DNA of 64,000 nt. Origin: Anaerolineales bacterium (GTDB taxonomy: Bacteria; Chloroflexota; Anaerolineae; Anaerolineales; Villigracilaceae). Of the stretch, positions 1 through 64,000 are shown one piece after another. Under the pieces are notes generated by a model. That model searched no databases. It had not been told where the DNA came from and saw nothing but the letters and a program-made list of their open reading frames with translations. The stretch is taken from the NCBI GenBank assembly GCA_014379595.1, contig JACMLM010000040.1:62001-126000 (forward strand), given 5' to 3'. A program made the translations under genes and the position numbers. The first letter of the stretch is position 1; each line of letters starts with the position of its first letter.

Positions 1-1
1 T

Positions 2-124
2 GCGGAAAAACTCAGGCCCATTTTTGACTGGGTAACGCCATTTGAAAAGCTTTGGAATGAGCGGTTTGACCGTCTTGATGAAGTCTTAGAAGAAATGCAA
101 AAAAGGAGAAAAAATAATGAATGA
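2..124 (+). CDS. C-terminal end of a probable ArsR-type regulator (partial)
   Basis: An open frame enters from the left edge and stops at TGA 122-124, overlapping the next start codon. The visible 40 residues include FDWVTPFEKLWNERFDRLD, an aromatic, charged amphipathic helix like the C-terminus of ArsR-family winged-helix regulators that precede SRPBCC/AHSA1 genes. The DNA-binding part lies outside the window, so the family call rests on this tail and on the SRPBCC gene at 560. The overlap with the next gene suggests translational coupling. Confidence 0.45.
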   Translation, partial: AEKLRPIFDWVTPFEKLWNERFDRLDEVLEEMQKRRKNNE

Positions 125-548
125 ACAATCTACACCCAACCCTGACTTAAAAAGCTTGGATCGTCTAATCGGCACCTGGAAACAATCCGGAGAATTGGCT
201 GGAGAAATCACCTACGAATGGGCGCCAGGGGGGTTCTTCCTGCTGCAACATGTTGACTTTGTCCATGGTGAAAACAAAATCAAAGGGCTTGAAGTCATTG
301 GCCATGAATTTGCATTTGGAGCGGAACCAGGCGCAGATATCAAATCACGATTTTATAGTTATCTCGATGGCATGACTCTGGACTATGTATATGAAATTGA
401 AGGCGACACTCTGACTATTTGGGGTGGTGAAAAAGGTTCGCCCGCATATTACAAAGGCGAGTTTAGCAAAGATGGGAATACACTCACTGGCGGTTGGCAT
501 TACCCGGGCGGTGGTGGATACGAAGCCATATCAACTCGAATCAAGTAG
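117..548 (+). CDS. Small beta-rich protein, DUF1579-like
   Basis: This is a 143-residue soluble protein without signal peptide or membrane segment. It opens with [14 protein letters not shown] and alternates short strands ([26 protein letters not shown]), the pattern of DUF1579/lipocalin-like small barrels that open with a 'GtW' motif. A specific ligand cannot be named. The start overlaps the stop of the preceding regulator fragment, with AAAAAGGAGAAAAA just upstream. It sits in a co-directional run with an SRPBCC protein and a hydrolase 12-510 nt downstream, so co-transcription is likely. The coding call is strong, the family call moderate. Confidence 0.7.
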
Positions 549-559
549 AAGGAGAAAAC

Positions 560-1051
560 ATGTCAAAAAATAAAACTATCATCAAGGCTAAACCCGGCAA
601 ACAGGAACTCTTTATTACCCGAGAGTTTGAAGCACCAAGAGAATTGGTTTTCAAGGCATACACCGATGAGAAAATCTATGCCCAATGGCTGGGTCCGCAT
701 GGCCTCGAAACATGGTTTGAAGTATTTGAACCAGTGAGTGGCGGCAAATACAAATTCGTTCAAAAAGATAAAGACGGCAACGAGTTTTCATTTCACGGCG
801 TTACTCATGAAGTGAATTTCCCCGAGCGGATTATCGGCACATTTGAATTCGATGGACTTCCAGAATCTGGGCATGTGGTTTTGGAAACAACAAGATTTGA
901 GGCACTGCCGGGGGATCGTACCCGAATCACGTCTCAATCTGTCTTTCAATCTGTTTCTGACCGCGATGGCATGGTCGAATCTGGAATGGAGCACGGCGTC
1001 GTCGAAGGTTATGAACGCCTCGATGAAATTTTGGAAACATTGAAAAAGTAG
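560..1051 (+). CDS. SRPBCC / AHSA1-domain protein
   Basis: This is a 163-residue START/AHSA1-like hydrophobic-pocket protein. The frame is open from 494, but ATG 560 follows GAAGGAGAAAACA and is the better start. Typical family features are [20 protein letters not shown] at about residues 18-37, the QWLGPHG turn, GGKYKFVQ, and a C-terminal helix [16 protein letters not shown] that closes the pocket. Members bind small hydrophobic molecules or act with ArsR regulators; the ligand here is unknown. A second AHSA1 gene lies at 5174, one of several paralogue pairs in this stretch. Confidence 0.85.
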
Positions 1052-1058
1052 ATCTCAA

Positions 1059-1865
1059 ATGAAAACAGTTACTTCAAAAGATGGCACCAAAATTGCGTTC
1101 GATCAAATCGGAAGCGGCCGGCTGATAATTCTTGTAGATTCTGCACTGGCAGATCGAACAATATGTGCGAAGTTGGCAAAATTATTGTCTGAAGAATTTA
1201 CGGTCATCAATTATGACCGTCGCGGTCGCGGTGACAGCAAGGACACACAACCCTATGCAGTGGGCCGTGAAGTGGAAGATATCGAAGCGTTGATCGATGG
1301 AGCAGGTGGTTCAGGATTTATCTTTGGGAGTTCATCGGGCGCGGTACTTGCTCTCGAAGCCGCGAGTAAATTACCAGCTAAAGTCAGAAAACAAATATTA
1401 TACGAACCACCATTCATTGTTGATGATAGCCGACCACCGATGCCAGAAGGTTTCCTCGAGCAGGTCAAAAAATCTCTTGCAGAAGATAAAAGAAGCAACG
1501 CACTCAAGCTTTTCTTCTCAACTGCTATGGGTATTCCCAATATATTCATATTCATAATGAGTTTGATGCCAAGCTGGTCAAAATCCAAAGCCGTGGCGCA
1601 TACATTGCCCTATGACCTTGCGGTCATGGGAGATACCCAACAAGGTCAAGCATTATCAAAAAGCCGCTGGGCAACTGCAAACATGCCAACACTGGTATTG
1701 ACAGGCGGAAAGAGTGAAGCGTTTTTCCACAAAGCTGGAGATGCATTGGCTGAAGTTCTTCCGAATGCAGAACATAAAATTCTCAAAGATCAACATCATG
1801 GTTCAGCTGTGATGTCACCAAATGTGATTGCTTCCGAAATGATAGAATTTTTCAAAGGCAAATAA
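1059..1865 (+). CDS. Alpha/beta hydrolase
   Basis: This is a 268-residue soluble alpha/beta-hydrolase. The nucleophile elbow is GSSSGA (Ser near residue 91), preceded by the strand VINYDRRGRGDSKD, which is the usual 'DxRGxGxS' segment. A late Asp/His pair is plausible around the C-terminal DQHHGS. No secretion signal is seen, so it should be cytoplasmic. It follows the SRPBCC gene by 7 nt and precedes the next gene by 1 nt, suggesting one transcript. The substrate cannot be deduced; families include esterases, epoxide hydrolases and haloperoxidase-like proteins. Confidence 0.85.
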   Translation: MKTVTSKDGTKIAFDQIGSGRLIILVDSALADRTICAKLAKLLSEEFTVINYDRRGRGDSKDTQPYAVGREVEDIEALIDGAGGSGFIFGSSSGAVLALEAASKLPAKVRKQILYEPPFIVDDSRPPMPEGFLEQVKKSLAEDKRSNALKLFFSTAMGIPNIFIFIMSLMPSWSKSKAVAHTLPYDLAVMGDTQQGQALSKSRWATANMPTLVLTGGKSEAFFHKAGDALAEVLPNAEHKILKDQHHGSAVMSPNVIASEMIEFFKGK

Positions 1866-1866
1866 C

Positions 1867-2481
1867 ATGGGAAAAGTAACTTTCAATATGACCATGTCAT
1901 TGGATGGCTTTGTAGCTGGTCCAAACGATAACCCTGATAATGGATTAGGCGATGGTGGTCAAGGACTCTTCAATTGGTATTTCAATGGTGATACCGAAGT
2001 TTTTATCTCTGAAGGAACACCACCACTTAAAGTTTCAAAACAAAGTGCTGAACTGATGAAAGAATCATTTAGCACCTTAGGTGCAGGCATATGGGGACGA
2101 AAAACTTTTGATATTGCTCATGCGTGGGGAGGGCATCCACCTGGCTCCCCTGCTTTTATTGTCACGCATAACATTCCACAAGAATGGGTGAAAGAAGGTT
2201 CGCCATTTACTTTTGTAACCGATGGAGTCGAAAGTGCAATTCATCAGGCGAAGAAAGTGGCAGGCGATAAAGATGTTGTGATTTGTACTCCCAGCATATT
2301 ACAACAAGCAATCAAAGCAGGTCTGGTAGATGAAATCTATGTGGATTTAGCGCCGATTCTAATTGGCGGTGGTGTGAGTATGTTTGACCATCTTGGTATA
2401 GGACCTGTCGAATTGGAATGTATTCAAGTGACACAAACACCAGATGTGATTCATCTTGCATATCGAGTTATAAAAAAATAA
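1867..2481 (+). CDS. RibD-C / dihydrofolate reductase-like protein (copy 1 of 6)
   Basis: This 204-residue protein has the RibD C-terminal (DHFR-like) fold: N-terminal FNMTMSLDGFVAGP, central GIWGRKTFDIAHAWGG, and a C-terminal block ending in GLVDEIYVDLAPILIGGGV. Family members bind NADPH, but most, including this one, have no proven substrate. The usual Gly-Gly nucleotide-binding turn after the KDV(V) strand is changed to ICTPSILQQ here, whereas the copy at 7058 keeps VVGGSKIVQQ, so cofactor binding may be altered. Translation is tightly coupled to the hydrolase upstream (1-nt gap). Confidence 0.85.
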   Translation: MGKVTFNMTMSLDGFVAGPNDNPDNGLGDGGQGLFNWYFNGDTEVFISEGTPPLKVSKQSAELMKESFSTLGAGIWGRKTFDIAHAWGGHPPGSPAFIVTHNIPQEWVKEGSPFTFVTDGVESAIHQAKKVAGDKDVVICTPSILQQAIKAGLVDEIYVDLAPILIGGGVSMFDHLGIGPVELECIQVTQTPDVIHLAYRVIKK

Positions 2482-2490
2482 AAAGGAAAT

Positions 2491-3153
2491 ATGATGTTAA
2501 ACCAAAAAACAGCAGCACGACTTTCAATTCTCGCTTCTCTCTTAACTCTTTTATTGCTTGCCGCCTTACACATTCTCAGCTCTGAATTTAACCCTGCCTG
2601 GCGAATGGTGAGTGAATATGCAAATGGAAACTATACTTTGGTTTTATCTTTGTTCTTTGCTATTTGGGGAATCAGCACTTGGGCATTGGCTTATGCAATT
2701 TGGTCAGAACCAAAAACAAAGGCAGGAAGAATCGGTTTGTATTTTCTCATCGCCGCGGGTGTTGGTGAAGTGATGGCATCCGTATTTGATATCAACCATA
2801 GCCTACACAGTTTGGCTTCGTTGATTGGAATTCCCAGCCTTGCAATTGCTGCAGTTTTAATTAGCAAAAGCTTATCAAAAGAAGAAGCATGGTTTAGTGT
2901 CAATAAGAATCTTTTACTAACTGCAAACCTAACTTGGATTAGTATCCTTCTTATGGCAGTATCATTTGTCATTTTGATTGCTACATTTACTCAATCGGGT
3001 GCTGAAATGCCGACAGATTCTACAACAGTCACTGCTTTACCTGCTGGCGTGATTGGTTTGGTAGGCTGGGCAAATCGATTTCTCATCATTGTTTACAATG
3101 TTTGGGTTATATTTGTAGCAAGGCATTCAATCAAGGTTAACGAGAAATTGTGA
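2491..3153 (+). CDS. DUF998-type membrane protein
   Basis: This 220-residue integral membrane protein has about six hydrophobic segments (near residues 10-28, 48-66, 82-98, 108-124, 142-165 and 186-210). The Trp-rich loop FNPAWRMVSEYANGNYTL after the first segment is the signature of DUF998 proteins ('S.Y..G..gwl'). No biochemical role is established for the family. It starts at ATG 2491 (ATG 2494 also possible) after AAAAGGAAAT and lies 9 nt behind the RibD-C gene, in the same run. Confidence 0.8.
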   Translation: MMLNQKTAARLSILASLLTLLLLAALHILSSEFNPAWRMVSEYANGNYTLVLSLFFAIWGISTWALAYAIWSEPKTKAGRIGLYFLIAAGVGEVMASVFDINHSLHSLASLIGIPSLAIAAVLISKSLSKEEAWFSVNKNLLLTANLTWISILLMAVSFVILIATFTQSGAEMPTDSTTVTALPAGVIGLVGWANRFLIIVYNVWVIFVARHSIKVNEKL

Positions 3154-3191
3154 ACCTAAAGATACTCTACTAGCCTTACTAAAAAGGAGTA

Positions 3192-3575
3192 ATGATGGCA
3201 AAAACAGACTTTCAATCTATCGACGAATACATAGCGGCTTGCCCTGAGCAATCTCAAAGTTATCTGCAAAAGATTCGTAAGATCGTAAAAGCTGCTGCTC
3301 CCAAAGCGAAAGAGAAAATCAGTTATCAAATTGCTTGCTTTGAGTTGAACGGAAAGAACCTAGTCCATTTTGCAGGTTGGAAACAGCATGTTTCGATGTA
3401 TCCTACTCCAGCTGGGAGTGAAGCGTTCAATAAAGCAATCGCAAAGTATGCTGGTGGAAAAGGCACCACTAAATTTATGCTTGATGAACTACTTCCAGTA
3501 AGGTTGATTCAACAAATTGTAAAGTTTCGTGTGGCTGATAACTTGAAGAAAGAAAAGCTGAATAAGAAAAAATAA
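3192..3575 (+). CDS. DUF1801 / YdhG-like protein
   Basis: This 127-residue protein has the DUF1801 fold: N-terminal SIDEYIAACPEQSQSYLQKI, then AAPKAKEKISYQIACFELNG, FAGWKQHVSMYPTP and a basic Lys-rich tail. Bacillus YdhG/Fra is the best studied relative (frataxin-like iron chaperone), but many members are uncharacterised and transfer of that role would be speculative. Two adjacent ATG codons exist; ATG 3195 has better spacing from GGAG at 3186. Two more DUF1801 domains occur at 15564 (C-terminal half) and 16174. Confidence 0.8.
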   Translation: MMAKTDFQSIDEYIAACPEQSQSYLQKIRKIVKAAAPKAKEKISYQIACFELNGKNLVHFAGWKQHVSMYPTPAGSEAFNKAIAKYAGGKGTTKFMLDELLPVRLIQQIVKFRVADNLKKEKLNKKK

Positions 3576-3594
3576 CGTAACAAAGAGGAGAATT

Positions 3595-3912
3595 ATGTCA
3601 TTTCAAGCTTATTTAGATACTGTAGAAGAAAAAACTGGCAAGACTCCAAAGCAATTCATTGTTGAAGCGAAAAAGTTACACCTGACCGAATTTAAAGATA
3701 TTATCGCGTGGCTCAAACATGAATATGGTTTGGGAACGGGTCATGCGCGAGCGGTTGCGTATGTGATTCGCAATGGTGCAGAGTTCGAATTGAAACACGC
3801 CACAGGTGTTCATCGTGACGCTTCTGGTACATTGAATTTGGAAGGCAAAGCAAAAAGAAATAAAACTGTTGCTAAGAAAGTTGTAAAGAAAACTGTGAAG
3901 AAAAAGAAATAA
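3595..3912 (+). CDS. DUF4287 domain protein
   Basis: This is a 105-residue, strongly basic protein. It begins MSFQAYLDTVEEKTGKTPKQ and continues with IAWLKHEYGLGTGHARAVAY, the helical DUF4287 module, and ends in a Lys/Val-rich tail (residues about 85-105) that may contact nucleic acid. In other genomes DUF4287 is often joined to DUF5655. The start follows AGAGGAGAATT. It is 19 nt downstream of the DUF1801 gene and 21 nt upstream of an AraC-type regulator. The molecular function is unknown. Confidence 0.8.
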   Translation: MSFQAYLDTVEEKTGKTPKQFIVEAKKLHLTEFKDIIAWLKHEYGLGTGHARAVAYVIRNGAEFELKHATGVHRDASGTLNLEGKAKRNKTVAKKVVKKTVKKKK

Positions 3913-3933
3913 CAATTTTGGACAAAACATACA

Positions 3934-4611
3934 ATGAGCATCACCCACGAACAACGATTATCTGACTCGCCTTATGTGGATACTGTCACGCATGGCTGGA
4001 CCATGAGTGACGGCTCATCAATTCGACCTGCCGAATCGAATTGGCATATGGTCTTTGTGAAGTTGCAGGGTCACACACATTCACTGGTTGTGGGTCCGCT
4101 TCCAACTTCTGGCAAGGTATCGTGGGGTGAAGGCGCTGAAATTCTATGGATCAAGTTCAAACTCGGCGTGTTTATGCCTCATTTACCTGTACAGGATTTT
4201 TTGGATGTGGAAAGACCTTTACAGGAAGTGGCAAGCAAATCCTTTTGGTTGAAGAATGTCGCCTGGAAATTGCCCGATTTTGAAAACGCCGATACGTTCG
4301 TGAACCAACTTGTGCGCGATGAAATTTTAGTACTTAACCCTGTTGTAAATGCAATGCTGAACGATGAATTACCAGATGTCTCGTCCCGCACGATGCGTCA
4401 CCATTTTCTGCGCGCCACAGGTCTAACTCGAAGCCGCATTTTCCAAATGAAACAAGCTCAACAAGCAAAAACATTATTACAACAAGGTGTTTCCATTCTT
4501 GATACTGTGTATGAGGCTGGTTATTTCGACCAGCCTCATTTAACTCGTTCGCTTAAACAATTCATTGGGTACACGCCTGCCCAAATTTCCCAAACGCTTC
4601 AGCCTGAGTAG
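3934..4611 (+). CDS. AraC-family transcriptional regulator (copy 1)
   Basis: This 225-residue regulator has an N-terminal effector or dimerisation part (residues 1-130, including SDSPYVDTVTHGW and the IKFKLGVFMPHLP strand) and a C-terminal AraC double helix-turn-helix. The recognition region ILDTVYEAGYFDQPHLTRSL is the usual 'A...GF.dqsh..R' signature. A paralogue with the same architecture is at 16594. It probably controls neighbouring RibD-C, VOC or AHSA1 genes, but no operator is recognised. A promoter-like sequence lies just downstream at 4645-4673, in front of the VOC gene. Confidence 0.88.
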   Translation: MSITHEQRLSDSPYVDTVTHGWTMSDGSSIRPAESNWHMVFVKLQGHTHSLVVGPLPTSGKVSWGEGAEILWIKFKLGVFMPHLPVQDFLDVERPLQEVASKSFWLKNVAWKLPDFENADTFVNQLVRDEILVLNPVVNAMLNDELPDVSSRTMRHHFLRATGLTRSRIFQMKQAQQAKTLLQQGVSILDTVYEAGYFDQPHLTRSLKQFIGYTPAQISQTLQPE

Positions 4612-4644
4612 GTTTGCCGTTTTGTACAAGACACCGTTCCTGCG

Positions 4645-4673
4645 TTGAATTATTATGTACTTGTTGATATAAC
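4645..4673 (+). promoter_or_regulatory. Predicted sigma-70-type promoter before the VOC gene
   Basis: TTGAAT (4645-4650) and TATAAC (4668-4673) are separated by 17 nt. This leaves a leader of about 28 nt with AAAGGAG before ATG 4708. It lies in the 96-nt gap after the AraC-type gene, which suggests a new transcript here. Confidence 0.45.
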
Positions 4674-4707
4674 AATAATTTAGATAGAAAACAAAGGAGA
4701 AAATAAC

Positions 4708-5166
4708 ATGAGTAAGATCACCCCATTTTTATGGTTCGACACACAAGCAGAAGAGGCGATGAATTATTACGTCTCGATTTTCAAGAATTCAAAAGTCAAC
4801 AATGTATCTCGTGGACCTGATGGCAATGCATTTTCTGTTGCCTTTGAATTGGATGGACAAGAATTTATCGGCTTGAATGCTGGTCCGCGATTCAAATTCA
4901 ATGAATCAATTTCATTCTTCGTAAACTGTGAAAATCAAAAAGAAGTAGATGAATATTGGAATAAACTCATCGCCGATGGTGGCGAAGAGTCAATGTGCGG
5001 CTGGTGTAAAGATAAGTTTGGCTTGTGGTGGCAAATTATCCCCAAGCAATTAGGCGAGTTGATGGGTGACTCTGACCCTGAAAAGGCCCAGCGCACAGTA
5101 CAGGCCATGTTAAAGATGCAGAAGATCATCGTCGCTGACTTGCAAACTGCTCATGACGGAAAATAA
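4708..5166 (+). CDS. VOC-family protein (PhnB-like, glyoxalase fold)
   Basis: This 152-residue single-domain VOC protein has N-terminal ITPFLWFDTQAEEAMNYYVS (the '3-demethylubiquinone-9 3-methyltransferase/PhnB' signature), central FELDGQEFIGLNAGP, SISFFVNCENQKEVDEYW and KDKFGLWWQIIPKQL. VOC proteins use a metal centre or a bare pocket; the methyltransferase name is historical and not supported by function. The C-terminal helix RTVQAMLKMQKIIVADLQ is common in this subgroup. It is followed after 7 nt by an AHSA1 gene, a frequent pairing. Confidence 0.88.
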   Translation: MSKITPFLWFDTQAEEAMNYYVSIFKNSKVNNVSRGPDGNAFSVAFELDGQEFIGLNAGPRFKFNESISFFVNCENQKEVDEYWNKLIADGGEESMCGWCKDKFGLWWQIIPKQLGELMGDSDPEKAQRTVQAMLKMQKIIVADLQTAHDGK

Positions 5167-5173
5167 TTAGCCC

Positions 5174-5668
5174 ATGAAAACTCGAGACCTGACCGTCACT
5201 CGCACGTTTGATGCACCGGTTGAATTGGTCTGGAAGGCATGGACGGCGCCGGAGTATGTCATGAAATGGTGGGGACCGGACTACTTCACCTCGCCAAGTG
5301 CAAAGATCGATTTTCGTGAAGGTGGTACTTCCATTGTTTGCATGCGAGCGCCAGCAGATTTCGGCGGCATGGATATGTACAGCACCTGGGTCTATCAGAA
5401 GATCGTACCCATGCAAAGCATTGACTTCATCCAGAACCTGTCTGATGATAATGGAAATTTGATCGATCCTGCCGTGTTAGGAATGCCACCCGAGTTTCCA
5501 CATGATACACGTACAGTTGTTACCTTTAAGGATTTAGGTAACAATAAAACTGAAATGACTGTCACCCAATACGACATGCCTGCACCGGATACTGAGATGG
5601 GCAAAAATGCCGAGCTCGGTTTGAACCAGAGCATGGATAAGATGGCGAAGATCTTCGTCAAAAGTTAA
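5174..5668 (+). CDS. SRPBCC / AHSA1-domain protein (second copy)
   Basis: This is a 164-residue AHSA1-type pocket protein. It starts TRDLTVTRTFDAPVELVWKA followed by KWWGPDYFTSP and a C-terminal LNQSMDKMAKIF helix. It shares the family layout of the gene at 560 but is clearly diverged (MKWWGP against QWLGPHG). The start ATG 5174 lies 7 nt after the VOC stop, so the pair is probably one transcript ending at the hairpin 5701-5737. The ligand is unknown. Confidence 0.87.
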   Translation: MKTRDLTVTRTFDAPVELVWKAWTAPEYVMKWWGPDYFTSPSAKIDFREGGTSIVCMRAPADFGGMDMYSTWVYQKIVPMQSIDFIQNLSDDNGNLIDPAVLGMPPEFPHDTRTVVTFKDLGNNKTEMTVTQYDMPAPDTEMGKNAELGLNQSMDKMAKIFVKS

Positions 5669-5700
5669 GTCCGTTTCGCCTGGGGATTAAACAATCAAAG

Positions 5701-5737
5701 TGGCCGAATTGCAACATCATGAACTGCAATTCGGCCA
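5701..5737 (+). terminator. Hairpin, probable terminator
   Basis: TGGCCGAATTGCA (5701-5713) pairs perfectly with TGCAATTCGGCCA (5725-5737) around an 11-nt loop. A short T stretch (AATTTTT) follows after about 8 nt. It closes the VOC/AHSA1 pair. Confidence 0.55.
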
Positions 5738-5775
5738 TGATTGGAATTTTTCAACCATTGAGAGGAAGTAAAGTT

Positions 5776-6174
5776 ATGAATAATGAAACATTTAAAAGTA
5801 TTGGTGCGATTCTTGCGGGGTTCATCACGGTTTTCATATTAAGCGTGGTGACTGATCTTATCTTGGAAAAGATCGATTTCTTTCCACCGGCAACTGAACC
5901 TGAGTCCTACACCTGGTGGATGCTGCTGATTGCGCTGATCTATCGAAGTATTTACTCAGTGGCCGGGTTTTATCTCACAGCAAGGCTGGCACCAAATCAT
6001 CCTATGCGGCACGCGATCATTCTCGGCATCATTGGAACATTATTTGCTGCGCTTGGAGCGATGGCCAATTGGAATTTATCCGCCAATTGGTACCCGATTT
6101 TGCTTGTGTTGGTCACACTCCCCTGTGCATGGCTGGGTGGCAGGCTGGTTGAGATGAAAAAAGTAAATCATTAA
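5776..6174 (+). CDS. Small multi-pass membrane protein of unknown function
   Basis: This 132-residue protein has four hydrophobic segments (about residues 8-28, 46-68, 76-96 and 102-122). The frame is open from 5719 but ATG 5776 follows GAGGAAGTAAAGTT and removes an unlikely N-terminal extension. A conserved-looking loop WWMLLIALIYRSIYSVAGFY precedes the third segment. I do not recognise a named family. It is an isolated cistron between the hairpin at 5701 and the palindrome at 6190. Confidence 0.7.
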   Translation: MNNETFKSIGAILAGFITVFILSVVTDLILEKIDFFPPATEPESYTWWMLLIALIYRSIYSVAGFYLTARLAPNHPMRHAIILGIIGTLFAALGAMANWNLSANWYPILLVLVTLPCAWLGGRLVEMKKVNH

Positions 6175-6189
6175 GGATGATAATGGAGT

Positions 6190-6221
6190 ATTAAGCAGTT
6201 GCTCATGAGCAACTGCTTAAT
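6190..6221. repeat. Perfect 32-nt palindrome without loop
   Basis: TTAAGCAGTTGCTCA is followed immediately by its exact reverse complement (core 6191-6220), and the flanking A/T pair extends it. There is no spacer and no T-run afterwards, so it resembles a long dyad operator or a cruciform-forming site more than a classical terminator. It lies between a membrane protein gene and the frameshifted AlkD gene. Confidence 0.8.
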
Positions 6222-6244
6222 GGAAAGGAATATAAAAATATATC

Positions 6245-6378
6245 GTGGAAAATAATAAAACAAAAATCCGCGCAGATCATAGCGCAAAACAGTTCATTAA
6301 AAAACTGGAAATGCATCAATCATCTGAAGATCTCAAAAAGTATCAGCGTGATTTAAAGTCCACTAGTAGGGAGTCTTC
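6245..6378 (+). pseudogene. Out-of-frame N-terminus of the AlkD-like gene
   Basis: From GTG 6245 this frame encodes SAKQFIKKLEMHQSSEDL, matching the N-terminal TSKQFIKRLEAMRSPQAV of the intact paralogue at 7846. The frame then runs into SSWVCPWDW, while the homology continues in another frame at MGVPMG (6379). In that second frame a TAG lies at 6367-6369. A frameshift, or a sequencing or assembly error, between about 6340 and 6378 therefore separates start from body. Confidence 0.6.
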
Positions 6379-6993
6379 ATGGGTGTGCCCATGGGACTGG
6401 TCTTCGCGCTAAGCAAAGAGTTTTTGGAAATGCCACCTGGCGAGATCCAAAAAATGCTTGACAGCCCGATCCACGAAGTAAAGGCTGGTGGGTTGAGTAT
6501 TATGGACAAACAGGCTGCACTCAAAAAAACATCGGAAAGCCATCTAAAAGAACTTTTTGACCTGTATATAAAGCGTACCGATCGAATTAACGATTGGAGG
6601 TTGGTTGATGTGAGCTGTCGATACACCGTGGGTCGCTACTTATTTGATAAGCCGCGTGATGTTTTATACAGGCTTGCGCGCTCCAAAAACATATGGGAAC
6701 GACGTATTGCCATTGTGAGTACCTGGTATTTTATTCGAGCTGGTGATGTGGATGACACTTTTAAAATTTCTGAAATATTGCTTGCCGACGATCAGGATCT
6801 AATTCATAAGGCTACCGGCTGGATGTTGCGTGAAGCTGGCAAAAAAGATCAACAGAAACAACTGGCTTTTTTGGATAAGTATGCTGCCAGTATGCCACGT
6901 ATTACCCTGCGTAATGCAATTGAACACCTTGATAAGAAACAGCAGGATTATTATATGAACATGAAGACCAGGCAAACAAGCCTCAAATCATAA
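6379..6993 (+). CDS. AlkD-type DNA alkylation repair protein, N-terminally cut by a frameshift
   Basis: This is a 204-residue HEAT-like repeat protein homologous to the intact copy at 7846 over its whole length: MGVPMGLVFALSKEFLEMP against MGVRMGHIFALAKEFIDMP, RYLFDKPRDVLYRLARS against SYLFDKPRKVLYKLARS, and a shared DKYAASMPRITLR-like C-terminus. AlkD glycosylases remove bulky or cationic alkylated bases by wrapping HEAT repeats around DNA. Here the first ~45 residues sit in a different frame upstream. No Shine-Dalgarno precedes ATG 6379, so this copy may be non-functional. Confidence 0.75.
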   Translation: MGVPMGLVFALSKEFLEMPPGEIQKMLDSPIHEVKAGGLSIMDKQAALKKTSESHLKELFDLYIKRTDRINDWRLVDVSCRYTVGRYLFDKPRDVLYRLARSKNIWERRIAIVSTWYFIRAGDVDDTFKISEILLADDQDLIHKATGWMLREAGKKDQQKQLAFLDKYAASMPRITLRNAIEHLDKKQQDYYMNMKTRQTSLKS

Positions 6994-7057
6994 TGCTCGC
7001 TCCCTTTATTGCTGGTAAGGATAATCTTTTTTATTGCGTATACAGGAGAAATGTTTT

Positions 7058-7648
7058 ATGGGAAAAATAATTGCAGAGTTCACAATGTCACTGGATGGTT
7101 TTATCGCCGAGCCAGATGATAATATTAAACAGCTTTTAAGCTGGTACTTCAATGGTGATGTAGATATTCCAACAGCAGGTGGCGCAATGGTATTAAAAGT
7201 CTCTCATGCCAGCGCCGGGCTTGTCCGCGAAAGATTCCAAACAACAGGAGCACTTGTGACTGGACGACGGGATTTCGATGTCTCACATGCATGGGGAGGC
7301 AATCCCCCTTATGATGTACCAGCATTTATTGTTACGCATAAGGCTCCACAAGAATGGCTTAAGCAAGGATCACCATTCACATTTGTAACCGATGGTGTCG
7401 AAAGCGCCATAAAGCAGGCGAGGAATATTGCAGGCGAAAAGAATGTTGTTGTTGGAGGTTCAAAGATTGTGCAACAGTGTTTACAAGCTGGTCTTCTTGA
7501 CGAAATAAGGATCGATCTGGCGCCTATTCTGCTTTGTACAGGGATTCGTTTGTTCGAGCATTTAGGCACTACGCCAATTGAATTGGAAAGATTGGCAACA
7601 GAGGAAGGTACTGATATAACGCATCTCAGATTCCGCGTTTTGAAGTGA
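7058..7648 (+). CDS. RibD-C / dihydrofolate reductase-like protein (copy 2 of 6)
   Basis: This 196-residue protein starts at ATG 7058, preceded by CAGGAGAAATGTTTT. It is the closest paralogue of the gene at 1867: FTMSLDGFIAEPDDN, LSWYFNGDVDIP, FIVTHKAPQEWLKQGSPFTF and VTDGVESAIKQA all have counterparts there. Unlike copy 1 it retains the Gly-Gly turn (VVGGSKIVQQCLQAGLLDEI), so NADPH binding is more credible. The substrate is unknown. It is followed by a decayed DUF1697 gene. Confidence 0.87.
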   Translation: MGKIIAEFTMSLDGFIAEPDDNIKQLLSWYFNGDVDIPTAGGAMVLKVSHASAGLVRERFQTTGALVTGRRDFDVSHAWGGNPPYDVPAFIVTHKAPQEWLKQGSPFTFVTDGVESAIKQARNIAGEKNVVVGGSKIVQQCLQAGLLDEIRIDLAPILLCTGIRLFEHLGTTPIELERLATEEGTDITHLRFRVLK

Positions 7649-7668
7649 TAAAAGACACATTACAATAA

Positions 7669-7827
7669 ATGAAAACCTTGTCAGAAACCCAATACCTTGC
7701 ACTGTTACGTGGTATCAATGTTGGTGGAAACAACATTATCAAAATGGCCGATTTAAAGGCATGTTTTGAAACCATGGGTTTTACAGAAGTCTTTAGTTTG
7801 ATTCAAGGATCTGGAAAATGGGAATGA
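7669..7827 (+). pseudogene. Truncated DUF1697 gene remnant
   Basis: The 52-codon frame begins with YLALLRGINVGGNNIIKMAD and LKACFETMGFTEVFSLIQ, the hallmark N-terminus of DUF1697 proteins (normally about 170-180 residues, continuing '..yIQSGNvvF'). After IQ the sequence reads GSGKWE and stops, so two thirds of the protein is missing. The intact AlkD gene starts 18 nt later, so the missing part was deleted rather than moved nearby. Confidence 0.75.
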
Positions 7828-7845
7828 AAAAAAGAAGAGTGGATC

Positions 7846-8580
7846 ATGCCAAATAAAAAAGATCAACCCCAATTGGAATTAACCTCAAAACAATTTATAA
7901 AGAGACTGGAAGCGATGCGTTCGCCACAGGCAGTCAAGTCTCAAGATCATCTCTCTGATCATATGATGGGCGTGCGCATGGGGCATATCTTTGCACTGGC
8001 GAAGGAATTCATCGACATGCCTCTCAAGGAAGTCGAAAAGTTACTGGACAATCCATTTCATGAAGTAAGGGTCGGTGCGGTCAGCATTATGGACTTTCAG
8101 GCTCGCAGTAAAAAGACAACCGATGAACGCAGGAAGGAATTGTTTGACTTGTATCTGCGGCGGCATGATCGCATCAACACCTGGGATCTGGTGGACCGCA
8201 GCGCCATTTGGGTTGTGGGGAGTTATTTGTTCGATAAACCACGCAAGGTCTTATATAAACTGGCGCGTTCTAAATTCATGCCGGAACGGCGCACTGCCAT
8301 TGTGGCCACCCTTTATTTCATTGGAAAGAAGGATGTAGAAGATGCACTCAAACTTGCCGAAATCATGCTATATGACAAGGAGGATTTAATCCACAAGGCA
8401 AATGGTTGGGCATTGCGTTATGCAGGTGATAAAGATCGTAAACAATTGCTAACATTTCTGGATAAATACGCCGCAACTATGCCGCGCACAACACTTCGAT
8501 ATGCCATTGAAAAGATGGATGCAAAGCAAAAAGCTCATTACATGAATCTAGGCAAGGTAAAGCCCAAACAAAAGAAATAG
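7846..8580 (+). CDS. AlkD-type DNA alkylation repair protein (intact copy)
   Basis: This 244-residue all-helical HEAT-repeat protein has GVRMGHIFALAKEFIDMP at about residues 43-60, FHEVRVGAVSIMDFQARSKK, the RRHDRINTWDLVDRSAIWVV segment carrying the Trp/Asp expected of AlkD active sites, SYLFDKPRKVLYKLARS and a basic C-terminal tail. The reaction expected is excision of alkylated purines without base flipping. Length matches the family, in contrast to the frameshifted copy at 6379. It probably acts in genome maintenance together with the nearby UvrA-like protein, though this is an inference from location. Confidence 0.88.
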   Translation: MPNKKDQPQLELTSKQFIKRLEAMRSPQAVKSQDHLSDHMMGVRMGHIFALAKEFIDMPLKEVEKLLDNPFHEVRVGAVSIMDFQARSKKTTDERRKELFDLYLRRHDRINTWDLVDRSAIWVVGSYLFDKPRKVLYKLARSKFMPERRTAIVATLYFIGKKDVEDALKLAEIMLYDKEDLIHKANGWALRYAGDKDRKQLLTFLDKYAATMPRTTLRYAIEKMDAKQKAHYMNLGKVKPKQKK

Positions 8581-8739
8581 TTGTAAAAAATGCTGGGTGA
8601 GTAGCAGGACTAAGGGGTAGGGAAGAAGCGCTCAGAAGTTTTTAATAAGGCCATGTATAATCGAATTCCCAAAATTCGAGACTGTCAATTTCTGTCTTGA
8701 CGCATTAGAACATCTATTCTAAAATCAAGGAGAATTACG

Positions 8740-9114
8740 ATGATAGATGAAAATAAAAACTCTGCAATCTCATTTCTTACATTAGCATCCAGTGCGAAAA
8801 TAAGTGAAGCTTATTCAAAATTTGTTGGCAATGGATTCAAACATCACAACCCCTTCTTTGAAGGTACGGCAAAAGCCTTGCAAGCCGGCATGGAGGAAAA
8901 CGCCCGCCAGAATCCGAACAAGGTCTTTGAAGTGAAGCGTGTTATCGCGGCAGGCGACTTGGTGGTTGTCCATTCGCATGTGCGGCAGAAACCAGGAGAT
9001 CTTAGCGCGGCTGTTGTGCATATTTTTCGTTTTGAGAATGGAAAGATCGTGGAATTATGGGATCTCGGACAGCCCATCCCGGCTGAATCAATCAATAAAA
9101 ATGGGATGTTTTAA
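8740..9114 (+). CDS. SnoaL/NTF2-like protein
   Basis: This 124-residue cone-shaped NTF2-like protein has a helix-rich N-terminus with YSKFVGNGFKHHNPFFEGTA, then RVIAAGDLVVVHSHVRQKPG and HIFRFENGKIVELWDLGQPI. The last block is the classic end of SnoaL-like 'predicted SnoaL aldol-condensation' proteins. Enzymes of this fold include isomerases, cyclases and hydratases; the substrate cannot be inferred. The start follows AAGGAGAATTACG. It precedes the FAD oxidoreductase by 21 nt, suggesting joint expression. Confidence 0.85.
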   Translation: MIDENKNSAISFLTLASSAKISEAYSKFVGNGFKHHNPFFEGTAKALQAGMEENARQNPNKVFEVKRVIAAGDLVVVHSHVRQKPGDLSAAVVHIFRFENGKIVELWDLGQPIPAESINKNGMF

Positions 9115-9135
9115 AAATATATTTGGAGAATGATC

Positions 9136-10521
9136 ATGGCAAGCAAAAAAACACAGGCAGCGACTCTTTCAATCCCAAACCTTCGAAGCACATTCAACGA
9201 ACGAGCCATCGTCCCCGGAGATGCCGCATACGACAAGGCCCGTGCCATTTTTTATGGCGGCGTCGATCGTCACCCAGCGGCGATCATCAAAGTTAAAAAT
9301 GCAGCCGAAGTGGTGCAAGTGATCTTACTGGCACGCGAACATGGCCTGGAACTTGCCGTACGCAGCGGTGGGCACAGCGGTGCCGGGCACAGCGTCACCG
9401 AAGGCGGCATTGTGTTGGATCTTTCCAATATGAAGGATCTGCAAATTGACCTCCCATCACGAACCGCATGGGCTGAGACAGGTTTAACTGCCGGCGAATT
9501 CACTACTGCGACAGCCACTCATGGGCTTGCCGTCGGCTTTGGCGATACAGGTTCGGTTGGACTCGGTGGCATTACATTGGGCGGCGGCGTTGGCTTTCTG
9601 GTCCGCAAGCATGGCCTGACGATCGATAGCCTGCTTGCAGCTGAATTGGTCACTGCCGATGGAAAGATCCTGATCGTGGATTCTACCAATTATCCTGATC
9701 TCTTCTGGGCGATTCGCGGCGGTGGCGGCAACTTTGGCGTTGTTACTCGCTTCCGCTTTCAATTACATGAAGTGGACAAGGTATACGGTGGCATGTTGTT
9801 TTTGCCGGCAACTGCGGACGTGATCGCTTCGTTCATGGCCGCGGCTGAATCAGCCTCCGAGGAGCTTTCCGGTATCGCGAACATTATGCCCGCACCACCC
9901 ATGCCGTTTTTAGCAGAGGAACATCACGGCAAATTGGTAATCATGGCCATGATGGTATATGCAGGTGATGTGGCGAACGGCGAACAAGTCTTCGCACCCT
10001 TCCGAGCATTGGCAACACCATTCGCAGATATGCTCCGTCCAATGAGTTATACGGAAATGTATCCACCGGAAGAAGGTGGAGACTATCACCCCGTTGCGGC
10101 GGGCCGCACCATGTTCATTGACCATGTCGATCTCGCTGTCGCTGAGACGATCCTTGAGCATTTGAAATCTTCAACGGCGATGATGTCTGTAACGCAGCTG
10201 CGAGTTCTGGGCGGGGCCATGGCGCGCATCCCCGAAGATGCGACGGCTTTTGCGCATCGCAAGTCAAAGATCATGGTGAACCTTGCCGGGCTGTATGGAA
10301 ATCCTGACGAAAAACCGACTCATGAAGCCTGGGTGACTGAATTCGCAAAAGCTATACAACAAAGCGATAAAGGTGCGTATGTGAATTTCCTGGGCGATGT
10401 GGATGAAGTCCAAGTCCGCACCGCGTACCCGCCGGATGCCACATGGGATCGGCTTCGTAAGATCAAAGCGCAATATGACCCGACGAATCTGTTCCATATG
10501 AATCAAAACATAAAACCTTAA
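9136..10521 (+). CDS. FAD-binding (berberine-bridge type) oxidoreductase
   Basis: This 461-residue enzyme has an N-terminal PCMH-type FAD domain and a C-terminal BBE motif. The site RSGGHSGAGHS (near residue 75) carries the His used for covalent 8-alpha FAD linkage. The second attachment Cys of bicovalent members is absent, since the equivalent loop reads LGGGVGFLVRKHGL, so mono-covalent FAD is expected. The C-terminus TWDRLRKIKAQYDPTNLFHM is the BBE signature. ATG 9136 is better spaced from GGAGA than ATG 9130. Substrates in the family are alcohols, sugars and alkaloids. Confidence 0.9.
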   Translation: MASKKTQAATLSIPNLRSTFNERAIVPGDAAYDKARAIFYGGVDRHPAAIIKVKNAAEVVQVILLAREHGLELAVRSGGHSGAGHSVTEGGIVLDLSNMKDLQIDLPSRTAWAETGLTAGEFTTATATHGLAVGFGDTGSVGLGGITLGGGVGFLVRKHGLTIDSLLAAELVTADGKILIVDSTNYPDLFWAIRGGGGNFGVVTRFRFQLHEVDKVYGGMLFLPATADVIASFMAAAESASEELSGIANIMPAPPMPFLAEEHHGKLVIMAMMVYAGDVANGEQVFAPFRALATPFADMLRPMSYTEMYPPEEGGDYHPVAAGRTMFIDHVDLAVAETILEHLKSSTAMMSVTQLRVLGGAMARIPEDATAFAHRKSKIMVNLAGLYGNPDEKPTHEAWVTEFAKAIQQSDKGAYVNFLGDVDEVQVRTAYPPDATWDRLRKIKAQYDPTNLFHMNQNIKP

Positions 10522-10530
10522 GAGGAAACC

Positions 10531-12780
10531 ATGACCCAGGAATATATTGAGATACGCGGCGCACGTGAAAACAATTTGAAGAATGTTTCATTGCGAATCC
10601 CCAAACGCAAGATCACGATCTTTACAGGTGTGTCGGGTTCGGGCAAATCGTCCATTGTGTTCGATACGATCGCCACCGAGTCACAGCGCCTGCTCAACGA
10701 AAACTTTAGCATGTTCGTGCGGAATTTTCTACCGAAGTATTCCCAGCCCGACGCAGACGCCATCGAAAACCTGAGCATGTCCATTGTGGTGGATCAGAAG
10801 CGGATGGGCGGCGGTTCACACTCGACCGTTGGCACGATCACTGATATCAACACGATTCTGCGCATGATGTTTTCGCGCATCGGACAACCTCATGTAGGAC
10901 CCACCAACGTATTCGGTTTCAATGACCCGCAAGGGATGTGCCCGAACTGCAATGGACTTGGTCGCAAACTGGATGTGGACATGGACAAGTTCCTGGACAA
11001 ATCCAAATCGCTGAATGAGGGCGCTATTTTGTTTCCAGAATACGCCGTGGAAAGTTGGGGCTGGAGTAATGTAATCAATACTGGTTTGTTCGACCCTGAT
11101 AAGAAAATATCCAAATACAACCAGAAGGAACTGAACGACCTTTTATATAGCGAACCCATTAAGGTCAAGACCAAATTGGGGGCAAAAGACTTCAACCTCA
11201 CCTACGAAGGCATTATCAACCGTTTTACCAACAAGTACATCAAACAGGATCTAAAAACCAAGTCCGAGCGCACTCAAAAGTCGATCGAGCCTTTCATGAC
11301 AATGGGCCCCTGTTCGGAATGTAACGGTGCGCGGTTGAATAAGACTATCCTAAAGTGCAAGATCAACGGCTACAACATTGCCGACCTGACGGGCATGGAA
11401 ATCCCTGAATTGATCGAAGTCGTGAAAAAGATCAAAACGCCTGCCGCTGGACCAATTGTCAAAGCGCTTCTCGAACGTTTACAGAATCTTGCGGATATTG
11501 GACTGGAATACCTCAGCCTCAGTCGTGAGACGGACACGTTGTCAGGGGGAGAGTCGCAACGCGTAAAAGTCGTCAAGCATCTCGGAAGCAGCCTGAGCGA
11601 TGTGATCTATATCTTTGATGAGCCAAGCGTAGGTTTACATCCACGTGATGTGCATCGCATGAACGAGTTGTTGCAGAAACTGCGGGACAAGGGCAACACA
11701 GTGATCGTAGTGGAGCATGACCCCGATGTTATCAAAGTGGCAGACCATGTCGTGGATGTGGGTCCACTTGCAGGCCCGCATGGAGGCAAGATCGTCTACG
11801 AAGGCAGTTATGCAAATTTGCTCAAGGCGAACACGCTTACAGGCAAGCACATGCAACAGTCTGTGCCCATTAAGGAAGAGTTCCGTACACCGACGGGTAA
11901 ATTACCGATCAAGAATGCGAAAGTCAATAATTTGCAAAATGTCAGCGTGAACATTCCAACCGGCGTATTGACCGTGGTCACAGGCGTGGCAGGGTCTGGA
12001 AAGAGTTCGTTGATCAACGAAGTTTTCCAACACCAACATCCGGATGCGATCGTCATTGATCAGTCTGCTGTGGGCGTCAACAGCCGTTCCAACCCAGCCA
12101 CGTACACAGGTATTCTGGATGATGTGCGCAAGGCATTTGCATCGGCGAACAAGGTGCAGGCTTCGCTGTTCAGTTTCAATTCGAAAGGCGCGTGTGAAAA
12201 CTGTCAGGGATTGGGTGTGGTTTATACCGAGTTATCATTTTTCGATAGTGTCAAATCGCCCTGCGAAATCTGCGGCGGCAAAAGATTCAAGGATGAAGTA
12301 CTGGAATATAAGCTGAACGGAAAAAATATTTCGGAAGTCTTGTCGATGAATGTTCAACAAGCACTGGAGTATTTTAAGATTCCAGAAGTCACGAAAAAAT
12401 TACAAGCCATGAGCGACGTAGGCTTGGATTATCTCGGACTTGGTCAGCCTTTAACCACGCTTTCAGGCGGCGAATGTCAGCGAATTAAACTTGCGAGCGA
12501 ATTACATAAAAAGGGTAGCATCTACATCATGGATGAGCCAACCACGGGCTTGCACATGTCCGATATCGGTCACCTCATGCAAGTCATCAACCGCCTCGTG
12601 GATACAGGCAACACGGTTGTTGTCATTGAACACAATACCAGCGTGATCAAGAATGCAGATTGGATCATTGACATGGGTCCCGAAGGCGGCAGCAAGGGCG
12701 GGGAAGTGATCTTCGAAGGCACGCCCAAACAGCTGTTAAGCGCGAAGCGTTCGTTGACCAGTCAATATCTTAAGGATTAG
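10531..12780 (+). CDS. Short UvrA-like ABC ATPase
   Basis: This 749-residue tandem ABC protein is homologous to UvrA but about 200 residues shorter. Walker A motifs are TGVSGSGKSS (about 32-41) and TGVAGSGKSS (about 485). Signature motifs LSGGESQR and LSGGECQR lie near 337 and 644, each followed by a DEP..GLH Walker B. Zinc-module cysteines are in CPNCNGLG, CSECNGA, CENCQGLG and CEICGGKRF. Shortened UvrA proteins (UvrA2/DrrC group) are linked to tolerance of DNA-binding drugs rather than core excision repair, so 'uvrA' should not be assumed. It is 9 nt after the FAD oxidoreductase. Confidence 0.9.
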   Translation: MTQEYIEIRGARENNLKNVSLRIPKRKITIFTGVSGSGKSSIVFDTIATESQRLLNENFSMFVRNFLPKYSQPDADAIENLSMSIVVDQKRMGGGSHSTVGTITDINTILRMMFSRIGQPHVGPTNVFGFNDPQGMCPNCNGLGRKLDVDMDKFLDKSKSLNEGAILFPEYAVESWGWSNVINTGLFDPDKKISKYNQKELNDLLYSEPIKVKTKLGAKDFNLTYEGIINRFTNKYIKQDLKTKSERTQKSIEPFMTMGPCSECNGARLNKTILKCKINGYNIADLTGMEIPELIEVVKKIKTPAAGPIVKALLERLQNLADIGLEYLSLSRETDTLSGGESQRVKVVKHLGSSLSDVIYIFDEPSVGLHPRDVHRMNELLQKLRDKGNTVIVVEHDPDVIKVADHVVDVGPLAGPHGGKIVYEGSYANLLKANTLTGKHMQQSVPIKEEFRTPTGKLPIKNAKVNNLQNVSVNIPTGVLTVVTGVAGSGKSSLINEVFQHQHPDAIVIDQSAVGVNSRSNPATYTGILDDVRKAFASANKVQASLFSFNSKGACENCQGLGVVYTELSFFDSVKSPCEICGGKRFKDEVLEYKLNGKNISEVLSMNVQQALEYFKIPEVTKKLQAMSDVGLDYLGLGQPLTTLSGGECQRIKLASELHKKGSIYIMDEPTTGLHMSDIGHLMQVINRLVDTGNTVVVIEHNTSVIKNADWIIDMGPEGGSKGGEVIFEGTPKQLLSAKRSLTSQYLKD

Positions 12781-12787
12781 AAAAATC

Positions 12788-13342
12788 ATGGGCAAAGTCA
12801 TTCTGGGATTCACCATGTCGTTGGATGGATTCATCAGCGATCAAAATGAAAGTGTGGCGGATCTGTATCACGATCTGGAGACATTACGATATGCAAAGCC
12901 GCTTCAAGAGTCCATTCAGGATACGGGCGCAGTTGTCATGGGCAGAAAGACGTTCGAAATGGGCGAACCGGATGAATATGCTGGCAATTATGAATATCAA
13001 GTGCCGATCTTTGTGGTGACAAAACATCCTGCGAAGAAACAGCCAAAACAAACGGATCAATTGACGTTTACATTTGTGAAAGATGGGATTGAGAGTGCGA
13101 TCGGACAGGCAAAGGCTGCTGCTAGTAATAAAGATGTGACCATTGTCGGAGGTGCAGAGATCGCGGCGCAGTGCTTGAACGCCAAACTCGTTGACGAAAT
13201 CCACATGGACATCATGCCGATCCTGCTGGGAAAAGGTTTACAACCGTTTGCAGGGATCGATAAAGGATCGATCAAGCTGGAAAAGATCTCCGTCGTGGAA
13301 ACTTCTGTTCGAACGCATCTAAAGTTTCGAGTCATAAAGTAA
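12788..13342 (+). CDS. RibD-C / dihydrofolate reductase-like protein (copy 3 of 6)
   Basis: This is a 184-residue member, 7 nt after the UvrA-like gene. It has LGFTMSLDGFISDQNESVAD, then AVVMGRKTFEMGEPDEYAGN, IFVVTKHPAKKQPKQ and the intact nucleotide turn TIVGGAEIAAQCLNAKLVDE. It lacks the Trp-Tyr-Phe-Asn-Gly insertion of copies 1 and 2, so it belongs to a different subgroup and is not a recent duplicate of them. It shares an apparent transcript with copy 4. Confidence 0.87.
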   Translation: MGKVILGFTMSLDGFISDQNESVADLYHDLETLRYAKPLQESIQDTGAVVMGRKTFEMGEPDEYAGNYEYQVPIFVVTKHPAKKQPKQTDQLTFTFVKDGIESAIGQAKAAASNKDVTIVGGAEIAAQCLNAKLVDEIHMDIMPILLGKGLQPFAGIDKGSIKLEKISVVETSVRTHLKFRVIK

Positions 13343-13350
13343 AGGGAATC

Positions 13351-13935
13351 ATGACAAAAGTCGTTTTAGATATGTCGATGTCACTGGATGGTTTTATCGC
13401 CGGGTCGAACGTGGGGAAGGAATATCCCATGGGCGTGAATGGCGAGAACCTGCATACCTGGATCTTCAACACACCCAAAGACAAAGTGGATGCCGAGGTG
13501 GAGCGCGAGATGTTTGCAAAAACGGGAGCGGTGATATTGGGCAATCGCACGTTCGAAGTGGGCGTGGACCTGTGGGGTGATGTTCCCTTTCCTGCGCCAT
13601 CTTTTGTGTTGACTCACAAGGGGCGCGAAACGTTAATCAAGAAAAGCGGAACCTTCACCTTTGTCACCAATGGGATCGAAAGTGCACTTCAACAGGCCAA
13701 GGCAGTTGCAGGCGATAAAGACGTGCGGCTCATGGGAGCAGATATTGCTCAACAATTTCTGAGGGCTGGCCTGATCGATGAGATACAAATTAACCATGTG
13801 CCGATCCTTCTAGGTGATGGAGTCCGATTATTTGATCAGCTGGGTATTAAAAATAGTCAGCTTGAAAAAGACAGAGTACTTGACTCTCCGCATGCAACCC
13901 ATATTCGATATCGTGTCATAAAAAAGGAGAAATAA
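13351..13935 (+). CDS. RibD-C / dihydrofolate reductase-like protein (copy 4 of 6)
   Basis: This is a 194-residue member directly behind copy 3 (8-nt gap). It reads DMSMSLDGFIAGSNVGKEYP, AVILGNRTFEVGVDLWGD, FVLTHKGRETLIKKSG and VRLMGADIAQQFLRAGLIDE. The Gly-Gly turn is reduced to MGAD. The tandem with copy 3 could give a heterodimer, since DHFR-like RibD-C proteins normally dimerise; this is an inference. The stop is followed after 1 nt by a helix-hairpin-helix mini-gene. Confidence 0.87.
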   Translation: MTKVVLDMSMSLDGFIAGSNVGKEYPMGVNGENLHTWIFNTPKDKVDAEVEREMFAKTGAVILGNRTFEVGVDLWGDVPFPAPSFVLTHKGRETLIKKSGTFTFVTNGIESALQQAKAVAGDKDVRLMGADIAQQFLRAGLIDEIQINHVPILLGDGVRLFDQLGIKNSQLEKDRVLDSPHATHIRYRVIKKEK

Positions 13936-13936
13936 C

Positions 13937-14143
13937 ATGGAGAAGAAGGAAAGTGATCTGCCTGCAAAGCTGGCCAGCCCGGCACAACGCGCGCTGGCCA
14001 ATGCCGGTATTCACAATCTGAAACAGCTGTCCAAACTCAGCGAAGTAGAGATCAAGGAATACCATGGCATTGGACCCAATGCTTTAATCACCCTGCGTGC
14101 CGCCTTGAAAGCCAAAAACTTATCATTTACCAAAAAAAATTAA
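13937..14143 (+). CDS. Small helix-hairpin-helix protein
   Basis: This is a 68-residue basic protein consisting of one HhH-like module: SPAQRALANAGIHNLKQLSK, then the hairpin YHGIGPNALITLRAAL. The module resembles the RNA-polymerase alpha C-terminal or Pol X-type HhH that binds DNA backbones non-specifically. The same module forms the N-terminal half of the fusion protein at 15564. It follows copy 4 of the RibD-C genes with a 1-nt gap and ends at the dispersed repeat at 14142. Confidence 0.78.
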   Translation: MEKKESDLPAKLASPAQRALANAGIHNLKQLSKLSEVEIKEYHGIGPNALITLRAALKAKNLSFTKKN

Positions 14144-14213
14144 CCGCGAAGCACGCGAAGATCGCCAAGCTTTAAGGATTTTCTTTGCGTACTTTGCGCT
14201 CTTAGCGGTAAAC
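14142..14213. repeat. Imperfect inverted repeat of the 'AACCGCGAAG..' type
   Basis: The left arm TTAACCGCGAAGCACGCGAA and the right arm, which ends GCGCTCTTAGCGGTAAA, are imperfect reverse complements. This matches a dispersed intergenic palindrome class seen in many environmental bacteria. It starts at the stop codon of the HhH gene and ends just before the MFS gene, so it may act as an mRNA 3' structure. Confidence 0.55.
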
Positions 14214-14228
14214 AAAAAGGAAAACATA

Positions 14229-15551
14229 GTGAAAACTTTTTATCAAATTCTTGCAAATACAATTCTTGCCAACGTCACCAATATGACCGTTTGGTTCGCC
14301 TTGATATTTTTTATGTATCTTGAAACCCATTCCGTCACTGCCACTTCGATTGTTTCAGGCATCTTTCTTGTCTTAACTGCCTCATTAGGTATTTGGTTTG
14401 GAAGCCTCGTTGACCATAACAAGAAAAAGAACGTCATGATTCTTTCGGGTGTGATTTCATTAATCATTTACATCATCGGCTTCATCATTTATTTAATCTA
14501 TCCCGCCGAAACATGGAAGGACCCAACCAGTGTGACATTATGGGTTTTGGTTCTGCTTCTTTTGTTTGGTGTGATCGCAGGCAACATTCGTTCGATCGCA
14601 GTGCCAACGTTGGTGACGATTTTGATCCCCGAAGATGAGCGCGCCAAAGCCAATGGGCTGACAGGCACAGCTTTTGGGATCTCGTTCTTGATTTGTTCCG
14701 CCATCAGTGGTTTGTTGGTGGGTGCGGGCGGCATGTATTATGTGTTGATCCTCGGAATTGCTATGATGCTCCTTTCGATCGTTCACATGTGGTTTTTGCC
14801 CATTCCAGAAAAAGAGATCGTGCATATTGAGCATCAGCCCAAAGTGGATTTGCGCGGCACCTATGCCCTTGTTAAGGCAATTCCTGGCTTGCTGGCATTG
14901 ATCGTTTTCAGCACGATCAACAACTTTTTAGGCGGCACATTCATGGGCTTGATGGATGCGTATGGTTTATCACTTGTTTCAGTGGAAGTTTGGGGCTTGC
15001 TCTTTGCAGGGATCAGCTGCGGTTTCATCATTGGCGGGCTTTTCATTGCCAAATATGGTTTGGGTAAAAATCCCCTTTTTGCCATGTTTGTCGCCAACAT
15101 TATTATTTGGATCATCTCCGCCGTGTTTACGATCCAACCTTCCATCATTTTGCTTTCAGTTGGAATGTTAATTTACATCAGCGTTGTGCCCTTTATCGAA
15201 GCCTCTGAGCAGACGATCCTTCAAAAAGTGGTGCCTCAGGAAAGACAGGGGCGTGTCTTCGGGTTTGCTCACAGCGTTGAACAATCCGCTTCGCCTCTGA
15301 CCACCTTTCTGATTGGTCCCATTGCTGAGACATATTTCATCCCCTTTATGACGACAGGCGCAGGCGTGGGCTTGATCGGCGGCTGGTTCGGCACAGGCCC
15401 AGATCGAGGCATTGCTCTGGTGTTCACCGTCACTGGTATCATCGGTTTAATTCTGACGGTCATTGCGATGAACACAAAATATTATAAATTATTATCTGAT
15501 CGATATCTGCATGGCGGCGTTGAGCCAATGCCTGAAACAGGCACTTCATAA
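14229..15551 (+). CDS. MFS transporter
   Basis: This is a 440-residue polytopic protein with about 11-12 hydrophobic segments from residue 5 to 415. Typical MFS cues are the loop SLVDHNKKKNVMILSG between segments 2 and 3 ('G.laDr..rr') and QERQGRVFGFAHSVEQSASP in the second half. The start is GTG 14229 after AAAAAGGAAAACATA. The closest general type is a drug or macrolide efflux MFS; the substrate is unknown. It sits between two HhH-containing genes. Confidence 0.85.
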   Translation: MKTFYQILANTILANVTNMTVWFALIFFMYLETHSVTATSIVSGIFLVLTASLGIWFGSLVDHNKKKNVMILSGVISLIIYIIGFIIYLIYPAETWKDPTSVTLWVLVLLLLFGVIAGNIRSIAVPTLVTILIPEDERAKANGLTGTAFGISFLICSAISGLLVGAGGMYYVLILGIAMMLLSIVHMWFLPIPEKEIVHIEHQPKVDLRGTYALVKAIPGLLALIVFSTINNFLGGTFMGLMDAYGLSLVSVEVWGLLFAGISCGFIIGGLFIAKYGLGKNPLFAMFVANIIIWIISAVFTIQPSIILLSVGMLIYISVVPFIEASEQTILQKVVPQERQGRVFGFAHSVEQSASPLTTFLIGPIAETYFIPFMTTGAGVGLIGGWFGTGPDRGIALVFTVTGIIGLILTVIAMNTKYYKLLSDRYLHGGVEPMPETGTS

Positions 15552-15563
15552 AAAGGAAACAAT

Positions 15564-16172
15564 ATGAATCCGAAAACTCCCGAAGGATTGAAAACGGAAT
15601 TTCCAGCCAGTATGGGCAAGGTGGCTCCACGTGAACTGGCAAATGCTGGCTATACCAAGCTTAAGCAATTGACCAAAGTCAGCGAGGTGGAGCTGCTCAA
15701 GATCCATGGGGTGGGACCAAAAGCGATTCGAATCCTTCGGGAGTTGCTCAAAGAGAAGGGGATGTCATTCGGAGCAGCGAGCAAGCCTCAGGTTACGAAG
15801 GATGCGCCCGCATCTGCCGTGGAAAAGTTTATGGAGAAGCTCGATCATCCATATAAAGCGGAAGTCGAATTCCTGCGGAAAGTCATCAAAAAAGTGAACA
15901 AGGATATCGCCGAGGAATGGAAATGGAATGCTCCTTCCTATAGTTATCACGGGAATTATTTGGTGACATTTAACCTCTGGGAAAAAGGACACATCCATTT
16001 GGTGTTTCATAATTCCATGATCTCCAAAGTGAAGAACAAACTGTTCGAAGGCGAATATAAAGACAGGCGCATGGTTCATTTTGCCGACATGAAGGATATC
16101 AAGGCGAAACAATCAGTTTTGGAAAAAGCCGTGAAGGATCTAATCAAGTTACAAAAAAAGGAGAATTCATAA
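15564..16172 (+). CDS. HhH - DUF1801 fusion protein
   Basis: This 202-residue two-domain protein has residues about 10-70 (RELANAGYTKLKQLTKVSEV, IHGVGPKAIRILRELL) corresponding to the HhH mini-protein at 13937. Residues about 88-200 (VEKFMEKLDHPYKAEVEFLR, EEWKWNAPSYSYHGNYLVTF) form a DUF1801 domain like that of the next gene at 16174. The combination suggests that the DUF1801 fold acts at DNA or RNA. It starts after AAAAGGAAACAAT and is separated by 1 nt from the downstream DUF1801 gene. Confidence 0.8.
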   Translation: MNPKTPEGLKTEFPASMGKVAPRELANAGYTKLKQLTKVSEVELLKIHGVGPKAIRILRELLKEKGMSFGAASKPQVTKDAPASAVEKFMEKLDHPYKAEVEFLRKVIKKVNKDIAEEWKWNAPSYSYHGNYLVTFNLWEKGHIHLVFHNSMISKVKNKLFEGEYKDRRMVHFADMKDIKAKQSVLEKAVKDLIKLQKKENS

Positions 16173-16173
16173 A

Positions 16174-16551
16174 ATGGCACTCACACCCTCTCAAGAAATT
16201 GATAAATTCATCAAGGAAACAACAGACTGGCGCGGCACATGGATCGCAAACTTCCGCAAATTGATCTTGAAAACTGCGCCAGAAGTCACCGAAGAATGGA
16301 AATGGGGAGTGCCTGTGTGGTCTTATCAAGGCAATGTGGTTGCCAGCGGTATTTTCAAAGACCATGTCAAATTAAATTTTTTCAAAGGCGCCTCTCTGAA
16401 AGATCCAAAGAAATTATTCAATGCAGGTTTGGAAGCCAAAGCCACACGTGCCATTGACATTAGTGAAGGGGAAAAGATCAATGAAGCCGCCTTGAAGGAT
16501 CTGATCCGCCAGGCTGTGGATTTGAACAACGCTGAGAAGAGAAAGAAATAA
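16174..16551 (+). CDS. DUF1801 protein
   Basis: This is a 125-residue stand-alone DUF1801 protein: QEIDKFIKETTDWRGTWIAN, APEVTEEWKWGVPVWSYQGN and VKLNFFKGASLKDPKKLFNA. The EEWKW..P..SY.GN core is shared with the fusion protein immediately upstream, implying a common ancestor and possible partnership. No catalytic motif is recognisable. Confidence 0.82.
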   Translation: MALTPSQEIDKFIKETTDWRGTWIANFRKLILKTAPEVTEEWKWGVPVWSYQGNVVASGIFKDHVKLNFFKGASLKDPKKLFNAGLEAKATRAIDISEGEKINEAALKDLIRQAVDLNNAEKRKK

Positions 16552-16593
16552 TCAAAGCTGCTCAGCGGGTTTATTGGTAAGTAGAATTCTCCA

Positions 16594-17316
16594 ATGATCA
16601 TCGATCTTGATGGACGCTCCTCAGATTCTCCTTTTGTCGAATCCATCTATTGGGCTCGCAGTATAGGTGGTGGCTCATTCACTTCCATTGCTGCGACTCA
16701 ATGGGAGATGGTGATCACAAAACAAAAGGGAAAGGTTACCTTGAGTCTGCGCGGACCTGAAACAAAGGCTTCGCCATCTCCAATTCCCGAAGATGCTGAA
16801 TTTTTGGGGATTACTTTTAAACACAGCATATTCATGCCATCCTTGCCAGTTTATAAACTTGTTGATAAAGAAATCCATTTGCCGGAGACTGGAAGGAATT
16901 CCTTTCAATTATTTGGCGATACCTGGGAATTCCCAACTTGTGAAAACGCAGAGGTATTTGTGGATCGTTTGATTCGAAAGGACCTGCTGGCACATGACCT
17001 GGTGGTGGATGGTATTTTGCAAGGCAGGCCGCAGGACATGTCATTGCGTTCGATACAGAGACGTTTTTTGCATGTCACGGGGTTAACGTACAAAACCATC
17101 CAACAAATTGAGCGTGCACGGCAGGCATTGTCACTTCTGCAAAAAGGTGCGCCCATTCTTGATACCGCATACCAGTTGGGATATTTTGACCAGCCCCATT
17201 TCACCCGTTCTTTGAAGCTTTATGCAGGTAAAACCCCTGTCCAAATTCTTCAAGCAAATGGTCAAAATGATGTCGTTTTTTTACAAGACGAAATCCACTC
17301 ACAAAGTTATGATTGA
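16594..17316 (+). CDS. AraC-family transcriptional regulator (copy 2)
   Basis: This 240-residue regulator is paralogous to the gene at 3934. Shared features are the SDSPFVES opening, the FKHSIFMPSLPVYKLVD strand-turn and the C-terminal double HTH ILDTAYQLGYFDQPHFTRSL. The N-terminal domain is diverged, implying another signal. It lies directly upstream of two RibD-C genes (17352, 17944), which are natural candidate targets, as copy 1 lies upstream of the VOC/AHSA1 pair. No operator is identified. Confidence 0.88.
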   Translation: MIIDLDGRSSDSPFVESIYWARSIGGGSFTSIAATQWEMVITKQKGKVTLSLRGPETKASPSPIPEDAEFLGITFKHSIFMPSLPVYKLVDKEIHLPETGRNSFQLFGDTWEFPTCENAEVFVDRLIRKDLLAHDLVVDGILQGRPQDMSLRSIQRRFLHVTGLTYKTIQQIERARQALSLLQKGAPILDTAYQLGYFDQPHFTRSLKLYAGKTPVQILQANGQNDVVFLQDEIHSQSYD

Positions 17317-17351
17317 TTTAATACTTAATATTCAAAAGGAGAATCAATATC

Positions 17352-17921
17352 ATGAGAAAAATAGTTGTACATGAGTTCATTACTTTGGATGGCATTATCC
17401 AAGCGCCTGGCAGCCCAACGGAAGATACGGATGGTGGTTTTACTCACGGCGGCTGGACGATCCCATATTGGCACGACGAGATCGGTGCACATTTTGGCGT
17501 CTTGTTTCAAGATGCCGATGCCTTACTGTTGGGGCGGAAGACCTGGCAAACTCATGGGGAAGCATTTAACCCGAACCCTCCTGAAGATCCATTTGCAGGA
17601 ATGCAAAAATACGTTGTCTCTGCTACTTTAAAATCCACTGAAGTATGGCGCGATTCTGTTCTCATTAGCAAGAATGTGGTTGAAGAAGTAAAAAAATTAA
17701 AGAATCAACCCGGCAAAAATATCATTATGGATGGCAGCAGTGTTTTACTTCAAACTTTGATAGAGCATGATTTGGTAGATGAATATGCTCTGCATGTATA
17801 TCCATTGGCACTCGGGATTGGCAAGCGACTATTCCCGGCAGGGAAACGCCTCAATCTTAAGTTGTTGGAATCTTCCACACTTCCAACCGGTGTTACCTAT
17901 CAAAGATATCAATCTGCCTAA
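17352..17921 (+). CDS. RibD-C / dihydrofolate reductase-like protein (copy 5 of 6)
   Basis: This is a 189-residue member of a third subgroup: KIVVHEFITLDGIIQAPGSP, GGWTIPYWHDEIGAHFG, LLLGRKTWQTHGEAF and IIMDGSSVLLQTLIEHDLVD. It resembles the YyaP/YwjB-type 'dihydrofolate reductase family' proteins with HE.ITLDG in place of MSLDGF. The nucleotide turn reads MDGSS. It starts at ATG 17352 with AAAGGAGAATCAATATC upstream. Confidence 0.87.
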   Translation: MRKIVVHEFITLDGIIQAPGSPTEDTDGGFTHGGWTIPYWHDEIGAHFGVLFQDADALLLGRKTWQTHGEAFNPNPPEDPFAGMQKYVVSATLKSTEVWRDSVLISKNVVEEVKKLKNQPGKNIIMDGSSVLLQTLIEHDLVDEYALHVYPLALGIGKRLFPAGKRLNLKLLESSTLPTGVTYQRYQSA

Positions 17922-17943
17922 CAATAATAAAAAGAGGTAACGA

Positions 17944-18489
17944 ATGAGAAAACTAATTATTTCAAGCCAGGTCAGCATGGACATGGCGATTGACAGCCCG
18001 CAAAATTTTGTATTCGATTATGTAAATGATGAGTTTTTTACCTATGCGCGCGACCAACTTTTTGAAAGCGATGCTTTGATCATGGGCCGTATTACGTATG
18101 AAGCGTTTGCAAAGGCCTGGTCTGAGCGGGCTGGGGCAGATGAATTTGCAGATCGAATGAACAGCCTGTCAAAACATGTAGCTTCACGAACTTTGAAAGA
18201 ACCACTGACATGGAATGCGAACTTAATCAAAGGGGATGTTGTTAAAGAAGTTGCAAAATTGAAGGAACAAAACGGAAAAAACATTTTACAATATGGAAGC
18301 GGAGAGCTCACTCACACGCTTCTTGAACACGGTTTGATCGATGAATTTCGTTTGATGGTTTTTCCTGTAGCAATGGGAACAGGACAGAGACCATTTGAAA
18401 ATATTCAAAAAGTGCCGATGAAACTGTTGGAGACAAAGACTTTTAATACAGGGGTTGTGATTTTGCATTATCAACCTGTGAATAAATAA
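17944..18489 (+). CDS. RibD-C / dihydrofolate reductase-like protein (copy 6 of 6)
   Basis: This is a 181-residue member 22 nt behind copy 5, with AAAGAGGTAACGA before ATG 17944. Key stretches are LIISSQVSMDMAIDSPQNFV (the usual S.DG is replaced by S-M-D-M), DALIMGRITYEAFAKAWSER, ILQYGSGELTHTLLEHGLID and VFPVAMGTGQRPF. The loss of the invariant Gly in the N-terminal motif suggests altered substrate handling. The pair with copy 5 mirrors the tandem copies 3 and 4. Confidence 0.86.
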   Translation: MRKLIISSQVSMDMAIDSPQNFVFDYVNDEFFTYARDQLFESDALIMGRITYEAFAKAWSERAGADEFADRMNSLSKHVASRTLKEPLTWNANLIKGDVVKEVAKLKEQNGKNILQYGSGELTHTLLEHGLIDEFRLMVFPVAMGTGQRPFENIQKVPMKLLETKTFNTGVVILHYQPVNK

Positions 18490-18490
18490 T

Positions 18491-18558
18491 CCTGTAATGG
18501 CGACCCGCCCGGCAAAAATAAAAGCACCTTGATTAATCCTGACGGGTCGCCCCTGCAA
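18491..18558. repeat. Inverted repeat with GGCGACCCG arms
   Basis: GGCGACCCGCC (about 18499-18509) pairs with GACGGGTCGCC (about 18541-18551) across about 31 nt. The outer flanks CCTGTAAT and CCTGCAATT are similar rather than complementary. It follows the stop of copy 6 by a few bases, looks like a dispersed REP-type palindrome, and may mark the 3' end of the upstream transcript. Confidence 0.55.
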
Positions 18559-18581
18559 TTCTATAAAAGGAATCATTGCCC

Positions 18582-19454
18582 ATGAAAATTCATTTGATAG
18601 ACGGCACGTACGAACTTTTCCGCGCTCATTTCGGTGCGCCACCGAAAAAATCTCTCAGCGGACAAGAAGTTGGCGCAACGCTTGGACTCATGCGCAGCCT
18701 GTTGATGCTGCTGCAAAGCCCGGGCGTCACACATGTGGCGGTTGCTTTTGATCATGTGATTGAGTCGTTTCGTAATAAGATGTATGCAGGCTACAAAACA
18801 AGTGAAGGTGTTGACCCCATTATCTTAAATCAATTTGAAATTGCTGAAAAAGCAGTTTCCGCTTTAGGTGTGCCAATTTGGTCGATGGTTAAGTTTGAGG
18901 CGGACGATGCCATTGCAACTGCAACTGCACGATTTAAAAAAGAGAAATCGGTTGAACAAGTTATTATCTGTTCCGTTGATAAAGATTTGACTCAAATGGT
19001 AGATGGCAAAAAAGTTGTCTGCTGGGATCGTCGCCGCGAGATTACTTTGGATGAAAAAGGTGTGGTTGAAAAATTTGGCGTGAAGCCAGAGTCCATTCCA
19101 GATTATCTTGCATTGGTGGGTGACTCTGCAGATGGCTATCCAGGTATTCAAGGTTGGGGAGCAAAGTCTACGGCCAGTGTGTTGGCGAAATTCAAACACA
19201 TTGAGTCGATTCCTAAAGACCCGAAAAAGATTCCATTAAGTTTAGGACGTGCAACAACTTTGATTGAAAATTTACAAGCAAATTATAAAGATGCTTTGTT
19301 GTTTAGAGAATTATCCACACTTCGAGAGGATGTTCCTTTAAAAGAAACACTTAAAGATTTGGAATGGAAGGGAGCATATCCAAGATTGAAGAAGGTATGT
19401 GAAGAGTTGCGAGAAGAACGAATCGCAGAGCGGGTGATGAAGTGGCGTTCGTAA
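18582..19454 (+). CDS. 5'-3' exonuclease (Pol I N-terminal / FEN-like)
   Basis: This is a 290-residue stand-alone 5'-nuclease. Metal-binding acidic clusters are visible in HLIDGTYELFRAHF (start), VKFEADDAIATATARF, IICSVDKDLTQMV and LALVGDSADGYPGIQGWGAK; the last also contains the H3TH motif. This set matches the polymerase I exonuclease domain and YpcP/ExoIX-like proteins that process flaps and RNA primers. ATG 18582 is 11 nt from AAAAGG; a TTG at 18576 is an alternative. It is the likely first gene of a pair with the methyltransferase. Confidence 0.9.
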   Translation: MKIHLIDGTYELFRAHFGAPPKKSLSGQEVGATLGLMRSLLMLLQSPGVTHVAVAFDHVIESFRNKMYAGYKTSEGVDPIILNQFEIAEKAVSALGVPIWSMVKFEADDAIATATARFKKEKSVEQVIICSVDKDLTQMVDGKKVVCWDRRREITLDEKGVVEKFGVKPESIPDYLALVGDSADGYPGIQGWGAKSTASVLAKFKHIESIPKDPKKIPLSLGRATTLIENLQANYKDALLFRELSTLREDVPLKETLKDLEWKGAYPRLKKVCEELREERIAERVMKWRS

Positions 19455-19487
19455 AACCGATTGGGCAGAGTAAAATCAGCTCATCTT

Positions 19488-20237
19488 ATGACAATCGAAC
19501 AGGATATTAAAACAAAAAATGCGGCTGAGTTTGAGACTCGGCAAGATGATGTCTTTGGAAGAATTGCAGATCGTTACGACTTGCTCTGCGATTTATTTAG
19601 TTTTGGGATTCATCGTATTTGGAAAAGAAGAGTGGCAGCACTTATTGCAAAAGAAAACTGGGCTCAATTATTAGATTGCGCCACCGGTACAGGGGATATT
19701 ATTTTGCGTGTGGTCAATCATAAAAAGCTTAACCTAAATCAAAAGATTATTGCTTCAGATATCAGCCTGCAAATGCTTGAAATTGCAAAAAAACGTTTGT
19801 TGTCTACAAAAGAACAAATTGAATTTCAAATTCTTGATGCCCATTCTTTGCCTAGCATTCCTGATGAGAGTGTGGATTTATATTCCATTTCACTGGGTCT
19901 TAAGATCTGTGAACGAGAACAGGTGTTGAAAGAGGCTATGCGGGTTCTACGTCCAGGCGGCAGGTTCGTAAGTTTGGAAGCATCGAACATTCCGATCAAA
20001 TGGCTTCACAAGTTGTATCTTTTGTATATGAGATTAGTTATGCCTATAGTTGGATGGCTTGCAACAGGAGGAGATGTTTCCGCTTATAAATATCTGCTCC
20101 AGGGTATTGAGAAATTTCCAACAGCAGAAGTTCTGGCAAATGAATTGTCAGCTCTTGGTTTTGAAGAGGTTTATTTTCAGCGTCTTACATTTGGGATTGT
20201 AGCCATTCACGTTGCACGCAAGCCTTCTCGAATTTGA
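19488..20237 (+). CDS. ubiE: UbiE/MenG-type quinone methyltransferase
   Basis: This class I SAM methyltransferase has about 249 residues from ATG 19488 (TTG 19461 is possible). The N-terminus carries the family sequence RYDLLCDLFSFGIHRIWKRR. Motif I is LLDCATGTGDIILRV, and AMRVLRPGGRFVSLEASN is the post-motif region of UbiE/COQ5. The expected reaction is C-methylation of demethylmenaquinone, the last step of menaquinone synthesis. A UbiA-type prenyltransferase lies at 39408, consistent with a quinone pathway. The usual 'GxRN' element is replaced by SLGLKICER, so another acceptor is possible. Confidence 0.8.
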   Translation: MTIEQDIKTKNAAEFETRQDDVFGRIADRYDLLCDLFSFGIHRIWKRRVAALIAKENWAQLLDCATGTGDIILRVVNHKKLNLNQKIIASDISLQMLEIAKKRLLSTKEQIEFQILDAHSLPSIPDESVDLYSISLGLKICEREQVLKEAMRVLRPGGRFVSLEASNIPIKWLHKLYLLYMRLVMPIVGWLATGGDVSAYKYLLQGIEKFPTAEVLANELSALGFEEVYFQRLTFGIVAIHVARKPSRI

Positions 20238-20270
20238 GGGCAGAGTCTTCAACGTCCGCTGCACAATTTA

Positions 20271-21092
20271 TTAGGTGGGTTCTAGATATTCATAATTACA
20301 TCCGCATGAAAGCAGTTGCTCTTTGCATCTAGGGCAACGTTCCATATCACAACCGAGAAGATGAATCTGTCCTTTAATTACAGCGCAATCATGACATGGA
20401 TAAATTGAGTAGTTTGTATCAATATCGATCCATTCATCGGTTGAACCGAACGTTATTCTGAAATACTCTTCGCCATCAATTAATAGTTTTACCTGTTTCT
20501 GTTCATCCAAAATGTCATCTCGCAATTCTTTGGACATGAAGATACCATTGAAATGGACAATATCTTCTATAAAAGCTTCAGATAAGGCAGATTCTTCTTC
20601 AAGTAATTCATGGTCTACATGTTGGTGAAGTGTTTCTTCTTCAGATTCACGAATCTCTTTATGTAGCTCTCGAACAAGGTTCAGTAAGTTGGAAAAATCT
20701 TGATAAACAGTAGGAAATTCTAGCTCTACATCATAGTGAAGTATCTGGTTCCTAAGCCGTTGCGCTAGGGCTAATCTGCCAGCATCAATCTCTTCAAAAC
20801 GATTGCCCATCACATACTTAATTCTTTCAACAATGATATTCCAAGGAGCAGTTTTTGTCTCGCGAGTGATCGGCTTAAATTTATCAATTGTCGCGTAAAT
20901 TAGAAGCTCATGTGCACGTCGAAGTCTTTCTTTGAGCATAAGTTCAATACAGAATGCAATATGTAAAATTGCGAATTTCCACAGTCGCTGAGCATCTGTT
21001 GTTTTCGCTCTGACAACATACTCTAGTGAGCTATTGAGATAATCATAGGCGTTCTCAAGGAGATTTAGTTGCAATTTGGATTTTTCAGTCAC
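20271..21092 (-). CDS. HEPN-like protein with C-terminal Cys-rich zinc module
   Basis: This is a 273-residue minus-strand protein starting at GTG 21090-21092. The N-terminal ~150 residues are helical, with AFCIELMLKERLRRAHELLI (about 46-65) and RLRNQILHYDVE; R114-N-x3-H119 fits the R-x4-6-H signature of HEPN RNases. The C-terminus has Cys 233, 236, 248, 253, 256, 263 and 265 (CHDC, CDMERCPRC, CGC), probably binding two zinc ions. HEPN proteins act in toxin-antitoxin and abortive infection; no antitoxin partner is adjacent. It converges on the methyltransferase and may be horizontally acquired. Confidence 0.7.
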   Translation of the reverse strand: MTEKSKLQLNLLENAYDYLNSSLEYVVRAKTTDAQRLWKFAILHIAFCIELMLKERLRRAHELLIYATIDKFKPITRETKTAPWNIIVERIKYVMGNRFEEIDAGRLALAQRLRNQILHYDVELEFPTVYQDFSNLLNLVRELHKEIRESEEETLHQHVDHELLEEESALSEAFIEDIVHFNGIFMSKELRDDILDEQKQVKLLIDGEEYFRITFGSTDEWIDIDTNYSIYPCHDCAVIKGQIHLLGCDMERCPRCKEQLLSCGCNYEYLEPT

Positions 21093-21179
21093 GGTTTACT
21101 AACCCTATCCTTTCAAATCTTTCACTATACTCATCTTTATAACTCAACTATGACATACAGACTCGCTCGATCTATTGCA

Positions 21180-22388
21180 TTATATCGTCCCTTTATCACG
21201 CAAGGATGCAACATCCTCAGGTGAATAATCCAATAAACTTGTGAGAACCTCTAGGGTGTGTTGACCTAATAGTGGCGGCGGTTTTTGGATTTCTGCTGGA
21301 GTTTGGGAAAATTTATAAGGAAAGCCGGTCAGCTTTACGGTCCCGGCAGAGGCGTGTTCAGTTTCTAAAATCATTTCACGTGCTTGTGCTTGAGGGTGAT
21401 CAAAGACTTGTGGAATTGAATTGATTGGGCCGCACGGAAGTCCAGCCTTGATTAAGTCCCCAAGCCAGTCATCCACATTTCGTTGAGAAAAAATACTATT
21501 GAGTTCAGCCACCAATGCTTCGCGATTCGCAACTCGATCACGATTAGCTGCAAAACGGATGTCGGTTTTCATGTCTGAGCGATCCAGCATGTCACATAAC
21601 AGCCCCCATTGTTTTTCATTAGCAACACCCAATATAAACCAGCCATCGCGCGCAGAAAATGCGTCATAAGGAACAAGGTTTGGGTGTGCGTTCCCGAGGC
21701 GACGAGGTGGTTGCCCGCCAACCAGATAATTAGATGCAACATTTGTTAGAAGTGCAATATGCGAATCGAAAAGGGAGACGTCCACCAGTTGGCCCTCTCC
21801 GCTTATATCGCGTGCTCGCAAAGCGGATAGAATCGCAGTGGCAGCAAACATTCCTGAGGTGATATCTATGATCGGAATGCCTGCGCGCGAAGGAGGTCCG
21901 TCTACAGGCCCAGTGATGCCCATCATCCCAGCCTCGGCTTGGAGAACCGCATCATACCCGGGGCGGTCTGCATAAGGACCCGTGCGCCCATAACCGCTGA
22001 CCGAGCAATAGATCAGCTTCGGAAATAGTTTGTGTAAATGGGGGTAACCTAAACCCAGCTTGTCTAAATCGCCAGTGCGGTAGTTTTCAACCAGCACATC
22101 AGAGATGGCTGCTAACCGACGGATAATATCCTGACCTTCAGCGGTTTGGATATTAACTGTGATGCTGCGCTTGTTTCTATTCGCTGCAATAAAATAAGCA
22201 GATTCGCCGGGGTAGGGGCCATATGGCTTACCAACAAATGGAGGTCCCCAACCGCGCGTTTCGTCGCCGTTAACGGGACGTTCTATTTTTATAACATCTG
22301 CACCTAAATCTCCCAGCATCATTGTGCAGTAGGGCCCAGCTAGGGCGCGGGTAATATCTAAAATTCGAATATTATCTAGAGGTCGCAT
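21180..22388 (-). CDS. CaiB/BaiF family III CoA-transferase
   Basis: This is a 402-residue enzyme of the formyl-CoA transferase/BaiF class. Visible family blocks are ILDITRALAGPYCTMMLGDL and GADVIKIERPVNGDETRGWG at the N-terminus, VLVENYRTGDLDKLGLGYP, SVSGYGRTGPYADRPGYDAV with the Asp expected to form the aspartyl-CoA intermediate, and the PLLGQHTLEVL C-terminal motif. It moves CoA between carboxylic acids; the acids are not predictable. It is monocistronic and divergent from the histidine kinase. Confidence 0.92.
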   Translation of the reverse strand: MRPLDNIRILDITRALAGPYCTMMLGDLGADVIKIERPVNGDETRGWGPPFVGKPYGPYPGESAYFIAANRNKRSITVNIQTAEGQDIIRRLAAISDVLVENYRTGDLDKLGLGYPHLHKLFPKLIYCSVSGYGRTGPYADRPGYDAVLQAEAGMMGITGPVDGPPSRAGIPIIDITSGMFAATAILSALRARDISGEGQLVDVSLFDSHIALLTNVASNYLVGGQPPRRLGNAHPNLVPYDAFSARDGWFILGVANEKQWGLLCDMLDRSDMKTDIRFAANRDRVANREALVAELNSIFSQRNVDDWLGDLIKAGLPCGPINSIPQVFDHPQAQAREMILETEHASAGTVKLTGFPYKFSQTPAEIQKPPPLLGQHTLEVLTSLLDYSPEDVASLRDKGTI

Positions 22389-22462
22389 ATTTTATAAACT
22401 CTTCTGTTTTGAGTATATGAGATTGGTAGTATAAACGCTTCATTCATAAAAAACAATAAACG

Positions 22463-22489
22463 TTGCCAGGCTCCAGTTTCGTTTATAAT
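22463..22489 (+). promoter_or_regulatory. Predicted promoter of the histidine kinase operon
   Basis: TTGCCA (22463-22468) and a perfect TATAAT (22484-22489) are spaced by 15 nt, in the 125-nt divergent gap between the CoA-transferase and the kinase. The spacing is slightly short. Initiation would fall near 22497, leaving a leader of under 40 nt. Confidence 0.4.
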
Positions 22490-22513
22490 TTGCAGCGTTG
22501 ATGCGTAGTTTTA

Positions 22514-24325
22514 TTGTTAACTGAGAAACATACTTTGAATTCCACTCTCAAACCTTCGCCACTTCCAGAGCAGGATTTTTCTGATGTCATCCGTCAGGTT
22601 GATATCTTACAACGTGTCATTGTTTCGATCAGTAGTGGTCTCGCGTTAGAGCCGTTATTAACAAAAATACTGGATGGGGCTGTGGCACTAATGCATGCAA
22701 CACATGGGACCATAGGTTTAGTTGTTGATTTGGCAGATGGTCCAGTAGTGCGAACGGTGGCTACATACAATATGCCCGCTGAAGAGTTAGGAGCAGAAAT
22801 GGCCCGCGGTGTTGGGCTGGCTGGCCGTGTTTTGCAAGATGGCAAAACTATACGCCTGGATCGATATGGCGATCTGGAAAACCCTACTTTGCAAAATCTG
22901 GTAGAACATTCAGTTCTTGGAGTTCCCATTCGTTGGGGAGATAAAATAATCGGTTTCTTTGGTATCGGTACTGAATCTTCGCAGCATTTTAACGAGCGGG
23001 ACGCAGAAACTTTGGAACTCTTTGGTCAATATGCAGCCATCGCCATTCACAACGCAAATTTATTTGAGACGAGTGAACATGCTCTGGATGAAATGCGTTT
23101 GCTCTATGCAACCAGTCAACGTATTGGGTTGGCTGGTGACGTGGATGATGTGATCGCTGCTTATCTGGATCAGGTTTCAGAACGAGGAAGTTATATTTGT
23201 AGTGTCTGTTTGTATGAATTTGATGAGCAGGATCAACGTAAGGCGGTAGTTATACGTGGCCGTTGGACGCCTGAAGGCGGCCTGGAACGATTTGAAGAAC
23301 GGGTGCCATATTCTTATGATGATCTTGACCCCATGCTCGATGCCGGTCAGACAGTAATCATCAGCGACGTGCGTACAGATTCGCGCGTCTCTATAGAATT
23401 GCGAAAGATACAGGAAGAGTCTGGGCGGCCGGCATTAGCGATGTGCCCACTCATGGTGCGAGGAAAACGTATTGGATTGGTAGTGCTTAGTTATCCGAGC
23501 ATTCATAAATGGACAGAAGCTAGCCTTTGGCCTTATCAAGCAACTGCTGCTCAACTGGCTACCGCTCTTGACAGCCGTATGCAGCAGGGGTTACTTTATG
23601 AACGCGCTCAACAATTGGCTGTGTTGCAGGAACGTCAGCGGCTGGCCCGTGAGCTGCATGATTCAGTGACACAGTTGATCTTCAGTACAACATTAATTGC
23701 TCAATCTATTGCTCCCGCCTGGAAGCGGGATCCGCTGGAGGGGCAGGGGCGTGTGGATCGTTTATTGGAATTGAGTCAGACTGCCTTAAGAGAGATGCGA
23801 TCTCTGTTGTTTGAATTGCATCTCGATGGTGATGAAAAAGTCAAAGCTGACTCATCTACTTTAACAGGTCCGGAACGCGTACGTCATTACGGTTTATTGG
23901 ATGCGTTACGCCTGTTGGCTGGAGATTTTGGAAAGGATGAGGTTCAGGTAACAATTGACGCTGGCAGCTACCTTACTGAATTTTTTGATGCCGATACAGT
24001 CGATGGATCAGCTTCGGGTGAGAGTGTTTATCGTATTGTGCAGGAAGCCTTGAACAACGCCATCAAACATGCTCATGCTCATCAGGTCGTGATTCGGCTT
24101 GATAGCAGCAAATCAAAAGGATTGTGTTTATCTGTGAGGGACGATGGCATAGGTTTTATTCCTGGAGCCTATGCAGCAAGAGAGGAATCTGAAGAAGGTG
24201 GTTTTGGAATGAAAACAATGCGTGAACGTGCTGACGCGCTCGGTGGATTTATGCATATTATTTCTGCACCGACAAAAGGTACCACAGTTGAGGTGACCAT
24301 TCCCTTCAAGGATAATGAATTATGA
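22514..24325 (+). CDS. GAF-GAF histidine kinase (NarL-type)
   Basis: This is a 603-residue cytoplasmic sensor kinase without membrane segments. Two GAF domains occupy about residues 35-185 and 200-355. The HisKA_3 dimerisation helix carries the phospho-acceptor His in RQRLARELHDSVTQLIFS (about 370-387). The ATPase domain shows VQEALNNAIKHAHAHQV, RDDGIGF and GFGMKTMRERADALGG. The start is ambiguous: TTG 22514 or TTG 22535, neither with a clear Shine-Dalgarno. It overlaps its response regulator by 4 nt (ATGA). The GAF ligand is unknown; haem, nucleotides and redox centres are all used by the family. Confidence 0.92.
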   Translation: MLTEKHTLNSTLKPSPLPEQDFSDVIRQVDILQRVIVSISSGLALEPLLTKILDGAVALMHATHGTIGLVVDLADGPVVRTVATYNMPAEELGAEMARGVGLAGRVLQDGKTIRLDRYGDLENPTLQNLVEHSVLGVPIRWGDKIIGFFGIGTESSQHFNERDAETLELFGQYAAIAIHNANLFETSEHALDEMRLLYATSQRIGLAGDVDDVIAAYLDQVSERGSYICSVCLYEFDEQDQRKAVVIRGRWTPEGGLERFEERVPYSYDDLDPMLDAGQTVIISDVRTDSRVSIELRKIQEESGRPALAMCPLMVRGKRIGLVVLSYPSIHKWTEASLWPYQATAAQLATALDSRMQQGLLYERAQQLAVLQERQRLARELHDSVTQLIFSTTLIAQSIAPAWKRDPLEGQGRVDRLLELSQTALREMRSLLFELHLDGDEKVKADSSTLTGPERVRHYGLLDALRLLAGDFGKDEVQVTIDAGSYLTEFFDADTVDGSASGESVYRIVQEALNNAIKHAHAHQVVIRLDSSKSKGLCLSVRDDGIGFIPGAYAAREESEEGGFGMKTMRERADALGGFMHIISAPTKGTTVEVTIPFKDNEL

Positions 24326-24957
24326 GTTTAATTCGTGTTTTGATAGTGGATGATCATGAGATCGTTCGTGAGGGACTGCAGATCCTGTTGGCTGAGGAGC
24401 CTGATTTCGAAGTGATCGGTGTTGCCGGGAACGGTGCAAAGGCACTGACACTTATTGAGCAATTCAGTCCTGATGTTATCTTAATGGACTTGGTAATGCC
24501 GGGTATGGATGGAATCGAAACCACGCAGCTTATATTGAAAACCAATCCAGCTGCGCGTGTATTGATCTTGACCACTTTTGCAGATGATCAACGTGTACGC
24601 GATGCGATCCGCGCCGGGGCGATTGGATATTTGCTTAAGGATGTTCTTAAAGCCGACCTGTTACGTGCGCTCCGAGATGCAGCGGCGGGCAGGGCATCTT
24701 TGCACCCGGAGGCGCAGCAGCATTTAATGCGTCAGGTAGTTGAAAGCGAGATGCCACTCCCTCATGCCAGTCTGACAAAGCGCGAGGCTGATATTTTGCG
24801 TCTGATTGCCAATGGACATAGTAATAAAGAAATCGCTTTGGCATTGCATTTAACAGAAGGAACTATTAAGGGTTATGTGAGCGCGATCTTTGACAAGCTT
24901 GGGGTTGCAGACCGCACGCAAGCCGCCTTATATGCTGTTAAACATGGGCAGGCTTAA
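24322..24957 (+). CDS. NarL/FixJ response regulator
   Basis: This is a 211-residue regulator. The receiver domain has VLIVDDHEIVREGL, phospho-acceptor Asp in DVILMDLVMPGMDGIETT (about residue 55) and Lys in YLLKDV. The LuxR HTH has LTKREADILRLIANGHSNKE and GTIKGYVSAIFDKLGVADRT. It is translationally coupled to the kinase and transcription ends at the hairpin 24998-25035. The adjacent lipoprotein cluster at 25131-30403 is the obvious candidate regulon. Confidence 0.95.
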   Translation: MSLIRVLIVDDHEIVREGLQILLAEEPDFEVIGVAGNGAKALTLIEQFSPDVILMDLVMPGMDGIETTQLILKTNPAARVLILTTFADDQRVRDAIRAGAIGYLLKDVLKADLLRALRDAAAGRASLHPEAQQHLMRQVVESEMPLPHASLTKREADILRLIANGHSNKEIALALHLTEGTIKGYVSAIFDKLGVADRTQAALYAVKHGQA

Positions 24958-24997
24958 ACCGATTTTTACGACCTGACTTTCGTTAGTTTTCTTACCT

Positions 24998-25035
24998 GAC
25001 AATGGTTAGCTTAAATAGCTAACCATTGTCTTTTT
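24998..25035 (+). terminator. Intrinsic terminator after the two-component genes
   Basis: GACAATGGTTAGCT (24998-25011) pairs perfectly with AGCTAACCATTGTC (25017-25030) around a 5-nt loop and is followed by TTTTTG. Confidence 0.85.
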
Positions 25036-25130
25036 GATTCCTTGCTTATGATGGTTGGCTTGAAATGAATTACTCCTTATGATTAGAGTGATATGAAAAT
25101 TTTCATCGCTTGCTATGTAAGGAGAAGACT

Positions 25131-27404
25131 ATGAATCGGTTTCGTTTAATTGGTATTGTAATTGTTCTGATACTCCTGCTGATAGTTTCGGCTTGTGGTG
25201 GCAGCCCTCCAACCCCCACTGGTGAAGAGACTGCGGTTGCCCCGTCAGGCACGGCTCAAATCGCTAAGAATTCAAGCTCATCCAGCCCTATTGCTATTAG
25301 TGATGATGATGCGCTTTTAGTGGTTGTTAATAATTTAAATGACAGTATTACAGTGATCAATGTAGCAGGTGATGCAAATGCAAAGATCGCAGAAATTACA
25401 GTTGGTGACGAACCGCGTTCTGTAGTGCTAACGCCTGATAAACAACGTGCCTATATCACTAATCAAGCCAGTGCCACTGTGTCAGTGATTGATCTAACCA
25501 CCAATCAAAAGACACAGGATATTCCTGTGGGAGTTGAACCATATGGCATTGCTCTTACTCCAGATGGAAGCAGGGCTTATGTTACCAATTCTGCCTCAAA
25601 CACAGTTTCTGTAATTGATACAGCCAGTAATGCAGTGGCGGCTACGATTAATATTCCCGGTATTCAACCACGTGGCATTGCCATCACGAATAATAATGGT
25701 GGCACAGGCCAGCAATTTGTTTACGTCACGCAGTTCCTGTCCCAGCCCACTGCATCTGGTGGTGTTAACCTTGACCAGGGCAGTGAAGGCAAAGTGTTTG
25801 TTCTCTCTACAACAGATGATGCTCAGATACAAGGGGTCATTACTTTGGCCGCTCATGATACCGGTTTCGCTGCGGACCGAACTAAGTTTGGTGGCACGGC
25901 TACAGATCCTACATTTGCTTATCCAAATCAACTCCAGGCTATTGTGCTTAAGAATGGGCGCGGTTATCTACCCAATGTTGCCGCTTCACCTGAAGGCCCG
26001 GTTAAATTCAACGTTGATACTCAGGCTTTCCTCTCGGTATTTGACGTCGCTGCCAAATCTGAACTATCAAGTGGAACGATTAACTTACATGCTGCTGTTA
26101 AAACTCAAACCTTCACCCCCAAACTCTTTGTTGCAAACCCTTGGGCAATTGCTTTCAAACATGCGAGCAATGATGGTTATGTAGTATCAGCGGCTAGTGA
26201 TGTACTAGTTAAAGTCACCCTCGATGACAACGGCATTCCGAGTGTGGTCACGAATACGGCTGATGGTGATACGACACGAGTGGCTCTTATAGATGTAGGG
26301 AAAAACCCGCGTGGCGTTGTTATTAATAACGCGGATACGCGCGCCTATGTAATGAATTACATCTCGAAAGATGTCTCAGTCATCGATTTGAGCGCTTCTC
26401 CCGAAGTTGAGCTTGCTCGTGTTCAATCGGCAGATTTACCCGCTGAAGGTTCAGACGGTGCTAAATTCCTCCTCGGTAATGAACTCTTCAATTCCTCACG
26501 AGGAGAATTCGACGAAGGCGTTGCCGAGCGTTTGTCTAATGAAGGTTGGCAATCCTGTGCCAGTTGTCATCCAGATGGTTTAACGGATGGTGTTGTTTGG
26601 GCATTTGCATCTGGCCCGCGTAAGACCGTACCACTCAATGGCACATTCAGCCCTGTCAATCAAACTGGTGACCAACGTATTCTTAACTATTCAGCAGTCT
26701 TTGACGAAGTTGAAGATTTTGAATTGAACATACGCGGCGTATCTGGTGGTCAAGGGCTTATCGTTCTAGAAGGCACTACTGATCAAGACCCAAATGTTAA
26801 AGCATTTGACCCCCCCAATGCCGCGCGCGTACAATTACATGTAAATGGTATCGCTGCATGGGATGCCATTGTCGCATGGACTCAATCTCGCATCCCATCA
26901 CCAGTTTCACCTTACAACGGTGTTGATCCCAATAGCGAATTAGGTTTGCAAATCGCGCAAGGCAGCCAACTCTTCACACAGGCAAATTGCCAGGCTTGTC
27001 ATGGTGGTGCCAAATGGGCAACCAATCAAGTAGACTTTCCACGCTCATCTCCTTTCGCAGAGACGATCACTACGGGTGTGGATCCAGAGCCGCCTGTTGG
27101 TCAGCTTGCGCGTTTCCTGCGTCAGGTAGGTACGTTTGACCCGGCCAATCCATTGGAAAAGAATGCAAATAATTTTCAGGCATTGGGTCAGCTTGGATAC
27201 AATCCGCCCTCGCTGCTCAGCATTTATGCCTTTTCTCCATACTTGCATAATGGCGCATGCCTCACACTAGATTGCGTGTTGGAAAATCAAACTCATCGTG
27301 ATGCGGGCGGTGTAACAGGCGTACTTGAGGATCCAGCCGCACGCGCGGCCCTGGTACAGTTCCTTATCTCAATTGACGCATCCACTGCACCGGTCAGCCC
27401 ATAG
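25131..27404 (+). CDS. Lipoprotein with YVTN propeller and two c-type haem sites
   Basis: This is a 757-residue exported lipoprotein (lipobox ending at Cys22 in LIVSACGG). Residues about 50-450 form YVTN-type blades (RAYITNQASATVSVIDLTTN, RAYVTNSASNTVSVIDTASN, RAYVMNYISKDVSVIDL). Haem motifs are CASCH (about 474) and CQACH (about 619), in a di-haem cytochrome-c-peroxidase/MauG-like region with a late YLHNGACLTLDCV block. It probably acts in electron transfer or peroxide chemistry at the cell surface. ATG 25131 follows AAGGAGAAGACT. It heads a run of four lipoprotein genes behind a two-component system. Confidence 0.88.
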   Translation: MNRFRLIGIVIVLILLLIVSACGGSPPTPTGEETAVAPSGTAQIAKNSSSSSPIAISDDDALLVVVNNLNDSITVINVAGDANAKIAEITVGDEPRSVVLTPDKQRAYITNQASATVSVIDLTTNQKTQDIPVGVEPYGIALTPDGSRAYVTNSASNTVSVIDTASNAVAATINIPGIQPRGIAITNNNGGTGQQFVYVTQFLSQPTASGGVNLDQGSEGKVFVLSTTDDAQIQGVITLAAHDTGFAADRTKFGGTATDPTFAYPNQLQAIVLKNGRGYLPNVAASPEGPVKFNVDTQAFLSVFDVAAKSELSSGTINLHAAVKTQTFTPKLFVANPWAIAFKHASNDGYVVSAASDVLVKVTLDDNGIPSVVTNTADGDTTRVALIDVGKNPRGVVINNADTRAYVMNYISKDVSVIDLSASPEVELARVQSADLPAEGSDGAKFLLGNELFNSSRGEFDEGVAERLSNEGWQSCASCHPDGLTDGVVWAFASGPRKTVPLNGTFSPVNQTGDQRILNYSAVFDEVEDFELNIRGVSGGQGLIVLEGTTDQDPNVKAFDPPNAARVQLHVNGIAAWDAIVAWTQSRIPSPVSPYNGVDPNSELGLQIAQGSQLFTQANCQACHGGAKWATNQVDFPRSSPFAETITTGVDPEPPVGQLARFLRQVGTFDPANPLEKNANNFQALGQLGYNPPSLLSIYAFSPYLHNGACLTLDCVLENQTHRDAGGVTGVLEDPAARAALVQFLISIDASTAPVSP

Positions 27405-27446
27405 AATTTTGATGACTCACCTTTTTATGACAAGCAAGGAGAAAAT

Positions 27447-28139
27447 GTGAATCGACTGTGGTTTATAAGCATTTTATTGACCATACTTTTGGCCCTCACA
27501 GCTTGTGGCAGCGCCCCAACCTCAACTGGAGCAGACTCGGCGGCTTCCAATGAAAAAATGGTTGAATATGTCGGTGAAATTCCAGACACCGATTTGTATG
27601 TTGCCATTGCTGTTGACTCTACAGGTGGTGTACTGGCTTATGTCTGTAATGGCATGGGCATTGACTATCTCTTTCGAGGCTCGGTGCAGGCGAATGTGGT
27701 CGATTTAACTTCTGAGGCTGGGCAAGCCAATTTGCAAGCCAGCATGGATGGCGAGGGTTTTACCGGCACTTTTTCCGTTGATGGAAAGGCTTATCCCTTT
27801 GTGACTGGCCCTGTGAATAATTACGGTGGCTTGTATCACATTACTGCGTTGAACGAGTTCAGTGCTGAAGGCGTGTCACTGGGCGGCGCGACGATCACGA
27901 TGAATCTAACGCCTGATAAAGAGCGTCTTCAGGTTCAAGTCATTACAACTGATGGACAAACGCTAAATTCGGATAAAGCCTGGCCAAATGATCATGATCA
28001 CCGCGATCCAACAGAATATAGCGAAACCTGGTTGATTGCCTTGAACGATGGACGCGCGCGCGGAGGTTATATCAAGAGCAGTTTTCAGGCTAAAGCGAAA
28101 CATCTTGATGCCTATTTTGACCCAATCTGCCCTCCGTAA
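27447..28139 (+). CDS. Lipoprotein of unknown function (paralogue of the next gene)
   Basis: This is a 230-residue lipoprotein; the signal peptide ends LLALTACGS with Cys20. The start is GTG 27447 after AAGGAGAAAAT. After a Ser-rich linker it has a beta-rich domain with VLAYVCNG, LQASMDGEGFTGTFSVDGKA, and a C-terminal extension with NDHDHRDPTEYSETW and a terminal Cys-Pro-Pro. The motif order V.AYVC..., then L.S/A..G...GT...G.FTGT is shared with the gene at 28212. No enzyme motif is seen. It is probably expressed with the cytochrome lipoprotein 42 nt upstream. Confidence 0.75.
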   Translation: MNRLWFISILLTILLALTACGSAPTSTGADSAASNEKMVEYVGEIPDTDLYVAIAVDSTGGVLAYVCNGMGIDYLFRGSVQANVVDLTSEAGQANLQASMDGEGFTGTFSVDGKAYPFVTGPVNNYGGLYHITALNEFSAEGVSLGGATITMNLTPDKERLQVQVITTDGQTLNSDKAWPNDHDHRDPTEYSETWLIALNDGRARGGYIKSSFQAKAKHLDAYFDPICPP

Positions 28140-28211
28140 GTTTGAATGAATTCAATATTGTGCGTACGGTTGTCTTAGTTTGGCAAGTTGATAATCTCAA
28201 GGAGATTCAAA

Positions 28212-28841
28212 ATGTTCGATCAAAGACCAAACAATCTTTTTATTAAACTAAAATTTACCTATATCTTAATCGCACTGGTATTTATTCTCTCTGCTTGCGG
28301 CGGGCAGGCAGCAACAGGCGCCACGTCTTATATCGCCACATTGGAGGGCGCACCTGCCAGCGCTCGTGTTGGGATCGTAGTGGAAGATGGGGTATTCAAA
28401 GCCTATGTATGCAGTTTGGATGACGCCTTCAATTTGACATCAGCGCGCTGGTATGAAGGTCAACTCGATGCAAACGGTAGCTTCGATCTTGTAAGTTCAG
28501 ATGGTGTTAAATTAAAAGGCACGATCCAGGCTGGTCAATTCACAGGCACTTTGACTAACATCCAAGGAACGAGCATGACCTTCAACGGCACAGCAGTGAC
28601 ATCTGGCGCACCAGCCGGTCTTTATCGTGGAACCGGGCAGGTTGACGGTCAGAATGTAATTGTAGGTGCAGTAATTTCTGCCGACGGCTCTTTTGCGTCA
28701 ACTACTCAATATGAGGGCCAAATTAAATTTGTCACACCGGTTGGTCCTGAACCTGTTCAACTGTCTGAAAACACTTTGGGTATCAATCTGGGAGCAAATG
28801 GCGAACAAATACCTGTAACTCTTGTAACTACGTTGAAATGA
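28212..28841 (+). CDS. Lipoprotein of unknown function (paralogue of the previous gene)
   Basis: This is a 209-residue lipoprotein with lipobox FILSACGG (Cys29). The mature part repeats a strand-rich pattern: VGIVVEDGVFKAYVCSLDDA, FDLVSSDGVKLKGTIQAGQF, TGTLTNIQGTSMTFNG, then GTGQVDGQNVIVGAVISADG. It shares its AYVC and FTGT elements with the upstream lipoprotein, so both probably have the same fold. ATG 28212 follows GGAGATTCAAA; 28188 would extend it without a good ribosome site. Confidence 0.75.
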   Translation: MFDQRPNNLFIKLKFTYILIALVFILSACGGQAATGATSYIATLEGAPASARVGIVVEDGVFKAYVCSLDDAFNLTSARWYEGQLDANGSFDLVSSDGVKLKGTIQAGQFTGTLTNIQGTSMTFNGTAVTSGAPAGLYRGTGQVDGQNVIVGAVISADGSFASTTQYEGQIKFVTPVGPEPVQLSENTLGINLGANGEQIPVTLVTTLK

Positions 28842-28918
28842 ATTGTTCCAGTTGTAAATTTGAGTTTTATACGTGTTTACTAGTGACTATCGTAATGTAA
28901 ATATTAGGAGAGTACGTA

Positions 28919-30403
28919 ATGATTAATATATTGAGAACAGCTAATAATACAGGTCGCGTGATCTTGCTCACAACTTGCTTGATTTTGACTTCATGTGGGA
29001 AGGCTGCGCCTACAGAAGCGCCAGTCGTTGAACAGCCTACTGCAGCTACTGAGGAAGTTGTGGCCGCGCCTCAGGGTCCAACCTTTAAAGTGATCGGGGT
29101 AATCAATCGTGATGTGACGCAGGCCGCACAAAATACTTCGCTCACAATTGGTCCGAATGGTCTATGGGTAAGCTGGGCTGAGAACTCGTCAGGTAATGTA
29201 AGGCAAATATTTGTTAGCGAGTTGGTAGGCGAATCATTTGAAGCTCGCGGCTCTTCTTTGAATATTCACGTTAACGAGATCGGTGATTTTCCAAGTATTA
29301 CATTGGCTGGAGAAAATAGCGCAGTACCTTGGGTCGCTTGGGCTGAACCTAGCCCGGGCTTTGGTGGTGTATCCCAAATATTTGCCAGCCGATTCAATTC
29401 AGAGACTGGATTGTGGCAACAGGCAGGGCAGGATCGCGGCGGTGGAGAAGCAAGTTTGAATCTTAAGACTGATGAGCCTGCGTCGAATCCATTTATTTTC
29501 TCTGGCTCTGCTACTCCAGGTCAGCCGCCTGCTCCCTGGGTTGCCTGGGTGGAACAAGCTCCCAATTCAGCCTTTTCTCAAATCTTTGTATCAAAAGGTG
29601 TAAAAGATGAAAGCGGTGATCCCACCGTGATAGGCGGATTCAAATGGGAGACGGTTGGAAAGGTAATTGCCGACGGGCTGCAAACTTTGAGTGTAGACCG
29701 TTTCCGCAATTCTCTTCATCCAACTGGAGTCTTTGCTGAGACCGCCAATTCAGTGCCCTGGGTAACCTGGCATGAAGCCGACCATGACCGCCCGAGCCGA
29801 ATATTCACGGCACGTGGTGTTGCTGATGCAAATGCTCCAGGTGGCTTCAATTGGGTCACTGTTCCAACTTGTCTACCAGATGAAACCGCCTGTTCTTTGA
29901 ACATCAATCCACTTAAAGATGCGAAAGATGCGTCCATGGCTGCTGGTAGTTTACTTGCCGGAGAATCAACTGTCCCGTGGATTGCATGGCCGGAGATCGG
30001 TCAAAATGGCAAGTGGCAGGTATTCGTCTCCCGTCTTGATACAACTACTCGCAACAGTTTCATACAGGTCGGCGGAAGTTTAAATGCAGACCCAAATCAT
30101 GACGCGCGCACACCGATCATTGTGTTCATTGGAAATGTGCCGTACGTTGCATGGTTGGAAGATGATGGCACAGGCAAGTTCACTGTCCAAGTGCGGCACC
30201 TCTCCTCTGACCCACAAACTGGTACCTGGACTTTGGATACTCCTCAAGGCGGTTTTAATCTTAATTCTGAGCTCTCTGATTTTGGACTCAACGCTGTAGC
30301 ATCTGCTGACACGTTATTTATGTCGTGGACTGAAGGCGACCCTGCTACTACAGCCTCTCAAGTTGTCATTGGAGCGTTCAAAGTAGGCACTGGACAACCC
30401 TAA
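28919..30403 (+). CDS. Repeat lipoprotein, probable beta-propeller
   Basis: This is a 494-residue lipoprotein (lipobox LILTSCGK, Cys26). It contains six imperfect repeats centred on V-P-W-[VI]-[AT]-W-x-E followed by Q-[IV]-F-[VA]-S: VPWVAWAEPSPGFGGVSQIF, APWVAWVEQAPNSAFSQIF, VPWVTWHEADHDRPSRIF, VPWIAWPEIGQNGKWQVF, VPYVAWLEDDGTGKFTV and LFMSWTEGDPATTASQVV. The spacing of roughly 60-90 residues suits propeller blades. No catalytic residue can be assigned; ligand or polymer binding at the surface is plausible. It is last of the four lipoprotein genes and ends at a hairpin. Confidence 0.8.
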   Translation: MINILRTANNTGRVILLTTCLILTSCGKAAPTEAPVVEQPTAATEEVVAAPQGPTFKVIGVINRDVTQAAQNTSLTIGPNGLWVSWAENSSGNVRQIFVSELVGESFEARGSSLNIHVNEIGDFPSITLAGENSAVPWVAWAEPSPGFGGVSQIFASRFNSETGLWQQAGQDRGGGEASLNLKTDEPASNPFIFSGSATPGQPPAPWVAWVEQAPNSAFSQIFVSKGVKDESGDPTVIGGFKWETVGKVIADGLQTLSVDRFRNSLHPTGVFAETANSVPWVTWHEADHDRPSRIFTARGVADANAPGGFNWVTVPTCLPDETACSLNINPLKDAKDASMAAGSLLAGESTVPWIAWPEIGQNGKWQVFVSRLDTTTRNSFIQVGGSLNADPNHDARTPIIVFIGNVPYVAWLEDDGTGKFTVQVRHLSSDPQTGTWTLDTPQGGFNLNSELSDFGLNAVASADTLFMSWTEGDPATTASQVVIGAFKVGTGQP

Positions 30404-30408
30404 GCATT

Positions 30409-30447
30409 GGATAGTCTTTTCAGTCTCTTGATTTGAAAAGACTATCC
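30409..30447 (+). terminator. Hairpin after the lipoprotein cluster
   Basis: GGATAGTCTTTTC (30409-30421) pairs perfectly with GAAAAGACTATCC (30435-30447), beginning 5 nt after the stop codon. There is no strong T-run, but position and stability suit transcription termination or mRNA protection. Confidence 0.6.
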
Positions 30448-30493
30448 AAACAGTATTGGTAAAGACTGATGTCATCCAAAGAGAATCATCTGA

Positions 30494-30907
30494 ATGTATT
30501 TTTCCAAAACGTCGCGGGAACCCTTCCGTATCCTGATTGTGGACGACTCCCCATCTGTGCGTGAGAGTTTGGGCTGGTTGTTGCAGGCCGAAGCAGGCTT
30601 GACTGTGGCAGGTGATGCCGCCAATGGAGCGGATGCGATCAGTCAAGTATCCAAACTAAAACCTGACGTTGTAATTCTGGATATTGAATTACCAGATACA
30701 GATGGTTTTACTGTGACACGTCAATTGAAGGCTCTGTCTAATCCGCCATTGGTGGTGCTTCTTTCCATTCATAGTGATACACTTTCTAAACAACGCGCTA
30801 CTGAAGCTGGTTGTGATGCCTTTGTAGAAAAGGGGCTTGGCTGGCCCAAGTTGCTGTCTACTTTGAAGAAAATTTTAACTGATAGCAACCAGATTTCTAA
30901 TAACTAG
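30494..30907 (+). CDS. Receiver-only response regulator
   Basis: This is a 137-residue single receiver domain: ILIVDDSPSVRESLGWLL, the phospho-acceptor strand PDVVILDIELPDTDGFTV (Asp about residue 62) and AFVEKG with the conserved Lys. No output domain follows, so it is CheY-like and should work by protein interaction. It lies directly behind the lipoprotein cluster and may connect to the kinase at 22514, although it has its own flanking hairpins. Confidence 0.9.
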   Translation: MYFSKTSREPFRILIVDDSPSVRESLGWLLQAEAGLTVAGDAANGADAISQVSKLKPDVVILDIELPDTDGFTVTRQLKALSNPPLVVLLSIHSDTLSKQRATEAGCDAFVEKGLGWPKLLSTLKKILTDSNQISNN

Positions 30908-30925
30908 ATAATTAATTTCTAATAG

Positions 30926-30963
30926 CAACGGGACTTCGCTCTCTATAAAGCGAAGTCCCGTTG
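30926..30963. terminator. Perfect hairpin, probable terminator
   Basis: CAACGGGACTTCGCT (30926-30940) pairs with AGCGAAGTCCCGTTG (30949-30963) over 15 bp with an 8-nt loop. It lies 19 nt after the receiver gene. There is no poly-T tract, so efficiency is uncertain. Confidence 0.6.
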
Positions 30964-31018
30964 GGTTATCTATGATTCTGTTGGTGGTATATAATGATGA
31001 TATAGAAACCCACAAAGA

Positions 31019-32287
31019 ATGGCTAATAAATTATTGCATCACCCACATGGTGAGATAGTGTCTCGCATCATCACATCTGCATTCAATGCCGTTGAGCCTG
31101 GGGCAGCTGTGAAAAAATATCTGCGTGAGAATCCGCTGCCTGAAGTACAACGTGTATTTGCATTTGGATTGGGGAAAGCGGCATGTGCAATGACTCAGGC
31201 ATTAGCGGATGAAAACATATTAACAGACGCCTTAGTAATTACCAAATACGCGTCACCCCTAACCGTTGAGCCTGTTACTGTTATCGAAGGGAATCATCCA
31301 GTCCCCGGCGACTCTAGTATTGAGGCGGGCGATGCGGCTTTGAAATTCGTTTCACAATTAACTTCTGATGATTTGCTTGTATGCTTGATCTCTGGCGGTG
31401 GCTCTGCATTGATGGCTGCTCCAGGAGTTCCTCTTAAAGATTTGCAATCTCTTACATCTACTTTATTAGCATGTGGTGCGCGTATTGACGAGATCAATAT
31501 TTTGCGTCGCCATCTGGATCAACTGAAAGGTGGGGGATTGGCCCGTTTTGCCGCTTCGCGCGGCGTACATATTATTAGTTTGATTTTTTCAGATGTGGTG
31601 GGTGATGCTTTGGAAGCTATTGCTTCTGGTCCTACTGCGCCTGACCCAACGAATCTTGCAGATGCCCTTGCTATCATTCAAAAATATGATCTAAAGAATA
31701 AAATACCAAATTCTATTGTCCCATCTTTACAAGAAACCTTGAAGCCGAATGATCCAGTCTTTAATAAAGTTCAAAATATAATCATCGCAAGCAATGAAAT
31801 TGCTTTATTCGCCGCCCAAGCTCAAGCACAAATGGATGGCCTTCAAACAGAAGTTATGCGCATAGGTTTTCAGGGGGAAGCAAGTAAAGTTGGACATAAA
31901 ATTGCATCTGACTTTAAGAGATTACTCCCAATAATGCAGCGGCCATTCTGTTTATTAGCAGGCGGCGAATCGACTGTTACTATAAAGGGGAGTGGAAAAG
32001 GTGGGCGGAACCAGGAACTAGCGCTTGCAGCAGTGGACATATTGGCTGACTTGAAAGATGTAATGTTTATCTCGATTGCCACCGATGGTGAGGACGGCCC
32101 AACGGATGCTGCTGGTGCTATTGTGACAGGCGAATCCGCTCAACGGGCTGAGTCGCTTGGGATGAGTGCGGCAGATTATTTATCCAGAAATGATGCATAT
32201 ACTTTTTTTGAAAAAATGGACGATTTGATAAAGACAGGCCCAAGCGGTACAAATGTCAATGACCTTGTCATATGTCTTGCTTTTTAA
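31019..32287 (+). CDS. Glycerate 2-kinase (MOFRL/GckA type)
   Basis: This is a 422-residue class II glycerate kinase, also annotated as hydroxypyruvate reductase TtuD. The N-terminal DUF4147 domain has FAFGLGKAACAMTQAL, VIEGNHPVPGDSS and LVCLISGGGSALMAAPG. The C-terminal MOFRL domain has GKGGRNQELALAAVDIL and ATDGEDGPTDAAGAIVTG. It converts glycerate to 2-phosphoglycerate, feeding glycerate or serine-cycle carbon into glycolysis. The start follows a short leader without an obvious Shine-Dalgarno. It overlaps the convergent LysE gene by 4 nt. Confidence 0.93.
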   Translation: MANKLLHHPHGEIVSRIITSAFNAVEPGAAVKKYLRENPLPEVQRVFAFGLGKAACAMTQALADENILTDALVITKYASPLTVEPVTVIEGNHPVPGDSSIEAGDAALKFVSQLTSDDLLVCLISGGGSALMAAPGVPLKDLQSLTSTLLACGARIDEINILRRHLDQLKGGGLARFAASRGVHIISLIFSDVVGDALEAIASGPTAPDPTNLADALAIIQKYDLKNKIPNSIVPSLQETLKPNDPVFNKVQNIIIASNEIALFAAQAQAQMDGLQTEVMRIGFQGEASKVGHKIASDFKRLLPIMQRPFCLLAGGESTVTIKGSGKGGRNQELALAAVDILADLKDVMFISIATDGEDGPTDAAGAIVTGESAQRAESLGMSAADYLSRNDAYTFFEKMDDLIKTGPSGTNVNDLVICLAF

Positions 32288-32892
32288 GATAGCAGCGCAA
32301 CAATTCCAAAGACGGTGATAACCGTACCTGAAATGCGATTGATCCAGATCATGCGATTTTGATCTAAACGGCCGCGCACCACAAAACCAACTCCGAAACT
32401 GAGAGCCAGCCACCAACAAGCAGACCCTAAAAATACTCCCGCTACGATCACAAGCGGTGAGTTTGATGTTCCGATGAACATAGTTCCGGCGAAGATTGCC
32501 GCGAACGAAAGGATCGTCATGGGGTTTGTGATGGTGAGAAAGAAAGTGGAAAGATACGCGCCGAAATATCCGCTTTGTTTTACCTGTGCAGCTTGCTCGG
32601 CTGGTTTTTCAAGAAATGTTTTTATCCCAAGATATAAAAGAAAACTTCCGCCAATTAATTTAAGCCAGAGGGCATTTTCAACCAATAGATCTGTTACGAG
32701 AGTCAAACCGAATGCCGCAATTGCACCATATACCATATCTGCACTGGCAGCGCCCATGCCAGATAGAAAACCTTTCAATTTTCCATCAGTAAGTGTACGG
32801 CGGATACAAAGCACGCCGATAGGGCCAACAGGTGCAGCAATTGAAATTCCTATAATGAAGCCGCGCAGGAATAAATTTAAATTTTCTGTCAT
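32284..32892 (-). CDS. LysE-family exporter
   Basis: This is a 202-residue membrane protein with about six segments. The N-terminal FIIGISIAAPVGPIGVLCIR followed by GKLKGFLSGMGAASADMVYG is the LysE/RhtB signature. Family members export amino acids or related solutes by proton antiport. ATG 32890-32892 is preferred; the open frame continues to 32934 but only with an ATT start. It is convergent with the glycerate kinase and separated from secF by a terminator. Confidence 0.9.
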   Translation of the reverse strand: MTENLNLFLRGFIIGISIAAPVGPIGVLCIRRTLTDGKLKGFLSGMGAASADMVYGAIAAFGLTLVTDLLVENALWLKLIGGSFLLYLGIKTFLEKPAEQAAQVKQSGYFGAYLSTFFLTITNPMTILSFAAIFAGTMFIGTSNSPLVIVAGVFLGSACWWLALSFGVGFVVRGRLDQNRMIWINRISGTVITVFGIVALLS

Positions 32893-32932
32893 CGTATAAT
32901 TGTGTTGAAATAAAGTTGAATAATTTCGAATC

Positions 32933-32965
32933 AAAAAAGGACATCAAATTAAGATGTCCTTTTTA
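32933..32965 (-). terminator. Intrinsic terminator after secDF (works on both strands)
   Basis: AAAAAAGGACATC (32933-32945) pairs with GATGTCCTTTTTA (32953-32965). Stem-flanking A and T runs give a U-tract on either strand. It lies 7 nt beyond the secF stop. Confidence 0.85.
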
Positions 32966-32971
32966 AAATTA

Positions 32972-33892
32972 CTAGGCAGTAGCTTCTTTGCGTTTGAACC
33001 AGGTTGTCCATTCGCGTTTTTCCCACAAAACGAGAATGGGAGCAGCAACGAAAATGGAAGAGTATGTTCCACTCAATAAACCAACGAGCAGGATCACTGC
33101 AAACTCCTGCAAGGTAACGCCACCGAACAATGCCAGCGCAAGCAGGAGGAATTCAACAGTCATCAATTGAGTGTTAATCGAGCGTTGGAGCGTCTGCACG
33201 ATGGAGTGGTTGACGAGTTTTTCGTATTCCAGTCTGCGGAGCAGGTTTGCATTTTCACGAATACGGTCAAACACGACGACCTTGTCCTGTACGGAAAAAC
33301 CGATCACAGTTAATAAAGCTGTTAGGAAGAGTGCATCCATTTGCCAATCAAAGAACACGGCGCCGATGCCTGCCACGCTAAATACGACTGCTACATCATG
33401 GATCATCGCGATCACAGCGCATACGCCATAACGAAATGCATTTTCCACTTTGCGAAAGGCAAGCGTGATATAGATGATGACTCCAAGTGCAGCCACGCCC
33501 ACTGCAAGCGCAGCGCGGGATGCAACCTGTTTTCCGATGCTTGGGCCAACGCTATCAAAGCGGATAACGGATACTTCAGCGCCTGATGTTTCTGTCAAGG
33601 TAGTCAGGATTTCATCGCGTACTTCATTTGTTAGAAAGGAAGAGCGGATGATCAGCGAGCCAGTTTCGGTGGTCGTGATTTGTGCATCATCAATACCTGC
33701 ATCTTCATAAATAGATAAGATATCTCCGGTTTCGATGGTTTTGCCTGCCTCAAATTGCACCTCGAACAGACTTCCGCCAGTGAAATCAATGGAAAGAGGC
33801 AGGCCATTGGTTGAGAGCAGAATTAAGCCCGGCAGAATAACCAACAGTGAAAAGACAAAGTAATAGTAGCGTTTGCTAAGAATATCTATCAT
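32972..33892 (-). CDS. secF: Protein translocase subunit SecF
   Basis: This is a 306-residue inner-membrane protein. After the first transmembrane segment comes LPLSIDFTGGSLFEVQFEAG, the SecF P1-domain signature. The remaining five segments include VGVAALGVIIYITLAFR and VIGFSVQDKVVVFDRIREN, with the conserved D-R-I-R-E-N at the cytoplasmic loop. With SecD it uses the proton-motive force to release secreted proteins on the outer face. It is 24 nt downstream of secD in one transcript. Confidence 0.96.
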   Translation of the reverse strand: MIDILSKRYYYFVFSLLVILPGLILLSTNGLPLSIDFTGGSLFEVQFEAGKTIETGDILSIYEDAGIDDAQITTTETGSLIIRSSFLTNEVRDEILTTLTETSGAEVSVIRFDSVGPSIGKQVASRAALAVGVAALGVIIYITLAFRKVENAFRYGVCAVIAMIHDVAVVFSVAGIGAVFFDWQMDALFLTALLTVIGFSVQDKVVVFDRIRENANLLRRLEYEKLVNHSIVQTLQRSINTQLMTVEFLLLALALFGGVTLQEFAVILLVGLLSGTYSSIFVAAPILVLWEKREWTTWFKRKEATA

Positions 33893-33916
33893 AAGAATTA
33901 TCCTTGGTGCATCTGT

Positions 33917-35272
33917 TTAGATGCCGAACCAGCGTTCCAAATTTTTTGGCTTGAAAGATCTTAGGAAGATCACCAGCAATGTGTGGGTGACATAAATTGC
34001 TGTGAAGAGGGAAATGCCTACACCCACAGCAAGCGTCAACGAAAAGCCTTTCACAATGGTTGCACCAAAGGTTGACCCAAACCAGAATAGGATTAATGAA
34101 GTGAGAATTGCGGATAAGTTGGAGTCGCGAATGGATGGCCATGCACGTGCCCAGCCTTGATCCACAGCCTGCATGATGTTCCTGCCGTTGCGAAGCTCTT
34201 CCTTCATACGTTCAAATATCAGAATATTTGCGTCTAAGGCAGCGCCGGTGCTGAGCAGGAAACCGGCAATACCGGCTAATGTCAATGTGAAGTGAAACCA
34301 TTTGAATACCGCAAATGCCACTATCGCATAGATCAAAATAGAGAGAACAGCAACAATTCCAGGCATTCGATAATAGATGATCATGAATAACGCTACAATC
34401 GTCATGCCGATTAGGCCAGCTACAAGGCTTTTATTGAGCGAGTCTGCGCCAAGAGTAGGACCAATGATACGAGTTTCAACAATCTTTAGTGGAACCGGTA
34501 ATGAACCATAGCGCAATTGGATTGCAAATGCATTTGAAGATTCATATGTGAAATTGCCGCTAATGGTTCCCGTACCGCCTGTGATTGCATCATTAATAAC
34601 CGGTGCAGAGATTACCTGTTTATCTAAGAGAATGGTAAGGATTTTCCCTGTATTGGCAGAAGTATGCTCAGCAAAAATTCTTGAACCATCTGTCTTAAGT
34701 ACAAAATCGATACCATACGCCCCCAAAGCAGCCTGTGAAACAACAACAGATTCGAGTTCGGCACCTGTCATAATGGTGTGATAGACAGTGGAGCCGTCGG
34801 CGGGAGGTTCCACAGGATCACCAGTGGGGCTGTAATCAGTCGCCAGGATGCTGCCCTCTTCCGGATTGAAATCGCCTGTGTCTACAAATTCCAACAAACC
34901 AGTCTGTTGGATGGTTGCAAGCACAGCCTCGGTATCTTCAAGCCCGGGAAATTCACCTACAATACGACGGTCACCGGCTACCTGAATGACGTTTTCATTG
35001 ACACCGAGCGCATCAGTACGCTGCTGGACGATTTCACGGGCAATATCCATTAACGCAGGGTCAATTTGCGCGTCTGCGGGTAGGTCTGCTTCTAGCAAAA
35101 CTTGCAGGCCGCCTTGTAGGTCCAAACCGAGGCGAGGAGCAACGTCTTGAGTAAAAAGAGTATCGTCGGTTACTGGGTTAAGGATTGTTATCTCACGGCT
35201 GAAATCAATCCACAATGCCAGGGCAACCACAACAACAATAAGAATGATTCTATTGGTTAAATTACGGATCAT
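33917..35272 (-). CDS. secD: Protein translocase subunit SecD
   Basis: This is a 451-residue SecD. The first transmembrane segment and [18 protein letters not shown] mark the N-terminus, a beta-rich periplasmic P1 head occupies about residues 60-260, and the C-terminal six-segment RND-like core has [20 protein letters not shown] with the conserved D..ILIFER. The length is typical of separate (non-fused) SecD. The upstream boundary is a terminator at 35292-35315, so the secDF promoter must lie within about 30 nt of the start or transcription enters from upstream. Confidence 0.96.
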
Positions 35273-35291
35273 ACGTTATATCTCTCCATCC

Positions 35292-35315
35292 AAAAAATGC
35301 CAGCCTTTGGCTGGC
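35292..35315 (-). terminator. Intrinsic terminator after the M1 peptidase gene
   Basis: On the minus strand GCCAGCC-AAA-GGCTGGC (35315 down to 35299) is followed by ATTTTTTGG. It lies 31 nt beyond the peptidase stop. Confidence 0.85.
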
Positions 35316-35345
35316 GCGGACGCCATTATACTCCGGTTGAATGAT

Positions 35346-36824
35346 TTATGGGTATATCCATTCATCAAAGAGGGATGTAAGGTCACAGGCACAATGTTTC
35401 TCGGCTTCAGCCTTCAATTTTTCAGGCGTGCTAATATTCCATGAGTTATTTTTTACATAATCTTTGATAAAAGTATCGAAAATTTCCATTCCCATTTTAT
35501 CCCGCAAGGCTTCAAAGAATAGAGCGCCACGTCCATAGACAATACCGCTATATTCGCCATCTGAATATGCGCGGACGGGAAGCCCAACAGGAATGTTCAC
35601 GTTACCGATTCTTTCCCATCTGCCTGCAACACTGGATCGAAAACCTTCACTGCCACCTTGTCCATATGCATCAGTGAAATATTGTAGTGTTGCAAATTGC
35701 GAAAGTGATTCATCCAGCCACGGGTCATCCAACTGATCGTTGCCCACTAAATTGTAAAACCATTGATGCCCCACCTCGTGTGCCACAGTGCCTTCGAGAT
35801 ATTGATGATCTGGAGTAATGATCCATTCTGTAATCGCGATCATGCCTGGGTATTCGATCCCAAGTGCTAAAGTGGGCGTGGATACAAAATCCAATTCAGT
35901 ATATGGATATGGGGCATATCGTTCGCTATAAATTTCAATTGAACGTGCAGCAACATCCAATGCCTGTTCGGCACCTGACTGTAAGTGATCACGCGTATAA
36001 AACCTTAATGTGACTCCCCTGGCTTCTTTCGTGAAGACTTCATACTCTGGACTCGCGGCGATGTAAAAATCACGCACTGGCCCCGCTTCATACGTAACCG
36101 TTTGCCTGCTTCCGTTATCCTGACGGTTTATCTCACGCCCCGAGCCGACCAGTGTCACTTCTTTTGGCGCATCTACTGTCACAATAAAGAATGACATATC
36201 TGTATAAGTGACATCGCCTGCTTGAGGTGGGATTTCAGCATTCCAACCTTCATCGTCATAAACTGTCACTACAGGGTAGGCATGTGCAAGTGTGAGCACT
36301 TCATCAAAATAAGCTTGCACGCCATAATTTAATTCCACGGTTTGTGGCACGGTGATGTTAAAGTCCATGCTGATCGTGAGAGTCTCTTCAGGTTCGAGTG
36401 AATCTTTGAATGGGACTGTGATCAAACTGTTATTAAGCGCATAGTTAGGTGTGACAGCTTCTCCATTGACCATAACATTGTCTACTGTCATTTCGCCGCC
36501 GAGAATATTTGGAAATAAGCGGAACTTTACTTCATTCAAGGCAATATCTTCTGCGTTGGTATACGTTACTGTTTCGCTTCCCGTAACGTGATATAGGTCA
36601 TCGGCAATTACAAAATCGATTGAGTACAAACTTGCATAAGGGAGTTCATTCAATATGCTGTGATAAGCGGGGTTGAGTCCATCTTTATATATGGAGCGGT
36701 CGACGGGTGAGGAAGTTGAAGTTGGTGGAATCGGTTCAGGTGTAGATGTCCCTCCTTGAGACGGGAGCAGGCACGAGGTTAAGAGAAGAAGCGTGATCAT
36801 TATAAGTAGGAAAATCTTTTTCAT
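35346..36824 (-). CDS. M1-family metallopeptidase lipoprotein
   Basis: This is a 492-residue zinc aminopeptidase-like protein with lipobox LLLLTSCLL (Cys18), so it is anchored outside the cytoplasmic membrane. The zinc site is complete: VAHEVGHQWFYNLV, 18 residues after which comes LDESLSQFATLQY with the third ligand Glu. The upstream exopeptidase motif appears as ALGIEYPGMIAI, in place of GAMEN, which suggests changed N-terminus recognition. The N-terminal half is the M1 saddle domain. It probably degrades peptides for uptake. It is first of a minus-strand group with genes up to 38967. Confidence 0.9.
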   Translation of the reverse strand: MKKIFLLIMITLLLLTSCLLPSQGGTSTPEPIPPTSTSSPVDRSIYKDGLNPAYHSILNELPYASLYSIDFVIADDLYHVTGSETVTYTNAEDIALNEVKFRLFPNILGGEMTVDNVMVNGEAVTPNYALNNSLITVPFKDSLEPEETLTISMDFNITVPQTVELNYGVQAYFDEVLTLAHAYPVVTVYDDEGWNAEIPPQAGDVTYTDMSFFIVTVDAPKEVTLVGSGREINRQDNGSRQTVTYEAGPVRDFYIAASPEYEVFTKEARGVTLRFYTRDHLQSGAEQALDVAARSIEIYSERYAPYPYTELDFVSTPTLALGIEYPGMIAITEWIITPDHQYLEGTVAHEVGHQWFYNLVGNDQLDDPWLDESLSQFATLQYFTDAYGQGGSEGFRSSVAGRWERIGNVNIPVGLPVRAYSDGEYSGIVYGRGALFFEALRDKMGMEIFDTFIKDYVKNNSWNISTPEKLKAEAEKHCACDLTSLFDEWIYP

Positions 36825-36844
36825 AGGATTCTTTCCTTTGCCAC

Positions 36845-37207
36845 TTATATAGCACTCTGTAAATAATTTAAAACTTGAGTGAGGACATCATCAGCATTTA
36901 ACGAGTCGGTATCAACAATAAAGTGGGCATGGTCGTGCGCATGAGCTAGCCTGCGGAGCTGTTCTTCATGATCGGCGGGCTGCCAATTTAATTTTCGGCG
37001 TGTTGTGGAGTTTTCAAACGAGCATTGTAAAAAGATGAGGATATCGGGTTTGGTGATGACCTGCCACATGTGTTTCACATACGAGTGTTCCTGTGCAATG
37101 TGTCGGCAGCGATATCCGTGTTTTTCCAACCCAGTAATAAGCGTGGATTTTCCTGAGCCGCATGGGCCAACTACTCCGATAAGAAGCTCGTTGTCATCTT
37201 TCTTCAT
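36845..37207 (-). CDS. Small P-loop NTPase / kinase-like protein
   Basis: This is a 120-residue protein with Walker A GVVGPCGSGKSTLITGLEK at residues about 10-28. It continues HGYRCRHIAQEHSYVKHMWQ and DILIFLQCSFENSTTRRKLN, a pattern of short kinases with a lid-like basic region, and HFIVDTDSLNADDVLTQVL. It is too short for a complete nucleoside kinase of usual length. Its first codons overlap the end of the channel-like gene by 14 nt, so the two are translationally linked. The substrate is unknown. Confidence 0.75.
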   Translation of the reverse strand: MKKDDNELLIGVVGPCGSGKSTLITGLEKHGYRCRHIAQEHSYVKHMWQVITKPDILIFLQCSFENSTTRRKLNWQPADHEEQLRRLAHAHDHAHFIVDTDSLNADDVLTQVLNYLQSAI

Positions 37208-38267
37208 TATCGTGTAGGAGTAGATTCAATTGTTCCGGCACCCCGAGTACCACGAGCACATCGCCTGGATGAAGTTGACTTTTATCTGTTGGGTGCATTT
37301 CAGATTTATGGTCATGGCGTAGGAGTACAACATTAAGTCGATAGTTATCTTCAAGATACCCAACATTTTTACTAGCAAAGGGTGCTTCTTCTGAAATCGT
37401 TAACCGCGCCAGGCTGAGCAATTGACCTTCCACTGAAATGGGATTTGTAATATCCACACCGGAAGCTGCTGCGGCAAAAACAGGCGCTGCCATTTCGGTG
37501 GCGCTCAATGCAATGAAACCAAATTGATCCTGAAGTGCCTGTGCAAAGTCTGCGTCAAAAATACGCACGACAACTTTTATTTTCGGATTCATACTACGTG
37601 CTTTGAGGGCGATCTGCAAATTCATGGCATCATTCTGGCTGGCCATGATGATCGTGCGCGCATCTTTTATATTTGCGGCTTCAAGTGCAACAGGACGGGT
37701 GGCGTCTTCCTCAATCACGGGAATCCCGAGATTGCGTGCAGCACTTAATGTATCTACCTTTGCGTTGAGTTCGATCACTACAATTTGTTCGCCCATTTCA
37801 TGAAGCTTGAGCGCGATTCGGTAGCCGAGATGTCCCAGCCCTACCAAGATTACATGTTTGTTCAAAGTGGAAGCTACGGCCATTTCCCATTCCTTATTGC
37901 GCGCGCGGCGATTGAAGAGCAGACCTGCAAAATCTGCCAATCCCTGCGCAAGCATAACGAGCCCAACGATGGGCATGAAGAAGTGAAACAATTGCAATAC
38001 GATATGATTTGGAAAATCACGATTGGGTGGTTGTAAAAATGTGGTTGTAAGAACAATATAAATGGACTCAGCAAGACTATTGACTGGTTCGCCGAATAAC
38101 TTTGAGAGTGCATCATAAAGAACACCGCCGCCAAGAACAGCTATTGAAAACCATAATAAGGGGGCGCGAAATTCTCCGAGAAGTATGGCAGTATCGCGAA
38201 TGGAGGCTTGAATATGCCGCCAGCGATGTGAGCGTGTGCCTTTGTTTTTGTTATGAGTTTTAGCCAT
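37194..38267 (-). CDS. TrkA-N / TrkA-C channel-like membrane protein
   Basis: This is a 357-residue protein with two membrane segments (about residues 38-56 and 88-112) flanking a pore-like stretch SIYIVLTTTFLQPP, then a RCK/TrkA-N Rossmann domain (VILVGLGHLGYRIALKLHEM, IVVIELNA) and a TrkA-C domain (about residues 270-350, HPGDVLVVLGVPEQLN). The architecture is that of RCK-gated K+ channels, but the canonical T-V-G-Y-G filter is replaced by T-T-T-F-L-Q, so K+ selectivity is doubtful. It overlaps both neighbours (14 and 8 nt). Confidence 0.82.
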   Translation of the reverse strand: MAKTHNKNKGTRSHRWRHIQASIRDTAILLGEFRAPLLWFSIAVLGGGVLYDALSKLFGEPVNSLAESIYIVLTTTFLQPPNRDFPNHIVLQLFHFFMPIVGLVMLAQGLADFAGLLFNRRARNKEWEMAVASTLNKHVILVGLGHLGYRIALKLHEMGEQIVVIELNAKVDTLSAARNLGIPVIEEDATRPVALEAANIKDARTIIMASQNDAMNLQIALKARSMNPKIKVVVRIFDADFAQALQDQFGFIALSATEMAAPVFAAAASGVDITNPISVEGQLLSLARLTISEEAPFASKNVGYLEDNYRLNVVLLRHDHKSEMHPTDKSQLHPGDVLVVLGVPEQLNLLLHDNEER

Positions 38268-38967
38268 TGATCGGCAGCCTGACGCTCATCCGACGTACAT
38301 CATCACCTGTTCGAGCTGATACTTTTAACACAAGCACACAAATATCATCCGCAGGACGATTGTCATCGAGATGTACAGCTTGTGCTAAAAGCGAATCTGC
38401 CAGTTGCTGAGGAGAGGGCTCCTGGTCTTCCATCATGGAGCGCAGTGTTTGTGCAATATCCATGGGGCTGCCACGACGTTCTCCTGCGTGGCTGATCCCA
38501 TCTGTGAAAATAATAATGTGGAGTCCTGCTTCCATGTGGACTTCGGTAATAACAGGCCGCACATTACGTGAAGTTCCAAGCGGCTGACTCTCTTCTGTAT
38601 GTGAGTGAATTTCCTCGCCTCGGCAAATAAACATGGGCGCAGGGTTGTTGCGCGTGAGTACAATGGTTTTACTGTGCAAGTCAACAGATGCAATGTTCAG
38701 TGTGGAAATAACTTTACCTTGCTTATCAGCGAATAATGCATCAGATGCAGCGCGCGCTGCAGCCCCATCACGTACTCCTTCTGCGATCAATCCAATGACC
38801 TTGCGTACGACCATCATGGAAACAGCTTTTGCGCCCCGTCCGCTAGTTTGGCCATCTGCCAGCACAACAGAGAGTCCGCCCGTCGGGCGTTCTACTACTT
38901 CCAGAGTATCTCCGCTTTCAGAGACGGCATATTTGTTAACCTTGGCAACAGCGATCTGGATTTCCAT
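38260..38967 (-). CDS. SpoIIE/PP2C-type serine phosphatase
   Basis: This is a 235-residue SpoIIE-like phosphatase domain. Metal-binding Asp residues occur in LSVVLADGQTSGRGAKAVSM and HIIIFTDGISHAGERR, with a final DNRPADDICVLVLKV. Such proteins control anti-sigma or anti-anti-sigma partners or other stress regulators. Its stop overlaps the channel-like gene, making a three-gene coupled unit (phosphatase, channel-like, P-loop protein), which suggests phosphatase control linked to an ion or nucleotide signal. No partner kinase is present nearby. Confidence 0.87.
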   Translation of the reverse strand: MEIQIAVAKVNKYAVSESGDTLEVVERPTGGLSVVLADGQTSGRGAKAVSMMVVRKVIGLIAEGVRDGAAARAASDALFADKQGKVISTLNIASVDLHSKTIVLTRNNPAPMFICRGEEIHSHTEESQPLGTSRNVRPVITEVHMEAGLHIIIFTDGISHAGERRGSPMDIAQTLRSMMEDQEPSPQQLADSLLAQAVHLDDNRPADDICVLVLKVSARTGDDVRRMSVRLPING

Positions 38968-39053
38968 TTGAGCAAGTATACATGGAGGTAGGTGAAAACG
39001 TAAACAGGGAATTTGAAGGTGACTTGTAATAACCCACTGCTTTGAATAAAGAG

Positions 39054-39090
39054 ACAGCCGCAGCAGAGCTGCTAGATTTGGTGTGGCTGT
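39054..39090. terminator. Hairpin between the DUF5661 gene and the phosphatase gene
   Basis: ACAGCC (39054-39059) and GGCTGT (39085-39090) form the outer stem around an inner AGCAG/CTGCT stem (39062-39072). It is 29 nt beyond the DUF5661 stop on the minus strand. It is weak and lacks a T-run on that strand. Confidence 0.35.
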
Positions 39091-39118
39091 TTTAGTCTTA
39101 AATGTTGTTTGGTTTCAT

Positions 39119-39322
39119 TTACGCCTGAGATTCTGCCTCGGTTTCCATTTTATCCAACCAAGTGTAATAGTCGCTGATCTCTTTTGAATGTGCCCAGGCG
39201 ATTTTCCCTGTTAGCAGCAGGTCGTCATCGGTTACATTAGTCTGCGGATCAATCGAGCCATGTTCGAGTTCCACCTCGAGTCCACGCCGAAACTGCTCCA
39301 GGTCAATTTGAGACCAGTCCAT
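39119..39322 (-). CDS. DUF5661 protein with an unclear start
   Basis: ATG 39320-39322 gives 67 residues: DWSQIDLEQFRRGLEVELEH, TNVTDDDLLLTGKIAWAHS and SDYYTWLDKMETEAE. This matches DUF5661 relatives at 51789 and 59720. However, homology continues upstream of the ATG in the same frame as QLSTEEARSVGTQLN (to about 39367), equal to QISTKEAKCIGDSLY of the 59720 protein. No ATG, GTG or TTG exists in that upstream frame back to the end of the UbiA gene. Either the start codon was lost or a rare ATA/ATC start is used. Confidence 0.75.
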   Translation of the reverse strand: MDWSQIDLEQFRRGLEVELEHGSIDPQTNVTDDDLLLTGKIAWAHSKEISDYYTWLDKMETEAESQA

Positions 39323-39407
39323 ATTGAGCTGTGTACCTACTGAGCGGGCTTCTTCAGTTGATAATTGTCCTCGTATTTCTTTAAATTGAAAGATAGATTC
39401 TAAGTAA

Positions 39408-40433
39408 TCACCGCCAGAAGGCCGGCAGGAGGATTCGAATAAGAATATCTGCGATCAGGCTCAAGACGAAGAGAGTGCCGAACGAACTGTTATAGGTAAA
39501 TGCCAGCGGAGCAAAATACAATGGCCAGCCGCCTTGTCCTTCAGGGAAACCTGCAGGTCGTTCCGAAGGCTTAGGTTTTAGGAAAGCCGGCAGGACCTGG
39601 CGCAAACGCGGGACAGCAAATAGAACGATCAACATCAGCGGGGTAAAATATTGCGTCACAATCAGATACATGATCAAGACATATGGCACGATCATCATTC
39701 CAATGCCTGTATAGCGAGCCATCCTCTCACCAAGCAAGGACGGCAATGTGTGGATGTTCTTCTCTCGATCCGCTTGCATCTTGTCAATATGTTTTCCAAA
39801 TATGACAGTGGTTACACTAAGTCCATAAATAATGCTTGCCAATACCACGTTCCAATTCCACTGATGGACGATCACATAATATCCACCGGCGATCATTAGC
39901 GGCCCCCAAACAAGAAATACGGCCAGCTCGCCCATGGCAATATACTTGAGGGGCCAAGTGTAGAATAACAAAAGAAATGCTCCGACGCCAATTAAAACCC
40001 AAACGAGCGGGTCAAAGTTGTTATACCAAACCAAATATATACCACTTAACAGCGCCAGGAAACCAGTCACAATGAAGTAAGCGAGATGCCGGTTCTTTGA
40101 CATAAACCCGTGTACCAAAGGCTGAACACCGTACATGGCACGATAATAGCTTTTCTGATCTACACCGCGGATGTAATCAACGTAGTCATTGAGCAGGTTA
40201 TTACTGGCATGTGCCATTACCAAGCCAAAAGTAAGCGCGAGCCACGGCATGAAATTGAACGAGCTATCACGCCATGCAAATAATCCCGCAAGAAGCGCAG
40301 AGATAAAGGTCATGATCAGCACTGCTGCCCGCGTTGAGATCAGCCACTTTGAAATAAAATCCAGACCGTCCCATTCTTCCCTCGAAACGTTTGGTATCAC
40401 TTTTAAGGCTTTACGCCACATTGTGGTATTCAT
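39408..40433 (-). CDS. UbiA-family prenyltransferase
   Basis: This 341-residue multi-pass enzyme starts at ATG 40431-40433, preceded by AAAGGAGATTCTAAA; the longer open frame to 40484 is unlikely. The first Asp-rich motif is NNLLNDYVDYIRGVDQ and the second HIDKMQADREKN, both needed for Mg-prenyl diphosphate binding. Around nine membrane segments follow. MenA-type transfer to 1,4-dihydroxy-2-naphthoate is plausible given the UbiE-type gene at 19488, but other aromatic acceptors cannot be excluded. Confidence 0.88.
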   Translation of the reverse strand: MNTTMWRKALKVIPNVSREEWDGLDFISKWLISTRAAVLIMTFISALLAGLFAWRDSSFNFMPWLALTFGLVMAHASNNLLNDYVDYIRGVDQKSYYRAMYGVQPLVHGFMSKNRHLAYFIVTGFLALLSGIYLVWYNNFDPLVWVLIGVGAFLLLFYTWPLKYIAMGELAVFLVWGPLMIAGGYYVIVHQWNWNVVLASIIYGLSVTTVIFGKHIDKMQADREKNIHTLPSLLGERMARYTGIGMMIVPYVLIMYLIVTQYFTPLMLIVLFAVPRLRQVLPAFLKPKPSERPAGFPEGQGGWPLYFAPLAFTYNSSFGTLFVLSLIADILIRILLPAFWR

Positions 40434-40484
40434 TTTAGAATCTCCTTTACAACACCAAGCGCCCTGTAGAGGTTGGTAATACAC

Positions 40485-40607
40485 TTATTTTAAGTACGAT
40501 GCTTCTCTTAATTTTGAAAATCGACGAAGCTTTTCATATACAAATAGGATCGGGTAAGCAATCAAAGTAAGCAAATCCATAACGATAAATAATAGATTCA
40601 GTTTCAT
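40485..40607 (-). CDS. 40-residue membrane protein, paralogue of 56501-56620
   Basis: This is a small open frame from ATG 40605-40607 to TAA 40485-40487. The protein begins MKLNLLFIVMDLLTLIAYPI and ends with a basic tail (EKLRRFSKLREASYLK). It has one transmembrane helix followed by a positively charged cytoplasmic segment. A second copy at 56501 shares MKLNL-F-I-MDLLTL-AYP--F-Y--L--F in order, with synonymous and conservative differences, which is strong evidence for coding. It lies 52 nt upstream of the UbiA gene and about 37 nt below a repeated two-hairpin element. The function is unknown. Confidence 0.75.
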   Translation of the reverse strand: MKLNLLFIVMDLLTLIAYPILFVYEKLRRFSKLREASYLK

Positions 40608-40643
40608 TCTGCCTGGGTAATCCCTAAAACAACATTCATCTTA

Positions 40644-40722
40644 TTTATTCATCATATAACAGATACTCCCCAGCCACATCATGTAACTGGGGAGTATCCT
40701 TCTCCGCCACTTGGGGGATACT
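40644..40722 (-). repeat. Two-hairpin element, copy A
   Basis: Stem 1 is perfect: GATACTCCCCAG (40662-40673) with CTGGGGAGTATC (40687-40698). Next to it on the + strand is CTCCGCCACTTGGGGGA (40702-40718). The 7-mer AGTATCC (40693-40699) can alternatively pair with GGATACT (40716-40722), giving a mutually exclusive fold. On the minus strand the tail reads GTTATATGATGAATA. It lies 25 nt after the CPBP stop and about 37 nt before the 40-residue membrane protein gene. Copies B (58115-58173) and C (60494-60573) share loop, second stem and tail. Confidence 0.75.
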
Positions 40723-40746
40723 GGTTTAGCTGGGCAGGGAAATCAA

Positions 40747-41559
40747 TTAGGTGCTGGCGACCTGCTCTCTATCATTTGTAGATAAGTTTTTCGGCTTGAA
40801 AAATAGGATTGTTAGAATTCCCCACACTGTTATTAAAAATCCCATGTAGTTAATTACGTTAATACCAGCAAGGTCGGCTGTAAAAGCAATATCAATCGTT
40901 GAATGAAAAACTGCGCAGATAAAAATGCTCGCCTTGGATGAGTTATATAACCAGGTCAATAAAATGCTCCCTGTCAGTAAGCTAAACACCCAGCCCATAA
41001 TTCCAGCGATACCCATTGTTGTATACCCGGGTCTGTAAAAGAATAACGGTATATGCCATAATGCCCAAAAAACGGTTAAGATCAAACTTGCATTCAATGC
41101 ATTAAATTTGTTTTGAAGCCGGGGTAATGCGAAACCGCGCCAGCCTACTTCCTCTCCGAAGCCAAAAAATATCACGTTGTAAATGAAAAAGGTCAGCAGG
41201 TTGAATTGAGGAAACTCTTTGGCTCTTAATAGTCCTGCCAGATCAATCGGGGTCTTATCGATGAAGTAGCTCATGACGACTGCAATAACAGCAAGGATAA
41301 ATGGGCTGAATAAAGCCACAGCTAAATAGATCAAAGGTTTAAGTTGAAGGCATTTTGCCAATAGGTTCTTAACGCCTTCCTTCTTTAAGAAAATCCAGGT
41401 TGTCAGGAAGGATGCAATCAAAGGGCCAAGCCCGCCGAGAGCGTGATGATAGGGCAATGCTGGTAAATGAGGCAACCCTAACGCCTCGCCATATAAAGGC
41501 AGCCAGATTATCCATGAGATTAAGTATGCAAGTCCGAAATATATAAGTAATTGTTTCAT
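40747..41559 (-). CDS. CPBP intramembrane metalloprotease
   Basis: This is a 270-residue membrane protein with about seven segments. The Abi/CPBP active-site motifs are complete: GEEVGWRGFALPRLQ (E-E-x3-R), FWALWHIPLFF and CAVFHSTIDIAF (His-containing motifs 2 and 3). Relatives are CAAX prenyl endopeptidase-like or bacteriocin self-immunity proteins; the substrate is unknown. ATG 41559 is preceded by GAAAGGAAGACC. It is followed on the same strand by the repeated element copy A. Confidence 0.9.
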   Translation of the reverse strand: MKQLLIYFGLAYLISWIIWLPLYGEALGLPHLPALPYHHALGGLGPLIASFLTTWIFLKKEGVKNLLAKCLQLKPLIYLAVALFSPFILAVIAVVMSYFIDKTPIDLAGLLRAKEFPQFNLLTFFIYNVIFFGFGEEVGWRGFALPRLQNKFNALNASLILTVFWALWHIPLFFYRPGYTTMGIAGIMGWVFSLLTGSILLTWLYNSSKASIFICAVFHSTIDIAFTADLAGINVINYMGFLITVWGILTILFFKPKNLSTNDREQVAST

Positions 41560-41609
41560 GGTCTTCCTTTCTTGTTAAAGGTTAATTGCGAGCTTTTTAG
41601 TCAAACCTC

Positions 41610-43544
41610 TTATAAATCGCTGATAACTTTCGGCGGAAATGCTGCTCGCAAAGCATTAAGCACGGCAAAAACATCAATGACTTCCTGAGTTATGGCACCT
41701 CCAACAGGAGTCAGGTGACCGGTCGCCGCGAACAACATTCCAGCGACACTCAGAAACATCCCGCCTACCGCACTTTGCAGAGCGATAGAGCGCATCCGAC
41801 GACTGATGTGCATAAACTCGTCCACTTTTTCCAACGAATTATCCATGATCACGACACCTGCCGCTTCGGTCGTCACGTCGCTGTTTTGTCCGATGGCCAT
41901 ACCAACAGTTGCAGCCATCATCGCTGGAGCGTCGTTGATACCGTCACCGACGTATAGCGTTTTGGCGCGCACGGTTTCCTGTCGCACAATCTCTAGTTTC
42001 TCTTCGGGGCTTTTCTGTGCTTGAATCTCTGTGATGCCTACTTGCTCCGCCAGGTAACGTACTTCAGACTCGCGATCTCCCGAAACAATCATGATGCGTT
42101 GGAATTGATGTTTTGGGACAAGATGCTTTACGAATGAGCGACTGTCATCGCGCGGCGCATCTCGAAAGCGGAACGTTGCCGCGTAGCGATTATCGATGGC
42201 GACAACACATTCCAATCCACCTGCCACAGGCGGAAGTTCGTCGGCGCCTGCAATGTTTTGTGCGATGAGACTGGCGCGACTTGTAACGAGTACTTGCTGA
42301 CCGGAAATCGTGCCTCTCAATCCCTGACCAGGCTGTTCACTGACTTCTTCAGATTGCGACAACTTTATGCCGGTTTCTTTTGCTGCACTTAAAATAGCAC
42401 GCGCCAACGGATGTTTAGAATATGTCTCCAGGCTGGCTACCAATGTGAGTGCTTGTTTTTGGTTGAACCCAGATGCAACAATCTGTTCAGTCAGCTTCGG
42501 TTCTCCATAAGTCAGCGTACCAGTTTTGTCGAAAATCGCAGTGCGGCATTCTGCGATCTGTTCCAACACAACCGGACTTTTCACAATAATGGCGCGGCGC
42601 GCACAAAGCGAAATTGAACCGATTATGGCGATTGGAATCGCGATGAGTAAAGGGCATGGCGTGGCGATAACCAAAACCGCCAAGAAACGAATTGGGTCGC
42701 CGCTGATGATCCATGCAAGAACCGCCAAGACCAGCGCGACCGGCGTGTAAATCGCACCTAACTTGTCGCCTAAGCGTCTCAACTGTGGCCGTTTTTGTTC
42801 AGACTCGTGCATCACCTCCATAATTTTTGCGTAGCGCGAATCGGCAGCACGTTTAGTGACGCGAATCGTTAGTACCGATTCGCCGTTGATCGCCCCAGAA
42901 ATCACAGTAGAGCCAGAGGTTTTTGAAATTTGAAATGGTTCGCCTGTAAGATACGATTCGTCCATCACACCGTGACCATCTATTACCACCCCGTCAACTG
43001 GACAAATGTCATGAGGATAAATCACCAACATGTCATTTACAACAACTTCATTTAGTGAGATATCTTCAATTGCCACGTCGTGTTTACGATGCGCCACCGA
43101 AGGCATTCGTTTGGCAAGAGCCGCCAGTACAGAAGATGCACTTCGCAATGCATAATTTTCTAACGCTTCACCACCCGCTAACATCAAGACTACAATTGCA
43201 CCTGCTAGGTACTCATTCAATATCAACGATGTAACAATGGAAATACCAGCCAGCAAATCAGAGCCGAACTCCCGCTTGAAGAGCTTTACCAACAATTCGT
43301 ACACCAGTGGGATGCCGCCGAAAATAAATGTTGCCAGCAAAGGAATCTGCGAGATTTCAGTGCCCTGACCCAACCCAAATCGGAGCAACAAATGTAGAAG
43401 AATAGATGCAACGGAAAAAATTGCGATGAAGGTGGTTCGGCGTCGCCAAACGGAAGCTAGAGACTCCTGAAACCATCCACCTGGTGATTGGTGTCGTAAT
43501 TTTGGTATAGCGGACGAGGGCACGTGTTTTATTTTATTTTTCAA
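41610..43544 (-). CDS. P1B-type heavy-metal ATPase
   Basis: This is a 644-residue transporter. It has TGEP ([13 protein letters not shown]), the phosphorylation site [12 protein letters not shown], the P1B-specific [10 protein letters not shown] and the hinge [15 protein letters not shown]. The metal-site helix reads [16 protein letters not shown]: Cys-Pro-Leu rather than Cys-Pro-Cys, so Cu+ or Zn2+ preference cannot be assigned. There is no N-terminal HMA or Cys-rich metal-binding domain; the first ~45 residues are basic. It probably exports a divalent transition metal. Confidence 0.92.
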
Positions 43545-43622
43545 TTCTTTCCATCAGGTATCTGTGGAATAGGGAAATCCATGGTTGAATAATTTATTCT
43601 TAAGTTTTATCTGCCAACTTTA

Positions 43623-44525
43623 CTATGGATGGGAAGTTACCTCAATTGAAAGTAAGGTACCTTTCGGACTGGTTTCAACATTTTTGAGCAACACTACCAC
43701 CATTATCAGGTTCAACAAAGTGATGATCAGAAATGGAATCATAAGCTCAAGTCCATCAGCCACACCCACACGCGCCATATTGATACCCATCGCACTTACG
43801 GCTAGCCCCAGTGTGACGCCTTTTGTTAGCATAATCGAGCTTAAAAGATAGCCCCAAGCATTGCGACGCAGTAAAAGAATCCCTCCAAGAAATGCTAGTG
43901 GGATGATTAGTCCTAAATCCATAAACTGGATGATCAGAGTGGTGGCGTTTTCTAGGACTGGCGTCTCATTTTGAAATAGTGGTGGAACAATGCGTCCAAG
44001 CCACGCCAACGAGAGAAAACCACCCACCAGAAACATCAATGCGACAATCCATTTGCGCGGTAGTTGCTCGGAAAAGGATTGTGGCAGGGTTTTCAAGTCG
44101 AAGGACATGATGCTTAAGATAAATGCATATAGGCTCAATCCAAATATAGCCACGTATACCAGGAATAACGAATTGTAAGATGCCAGGCTTGCCATAGACA
44201 TGTAGGTATATAGAAAGAAGCCAAGCGTACCTGTCAAAAGCAGGCGTCCGCGTAAGGAACCACGAAACGCAAGCCAGGTTGAGATTACTAATAGTGGAAG
44301 TCCTATCACCAGGGTAATTAGGTCATTCCCATGCATCTGTGCAACATAACTAACAGTGTCGTAATAATACAACCCCTGCCCATTGATCATGACCGATTCG
44401 CCGCGATGATTGGTGTAAGGATATGGTTCGCCAGAAGTTTGGTAGAAGAGACCTGCACTGGCAGCAATCAGAGATAGAATGCCGATCAGCGGGATAAGCC
44501 ATTTAAGAGTAGAATGATTTTTCAT
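43623..44525 (-). CDS. Multi-pass membrane protein of unknown function
   Basis: This is a 300-residue membrane protein with about eight hydrophobic segments. The first is followed by an extracytoplasmic loop TSGEPYPYTNHRGESVMING and YYYDTVSYVAQMHGNDL. Other marked stretches are SFSEQLPRKWIVALMFLVGG and GVADGLELMIPFLIITLLN. I recognise no named family. A decayed copy of its C-terminus is present at 47861-47975, showing local duplication. It lies between the heavy-metal ATPase and a lipase-like gene. Confidence 0.75.
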   Translation of the reverse strand: MKNHSTLKWLIPLIGILSLIAASAGLFYQTSGEPYPYTNHRGESVMINGQGLYYYDTVSYVAQMHGNDLITLVIGLPLLVISTWLAFRGSLRGRLLLTGTLGFFLYTYMSMASLASYNSLFLVYVAIFGLSLYAFILSIMSFDLKTLPQSFSEQLPRKWIVALMFLVGGFLSLAWLGRIVPPLFQNETPVLENATTLIIQFMDLGLIIPLAFLGGILLLRRNAWGYLLSSIMLTKGVTLGLAVSAMGINMARVGVADGLELMIPFLIITLLNLIMVVVLLKNVETSPKGTLLSIEVTSHP

Positions 44526-44588
44526 TTTTTTCCTATTGTTTCTTTCGGTTGTTAAGAGATGTCATAATTTTTCATATCACGCAGTGGA

Positions 44589-46082
44589 TTAAGGCCGGCG
44601 TGTTTCGAAGAGTATTTCCGAAAATTGCTCTACGGGCCCATTGAGCAGTGCTCCTGCTTGACCTTTTAAGTGTCGGTTGAAGAACGCCAGCGAATACGCG
44701 TTGATAATGTCGTGCGCTCGCTGGCTGCCGATCGGCCCGCTGAAGCCAATTGTTGGAAAAATCGGTGATAGAAGGTCTAGGTCTGTCAAATCGATGTGGA
44801 ACATTCCAGGAACCTGCACGAAGTAACCATCTCCAGGCAAACTGTTATACACCGCGCGCATGGTGGACTGGGTTTGCTCGATATCCTTCTCTGTCCAGCC
44901 GCCAGTCTTTTTTCTTTCAAGTCGCATTGTGTTGGCGGGACGGGTAATGAACATTGTTGGCTGCTGTAAGCCCTTCTGAACCACATCAGCGGTTATAGCA
45001 ACGTCCTCGATCAGGCAGGCCTTGATGCGTGGATCTTTCAAGCAGGCCTCAGCGCCAACGATACCGCCGAATGAAACTCCAAACAAACCAGTATGATGCA
45101 AGTCCAATCTCCCCGTCAGGATACTTTTCGGATCAGTAGTATTTATCACAGCTAGCTGATCGAGCGTGAAGCTGACATCCTGCGCAAAATACGAAATGAT
45201 ACCGTCCTTGAATATCTGACCGTTCAGAAGAGGTAATATTTCTGATGGGCTAACGCTCTGTTGCGTCAGAGGATCCATCTGAGTTTTTGACAGCCCCGCA
45301 ATTTGATGTCCGTCCGGGAAAACCACCGATGCAGCAACACCTGGCTGATCAATGCCCACAACGATGTAACCATACGATACCAGTTCCTCAACTTGGAATG
45401 TGTTCATCTGACGATAGCCAGTTAGCCCTTCTAGAAAGATGAGCACTGGGTAGTTGGGCATGTTATCCGCGATGGGTGCAGATGAGATGGTGTTCGTGGT
45501 GAAGTACTTGAGGTGTTTTAAGGAGAAATCTGGAAAATTGTGCAATTGCGCCAGAGCCGTCGTAATAGCGTCGGAATCTTGTATATATGGTGCATATGGG
45601 GAAGATGACTCTTTCCTTGCTGGATACCAGATTTGCACCATGAGCTCACGACGAGCACTCGGATCGGCGCTGAAAACCTCTGGACGATCAGCATCCACCC
45701 AATGGTAGGTCAACGTGCCAATATCGTATGGCCCGCTTGGATGTGGGAAGCGAAAAACGGGAAGTATAATCGGTAAAATGATGGAAACAATCAGCACGAG
45801 CGCGCTCAGCCCGATGGCAAGATGCTTGACCAATATCTGCCCACTGGTCCCATCCAATGGCATGATGTTCTGCAACAGCCAAACTAGGAAAGAGAACCCA
45901 GCCAGTGCGTACGCCGGAACCATTTGCCAGCGTGGACTCTCTATCAGTATCTGCGCGACAGCTATCAGCAGAGCGAGAGGCGCCAAATAACGCATCCAGA
46001 ACACTGCGCGGGGTAATGGAATCGCTAATGCGAAGAATGTTAGTAGATTTGTCAGTGACAACAGAGCTTCAATGGGTCTCAT
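44589..46082 (-). CDS. PAF-acetylhydrolase-like alpha/beta hydrolase with membrane N-terminus
   Basis: This is a 497-residue protein. Four membrane segments fill residues 1-115, then an alpha/beta-hydrolase domain with strand VLIFLEGLTGYRQMN, nucleophile elbow LFGVSFGGIVGAEACL (Ser about residue 335), ACLIEDVAI after it and late His in VPGMFHIDLTDLDLLSP. The dispositions of FLEG and GVSFGG match platelet-activating-factor acetylhydrolase/dienelactone-type enzymes, which hydrolyse short acyl esters. The start overlaps the upstream CPBP gene by 4 nt (ATGA). Confidence 0.87.
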   Translation of the reverse strand: MRPIEALLSLTNLLTFFALAIPLPRAVFWMRYLAPLALLIAVAQILIESPRWQMVPAYALAGFSFLVWLLQNIMPLDGTSGQILVKHLAIGLSALVLIVSIILPIILPVFRFPHPSGPYDIGTLTYHWVDADRPEVFSADPSARRELMVQIWYPARKESSSPYAPYIQDSDAITTALAQLHNFPDFSLKHLKYFTTNTISSAPIADNMPNYPVLIFLEGLTGYRQMNTFQVEELVSYGYIVVGIDQPGVAASVVFPDGHQIAGLSKTQMDPLTQQSVSPSEILPLLNGQIFKDGIISYFAQDVSFTLDQLAVINTTDPKSILTGRLDLHHTGLFGVSFGGIVGAEACLKDPRIKACLIEDVAITADVVQKGLQQPTMFITRPANTMRLERKKTGGWTEKDIEQTQSTMRAVYNSLPGDGYFVQVPGMFHIDLTDLDLLSPIFPTIGFSGPIGSQRAHDIINAYSLAFFNRHLKGQAGALLNGPVEQFSEILFETRRP

Positions 46083-46960
46083 CTACTCGTTTCCTCCACA
46101 GTGGAAATGGACCCTGGCACATTTGATCTCCGAGCATTTCGAGTTCGCATCATCGTTTGTGGCCCCCACACGATTACCACAACGATCGCAACGACTGCCA
46201 AAATCAAGCCCGTCACACGCGGATCGTATAGGTAGGAGCCGTTTACCGGGAAGAGTTGAAACACAAGGTTTATCATCGTATGGAAAAAAGCGGCAACGAA
46301 GACACTCCTCCCTGTGTTGTTATAGAGCCAGGTGATAATAACCCGGTATGCCAGCGTGCCGAGCGACCACCAAGCGATGAACGTGAGCGATTGCGGCACT
46401 TGGAGTAGTGGAATCAGATGCCAAACAACCCATCCCACTCCAACTATAAGAGACGCCCATAGTGCGCCGAAGCGATCCTGCAGAGGATCGATGGCATAGC
46501 CTGACCAGCCCAACTCCTCACCGAGCGCGGCGATGAAGAATAGCGCAAATAGGAAGATTATTGTTGTAGCATCGAGCTGTGGTTTCAGGAGTTGCGCCCC
46601 CATCAAATACATAACAATGTACGATAAGATCAATACGCTTGGCATGAGCAATATGATCGGTACCCACCAGATCTTTGCTTTGACTCGGTTGAAATCGAAA
46701 GATCTTTTCAGCAATGCTTTGACGCCCGCAGACTTGTTCTCCCTGTACACAAGAATCAGTGCCGCTGTCGCTGGGGCTGCAACCATGAGCGCAGAAATGG
46801 GAATGCTGGGCAGCAACTGAATCTGGATTACTGCACCAACTATCCAAAATGGGATGGAGAGTGCGAAGACTAACAAGAAGAACTTCAGAGGCGACCTGTT
46901 CCCGGGGGCGGATAGGTTTAATCCGTTGTCATCAACTGACGGGATGTGCGGTTTGTGCAT
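46079..46960 (-). CDS. CPBP-family membrane protein with altered first motif
   Basis: This is a 293-residue protein with about eight membrane segments. Motif 1 is GEELGWSGYAIDPLQ: the Glu pair is kept but the Arg of E-E-x3-R is Ser, unlike the intact GEEVGWRGFALP of the neighbour at 40747. Motifs 2 and 3 are present as VGWVVWHLIPLL and VAAFFHTMINL. Proteolysis may be weakened or the protein may have a binding role. It is translationally coupled to the hydrolase gene at 44589. Confidence 0.87.
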   Translation of the reverse strand: MHKPHIPSVDDNGLNLSAPGNRSPLKFFLLVFALSIPFWIVGAVIQIQLLPSIPISALMVAAPATAALILVYRENKSAGVKALLKRSFDFNRVKAKIWWVPIILLMPSVLILSYIVMYLMGAQLLKPQLDATTIIFLFALFFIAALGEELGWSGYAIDPLQDRFGALWASLIVGVGWVVWHLIPLLQVPQSLTFIAWWSLGTLAYRVIITWLYNNTGRSVFVAAFFHTMINLVFQLFPVNGSYLYDPRVTGLILAVVAIVVVIVWGPQTMMRTRNARRSNVPGSISTVEETSR

Positions 46961-47010
46961 CGTTTTGTTTTCTCCTGATTAATAATTCTAGCCATCCACT
47001 GCAAGTGATG

Positions 47011-47826
47011 TTAGACCGCTTTCAGTGAGTTGTTCATAAACCTGGTCAAAAAATCCATGACTGTTTTATGAAAATAATTTGGATCGTCTAAATTAGCAGC
47101 ATGTTTTGCATTTCGAATGACCACAAATTTGCAATCAGACTCATGATTTGCCCATAATGGCATAACTCTGCGAATATTTCCAGTTTTATCTTTATCCCCG
47201 ACTATCAGCAATAAAGGTTTGTTTATATGGTATTCTGGTTCGCAATGTAAACAAGAAGAAGTTTCCATCAAAATCTGCACAAACTCACCTTTCGTCAGAC
47301 TCTCCATTGCAGGCCGTAAAAATTCCTGAGACACCTTTGTTGTTGCAGTTGCGGCAAGGGATTGACTCACAAGTGCTCTGTAGGGGTAAATTTTTAAAAT
47401 TGGCTCGGCAATACTTAAACTGAAAGATTCCAAAATAGAAAGTTTTTGAAAATTCCAGGTGCAACCTAAGAAAACCATGCCATTTACTCGTTCTGGATGA
47501 TAGAATACTAATTCCTGATGTAAATTTCCACCCATTGAATGTCCGACAAAAATTGCTTGTTCAACATGAAGTCTATCCAGGATGCCCAGTAAGTCGTACA
47601 TTGCTTCTTTGAATGATAAGGGCGCAGGGCGTGAAAGACCGTGCCCCCGCACATCCCAAGTCAATACTCTAAAATGCTCGCTAACAATTGGCAAAGTTGC
47701 ATCCCATTCATGATGATCAATAGTCGCCCCATGAGTAAATACAACAAGAGGAGCATTGTTTTTTCCTCCTATCCAGTAGTGGATTTTGACTCCATCACGT
47801 TCTAAAGATTCTTCGGTGAGTTTCAT
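47011..47826 (-). CDS. Alpha/beta hydrolase
   Basis: This is a 271-residue soluble hydrolase. It has VVFTHGATIDHHEWDATLP (oxyanion HG), DVRGHGLSRPAP, nucleophile elbow FVGHSMGGNLHQEL (Ser about 95), acid in LLIVGDKDKTGNIRRV and catalytic His in NAKHAANLDDPNYFH. The pattern is that of 3-oxoadipate enol-lactonase/esterase-type enzymes; the exact substrate is unknown. It is not tightly linked to its neighbours (50 nt before the CPBP gene). Confidence 0.9.
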   Translation of the reverse strand: MKLTEESLERDGVKIHYWIGGKNNAPLVVFTHGATIDHHEWDATLPIVSEHFRVLTWDVRGHGLSRPAPLSFKEAMYDLLGILDRLHVEQAIFVGHSMGGNLHQELVFYHPERVNGMVFLGCTWNFQKLSILESFSLSIAEPILKIYPYRALVSQSLAATATTKVSQEFLRPAMESLTKGEFVQILMETSSCLHCEPEYHINKPLLLIVGDKDKTGNIRRVMPLWANHESDCKFVVIRNAKHAANLDDPNYFHKTVMDFLTRFMNNSLKAV

Positions 47827-47860
47827 AGAATATCCTTTCTGAAAGGGATGAGCTAAGCAT

Positions 47861-47975
47861 TCAAGCCAGCGGCATGAAAAAACTTGAGAAGATCACCACG
47901 CTCAACAACATGACATGAGAAACGGAATCACAAGCCCAAATCTATATGACGGTTGACATCAGCTACCCTCTTTGT
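47861..47975 (-). pseudogene. Decayed C-terminal copy of the 43623 membrane protein
   Basis: On the minus strand, pieces VADVNRHIDLGL, VIPFLM and LLSVVIFSSFFMPLA follow one another in different frames. They align with VADGLELMIPFLIITLLN of the gene at 43623; the DNA is also recognisably similar (CTCAACAAC...AACGGAATCACAAGC). Two frameshifts and loss of the rest make it a remnant. Confidence 0.55.
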
Positions 47976-48021
47976 AATCTGCATGATTGGCGAAGATTAC
48001 AACATCTTCCACCCTGCTCTA

Positions 48022-50691
48022 CTATTCCAGGCTAACTTTTCGCTTCATCCATTTGACTAATTCCATGACGGGGAAAATCGTGGATGAAAAACCAAGAATG
48101 ATTAACCAATCTAGTAGTGGAAGGCTAAAAGTATTGAATGGTTCATGCATTGCAGGCACGTATACAATGAACAGCATCAGTGCGATTTCAGCGAGTATTG
48201 ATATATTCAGCCACTTATTTGCAAAGGGGCTTTGAAATACTGATCTCTGGTAGGAACGGAAGTTATAAGCATTGAAAAACTGAATCAACACCAACGACAT
48301 AAAGGTCATTGTTGTCGCCTCTGCCTGGCTGCGCCCAGAGTTCATGGCCCAGATAAAAAGCCCTAGGTTGATGAGTGTTGACCATAATCCGCCTACCAGC
48401 ATTAGTGCGACAACAGGACGAGTGAAAATGCCAGTCCGTGGGTCGCGCGGTTTGCGCTTCATCAAATCTTTTTCCGCCGGGTCCACAGCCAGTGCAAGAG
48501 CGGGTAGACCATCTGTTGCGAGATTCACATACAGGATTTGAACTGCTGTGAGGGGTAGGGGTAGCCCCAGCAAAGTGGCACCCACCATCAGCCCTATTTC
48601 GCCAATGTTTGTGGAGAGCAGGTACATCAGATATTTCTTGATGTTTTCAAATACTCCACGCCCTTCCTCCACCGCAGCGACAATCGAAGCGAAGTTATCA
48701 TCTGTCAGCATCATCGCAGCGGCTTCTTTTGTTACGTCAGTGCCGGTGATGCCCATCGCGATTCCAATATCAGATTTCTTAAGTGATGGAGCATCGTTGA
48801 TGCCATCACCTGTCATTGCTACAATGTGACCATTGGCTTGCAAAGCAGTAACCACGCGCAGTTTATGCGCTGGAGATACGCGCGCGTAAACATCAATCGT
48901 TTCGACCTCTCGCTGAAACTGCTCGTCTGCCATTGCATCTAATTCTGCACCAGTTACAACGCGTCCAGTTTTAAGCAAACCCAATTCCTGCGCTACCGCA
49001 TACGCGGTCACGGGATGGTCGCCCGTAATCATCACAGCTCGAATTCCTGATTGTTCGCAAATTTCAATCGCTCTTTTAACTTCCGGGCGCGGTGGATCAA
49101 TCATGCCTGCCAGCCCCAAAAAGATCATTTCGCTTTGTGCTGTTTCAAGTGTGACATTTGCTTTCGAAGAAACCGCCAGTACACGCAATGCATCGCTCGC
49201 CATCTCATGGGCTAATGCCAATGCATGTTTTCGTCCCACATCATCGAGTGGCTTTAATCCATCGGTAGTCAGCTGCCAGTTGCAACTGTCTAAAATCATC
49301 TCGGGTGCACCCTTGGCATACGCTGTCAGACTCCCATCTACTTGATGCAAAGTCGTCATGCGTTTTGTTTCAGATGAGAATGGAATTTCAAAGGCGCGGG
49401 GATACTCCAACTCAAGCGGCTCTTTCTGCAGCCCAGCCTTTGCCGCAGCGACCAACAACGCCCCTTCGGTTGGGTCTCCTTGAATATTCCATTTAGCACC
49501 CAGTTCATTTTCTGTTTCAGAAACCAGTCGTGTATCCGATGCCAGCGTCGCAGCGGTCAGCAGTTTTTGCAACTCAGTTGTTGGCATGGTTAGCGTACTG
49601 TCGTTGAGGGAAAAATCCCCGATTGGGGAGTATCCTGTTCCCGAAACGTTAAACATCTGTCCGGCAACAAACAGTTTTCGTACGGTCATTTCATCTTTGG
49701 TGAGTGTACCGGTCTTATCCGAACAAATAACCGATGTGGATCCCAGCGTTTCTACTGCAGGCAGGCGACGGATAAGTGCGTGGCGCTTCGCCATCTTTTG
49801 CACTCCTATCGCCAGCGAAATGGTAACAACGGCAGGCAGGGCTTCTGGTACAACCGCTACTGCCAACGCAATGCCAAAGATGAGCATATCGACGAAGGGC
49901 TGTCCGCGTATCAACCCAAGCACAACAATGACGATCACCACCACAAAAGCCCCGCCTGCCAGTGTTGTGCCTATCTTATCCAAATTTTTTTGGAGTGGTG
50001 TTTTGCCGGTTTCGACTGTTTGTAAGAGTTGAGCAATCTTACCGAACTCGGTTTGCATTGCAGTGTTAACCACTAGTGCCTTGCCGCGTCCATAGGTGAC
50101 GGCAGTGCCAGCGTAGGCCATATTTTTTCGGTCGCCAACTGGTAAGTCATCACCGCTGAGCTGCTGGTTGTGCTTCTCCACTGGCAGCGATTCGCCGGTC
50201 AGGGCCGCTTCCTCGATTTGTAGATTCACTGCTTCAAGCAAACGTGCATCAGCGGGTATACGATCACCAGTGCGTAAGATGATGATATCTCCCGGCACCA
50301 ATGATTGCGCCGGAACTTCGACTTCCACGCCATTACGCAAAACAGAGGCGGTAGGCGCTGCCATTTCCCGTAGTGCTTCAATAGCATGTTCCGCGCGATA
50401 TTCCTGGATAAAACCCAGTAGAACTGAGAACAGAATAATCACCGCAATAGCGATAGACTCGATACCATGTCCTAAAAATAGCGAAATGACAGTTGCAACA
50501 AGCAAAATCAGAGTTAGTATATTTTTGAATTGTCCCAGCAAAATTTTCCAGGGCGAAATAGATTTTGCTGCCCGAATTTCATTTGCGCCGTATTCCAAAG
50601 CACGTTTGACAGCCTCCGTCTGGCTCAAGCCAGTGGGTTGGCTTTTGATTTCGAAAATGGCTTGTTCTGTTGTTTGAGTGTGCCAGAGCAT
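48022..50691 (-). CDS. P2-type cation ATPase (Ca2+-ATPase-like)
   Basis: This is an 889-residue P-type ATPase with N-terminal cation ATPase domain, TGES in EEAALTGESLPVEKHNQ, phosphorylation site VICSDKTGTLTKDEMTVRK, nucleotide-binding region with KGAPEMILDSC, hinge [20 protein letters not shown] and a C-terminal six-helix bundle. Helix 4 shows VVPEALPAVVTISLAIG, the PEGLP-like Ca2+ or Na+ site written PEALP. It is probably Ca2+ or Mn2+ export. The length is typical of bacterial SERCA/PMR1-like pumps. It is monocistronic. Confidence 0.93.
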   Translation of the reverse strand: MLWHTQTTEQAIFEIKSQPTGLSQTEAVKRALEYGANEIRAAKSISPWKILLGQFKNILTLILLVATVISLFLGHGIESIAIAVIILFSVLLGFIQEYRAEHAIEALREMAAPTASVLRNGVEVEVPAQSLVPGDIIILRTGDRIPADARLLEAVNLQIEEAALTGESLPVEKHNQQLSGDDLPVGDRKNMAYAGTAVTYGRGKALVVNTAMQTEFGKIAQLLQTVETGKTPLQKNLDKIGTTLAGGAFVVVIVIVVLGLIRGQPFVDMLIFGIALAVAVVPEALPAVVTISLAIGVQKMAKRHALIRRLPAVETLGSTSVICSDKTGTLTKDEMTVRKLFVAGQMFNVSGTGYSPIGDFSLNDSTLTMPTTELQKLLTAATLASDTRLVSETENELGAKWNIQGDPTEGALLVAAAKAGLQKEPLELEYPRAFEIPFSSETKRMTTLHQVDGSLTAYAKGAPEMILDSCNWQLTTDGLKPLDDVGRKHALALAHEMASDALRVLAVSSKANVTLETAQSEMIFLGLAGMIDPPRPEVKRAIEICEQSGIRAVMITGDHPVTAYAVAQELGLLKTGRVVTGAELDAMADEQFQREVETIDVYARVSPAHKLRVVTALQANGHIVAMTGDGINDAPSLKKSDIGIAMGITGTDVTKEAAAMMLTDDNFASIVAAVEEGRGVFENIKKYLMYLLSTNIGEIGLMVGATLLGLPLPLTAVQILYVNLATDGLPALALAVDPAEKDLMKRKPRDPRTGIFTRPVVALMLVGGLWSTLINLGLFIWAMNSGRSQAEATTMTFMSLVLIQFFNAYNFRSYQRSVFQSPFANKWLNISILAEIALMLFIVYVPAMHEPFNTFSLPLLDWLIILGFSSTIFPVMELVKWMKRKVSLE

Positions 50692-50723
50692 GTACTGTCC
50701 TTAAATTAAGGCGTGTATTGCTA

Positions 50724-50897
50724 TCACGGTGTCGGAAGCATTCCCAACGCGTCAAGGATTCCGAGGCTTGACATGAGTATAGTCAACACGAATATGATGG
50801 ATGCAAAGCCGAATGGTTTGCGACATTGGGCGGGGCATATTGGATGTGTTCTTCTTCGGCTTCCTGTTCCATCTATATCAAAGCATTCTTTGGGCAC
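50724..50897 (-). CDS. Possible 57-residue zinc-knuckle membrane protein
   Basis: This is a short open frame, GTG 50895-50897 to TGA 50724-50726. Its first half has CFDIDG and HPICPAQCRKPFGF, a metal-knuckle type C-P-x-x-C. The second half is one hydrophobic helix, ASIIFVLTILMSSLGILDAL. The same frame is open upstream with more Cys/His (CDHPLATRCDHL) but without a normal start. No Shine-Dalgarno is visible. In another frame 23 nt resemble the 3' end of the DUF5661 gene at 51789, so this may instead be recombined debris. Confidence 0.4.
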   Translation of the reverse strand: MPKECFDIDGTGSRRRTHPICPAQCRKPFGFASIIFVLTILMSSLGILDALGMLPTP

Positions 50898-50944
50898 CAG
50901 GTGGTCACAGCGAGTAGCTAAAGGATGATCGCAACTTACTATTG

Positions 50945-51700
50945 CTATTGAGCAGTATATCCACCATCCACAAGATAATATCCACCAGTCATAAATGATG
51001 CTTGGTCAGAGCATAGAAAGGCAACCAAGTCAGCTACTTCTTGTGATGTACCCATGCGTCCAACAGCATGCAGGCCGCTGAGATACGCTTGAGTGGGTTC
51101 ATCCAATATACTCAGGAGCGGGGTTTTGATAAAACCCGGGCCTACAGAGTTGATCCGAATTCCCTGCTTGCCATATTCAAGAGCCGCAGTTTTTGTAAGC
51201 CCTAAAACGCCATGTTTTGCAGCTACATATGCGGGAGAATTGGCAAACCCAACTGAGCCCAGAATGGATGCCATATTAACGATTGCACCAGCGCCTGCCT
51301 TAAGCATCTCTTGGATTTCATACCTCACGCAATAAAAAACGCTGTTGAGGTTGACGTTAATGACCTTGTTCCAACCTTCAATGCTATAGCTGCCGGTGAG
51401 ATTTTGCTCGCCACCAATGCCTGCATTATTTACTGCAACGTTTAGTTTGCCAAAGGCAGCAACTGTATCTGCTACCATCTTTTCCACGGCCTGCGAGTCT
51501 GACACATCCACCTTGAGGAAGATGGCATCTCCACCCGCTTGCTTTATTTCAGCAACGACTTTTTCACCAAGCTCTGTATTCAAGTCGCTAATTGCCACCT
51601 TTGCACCTTCACGAGCAAAAGTAAGAGCGCAGGCTTCGCCAATTCCAGAAGCGCCGCCAGTAACTAAAGCAACCTTATCTTCAAACAGTTTATTGTTCAT
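50945..51700 (-). CDS. Short-chain dehydrogenase/reductase
   Basis: This is a 251-residue classical SDR. The cofactor motif is ALVTGGASGIGEACALTFAR (TGxxxGIG), the NNAG motif AVNNAGIGGEQN, catalytic Ser in VNMASILGSVG and YVAAKHG (Y-x3-K), and the usual PGFIKTPLL after it. The residue after strand 2 is Asp in AISDLNTELG, favouring NAD+ over NADP+. It is probably an oxidoreductase of 3-oxoacyl or secondary alcohol type. The start follows CAAGGAGAAAACCT. It lies among stress and dehydrogenase genes. Confidence 0.93.
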   Translation of the reverse strand: MNNKLFEDKVALVTGGASGIGEACALTFAREGAKVAISDLNTELGEKVVAEIKQAGGDAIFLKVDVSDSQAVEKMVADTVAAFGKLNVAVNNAGIGGEQNLTGSYSIEGWNKVINVNLNSVFYCVRYEIQEMLKAGAGAIVNMASILGSVGFANSPAYVAAKHGVLGLTKTAALEYGKQGIRINSVGPGFIKTPLLSILDEPTQAYLSGLHAVGRMGTSQEVADLVAFLCSDQASFMTGGYYLVDGGYTAQ

Positions 51701-51788
51701 AGGTTTTCTCCTTGTCAGGCTGAACTACCTGAAGTTAAAATGATCATGATGTGTTTATTTCAGATACTGATAATCTTCTCTAATCGTG

Positions 51789-52061
51789 TTATTTCTGGCC
51801 GAGCTCTTCTTCAGCTTCCTGTTCCATTTTTTCAAGACGGCTATAGTAGTCGGCAAACTCGTTGAGATGAGCGAGCGCGATTTTGCCGGTGATGATGGGG
51901 TCGTTACCTGTGACGTTTGTTGATGGATCGTGCAAACCATGCTCCAACTCAACATCCAAACCCATGCGGAACTGCTCCACATCGAAGCGGCTCCAATCGA
52001 TCCTTAATTTGCCGCCAATTTCGTGAGCTTCCTCAATTGTGAAATGCTTTTTAGCTGACAT
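51789..52061 (-). CDS. DUF5661 protein
   Basis: This is a 90-residue protein and the best-preserved DUF5661 copy here: FTIEEAHEIGGKLRIDWSRF, DVEQFRMGLDVELEHG, STNVTGNDPIITGKIALAH and an acidic end KMEQEAEEELGQK. The acid-rich helix-turn fold has no known activity; genes of this family often lie with stress genes. Paralogues are at 39119 and 59720. The start follows AAGGAGAAGAAA. Confidence 0.87.
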   Translation of the reverse strand: MSAKKHFTIEEAHEIGGKLRIDWSRFDVEQFRMGLDVELEHGLHDPSTNVTGNDPIITGKIALAHLNEFADYYSRLEKMEQEAEEELGQK

Positions 52062-52135
52062 TTTCTTCTCCTTATAATAAAGCTTGAGCTACTATGACAC
52101 CTAAGCTGTATTGTTTCTCTCTCTCTTTACAATTG

Positions 52136-53266
52136 TTATCCGCCCGGGCTATCATTGGCAATAAGTTCTTCCGTGAGCGACTGTCCTTTCACTTCGGGGG
52201 CCCGCATAACTTCGTCCAACAATATGCCATTGGTGATGATCACCTTTAAAGCTTCTTCCTTCATCGCATTCCCAAAGGTATCGTACGCTTGCATCACTTG
52301 ATCCAACGTGAAGTGGTGGGTTATCAACTGCTCTGGCTGAAGCGTTCCTGAAACTACCGTTTTCAAAAGCATGGGGGTGGTAACAGTATCAACCAGACGG
52401 GTCGTAATGGTGATGTTTTGCGCCCACAGTTTATCCAGATTCAACTGAACAGGTTTGCCATGCACGCCAACGTTGGCTATATAACCTCCGGCTGTAACGA
52501 TAGTCTGACAAATGTCGAAAGTTGCTGGAATTCCAACGGCTTCTATGGCCACATCTACGCCCCGCTTATTCGTCAGCGCCATGATCTGTTCAACAGCATT
52601 GCCAAGGCTATTGTTGATAAGCTGCGTCGCTCCAAATTTCTTTGCCACTTCCAGACGGTTATCATCAGTATCAATCATAATGATCTCTGCTGGCGAATAG
52701 AATTTTGCCGTCAGCAGAGTAGCCAACCCGATCGGCCCCGCGCCGACGATTGCCACTGTATCACCGGGCTTTACCTGCCCGTTCAAGACTCCACATTCGA
52801 AGCCGGTCGGAAAGATATCGCTTAACATGACGAGTGCCTCTTCGTCGACTCCAGTGGGAACCAGATGCAAACTATTATCAGCAAATGGGACACGAACATA
52901 TTCTGCTTGTGTTCCATCGATCAGATGGCCGAGTATCCAACCCCCTCCGTTCTCGCAATGTGAGTACATGCCCTTTTTACAATTGGTACATCTTCCACAT
53001 GAGCTGATACACGAAATTAGTACATGATCTCCTATACTAAAATTGGATACATTTGATCCCACCTGCTCCACGATTCCAACCCCTTCATGCCCCAGAATAC
53101 GGCCATTCTCAACTTCGGGCACATCCCCTTTCATAATATGCAAGTCTGTTCCACAAATGGTTGTCTTTGTGATTCTCACAACGGCATCAGTGGGTAATTT
53201 AATTTCAGGTTTTGGCATCTCTTCTAATGCGCGCTTGCCCGGGCCATGGTATACGAGTGCTTTCAT
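52136..53266 (-). CDS. Zinc-dependent alcohol dehydrogenase (MDR)
   Basis: This is a 376-residue MDR enzyme. Catalytic zinc ligands are in TTICGTDLHIMKGD and GRILGHEGVGIV, and the structural zinc Cys cluster is CISSCGRCTNCKKGMYSHCE. The Rossmann motif is VAIVGAGPIGLATLL with Asp in IMIDTDDNR, favouring NAD. The C-terminus is extended by about 20 residues beyond the usual end. Substrates may include short alcohols or a polyol. It lies next to the SDR and DUF5661 genes on the same strand. Confidence 0.92.
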   Translation of the reverse strand: MKALVYHGPGKRALEEMPKPEIKLPTDAVVRITKTTICGTDLHIMKGDVPEVENGRILGHEGVGIVEQVGSNVSNFSIGDHVLISCISSCGRCTNCKKGMYSHCENGGGWILGHLIDGTQAEYVRVPFADNSLHLVPTGVDEEALVMLSDIFPTGFECGVLNGQVKPGDTVAIVGAGPIGLATLLTAKFYSPAEIIMIDTDDNRLEVAKKFGATQLINNSLGNAVEQIMALTNKRGVDVAIEAVGIPATFDICQTIVTAGGYIANVGVHGKPVQLNLDKLWAQNITITTRLVDTVTTPMLLKTVVSGTLQPEQLITHHFTLDQVMQAYDTFGNAMKEEALKVIITNGILLDEVMRAPEVKGQSLTEELIANDSPGG

Positions 53267-53330
53267 TGTTTATCTCCTGTGAACAAGATTTGGATATGGA
53301 CTACGGAAAGATTCGTTTGATCAGAACCTT

Positions 53331-54551
53331 CTAATGCCCATCCCCTCCTTGTATCTCTCCATCATAGATGGTTGGATCCGCTTCTCCTTCTACTAGCAGC
53401 ACTCCCCAGGCGCCGCGGTCAACTCTTGCGAGTGCATGATCAACCAGAACGTACTTTCCGGGATATTCCACGGTGAATTCAACCATCACTGCGCCGCCAG
53501 CGGGAACAAGCGTGGTTTGTAAACCTTCTGCCGGGGGACTCACCAAATCACCTTCGCGATAGACACGGTCAAATATTTCGCCGATGACATGGAAACTTGA
53601 AATCAGATTCACGCCGCCATTACCCACATACATACGTACCGTATCGCCTACATTTGCAGTCATGTTATCCATGAGTGCGCCAGTTTTTCCATTGAAGACG
53701 ATGTATTCTGGTTTCCCATCCAGATAGGCTTGCGTGTCAAAAAGTTGAAGACCTTCTCTGCCCATTGCGCCTTCAGTGTAAAACTCACCTTGCACAATGT
53801 AAAATTCTTTATCAACAGGAGGTAATCCACCTTCTGGTTCAACAAGGATTAACCCGTACATACCATGCGTCATGTGCAAGCCGGGGTTTCCGAATGCACA
53901 ATGGTAAATATATAAACCGGGGTTGAGCAATTTGAACGTCATCGTTTTGGTTTCACCAGGTGCAACAATGGTTGCAGCAGCGCCTCCGCCTGGACCTGTA
54001 ACAGCATGAAAGTCCACGTTGTGCGGGTGCAAACTTGATGGGTCATTGGTAATGTTTAAGAGGACTGTGTCACCAACGCGCCCGCGGATAAATGGTCCAG
54101 GCACGGTGTTATCGAATGTCCAATAGTTGAGCGTGGTTCCGTCAGCCATTTCGGCAATGACTTCTGTGGTGGTGAGATTTACTTCAATCATGCCATCTTC
54201 ACCATACACAATATTTTGAGGTACATCATTTGGGTCTCGTGCGATATTTTCTATTCGTTCAAAATTATTGAAATTTGTGAAGAAGTTAAGGACATTCTTA
54301 AGGGGCAGATCTGGTCTTTCGCCTGGACCAAATGATTTAAGCGAAAGTGGATATGCCAATGTGGTAGGCATTCCATTGGGAATATAAAACGCAATTGAGA
54401 CCCCAATAAAGATTACGACGAGTGCGGCTGTTATCTTCCGCGAATGAAATTGGCGAAGTATCAGGAAAATAAGAATTGCTGCAAAGACATAGGCAATGAA
54501 GAGTCCAAACACTTCAACGATGTATTGCCAAAGGTAGGTAATTAGTTCCAT
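53331..54551 (-). CDS. nirK: Membrane-anchored copper nitrite reductase
   Basis: This is a 406-residue two-cupredoxin protein. ATG 54549-54551 has AAGGAGAACAC upstream; the frame is open to 54581. Two hydrophobic segments (about 11-33 and 41-57) anchor the N-terminus. Copper ligands appear in SLHPHNVDFHAVTGPGG and YHCAFGNPGLHMTHGMYG (type 1 Cys, His, Met; type 2 His), and the second domain has ISSFHVIGEIFD, carrying the type 2 site His. The reaction is nitrite to nitric oxide at the outer face. A CRP/FNR-type palindrome lies 59 nt upstream. No other denitrification gene is in the window. Confidence 0.92.
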   Translation of the reverse strand: MELITYLWQYIVEVFGLFIAYVFAAILIFLILRQFHSRKITAALVVIFIGVSIAFYIPNGMPTTLAYPLSLKSFGPGERPDLPLKNVLNFFTNFNNFERIENIARDPNDVPQNIVYGEDGMIEVNLTTTEVIAEMADGTTLNYWTFDNTVPGPFIRGRVGDTVLLNITNDPSSLHPHNVDFHAVTGPGGGAAATIVAPGETKTMTFKLLNPGLYIYHCAFGNPGLHMTHGMYGLILVEPEGGLPPVDKEFYIVQGEFYTEGAMGREGLQLFDTQAYLDGKPEYIVFNGKTGALMDNMTANVGDTVRMYVGNGGVNLISSFHVIGEIFDRVYREGDLVSPPAEGLQTTLVPAGGAVMVEFTVEYPGKYVLVDHALARVDRGAWGVLLVEGEADPTIYDGEIQGGDGH

Positions 54552-54562
54552 GTGTTCTCCTT

Positions 54563-54582
54563 GTTGGGCTAAAGAGCCCAAC
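54563..54582 (-). promoter_or_regulatory. Hairpin just upstream of the nirK ribosome site
   Basis: GTTGGGCT (54563-54570) and AGCCCAAC (54575-54582) form an 8-bp stem with a GAAA-type loop region. It lies directly before AAGGAG in the minus-strand leader, so it could modulate ribosome access. Confidence 0.45.
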
Positions 54583-54609
54583 GAACAAATAATAGGGGTT
54601 TTGTCAAAT

Positions 54610-54625
54610 TGTGATAATTTTCACA
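54610..54625 (-). promoter_or_regulatory. CRP/FNR-family operator upstream of nirK
   Basis: TGTGATAATTTTCACA is a perfect TGTGA-N6-TCACA palindrome, 59 nt upstream of the nirK start. It is the core recognised by CRP/FNR/DNR-type regulators, which commonly control denitrification genes in response to oxygen or nitric oxide. Confidence 0.65.
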
Positions 54626-54706
54626 TAGTTGCAGCATCTTGTCAAGTTTGCTATTGGCCATTCAATTTCACAACTGGCATCGAACTATGTTGAAAAGCAA
54701 TATCCC

Positions 54707-56017
54707 CTATAGATAATGCAATTCCTTTGCCTGCTTTTCTAAATCACGACGGAAATCAGGGTGAGCAATATTGATCAGTTGCTGTGTGCGCTGACGTATG
54801 GATTTGCCATATAGGTCAGCCGCTCCGTATTCTGTCACAACATAGCGCACGTGGTTGCGGCTGGTGACTACACCCGCACCTTGCTTAAGCATCGCCGCAA
54901 TTCGTGTAATGGCCGTTCCGTCTTTCAATATGGCCGTACTAGGCAGTGCAATGATCGGCACACCGCCTTTTGAACGTGAGGCACCGTACATAAAATCAAG
55001 TTGCCCACCTACGCCGCTATAGAGTTTTGGGCCAATGCTATCGGCGCAGACCTGCCCTGTAAGATCAATTTCAATCGCGGAGTTGATCGCAACCATGCGC
55101 TCATTCTGAGCGATCACAAACGGGTCGTTGACGTATTCTGTGAGGTGTAATTCAATCAGTGGATTATTATCGACCCAATCGTAAAGTTCCTGCGTGCCCA
55201 GGATGAAACCCGCAATGATCTTTCCAGGATGCAAAGTTTTACGCGCATTGGTCAATACGCCTGCATTCACCAGTTCGATCACACCATCTGAAAAAAGTTC
55301 ACTGTGAATACCGAGATCTTTCTTATGATGTAAAAATTTCAAGACCGCATTTGGAATCGCGCCAATGCCCATCTGCATGGTGGCACCATTTGGAATCAGT
55401 TCTGCAATATGACCTGCAATTTTCTCAGTGACTTCCGATCTGCCTTCCCCCGCCATATGGACTTCGGGAATGGGGTAATCAACTGGAATAATGTAATTCA
55501 ATCTGCTGACATGGATGAACGAATCACCAAGCGTGCGCGGCATTTGCTGATTGACTTCGGCGATAATGATCTTCGCCGATTCAGCCGCCGATTTTGTGAG
55601 ACCCACTTCCACCCCGAAACTGCAATAGCCATGTTCATCGGGCGGTGAAACATGAATAAGCGCCACATCCAGAGGCAGGAAACCATTCTTAAACAACAAA
55701 GGAAATTCCGAAAGCAGGATGGGGGTAAAATCTGCACGACCTGCTTGAACTGCTGCCCGAATATTTGCACTGATGAACATGGAATTAACACGCAAGTGCC
55801 CTTCCATTTCAGGCTTCACGTAATCAGCTGCCCCAATACTCAACACCTGACAGATCTCCACGTCATTAAGATTTGGAGCATAATCCACTAGAGCAGCGAG
55901 AACTTTTTGAGGCACAGATACATTCCCGCTGAGAAAGATGCGATTCCCCGATTTAATAAATAACACTGCTTGCTGCGGCGTTACGATATGTGATTGATAA
56001 GCATATGTCCAGTTCAT
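54707..56017 (-). CDS. Acetyl-CoA hydrolase / 4-hydroxybutyrate CoA-transferase family
   Basis: This is a 436-residue CoA-transferase of the Cat1/ACH family. N-terminal VTPQQAVLFIKSGNRIFLSG and the middle region LIPNGATMQMGIGAIPNAVL, then GIHSELFSDGVIELVNAGVL with the family SE-x-FSDG-x-x-L motif, followed by VRYVVTEYGAADLYGKSIRQ, all fit. It transfers or cleaves CoA on acetate, butyrate, succinate or 4-hydroxybutyrate; the active-site Glu is expected in the GIHSEL segment. It is unlinked to nirK by function as far as can be seen. Confidence 0.92.
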   Translation of the reverse strand: MNWTYAYQSHIVTPQQAVLFIKSGNRIFLSGNVSVPQKVLAALVDYAPNLNDVEICQVLSIGAADYVKPEMEGHLRVNSMFISANIRAAVQAGRADFTPILLSEFPLLFKNGFLPLDVALIHVSPPDEHGYCSFGVEVGLTKSAAESAKIIIAEVNQQMPRTLGDSFIHVSRLNYIIPVDYPIPEVHMAGEGRSEVTEKIAGHIAELIPNGATMQMGIGAIPNAVLKFLHHKKDLGIHSELFSDGVIELVNAGVLTNARKTLHPGKIIAGFILGTQELYDWVDNNPLIELHLTEYVNDPFVIAQNERMVAINSAIEIDLTGQVCADSIGPKLYSGVGGQLDFMYGASRSKGGVPIIALPSTAILKDGTAITRIAAMLKQGAGVVTSRNHVRYVVTEYGAADLYGKSIRQRTQQLINIAHPDFRRDLEKQAKELHYL

Positions 56018-56069
56018 GCAACAGCCTTATAGCATTCATGCATGATCAGGATATTATGCAAGATAGTAT

Positions 56070-56441
56070 TCACTTCAAAAAATGTTCTCGAACTTTGGCC
56101 GACACCTGGCCATCGGTCATTTTGTCTGCAGCTTCAATGGTGACAGGTGTTTTGATTCCTTCGTGTTCAATTCGTTTTTCCAATTCGCCTTTTGCCTCAC
56201 CTGGCCCAAATATCTGAACGGATGTCGCATCACGGATATAAGCGATCACTTCGTCATAGAAAGAATTGAGATGGTTATCAAATTGTCGATCTCGCGTATC
56301 TTCCCCGCGGCCATCTTCACTTGTAAAGCGAACATGCTTTTCCATATTTGAATTTATTGTCTTTATTTCTTCATCCCCATCTTTGATGGTCACGATCACT
56401 GCCTTTCTATGATCGATCCACAAACCGATTTCTTTTTTCAC
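56070..56441 (-). CDS. Conserved protein with WIDHRKA motif
   Basis: This is a 123-residue soluble protein: KEIGLWIDHRKAVIVTIKDG, HLNSFYDEVIAYIRDA, VQIFGPGEAKGELEKRIEHE and a C-terminal KVREHFLK. The order WIDh.kA...., FGPGEAK resembles bacterial eRF1/archaeal-release-factor-like small domains (baeRF type); this is a weak call. Such proteins may act on stalled ribosomes or tRNA. It begins with AAGGAGAACATCG upstream and opens the stress-type cluster. Confidence 0.75.
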   Translation of the reverse strand: MKKEIGLWIDHRKAVIVTIKDGDEEIKTINSNMEKHVRFTSEDGRGEDTRDRQFDNHLNSFYDEVIAYIRDATSVQIFGPGEAKGELEKRIEHEGIKTPVTIEAADKMTDGQVSAKVREHFLK

Positions 56442-56500
56442 GATGTTCTCCTTATTGAAATAATTTCTACCTGGTGTTATTTAAATGGTTCTTAGCAATG

Positions 56501-56620
56501 TCACTTGAGCAATATTTTTCTTTGATTTTGAAAACTGACGAGCCTGCCATATATAAACACGAGCGGATAGGCTAGCAGGGTCAGCAAATCCATAATGATA
56601 AAGATCAGATTCAGTTTCAA
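56501..56620 (-). CDS. 39-residue membrane protein, paralogue of 40485-40607
   Basis: This is a short open frame from TTG 56618-56620 to TGA 56501-56503, with TGAGGAAAAATTACA upstream of the start. The protein reads MKLNLIFIIMDLLTLLAYPL and then VFIYGRLVSFQNQRKILLK: one transmembrane helix and a basic tail. It aligns without gaps to the 40-residue protein at 40485 over the first 30 residues, with about two thirds identity. It lies 59 nt before the gene at 56070 on the same strand. No known family is recognised. Confidence 0.72.
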   Translation of the reverse strand: MKLNLIFIIMDLLTLLAYPLVFIYGRLVSFQNQRKILLK

Positions 56621-56663
56621 TGTAATTTTTCCTCAGTAGTAGCTTTTGCTCGGCGTTGCTTAT

Positions 56664-56903
56664 TTAATGTACTCCAGTTACGCCCACCCTTTCTTGTTTA
56701 AAGAATATTAGACCTGGCGAATAAATTAAATTTGCAATGGCAGTTAATAGCATTACAGGAAACAATAATATTAATAAAATAAATGCAAGACCAAAGTCAA
56801 TAATGCGCTTGACAGTGTAATAGGCGACCCTGCTTTCCGATACCCTGAGCAAAGCATTTGGGTCGTATTCCCGGGTCGAGTTAAAACTAGCTTCATTTTG
56901 CAT
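56664..56903 (-). CDS. N-terminal fragment of a bacterial sugar transferase
   Basis: This 79-residue frame contains the membrane anchor and first helix of the undecaprenyl-phosphate sugar-transferase family: VKRIIDFGLAFILLILLFPV, then SPGLIFFKQERVGVTG. In intact proteins of 190 residues or more this is followed by 'k.F.vyKFRSM' and the catalytic part. Here TAA follows VTGVH. The missing C-terminus means no phosphosugar transfer. It may be a truncated remnant or a small membrane protein reusing the anchor. The start has CAGGAGATATCAACC. Confidence 0.7.
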   Translation of the reverse strand: MQNEASFNSTREYDPNALLRVSESRVAYYTVKRIIDFGLAFILLILLFPVMLLTAIANLIYSPGLIFFKQERVGVTGVH

Positions 56904-56956
56904 GGTTGATATCTCCTGCCTGCCGGCTAATTTTTCTTAAAGTGAGAAGCTAATAT

Positions 56957-57004
56957 AAGAAAAAATGCCAGCCGCACTCGCGAGAACGCAAGATTGGCTG
57001 GCAT
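56957..57004 (-). terminator. Intrinsic terminator after the HU gene
   Basis: On the minus strand ATGCCAGCC (57004-56996) and GGCTGGCAT (56973-56965) form the stem with a 22-nt loop, followed by TTTTTTCTT. Confidence 0.8.
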
Positions 57005-57008
57005 AAAC

Positions 57009-57317
57009 TTATATGGCATCTTTCAATGCTTTAAGAGGTCTCACCTTTATCACCCTGCGTGCTGCTTTTGCCTTAAAAGTCATCGGCTCCTTGGTGAAAG
57101 GGTTGACACCTTCGTGCTGGCGAGTAGCAGGTTTGTCAACGACATTCAGTTTAAGCAAGCCGGGTATGAGAACTTCGCCTGGCCCTCGTTTGCTGAGTTG
57201 TTGGGCAACCATTGCGTTGATCGTATCAAGCGCTGTGGAAGCTTGCTTCTTATTGAGACCGCTTTTCTCTGCCAGGGTAGTGACAAACTGGGATTTGCTC
57301 ATTTTTTTGTTAGGCAT
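57009..57317 (-). CDS. HU-family DNA-binding protein
   Basis: This is a 102-residue nucleoid protein. It has the HU N-terminus MSKSQFVTTLAEKSGLNKKQ, the DNA-clasp arm RQHEGVNPFTKEPMTFKAKA and the basic end RRVIKVRPLKALKDAI. The arm keeps the intercalating Pro (N-P-F-T). It differs slightly from standard HU by MPNKKM at the start and a longer C-terminus. It bends DNA and helps compaction; the location suggests a stress-induced copy. It has its own terminator. Confidence 0.93.
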   Translation of the reverse strand: MPNKKMSKSQFVTTLAEKSGLNKKQASTALDTINAMVAQQLSKRGPGEVLIPGLLKLNVVDKPATRQHEGVNPFTKEPMTFKAKAARRVIKVRPLKALKDAI

Positions 57318-57344
57318 CTCATACTCACTTTTGACTATAATTTT

Positions 57345-57782
57345 TTACTTTCCGTTGGACTGCGAAATTTCTTTAACCATTTCAGCAGTTTTTTCCGGGT
57401 GATTACCATCTATTGCTACATCTGCCTGGGCAATAATCCCAACGATTTTGTTATCATTGTCCACGATGGGAATACGGCGTAATTGATTCTCAGACATGGC
57501 TTTCAGCGCTTTCTCGAAATCATCGTCAGCGCGGCAGGTTACTACCTTACTTGTCATTACTGCATCCACTTTTGTTGATTTTGCATCAAGCCCTGCAGCG
57601 ACGATCTTCAAAGTGAGATCGCGATCGGTCACAATACCAACCAATTTTTTGTTTTGCTCGTTTTCAATCACCGGTATGGAACCAATGTCATTGCTTCTCA
57701 TCAACTCTGCCGCTTTTGCCGCCATATCATTTGGCAGACAGCAAACCGGGTCTTTCGTCATGACATCATTGCATTTCTTCAT
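57345..57782 (-). CDS. Two-CBS-domain protein
   Basis: This is a 145-residue protein made of a CBS pair: CNDVMTKDPVCCLPNDMAAK at the start, IPVIENEQNKKLVGIVTDRD, then VDAVMTSKVVTCRADDDFEK and RIPIVDNDNKIVGIIAQADV. CBS pairs bind AMP, ATP or SAM and report energy status; many stand-alone ones are stress regulators. No other domain is fused. The start has AAAGGAGAATATTT. It is 28 nt upstream of HU on the same strand. Confidence 0.93.
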   Translation of the reverse strand: MKKCNDVMTKDPVCCLPNDMAAKAAELMRSNDIGSIPVIENEQNKKLVGIVTDRDLTLKIVAAGLDAKSTKVDAVMTSKVVTCRADDDFEKALKAMSENQLRRIPIVDNDNKIVGIIAQADVAIDGNHPEKTAEMVKEISQSNGK

Positions 57783-57851
57783 AAATATTCTCCTTTAAGG
57801 CTGTGATACTTACACTTACGCACTTGCGTCATATTAAATAATAAGCTTTTT

Positions 57852-57913
57852 AAAAAGTTAGGAGCCAGATCAAATTTCCCGCTTTGTTAATTATGCAGCG
57901 CTCCTAACTTTTT
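57852..57913 (-). terminator. Long-loop inverted repeat behind the 19-residue gene
   Basis: AAAAAGTTAGGAGC (57852-57865) pairs perfectly with GCTCCTAACTTTTT (57900-57913) over a 34-nt loop. On the minus strand it begins 4 nt after TAA 57917-57919 and ends with TTTTT. It is probably a terminator. Confidence 0.65.
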
Positions 57914-57916
57914 GCT

Positions 57917-57976
57917 TTATCGCAAGTAACCAATTAAAAACAGTACTATCAGAACGATAACAACGGTATATAACAT
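57917..57976 (-). CDS. 19-residue membrane peptide
   Basis: ATG 57974-57976 to TAA 57917-57919 encodes MLYTVVIVLIVLFLIGYLR, a single hydrophobic helix. A strong GAAAGGAGATTTCCA ribosome site is correctly spaced and a hairpin follows the stop. Such peptides resemble shortened DUF3309/lmo0937-like proteins. The 57783-58201 stretch holds this gene, the hairpin at 57852 and element B, and otherwise nothing I recognise. Confidence 0.55.
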   Translation of the reverse strand: MLYTVVIVLIVLFLIGYLR

Positions 57977-58114
57977 TGGAAATCTCCTTTCTATTTGTTA
58001 TGTATATAGAGATGCGAATCTACATCATCATCCCCAGTAGATTTAAAATAACGATGAGCAGGTAAGAATACGATTTATCGCTTTTGAGCGATTGCTCTAT
58101 CTTTATCTTACAGT

Positions 58115-58173
58115 AAACGCTTCCCAGCCGCATCCATCGGCTGGGGAGTGTTTAACTCAGCCACTTGGGGGAG
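58115..58173 (-). repeat. Two-hairpin element, copy B
   Basis: AAACGCTTCCCAGCCG (58115-58130) pairs with CGGCTGGGGAGTGTTT (58138-58153) over 16 bp including two wobble pairs. The adjacent CTCAGCCACTTGGGGGAG (58156-58173) forms stem 2. On the minus strand the loop is ATGGATG and the tail ACTGTAAGATAAAGA. It starts 29 nt after the stop of the 50-residue protein at 58202. Confidence 0.7.
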
Positions 58174-58201
58174 GTAAAAGAGAGTAAAACGTAGTGCAAC
58201 C

Positions 58202-58354
58202 CTATGAGATAAATTTAATCATGATCATAGCAACGATAAGGACGGATAATATATAAATAAAACCGCCTGTGTGCAGAATACCAGGTAAGATTGACTGACC
58301 GAAAAAACCAAGCAACCAATACATGGTTAAGACCAAGATCATTAACTCAAACAT
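58202..58354 (-). CDS. 50-residue DUF5670/lmo0937-like membrane protein
   Basis: This is a short open frame, ATG 58352-58354 to TAG 58202-58204. It encodes two hydrophobic helices around the loop: MYWLLGFFGQSILPGILHTG then GFIYILSVLIVAMIMIKFIS. The order LLG-F...GG-FI-IL-V--IV---I matches DUF5670/lmo0937 proteins, small membrane proteins tied to stress responses. The ribosome site is weak (GCAGG); a stronger AAGGAGG sits further upstream inside a hairpin (arms GAAGC/GCTTC). Copy B of the two-hairpin element follows. Confidence 0.65.
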   Translation of the reverse strand: MFELMILVLTMYWLLGFFGQSILPGILHTGGFIYILSVLIVAMIMIKFIS

Positions 58355-58416
58355 GCAACCTGCTTATGAAGCACAGCCTCCTTATAGGAAGCAGAGCTTC
58401 ATGTAAGAGATTAGGG

Positions 58417-58566
58417 CTAGCGGTTGATTATGAACAGAATGCCGGCAATCAGTGCACAAATACCTGCAATAATGCTCAATACTCCACCAAGACCTACACC
58501 CAGCAAACCCAGGCCCGTGATGATCAGAAAGATGCCGAGCAAGACCCATTTCAATCTATCATTCAT
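58417..58566 (-). CDS. 49-residue membrane protein
   Basis: This is a short open frame from ATG 58564-58566 to TAG 58417-58419, preceded by AAAGGAGAATCAAA. The protein starts MNDRLKWVLLGIFLIITGLG and has two membrane helices separated by GVGLGGVLS, ending in AGILFIINR. The Gly-rich turn resembles small stress membrane proteins, but I do not recognise a family. It lies 62 nt before the DUF5670-like gene in the same orientation. Confidence 0.65.
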   Translation of the reverse strand: MNDRLKWVLLGIFLIITGLGLLGVGLGGVLSIIAGICALIAGILFIINR

Positions 58567-58629
58567 TTTGATTCTCCTTTTTAATACCAATTTTGTTTAT
58601 GCATTACTTTATTTATTAACGTATTTGGT

Positions 58630-59043
58630 TTATCGAGTGTTATGATGCTCGCTAGTACTGGTTTCGGTAACAGCTACTACTGGTCCGCGTGGGCGGTAAA
58701 AGATCAACCACACTGTTCTTTCCACAACCCATGCGATCAGACCATAGATCAGCATGGCAAACATGGAAGAAAGCTCAAGGACCATAGCGCCGGATGAGGG
58801 CGAGCCGATCAAACCTGTGAATGGAAATAGGAAGATGGTGGTAATTCCATAGATCAACGCCACGATCGGGCTGCCCGGGTTGGCACCGATCAGCATCAAG
58901 GCGATACGCAGTGCGATCAGGGCTTCAAGAATGCCGAATAACAGCCAGACCAATTGAGTGGCTTTAAACGTGAAGATACGCTGTTCGCGTTCCGGTTCAT
59001 TTTGTGACGTTCTAACTTCTGATACTCTATTGTCGTTTGACAT
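58630..59043 (-). CDS. YggT-family membrane protein
   Basis: This is a 137-residue protein with three hydrophobic helices; the N-terminal 30 residues are polar. The YggT hallmark is ALMLIGANPGSPIVALIYGI followed by FLFPFTGLIGSP. YggT proteins are linked to osmotic and cell-envelope stability. ATG 59041-59043 has AGAGGAGTAAAA; the open frame upstream of it runs through the neighbouring hairpin. A near-perfect hairpin separates it from the GlsB gene. Confidence 0.82.
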   Translation of the reverse strand: MSNDNRVSEVRTSQNEPEREQRIFTFKATQLVWLLFGILEALIALRIALMLIGANPGSPIVALIYGITTIFLFPFTGLIGSPSSGAMVLELSSMFAMLIYGLIAWVVERTVWLIFYRPRGPVVAVTETSTSEHHNTR

Positions 59044-59059
59044 TTTTACTCCTCTTTTT

Positions 59060-59092
59060 AAACATGGCTCTCTTATTAAGAGAGCCATGTTT
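59060..59092. terminator. Perfect 15-bp hairpin between GlsB-type and YggT-type genes
   Basis: AAACATGGCTCTCTT (59060-59074) pairs with AAGAGAGCCATGTTT (59078-59092), loop ATT. It is T-flanked on the + side (TTTTC) and lies 32 nt after the GlsB-type stop. Confidence 0.7.
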
Positions 59093-59123
59093 TCTAGTTG
59101 TTGAACTGTACCTTGTTAAACTA

Positions 59124-59378
59124 TTAGCGGCGAACCTGCTTGTAGAGCCAGATTAGAATGACGGAGCCAAGCAGTGTGACGAGCAGGGTTGGGATGGTGA
59201 TGGCATCGTTTATCGTTCCAATACCTAACAGAGGGCTGATGAAAAACCCAGCCAGGAACGCGCCAATGACACCGACGACGATATCGAGCAGCGTGCCTTG
59301 TTGTGAATTTGTATTCATGATGCGGCTGGCGACATAACCGACAATTGCTCCAGCAATGAGATAGATGATAAGGTTCAT
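59124..59378 (-). CDS. GlsB/YeaQ/YmgE-family membrane protein
   Basis: This is an 84-residue protein with three hydrophobic helices and Gly-rich turns: IYLIAGAIVGYVASRIMN, LLDIVVGVIGAFLAGFFISP and LGSVILIWLYKQVRR. This is the transglycosylase-associated family induced in stationary phase. The helix packing G-A-I-V-G and G-V-I-G-A are diagnostic. It follows CsbD by 64 nt on the same strand. Confidence 0.92.
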   Translation of the reverse strand: MNLIIYLIAGAIVGYVASRIMNTNSQQGTLLDIVVGVIGAFLAGFFISPLLGIGTINDAITIPTLLVTLLGSVILIWLYKQVRR

Positions 59379-59442
59379 TTTTTATTTTCCTTTTTGAATA
59401 ATATAAATACGCGGCTATCAGTGTTCACTTAGTGAACTGGAC

Positions 59443-59682
59443 TTATTTAGGTGTGGCAGGTTTGGTTTCACCTTTCAGGCGATCTTCAAACTCTGTCACA
59501 CGTTTGTCGATCTCCTCTGTTGCTTGTTGACGGGTATAGCCATATTTTTCCTGAATAATGCCTGTCAACACATCGTACTTGCCCGCGGCACGCTCGAGAT
59601 CATCATCGGTGAGCTTGCCCCACCATGCCTTGGCCTCGCCCCGCATTTGTTTCCACTTACCTTCCATTACGTCTTTGTTCAT
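59443..59682 (-). CDS. CsbD-family stress protein
   Basis: This is a 79-residue hydrophilic protein: MNKDVMEGKWKQMRGEAKAW and WGKLTDDDLERAAGKYDVLT, continuing QEKYGYTRQQATEEIDKRV. The tandem G-K-W-K-Q-M and L-T-D-D-D-L segments are the CsbD signature. CsbD is a general-stress protein in Bacillus (SigB regulon); its mechanism is unknown. It lies between the DUF5661 and GlsB genes. Confidence 0.95.
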   Translation of the reverse strand: MNKDVMEGKWKQMRGEAKAWWGKLTDDDLERAAGKYDVLTGIIQEKYGYTRQQATEEIDKRVTEFEDRLKGETKPATPK

Positions 59683-59719
59683 GTTTTGATCCTCCAGATC
59701 ATTTGAAAAAGGTTTACTT

Positions 59720-60016
59720 TTATACGGGCGCTTGTGTTCGTTTCATGCGCCTGTTTTTATACTTATTGACTTCTGCCCTCAGTCTTGCCAGCCGGATGAC
59801 ATAATCTGGGAATTGCTGCATGTGAGCTAGAACAAGCCTTCCGGTAAGAAGCACACCATCATAGATCAATCTCGTGTCCGAATTCAGGGTTGCCTTCTTC
59901 CGGTGTCCCATTAATCCCTGGCGGAATTGCTCGAGGTCAACCTGCTCCCAATCAATATAAAGGGAGTCGCCGATACACTTGGCTTCCTTTGTGCTGATCT
60001 GTTTTTGATTTTTCAT
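59720..60016 (-). CDS. DUF5661 protein (diverged copy)
   Basis: This is a 98-residue protein with QISTKEAKCIGDSLYIDWEQ and DLEQFRQGLMGHRKKATLN, then LLTGRLVLAHMQQFPDYVIR and a basic Lys/Arg-rich end that replaces the acidic tail of the 51789 copy. The acidic 'VELEHG' of the other two copies becomes MGHRKKA, so charge is reversed. It lies upstream of CsbD on the same strand. Confidence 0.8.
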   Translation of the reverse strand: MKNQKQISTKEAKCIGDSLYIDWEQVDLEQFRQGLMGHRKKATLNSDTRLIYDGVLLTGRLVLAHMQQFPDYVIRLARLRAEVNKYKNRRMKRTQAPV

Positions 60017-60121
60017 GAGCCGATCCTCCGTATTTTTTCAGAGAAGCGATGGGTACTTCGTAAATTAGGAAGGCAGAATTATTATTTTATTGATCCAGAC
60101 TACATCAACCAGCGACGTCAT

Positions 60122-60493
60122 TTAATATATTGAAACCTTCGATGCAACAGTTCGCAAGTGTTCAGCCACACGCTCCGGCGTTTCACCTTTACTGATAAAT
60201 GCATCAGCGCCAGCGGAGAGGGCTGCTTGTTGACGGGCATCCAACGGGCTGATAAGCACAATAACCAGTGCAGACGGGCAAGCCACGCGAAGTTCTGCCA
60301 GAGCCGCACTAGGCGTACTGGGAAGTACATCCCAATCAATCAATAATATGTCTGAACGGCTGGTTGGCACCTCAGCAAATGTAGTGGCCCAGTCGGTTCC
60401 TTCCCCGGCAATTTCCATTTGCAGGTCTAGCAGTAGTAGGCGAAGTGCAGAACGCTCTTCACGTTTCGCATCGGCAATGTATACGCGTGTCAT
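60122..60493 (-). CDS. Receiver-only response regulator
   Basis: This is a 123-residue receiver domain. It has VYIADAKREERSALRLLLLD at the start, the acceptor region ILLIDWDVLPS (Asp about 53-55), and AGADAFISKGETPERV with the Lys of the signalling switch. The first acidic pair is reduced to A-D. No output domain is fused. Copy C of the two-hairpin element lies directly upstream; its conserved tail ends at the start codon, suggesting leader-level control. Confidence 0.82.
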   Translation of the reverse strand: MTRVYIADAKREERSALRLLLLDLQMEIAGEGTDWATTFAEVPTSRSDILLIDWDVLPSTPSAALAELRVACPSALVIVLISPLDARQQAALSAGADAFISKGETPERVAEHLRTVASKVSIY

Positions 60494-60573
60494 GTATTCA
60501 TCCTACAATAGATACTCCCCAAGCACATCCTGCGCTTGGGGAGTATTGTTCTCCGTCACTTGGGGGAGAACCA
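60494..60573 (-). repeat. Two-hairpin element, copy C
   Basis: Stem 1 is ATACTCCCCAAGC (60512-60524) with GCTTGGGGAGTAT (60534-60546). Stem 2 is GTTCTCC (60548-60554) with GGAGAAC (60565-60571), loop GTCACTTGGG. On the minus strand the order is stem 2, stem 1, then the tail ATTGTAGGATGAATAC running into ATG 60493. The element begins 25 nt after the stop of the gene at 60598. Confidence 0.75.
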
Positions 60574-60597
60574 CATAAGTAGAGCGGGCAAATTAGA

Positions 60598-61473
60598 TTA
60601 TGGGCTAGGGCACCCGCCAGCTGGGGCTGGGATGATATCGCCTTCATGCTTATTGTGACCATTCAATCCGTTCACGCTGATCGTGATCTCGTTATAGGGA
60701 TTCTTTTTACTGCTTGTAGCATGGCAAATCGTGATCTTGTCGTTATTGTTGAGCACCGGGTTGGCAGGACAGCCTTCCTCTGAAACTGGAATCAGATCGC
60801 CTTCATGTATGCCGTGACCATCCAAGCCGTTAACACTTACCGTGAACTCTTCGTATGGGGTTGTTGTATTGCCAGTAGCATGGCAGATTGCAATCGTATT
60901 ATCACTGACCACCACCAGGGTCGCAGGGCAGCCGCTGAGGGGTACTGGACTGAAATCGTTGGGGTGATCTAGATGCTCATCCAATTCAGCGCTGGTAACA
61001 GTAAGTTCTTCATACGGGTTTGACTCGTCACCTGTGGCATGACAGACAGTAGGCGCGTCCTGCGGAGTGGCCGTTACCAGGCTTGAAGAGCAGCCATCTT
61101 CAGGGACGGGGATGATATCGCCTTCATGTTTTCCATGACCATTTAAGCCATTAATGCTCACCGTGATCTCTTCATAAGGATTGGTTTCACTGCCAGTACC
61201 GTGGCAGATCGTGATGTTGCCTTCACCAGGTACTACCAGGCTTGCAGGGCAACCACTAGCCGGTACCGGGAAGATGTCGTTGGGGTGGGCAAGATGCTCA
61301 TTCACTAATTCAGTACTGTTGACAGCGACTTCTTCATATGGGTTTACTGCGTCGCCGGTGGCATGGCAGGCGTTGTTGTTTGCTGGGAGGCCGAAGTTGC
61401 AAGCCACAATCATGAGTACAAGGATCTGGGCTTCTGCTACCAGCTTGATCGTTATTCTATTAATCCTGTTCAT
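60598..61473 (-). CDS. Lipoprotein with five Cys/His repeats
   Basis: This is a 291-residue lipoprotein (MIVACNFGLP, Cys25) followed by five repeats of about 50 residues starting near 36, 90, 134, 187 and 240. Each repeat has C-H-[AG]-T, N/T-P-Y-[EN]-E, H-x2-H-x2-D and P-x4-G-C. Two subtypes alternate (order A-B-A-B-B): A with EH.DHPND and B with GHGKHEGD. The two Cys and three His per repeat could bind metal. The family occurs in environmental bacteria, but no function is known to me. Confidence 0.85.
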   Translation of the reverse strand: MNRINRITIKLVAEAQILVLMIVACNFGLPANNNACHATGDAVNPYEEVAVNSTELVNEHLAHPNDIFPVPASGCPASLVVPGEGNITICHGTGSETNPYEEITVSINGLNGHGKHEGDIIPVPEDGCSSSLVTATPQDAPTVCHATGDESNPYEELTVTSAELDEHLDHPNDFSPVPLSGCPATLVVVSDNTIAICHATGNTTTPYEEFTVSVNGLDGHGIHEGDLIPVSEEGCPANPVLNNNDKITICHATSSKKNPYNEITISVNGLNGHNKHEGDIIPAPAGGCPSP

Positions 61474-61529
61474 TTAGTATAGTATTCCTTATGATTTACA
61501 AACGAGATGACATACATTCGGCTGAGTTT

Positions 61530-62441
61530 TCAACCTGCCACTGCCACACGTCCCCGCCCTTCACGTTTGGCACGATAAAGCGCATCATCCACTGATTCTA
61601 ATAAGGCTGAAGTTCCTAGACCATCCTCTGGAAAGACTGCGACGCCAAGTGAAAATGAGACCGCATCAAAAGTTTTTCCTTTCACCTGGGGATAAAATTG
61701 TTTGGCATATTCGCAAATCAGTTCGGCGCGCTCCCAAGTTACTTTTTGTGATGCATCTGGCATGACGATGATAAATTCATCGCTGCCATAACGGCAGACA
61801 ATATCGTCTCCGCGGACATGCTTGAGGAGGAAGCTGCCCAATTGGCGCAAGACCCCATCACCCGCGAGGTGGCCGTGGGTTTCATTGAATTGCCTGAAAC
61901 CATCCACATCCAGAATAATGATGCCCAGTGAAAGTTGTTTACGTGAAGCTCGGAGCAGTTCGCGGGAGAGGGTCTCCTCCATATAATAACGGTTGTATAA
62001 ACCAGTGAGGCGGTCCCAGACAGACTGCTGACGCAGGCGTGCTTCGCTCTTGAGCAAAGCAGTTTGAGCTTGTTTGCGCTCAGTGGTATCACGGATATTA
62101 CATTGGATCACTTTTTCCTCGCCAACCTGGTAGACGTTTCTGATGAATTCCACTTCGACCACATGTCCGTCTTTCGCTTTCAGCGGCAGGTCTTCGTAGT
62201 GAATGGGTTCATTCTCCTGCAAAATTTCGAAGGCGCGCTGGCTGGCTTGAATATCCTTAAACGCCATCACTTCCCAAAGTTTTTTTTCTACAAACTCTTC
62301 GCGCGGATAGCCCAACATCTGTATCAAATGTGGGTTGACATCCTCGATCATGCCTGTCTTTGCATCCAGAATTAATATTCCATCCTGGGCTGCTTCAAAT
62401 AGCTGGCGGTAACGAAGCTCTGGCTCTTTTAGTGTTTGCAT
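61530..62441 (-). CDS. PAS-GGDEF diguanylate cyclase candidate
   Basis: This is a 303-residue protein. The N-terminal PAS domain (YRQLFEAAQDGILILDAKTG to about residue 130, ending VIQCNIRDTTERKQ) is joined to a GGDEF domain with DRLTGLYNRYYMEETLSREL and signature CRYGSDEFIIVMPD. The second Gly of GGDEF is Ser; some GSDEF variants remain active. No membrane segment. It begins 2 nt after the stop of the longer PAS-GAF-GGDEF gene, so both form an operon that probably makes c-di-GMP. Confidence 0.9.
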   Translation of the reverse strand: MQTLKEPELRYRQLFEAAQDGILILDAKTGMIEDVNPHLIQMLGYPREEFVEKKLWEVMAFKDIQASQRAFEILQENEPIHYEDLPLKAKDGHVVEVEFIRNVYQVGEEKVIQCNIRDTTERKQAQTALLKSEARLRQQSVWDRLTGLYNRYYMEETLSRELLRASRKQLSLGIIILDVDGFRQFNETHGHLAGDGVLRQLGSFLLKHVRGDDIVCRYGSDEFIIVMPDASQKVTWERAELICEYAKQFYPQVKGKTFDAVSFSLGVAVFPEDGLGTSALLESVDDALYRAKREGRGRVAVAG

Positions 62442-62443
62442 AA

Positions 62444-63967
62444 TTAATGTACTCCACTTTCTTTTTGGTATACAACAATACGGTCACGCCCGGCTTGTTT
62501 GGCGGCATACATGGCTTCATCTGCTGCGCGCAATAGTGCGCTTGCGGTTGTACCCTGCTGGGGCAGACAGGCAATGCCAGCTGACAAAGAGACCATGTTC
62601 CTGGCCTGTTCACCAAAATTTATTTGCGGTAATCCGCGCATGAACATGCGGATCTGCTCCATACGCTGTTGTGTATCAGCAATGGATGAATCAGGCATGA
62701 CGATCACGAACTCATCTCCGCCGTAACGGCAGGAGATATCACTCTTACGTAGATGTTCATGCAGAATGTCTGCGAACTGGCGTAATAATGAATCACCAGG
62801 GCCGTGCCCAAACGCATCGTTGAATTGTTTGAAGCCGTCAATATCGAGCATCACCACACACAGCGGAACATTGAGGCGCTGTGCTCTATTCAGCTCACGC
62901 GGCAGGGTCTCGTCCAGGTAGCGGCGATTGAACAGGCCTGTCAGTGGGTCTTGTATGGCCTGCTGGCGCAGTTCATCGCGCAGTTTCAAATTGGAGAGCG
63001 ATAGTTTGATCGTTTCGCCGACCGTGATGGCCAGTTGTTTCATGCCCGCTGGATGCGGCTCTTTTTTTATGGCGTTATCGATCACCGTCAGCACTCCTAA
63101 TGTTTCGCCTTGTACCATTAAGGGCAGGCAAAAGTAGCCTCCTTGAGGTGCATGCGTAAAATGATGACAGAGCAGGCCGCCCTCCAGATCGATCACTTCA
63201 TGAATTTGACCGAGGCGCAGCGCCCAGCAATCCTCCGAGGGAAAGATCGGCTCGATGCTCTGCTCCGTGCCCCAGCGTGCAACCACTACCAAATTCTCAT
63301 TCCTGCCGGGCAGAATCGAGAGACAGCCATTATATTCAGGGAATAGGTCTGCAGCAGACAGGGAAATTACCCGGTAGGCTTCGTCTCGCGTGACACAAGA
63401 CTGGAGCAGTTCGTTCATGCGATTCATTAACTGCATCTGCATATCCCGCCATTCGAGTTCATTGACCAAAGTCAATAGTTCATCATTCGTCGTCAACACT
63501 TGGGTGCGCTCCGTAATATCGCGGATGTTACACTGGATCACCCTGCAGCCGTTAACAAGGTAAACGTTGTTGACAAACTCTACATATTTACGCTCTCCTG
63601 CTTTTGTTTGCAGAGGGATGTCTTCATAACGGATGTAATCATTCTTTTGCAGCTGCCGCATGGCTTCCTGGCTGGCTGGGATGTCCTTGACGGCGCCTAT
63701 CTCCCAGAGTGCCTTGCCAATCAATTCATCTTCAGAGTAACCCAGCATATCCTGAATGAACGGGTTGGCATCGTCGATGCGACCTGTATCTCCATCCAGG
63801 ATCAGGATGCCATCTTTAGCGGTCTCGAAGAGGCGGCGATAGCGCACCTCTGATTCTTCGAGGGTGATACTTGATCTATCACGCTTAGTAAACCTATCGT
63901 CGGTTGCCTCGGCTTTATTGGAAGCCGAATCGTCCAATTTCCCTTTCATTTCGGCTGGGGGCGACAC
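62444..63967 (-). CDS. PAS-GAF-GGDEF protein (start may lie outside window)
   Basis: This protein has 507 residues from GTG 63965-63967, but the frame stays open to the window edge. PAS lies at about residues 40-155 (YRRLFETAKDGILILDGDTG, CNIRDITERTQ), a GAF domain at about 175-325, and GGDEF has QDPLTGLFNRRYLDETLPRE and SCRYGGDEFVIVMPDSSI. This intact GGDEF should synthesise c-di-GMP. It resembles the downstream gene in PAS and GGDEF, so the pair arose by duplication with loss or gain of GAF. Confidence 0.9.
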   Translation of the reverse strand: MSPPAEMKGKLDDSASNKAEATDDRFTKRDRSSITLEESEVRYRRLFETAKDGILILDGDTGRIDDANPFIQDMLGYSEDELIGKALWEIGAVKDIPASQEAMRQLQKNDYIRYEDIPLQTKAGERKYVEFVNNVYLVNGCRVIQCNIRDITERTQVLTTNDELLTLVNELEWRDMQMQLMNRMNELLQSCVTRDEAYRVISLSAADLFPEYNGCLSILPGRNENLVVVARWGTEQSIEPIFPSEDCWALRLGQIHEVIDLEGGLLCHHFTHAPQGGYFCLPLMVQGETLGVLTVIDNAIKKEPHPAGMKQLAITVGETIKLSLSNLKLRDELRQQAIQDPLTGLFNRRYLDETLPRELNRAQRLNVPLCVVMLDIDGFKQFNDAFGHGPGDSLLRQFADILHEHLRKSDISCRYGGDEFVIVMPDSSIADTQQRMEQIRMFMRGLPQINFGEQARNMVSLSAGIACLPQQGTTASALLRAADEAMYAAKQAGRDRIVVYQKESGVH

Positions 63968-64000
63968 GGCGGCGGTCTTCCTGCTGATCAGTTCTTTTCT

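Follow-up and report, generated by a model that had tools for sequence, protein, structure and literature searches.

A three-copy, two-hairpin element on the minus strand of a 64-kb stretch of Anaerolineales DNA (the window) most probably acts as DNA, as a control switch for stress genes, and not as a regulatory RNA. From the sequence evidence we consider it probable that the copies form a family of promoter-operators belonging to a hitherto undescribed Anaerolineales two-component stress regulon, the regulator of which would bind the first of the two dyads. Among the open-access literature matches listed, nothing was found on the element or on an Anaerolineales two-component stress regulon. 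The preliminary description had offered a regulatory RNA leader, a 3'-end structure or a protein operator as possible roles; this interpretation stands in part, since the operator is favoured by the sequence evidence and the other two are not. The copies, their proposed parts and the neighbouring genes are located in the window as follows.

40643..40720 (-), copy A, 78 positions, 87.8 bits with model R1
40701..40720 (-), first dyad of copy A, positions 1-20, proposed response-regulator site (alignment)
40659..40701 (-), second inverted repeat of copy A, positions 20-62 (fold, inverted repeat, covariation over 221 copies)
40651..40656 (-), predicted -10 box of copy A, TATGAT, positions 65-70; predicted +1 at 40644
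40485..40607 (-), small ORF 3' of copy A, 40 aa
58097..58174 (-), copy B, 86.8 bits with R1
58155..58174 (-), first dyad of copy B (alignment)
58105..58110 (-), predicted -10 box of copy B, TAAGAT (alignment and profile); predicted +1 at 58098
57917..57976 (-), 19-codon ORF after a strong AAAGGAGA, read by eye; first candidate gene of the copy B unit
57345-57782, CBS-domain gene, next after the 19-codon ORF in the copy B unit
60492..60569 (-), copy C, 86.4 bits with R1
60550..60569 (-), first dyad of copy C (alignment)
60500..60505 (-), predicted -10 box of copy C, TAGGAT; predicted +1 at 60493, the A of the start codon
60122..60493 (-), single-domain receiver protein, predicted leaderless; start codon at the end of copy C
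59443..59682 (-), CsbD-like stress protein in the unit after copy C (PF05532, E 2.9e-15)
61530..64000 (-), PAS-GGDEF genes in the island of copy C; the second runs past the window edge

The element proved to be real, with a likeness of the three copies extending across about 75 aligned positions. The limits first given for copies A and C were within a few bases of those of the model, whereas those given for copy B (58115-58173) were 18 bases short on the 3' side. The 16-base core CCCCCAAGTGRCKGAG, searched for with up to three mismatches allowed, gave three sites, every one perfect; at the same tolerance shuffled sequences gave a mean of 0.94 sites, and three sites were reached in 6 of 100 shuffles. 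The stop codon of the upstream minus-strand ORF precedes the start of the copy by 26, 27 and 28 nt (A 40747-41559, B 58202-58354, C 60598-61473), in agreement with the 25-29 nt reported before. The reported closeness of copies A and C to the next start (about 40 nt) was also found: the 40-codon ORF starts at 40607, 35 nt 3' of copy A, with the gene 39408-40433 also downstream, and copy C ends at the start codon at 60493. The 40-aa ORF had no match in Pfam or NCBIfam, and the receiver protein matched Response_reg with an E of 6.9e-6 and 26.6 bits, under the Pfam cut-off of 30.2. The alternative pairing of AGTATCC in copy A, previously taken as a possible switch, uses unconserved bases upstream of position 1 and was treated as chance. 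More copies (G000:C44:126095-126172 and 135586-135663) and a histidine kinase-response regulator (HK-RR) pair (G000:C44:135672-137884, the regulator at 135672-136316) lie beyond the window.

The source genome contains 13 strong copies, and 247 distinct sequences were gathered, mainly from Anaerolineales. Starting from 292 model matches, 1 that was not aligned and 6 shorter than 60 nt were removed, and 38 exact duplicates among the remaining 285 were merged. Column statistics were calculated for 221 copies, after exclusion of the 26 of the 247 that were not exactly 78 nt long; weak matches (E up to 1e-4) stayed in the 247 and slightly diluted the statistics. Two such matches, one in G039 (L145, following a dnaK-like gene) and one in G040 (L143), resemble ordinary terminators and were kept in the 247. 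Conservation sets in abruptly at position 1 and ends near position 74; the block measures 76 nt. With gene starts assigned by a home-made ORF scorer, not a standard gene caller, the downstream gene was co-directional with the element in 231 of 233 copies and the upstream gene was divergent in 17 of 237; therefore the element belongs 5' of the downstream gene, and these same counts speak against a 3'-end structure. One copy (L078:6910-6987) has a convergent downstream gene. The distance from the upstream stop codon varies in the family, from 5 nt behind several regulator genes to at least 100 nt in 65 copies, and the gap of about 26-28 nt at the window copies is no family rule. The downstream proteins fell largely into recurrent families (184 of 222 in 26 families, the commonest, with 35 of 222, being that of the receiver protein after copy C), in keeping with the expectation of the preliminary description that conserved copies would precede related stress genes. 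Upstream proteins were recurrent as well (146 of 205 in 29 families), which is expected because the islands are shared.

The block consists, in order, of a 20-bp dyad TCTCCCCCAAGTGGCGGAGA, a CTCCCC box, the conserved GATGGATG, usually a mirror-image right arm, and a near-invariant TANNAT, in which the frequencies of T, A, A and T were 0.99, 1.0, 0.93 and 0.99 (161 copies with a leader). We infer that this tail is a -10 box. If +1 is set seven bases past TANNAT, the dyad centre falls at about -66, CTCCCC at about -47, GGATG at -37 to -33 and TANNAT at -12 to -7. The spacing between GGATG and TANNAT was 25 in 171 of the 184 copies in which both were found. The predicted start codon coincided exactly with +1 in 25 of 186 scored copies, 24 of them from one receiver family; leaderless transcripts are thus predicted for essentially one downstream family, plus a single lipoprotein gene. 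Among 739 other genes of these loci TANNAT was commonest at offset 12 (12 genes, other offsets at most 10). A TANNNT -10 box at a fixed distance from predicted starts, a sigma-70 trait, is present, and at the three window copies neither a TTGACA-like -35 box 16-18 nt upstream was found nor a promoter-like site called. A missing TTGACA-like -35 box is expected for an activator-dependent promoter. Leaderless genes marked by a TA-like signal (TANNNT) about 12 bp before the start, in Chloroflexi among others, are described in the accessible part of PMC3160421; the element shares this signal and its distance with such promoters and differs from them in that the box is embedded in a repeated element.

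What would be expected of a regulon operator, a cognate HK-RR pair in element genomes (30 of 30 kinase genomes) and a short dyad before a recurrent gene set, was found. The pair is made up of a PAS-GAF histidine kinase and a NarL-type response regulator that are encoded together, and the element usually starts directly behind the regulator gene. A kinase ortholog was detected in 30 of 301 Anaerolineales genomes, all 30 among the 42 genomes with the element and none among the 259 element-free genomes, counts that ignore phylogeny. Twelve of the 42 element genomes had no kinase at threshold. Six of these (G040, G041, G043, G206, G238 and G258) had weak element matches only (E >5e-8); the six with good matches were G036, G037, G101, G203, G224 and G235, and G037 (99%) and G224 (97%) are nearly complete, yet had no kinase at threshold. 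G658, from another order, had the kinase and no element at threshold; inspection revealed a diverged copy 63 nt behind the regulator gene. In L074, L079 and L088 the HK-RR operon had no element upstream of it, and autoregulation was not seen there.

Some paralogous regulators showed the same layout with a different dyad, the two dyads having a common CAAGTG core, and in five loci the dyad was replaced while CTCCCC and GATG were retained. Scanning with the first dyad gave 40 sites in 12 of 12 scanned RR1 loci and none in 5 RR2 loci or 13 other regulator loci; scanning with CTGGTCAAGTGACCAG gave 8 sites in 5 of 5 RR2 loci and none in the 13 others, a comparison that is partly circular for RR1 and RR2 as the five-locus RR2 group was formed after the dyad had been seen there. 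The first dyad was counted by eye within 100 nt behind 12 of 18 RR1 genes. Seven RR2-type dyads (up to three mismatches) occurred in 4 of 12 RR1 loci (shuffled mean 0.7, maximum 4). Eight paralogs had 61-66% identity with the regulator; four of them had the RR2 dyad and four did not (two in G048, one each in G059 and G049), and one of those lacking the RR2 dyad, L265, has the same helix.

Stem covariation had been described, and this was borne out for the second stem only. Over 221 copies the first dyad was conserved without covariation beyond chance, whereas eight pairs of the second-stem diagonal were among the 30 top APC scores. If the 5' UTRs of these stress genes held a cis-regulatory leader, either a riboswitch or an RNA bound by a protein, with the stem read in RNA, this would explain the covariation as long as wobble is ignored, as well as the very stable folds of several copies (z to -7.4) and the location of copies 5' of genes. 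RNA stems are, however, expected to accept G-U pairs, and the observed/expected ratios in 109 non-redundant copies were 0.77 for G.T, 0.84 for A.C, 0.77 for other mismatches and 1.18 for Watson-Crick pairs, with similar values in the tandem and divergent subsets; G.T was not preferred even where a tandem copy lay within 60 nt of a stop codon. As G.T is tolerated no better than A.C, the second stem is probably not maintained as RNA; complementarity of its arms appears to be kept by Watson-Crick pairing only, alike on both strands. If the TANNAT inside the tail is the -10 box, the whole stem lies upstream of +1; most members of one receiver family have their ATG at the predicted +1, and no conserved promoter was found within 40 nt upstream of position 1. 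No Rfam family reached its gathering score in the window, in line with the earlier failure to recognise a riboswitch class, and the loci with copies gave sub-threshold matches only, in four loci. We therefore regard an RNA leader as very unlikely; a possible resemblance of the GGATG loop to a CsrA site was set aside. A boundary element, in which the second hairpin would end the upstream unit as an intrinsic terminator and be joined to the promoter of the next, is unlikely, though it would fit the runs of 7-8 T after the hairpin in two RR2 loci (L261 and L278) and the fuller second stem in tandem than in divergent copies (12.2 versus 10.7 of 17 pairs, p 0.036), fullest after RR genes (13.8 of 17, 16 copies). 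Runs of at least five T occurred in just 11 of 221 copies, no terminator was called at the three window copies, and the lack of G.T preference counts against this reading too. The palindrome need not be perfect: in 53 of 221 copies at most 9 of the 17 pairs are present, with most of the remaining sequence kept. It appears doubtful that the palindrome is a functional DNA structure with arms from -57 to -15, including the -35/-10 spacer, that negative supercoiling would extrude as a cruciform or hairpin and that would control the opening of the promoter jointly with the regulator; such palindrome-in-spacer promoters would then be a class common to two or more paralogous two-component systems. 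Template switching in replication, which according to the available part of PMC8794818 can create multi-base compensatory changes in stem arms and was shown for RNA genes, would fit the Watson-Crick-only covariation and is proposed here for a promoter palindrome.

Another regulator or an alternative sigma factor might instead read the same promoter block, with GGATG as the -35 element and the HK-RR pair as a mere passenger of the island. This would suit the fixed spacing of GGATG and TANNAT, the six kinase-free genomes with good element matches and the four close paralogs without such a dyad, but it seems improbable given the element in 30 of 30 kinase genomes, its place directly behind the regulator gene and the five loci where the dyad was exchanged and CTCCCC and GATG stayed. 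A mobile repeat (REP/MITE or IS200/IS605 end) or an attC-like gene-cassette recombination site is suggested by the many copies, their runs on the same strand, eight Y1-transposase matches in the genome and the GGAG before the hairpin, which we take to resemble a feature of such repeats. None of the eight Y1 loci (each about 3.3 kb) contained CCCCCAAGTG with up to one mismatch, the gene content is recurrent and not random, orientation follows the downstream gene, and the typed consensus matched none of 72,556 plasmid or 50,697 phage records, so that we hold a mobile origin to be extremely improbable. A REP or transposon origin was rejected on the absence of CCCCCAAGTG from the Y1 loci, and a gene-cassette array, first suggested by the same-strand runs, on the 17 of 237 divergent upstream genes and the recurrent content; attC core boxes were not seen in a check by eye.

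Several known systems resemble the two-component regulon that we favour. Its regulator matched the solved DevR chain 3c3w (E 9.3e-38), while its kinase is PAS-GAF, unlike DosS, which is GAF-GAF, and we know of no second palindrome in the DevR/DosR or OsdR regulons. DevR/DosR of Mycobacterium and OsdR of Streptomyces share with it a NarL/LuxR response regulator with a histidine kinase, a short dyad operator, universal stress proteins among the targets and stress genes clustered near the pair, as described in the accessible part of PMC5069765. The operator differs, the OsdR consensus given there being AGGGCCGATCGGCCCT and that of the element TCTCCCCCAAGTGGCGGAGA, as compared by eye; no operator sequence was found in the available part of PMC10034137. 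The closest solved regulator was VraR (5hev, E 3.2e-47), and the kinase core matched DesK and VraS chains and the LiaS model. In contrast to VraSR and LiaSR, the kinase adds an N-terminal PAS-GAF sensor and the targets are not envelope genes only. No NCBIfam equivalog scored above cut-off for the kinase, only the general PAS domain model passing.

In the mechanism that we propose, a signal would lead the kinase to phosphorylate the NarL/LuxR-type regulator, which would then bind the first dyad and recruit RNA polymerase to a promoter without a TTGACA -35 box. The genes switched on would encode proteins of the receiver, PAS-GGDEF, CsbD, dodecin, universal-stress, GlsB and CBS types, together with small membrane proteins. 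The second palindrome may work at the DNA level, or its symmetry may be kept by template-switch mutation.

The element also gives a caution: strong hairpins covarying in hundreds of copies could pass for structured RNA, and a simple count of G.T against A.C says otherwise. Regulator/operator pairs from two paralogous systems would render the specificity code testable. The Anaerolineales, widespread and poorly studied environmental bacteria, gain what appears to be a stress regulon of their own, with a kinase-regulator pair, operator sequence, promoter and target list that can be read directly from genomes.

The element reported in the preliminary description is present in three copies on the minus strand of the window, with the following model-based limits.

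40643-40720, minus strand: element copy A
58097-58174, minus strand: element copy B
60492-60569, minus strand: element copy C

A model built from 11 copies of the same genome (G000; 4.47 Mb, 72 contigs) gave 13 matches in it with E <1e-10, three of which are the window copies, while two others lie on the same strand of this contig (C44), just outside the window (C44:62001-126000). In 27 of 61 genomes, G000 included, the element was found at E 0.01 or better, and in several of these a segment of 6-20 kb holds 4-9 copies, all on one strand. Scanning named genomes for the exact pattern yielded 75 stretches, 74 in records labelled Anaerolineae or other Chloroflexota and one in a record labelled Bacteroidetes. 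Merging of exact duplicates left 247 distinct copies, including a few weak, terminator-like matches. In L124/L276:4759-4801 and similar stretches the palindrome is perfect enough for a model match on the opposite strand too. G000 also holds eight Y1-transposase (PF01797) matches (L018-L025), apparently with no relation to the element.

Conservation sets in abruptly at position 1-2 and stops near 74, with none in the 40 bases ahead of the element. Positions 1-20 are a dyad, TCTCCCCCAAGTGGCGGAGA, followed by an inverted repeat (positions 20-36 and 46-62) around GATGGATGC and a tail with TANNAT at 65-70 (T 0.99, A 1.0, A 0.93, T 0.99 in 161 copies with leader). GGATG and TANNAT are 25 bases apart in 171 of the 184 copies where both were found. 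The covariation proposed earlier for the stems was borne out for the second stem: the five top APC-corrected mutual information values lie on the inverted-repeat diagonal (25-57, 26-56, 35-47, 28-54 and 23-59), and three further pairs of this stem are within the top 30. It did not extend to the first dyad, where complementarity in 221 copies of 78 nt is no more frequent than column frequencies predict (pair 4-17, 0.90 observed versus 0.89 expected); the first dyad is therefore a conserved sequence and not a covarying stem.

From its sequence and placement we infer that the element is a promoter on the 5' side of co-directional genes, with +1 predicted at position 77. The downstream gene is co-directional in 231 of 233 copies and, in 149 of the 231, lies 0-119 nt past position 77; it is convergent in two copies, one a weak terminator-like match, and the upstream gene is divergent in 17 of 237. 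The predicted start codon falls exactly on position 77 in 25 of 186 copies scored, and 24 of these belong to a single family, single-domain receiver proteins (window example at 60493). Leaderless bacterial genes, those of Chloroflexi too, are described as having a TA-like signal about 12 bp ahead of the start (PMC3160421). In 739 other genes of the element loci the TANNAT peak is at offset 12 (12 genes; 10 genes at the next highest offset). No TTGACA-type promoter was called at the window copies, as would be the case for a promoter that depends on an activator.

Recurrent families, 26 in number, take in 184 of 222 downstream proteins. Upstream proteins are also recurrent, somewhat less so (146 of 205 in 29 families), as expected when islands are shared.

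Downstream families and number of proteins, named by Pfam on representatives or window members
Receiver proteins: 35
PAS-GGDEF-type proteins: 27
50-aa Lmo0937/DUF5670 membrane proteins: 23
Dodecins: 12
Lipoproteins
DUF3597: 7
Universal stress proteins: 6
CBS: 4
KaiC-like (name by eye): 3
GlsB/YeaQ-like: 3

The unit behind copy C contains a CsbD gene. A lipoprotein-like protein with repeated 'CHATGD..NPYEE' units is encoded at 60598-61473, and its orthologs belong to element-controlled families in several genomes. Related hydrophobic ORFs of about 40 aa (MKLNL.FI.MDLLTL.AYP) lie at 40485-40607 and 56501-56620; the former, after copy A, had no family match in Pfam or NCBIfam. A perfect, terminator-like 14-bp inverted repeat, AAAAAGTTAGGAGC..GCTCCTAACTTTTT, 34 nt apart, sits at 57852-57913 between a 19-codon ORF and the CBS gene. 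By eye, a 79-codon ORF (56664-56903) resembles the N-terminal part of a sugar transferase and may be a remnant, and the stress island holds two P-type ATPases (41610-43544 and 48022-50691).

An RNA helix tolerates G-U far better than A-C. In 109 copies non-redundant at 80%, Watson-Crick pairs of the second stem occur at 1.18 times expectation and G.T (0.77), A.C (0.84) and other mismatches (0.77) are depleted alike, which speaks against the RNA leader considered in the preliminary description. The pair pattern is similar in copies up to 60 nt from the upstream stop, in farther ones and in divergent ones. In 53 of 221 copies, 9 or fewer of the 17 stem pairs are present; these copies keep the dyad (1.53 bits per position), GATGGATG (1.41) and in part the left arm (0.96), with the right arm at 0.43. 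The right arm is thus optional and, with G.T depleted like A.C, the second palindrome would not be an RNA stem, its symmetry being a DNA-level matter. Stem pairs number 12.2 in tandem versus 10.7 in divergent copies (p 0.036), and T runs are scarce (11 of 221 copies). The palindrome may serve as a terminator of the upstream unit, as a cruciform or as a second site for a protein, or it may be a by-product of template switching, which is published as giving rise to compensatory changes of this kind (PMC8794818).

In several genomes, genes for a PAS-GAF-HisKA_3 kinase and for a response regulator of the NarL/LuxR type (RR1) directly precede the run of copies. In G000 the first element lies 5 nt past the regulator stop.

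Contig C44, 135672-137884: kinase and regulator pair of G000

Kinase orthologs (E <1e-160) occur in 14 of the 61 genomes, each with the element; at 1e-60 four additional genomes gave partial matches only, 35-51% identical. Among 301 genomes of the order (kinase E to 1e-100, element E to 1e-5) the kinase was found in 30, all within the 42 element genomes, and in 0 of 259 without the element (Fisher 6e-32, uncorrected for relatedness). Judged from coordinates, the element follows the kinase by one regulator-gene length (about 650-760 nt) in 26 of the 30, counting a weak match (G051) and partial kinase matches (G181, G309); in the other four (G064, G204, G240, G296) a contig ends or the gap is longer. 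At threshold the kinase is missing from twelve element genomes: six have weak element matches only, and some of the others are incomplete genomes, but not G037 and G224. In 400 genomes of the phylum the element (E to 1e-6) was found in nine and the kinase in eight, with the element alone in G625 and G037 and the kinase (54% identity) without the element at threshold in G658, from another order. G658 carries a diverged copy (32.6 bits; CCCCCAACTGGCGGAT, ACTCCC, CCGATG, TACGAT) 63 nt past the regulator gene, whose end was placed by eye. The prediction of the element from the kinase held in this genome.

By eye, the first dyad lies within 100 nt past the RR1 gene in 12 of 18 cases, and in three other RR1 loci (L080, L085, L087) the element lies about 100 nt behind the gene. 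Paralogous regulators (RR2) were found in five loci, 61-65% identical to RR1 in the four measured, the fifth being that of G625. Behind them stand CTCCCC, GATG, a sequence like GGGGAG and, in most cases, a tail resembling a TA box, with CTGGTCAAGTGACCAG or a relative in place of the first dyad. This dyad overlaps the regulator stop codon in most RR2 loci; in L142, L261, L264 and L278 the C-terminus of the paralogous regulator and its dyad share bases. Scans with up to 3 mismatches detected 40 RR1-type dyads in 12 of 12 RR1 loci scanned and none in 5 RR2 and 13 other regulator loci, and 8 RR2-type dyads in 5 of 5 RR2 loci and none in the 13 others. The comparison is circular in part, as the RR2 loci were grouped only once their dyad had been seen. 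RR2-type dyads also occurred in RR1 loci (7 in 4 of 12; shuffled mean 0.7, maximum 4). Eight paralogs are 61-66% identical, four with the RR2-type dyad and four without (G048 twice, G059, G049); L265 of G059 has the same helix without that dyad. The protein operator suggested in the preliminary description is favoured. Mainly on the strength of this comparison, despite its circularity and the four dyad-less paralogs, we assign the first dyad as a putative regulator site and the remaining block as the promoter part. Behind a third regulator clade (SLGTVKFH[IV]SNIF helix) CTRTCCANNNGGCTAGGTAAAKAC was seen by eye in L268, L269, L272 and L274; it is maybe a third operator type.

No Rfam family matched the element, and among the matches listed from the open-access literature no paper on it was found. 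As far as these sources were searched, neither this element family nor its regulon or palindrome has been described; the operator-promoter of the two-component type is a known kind.
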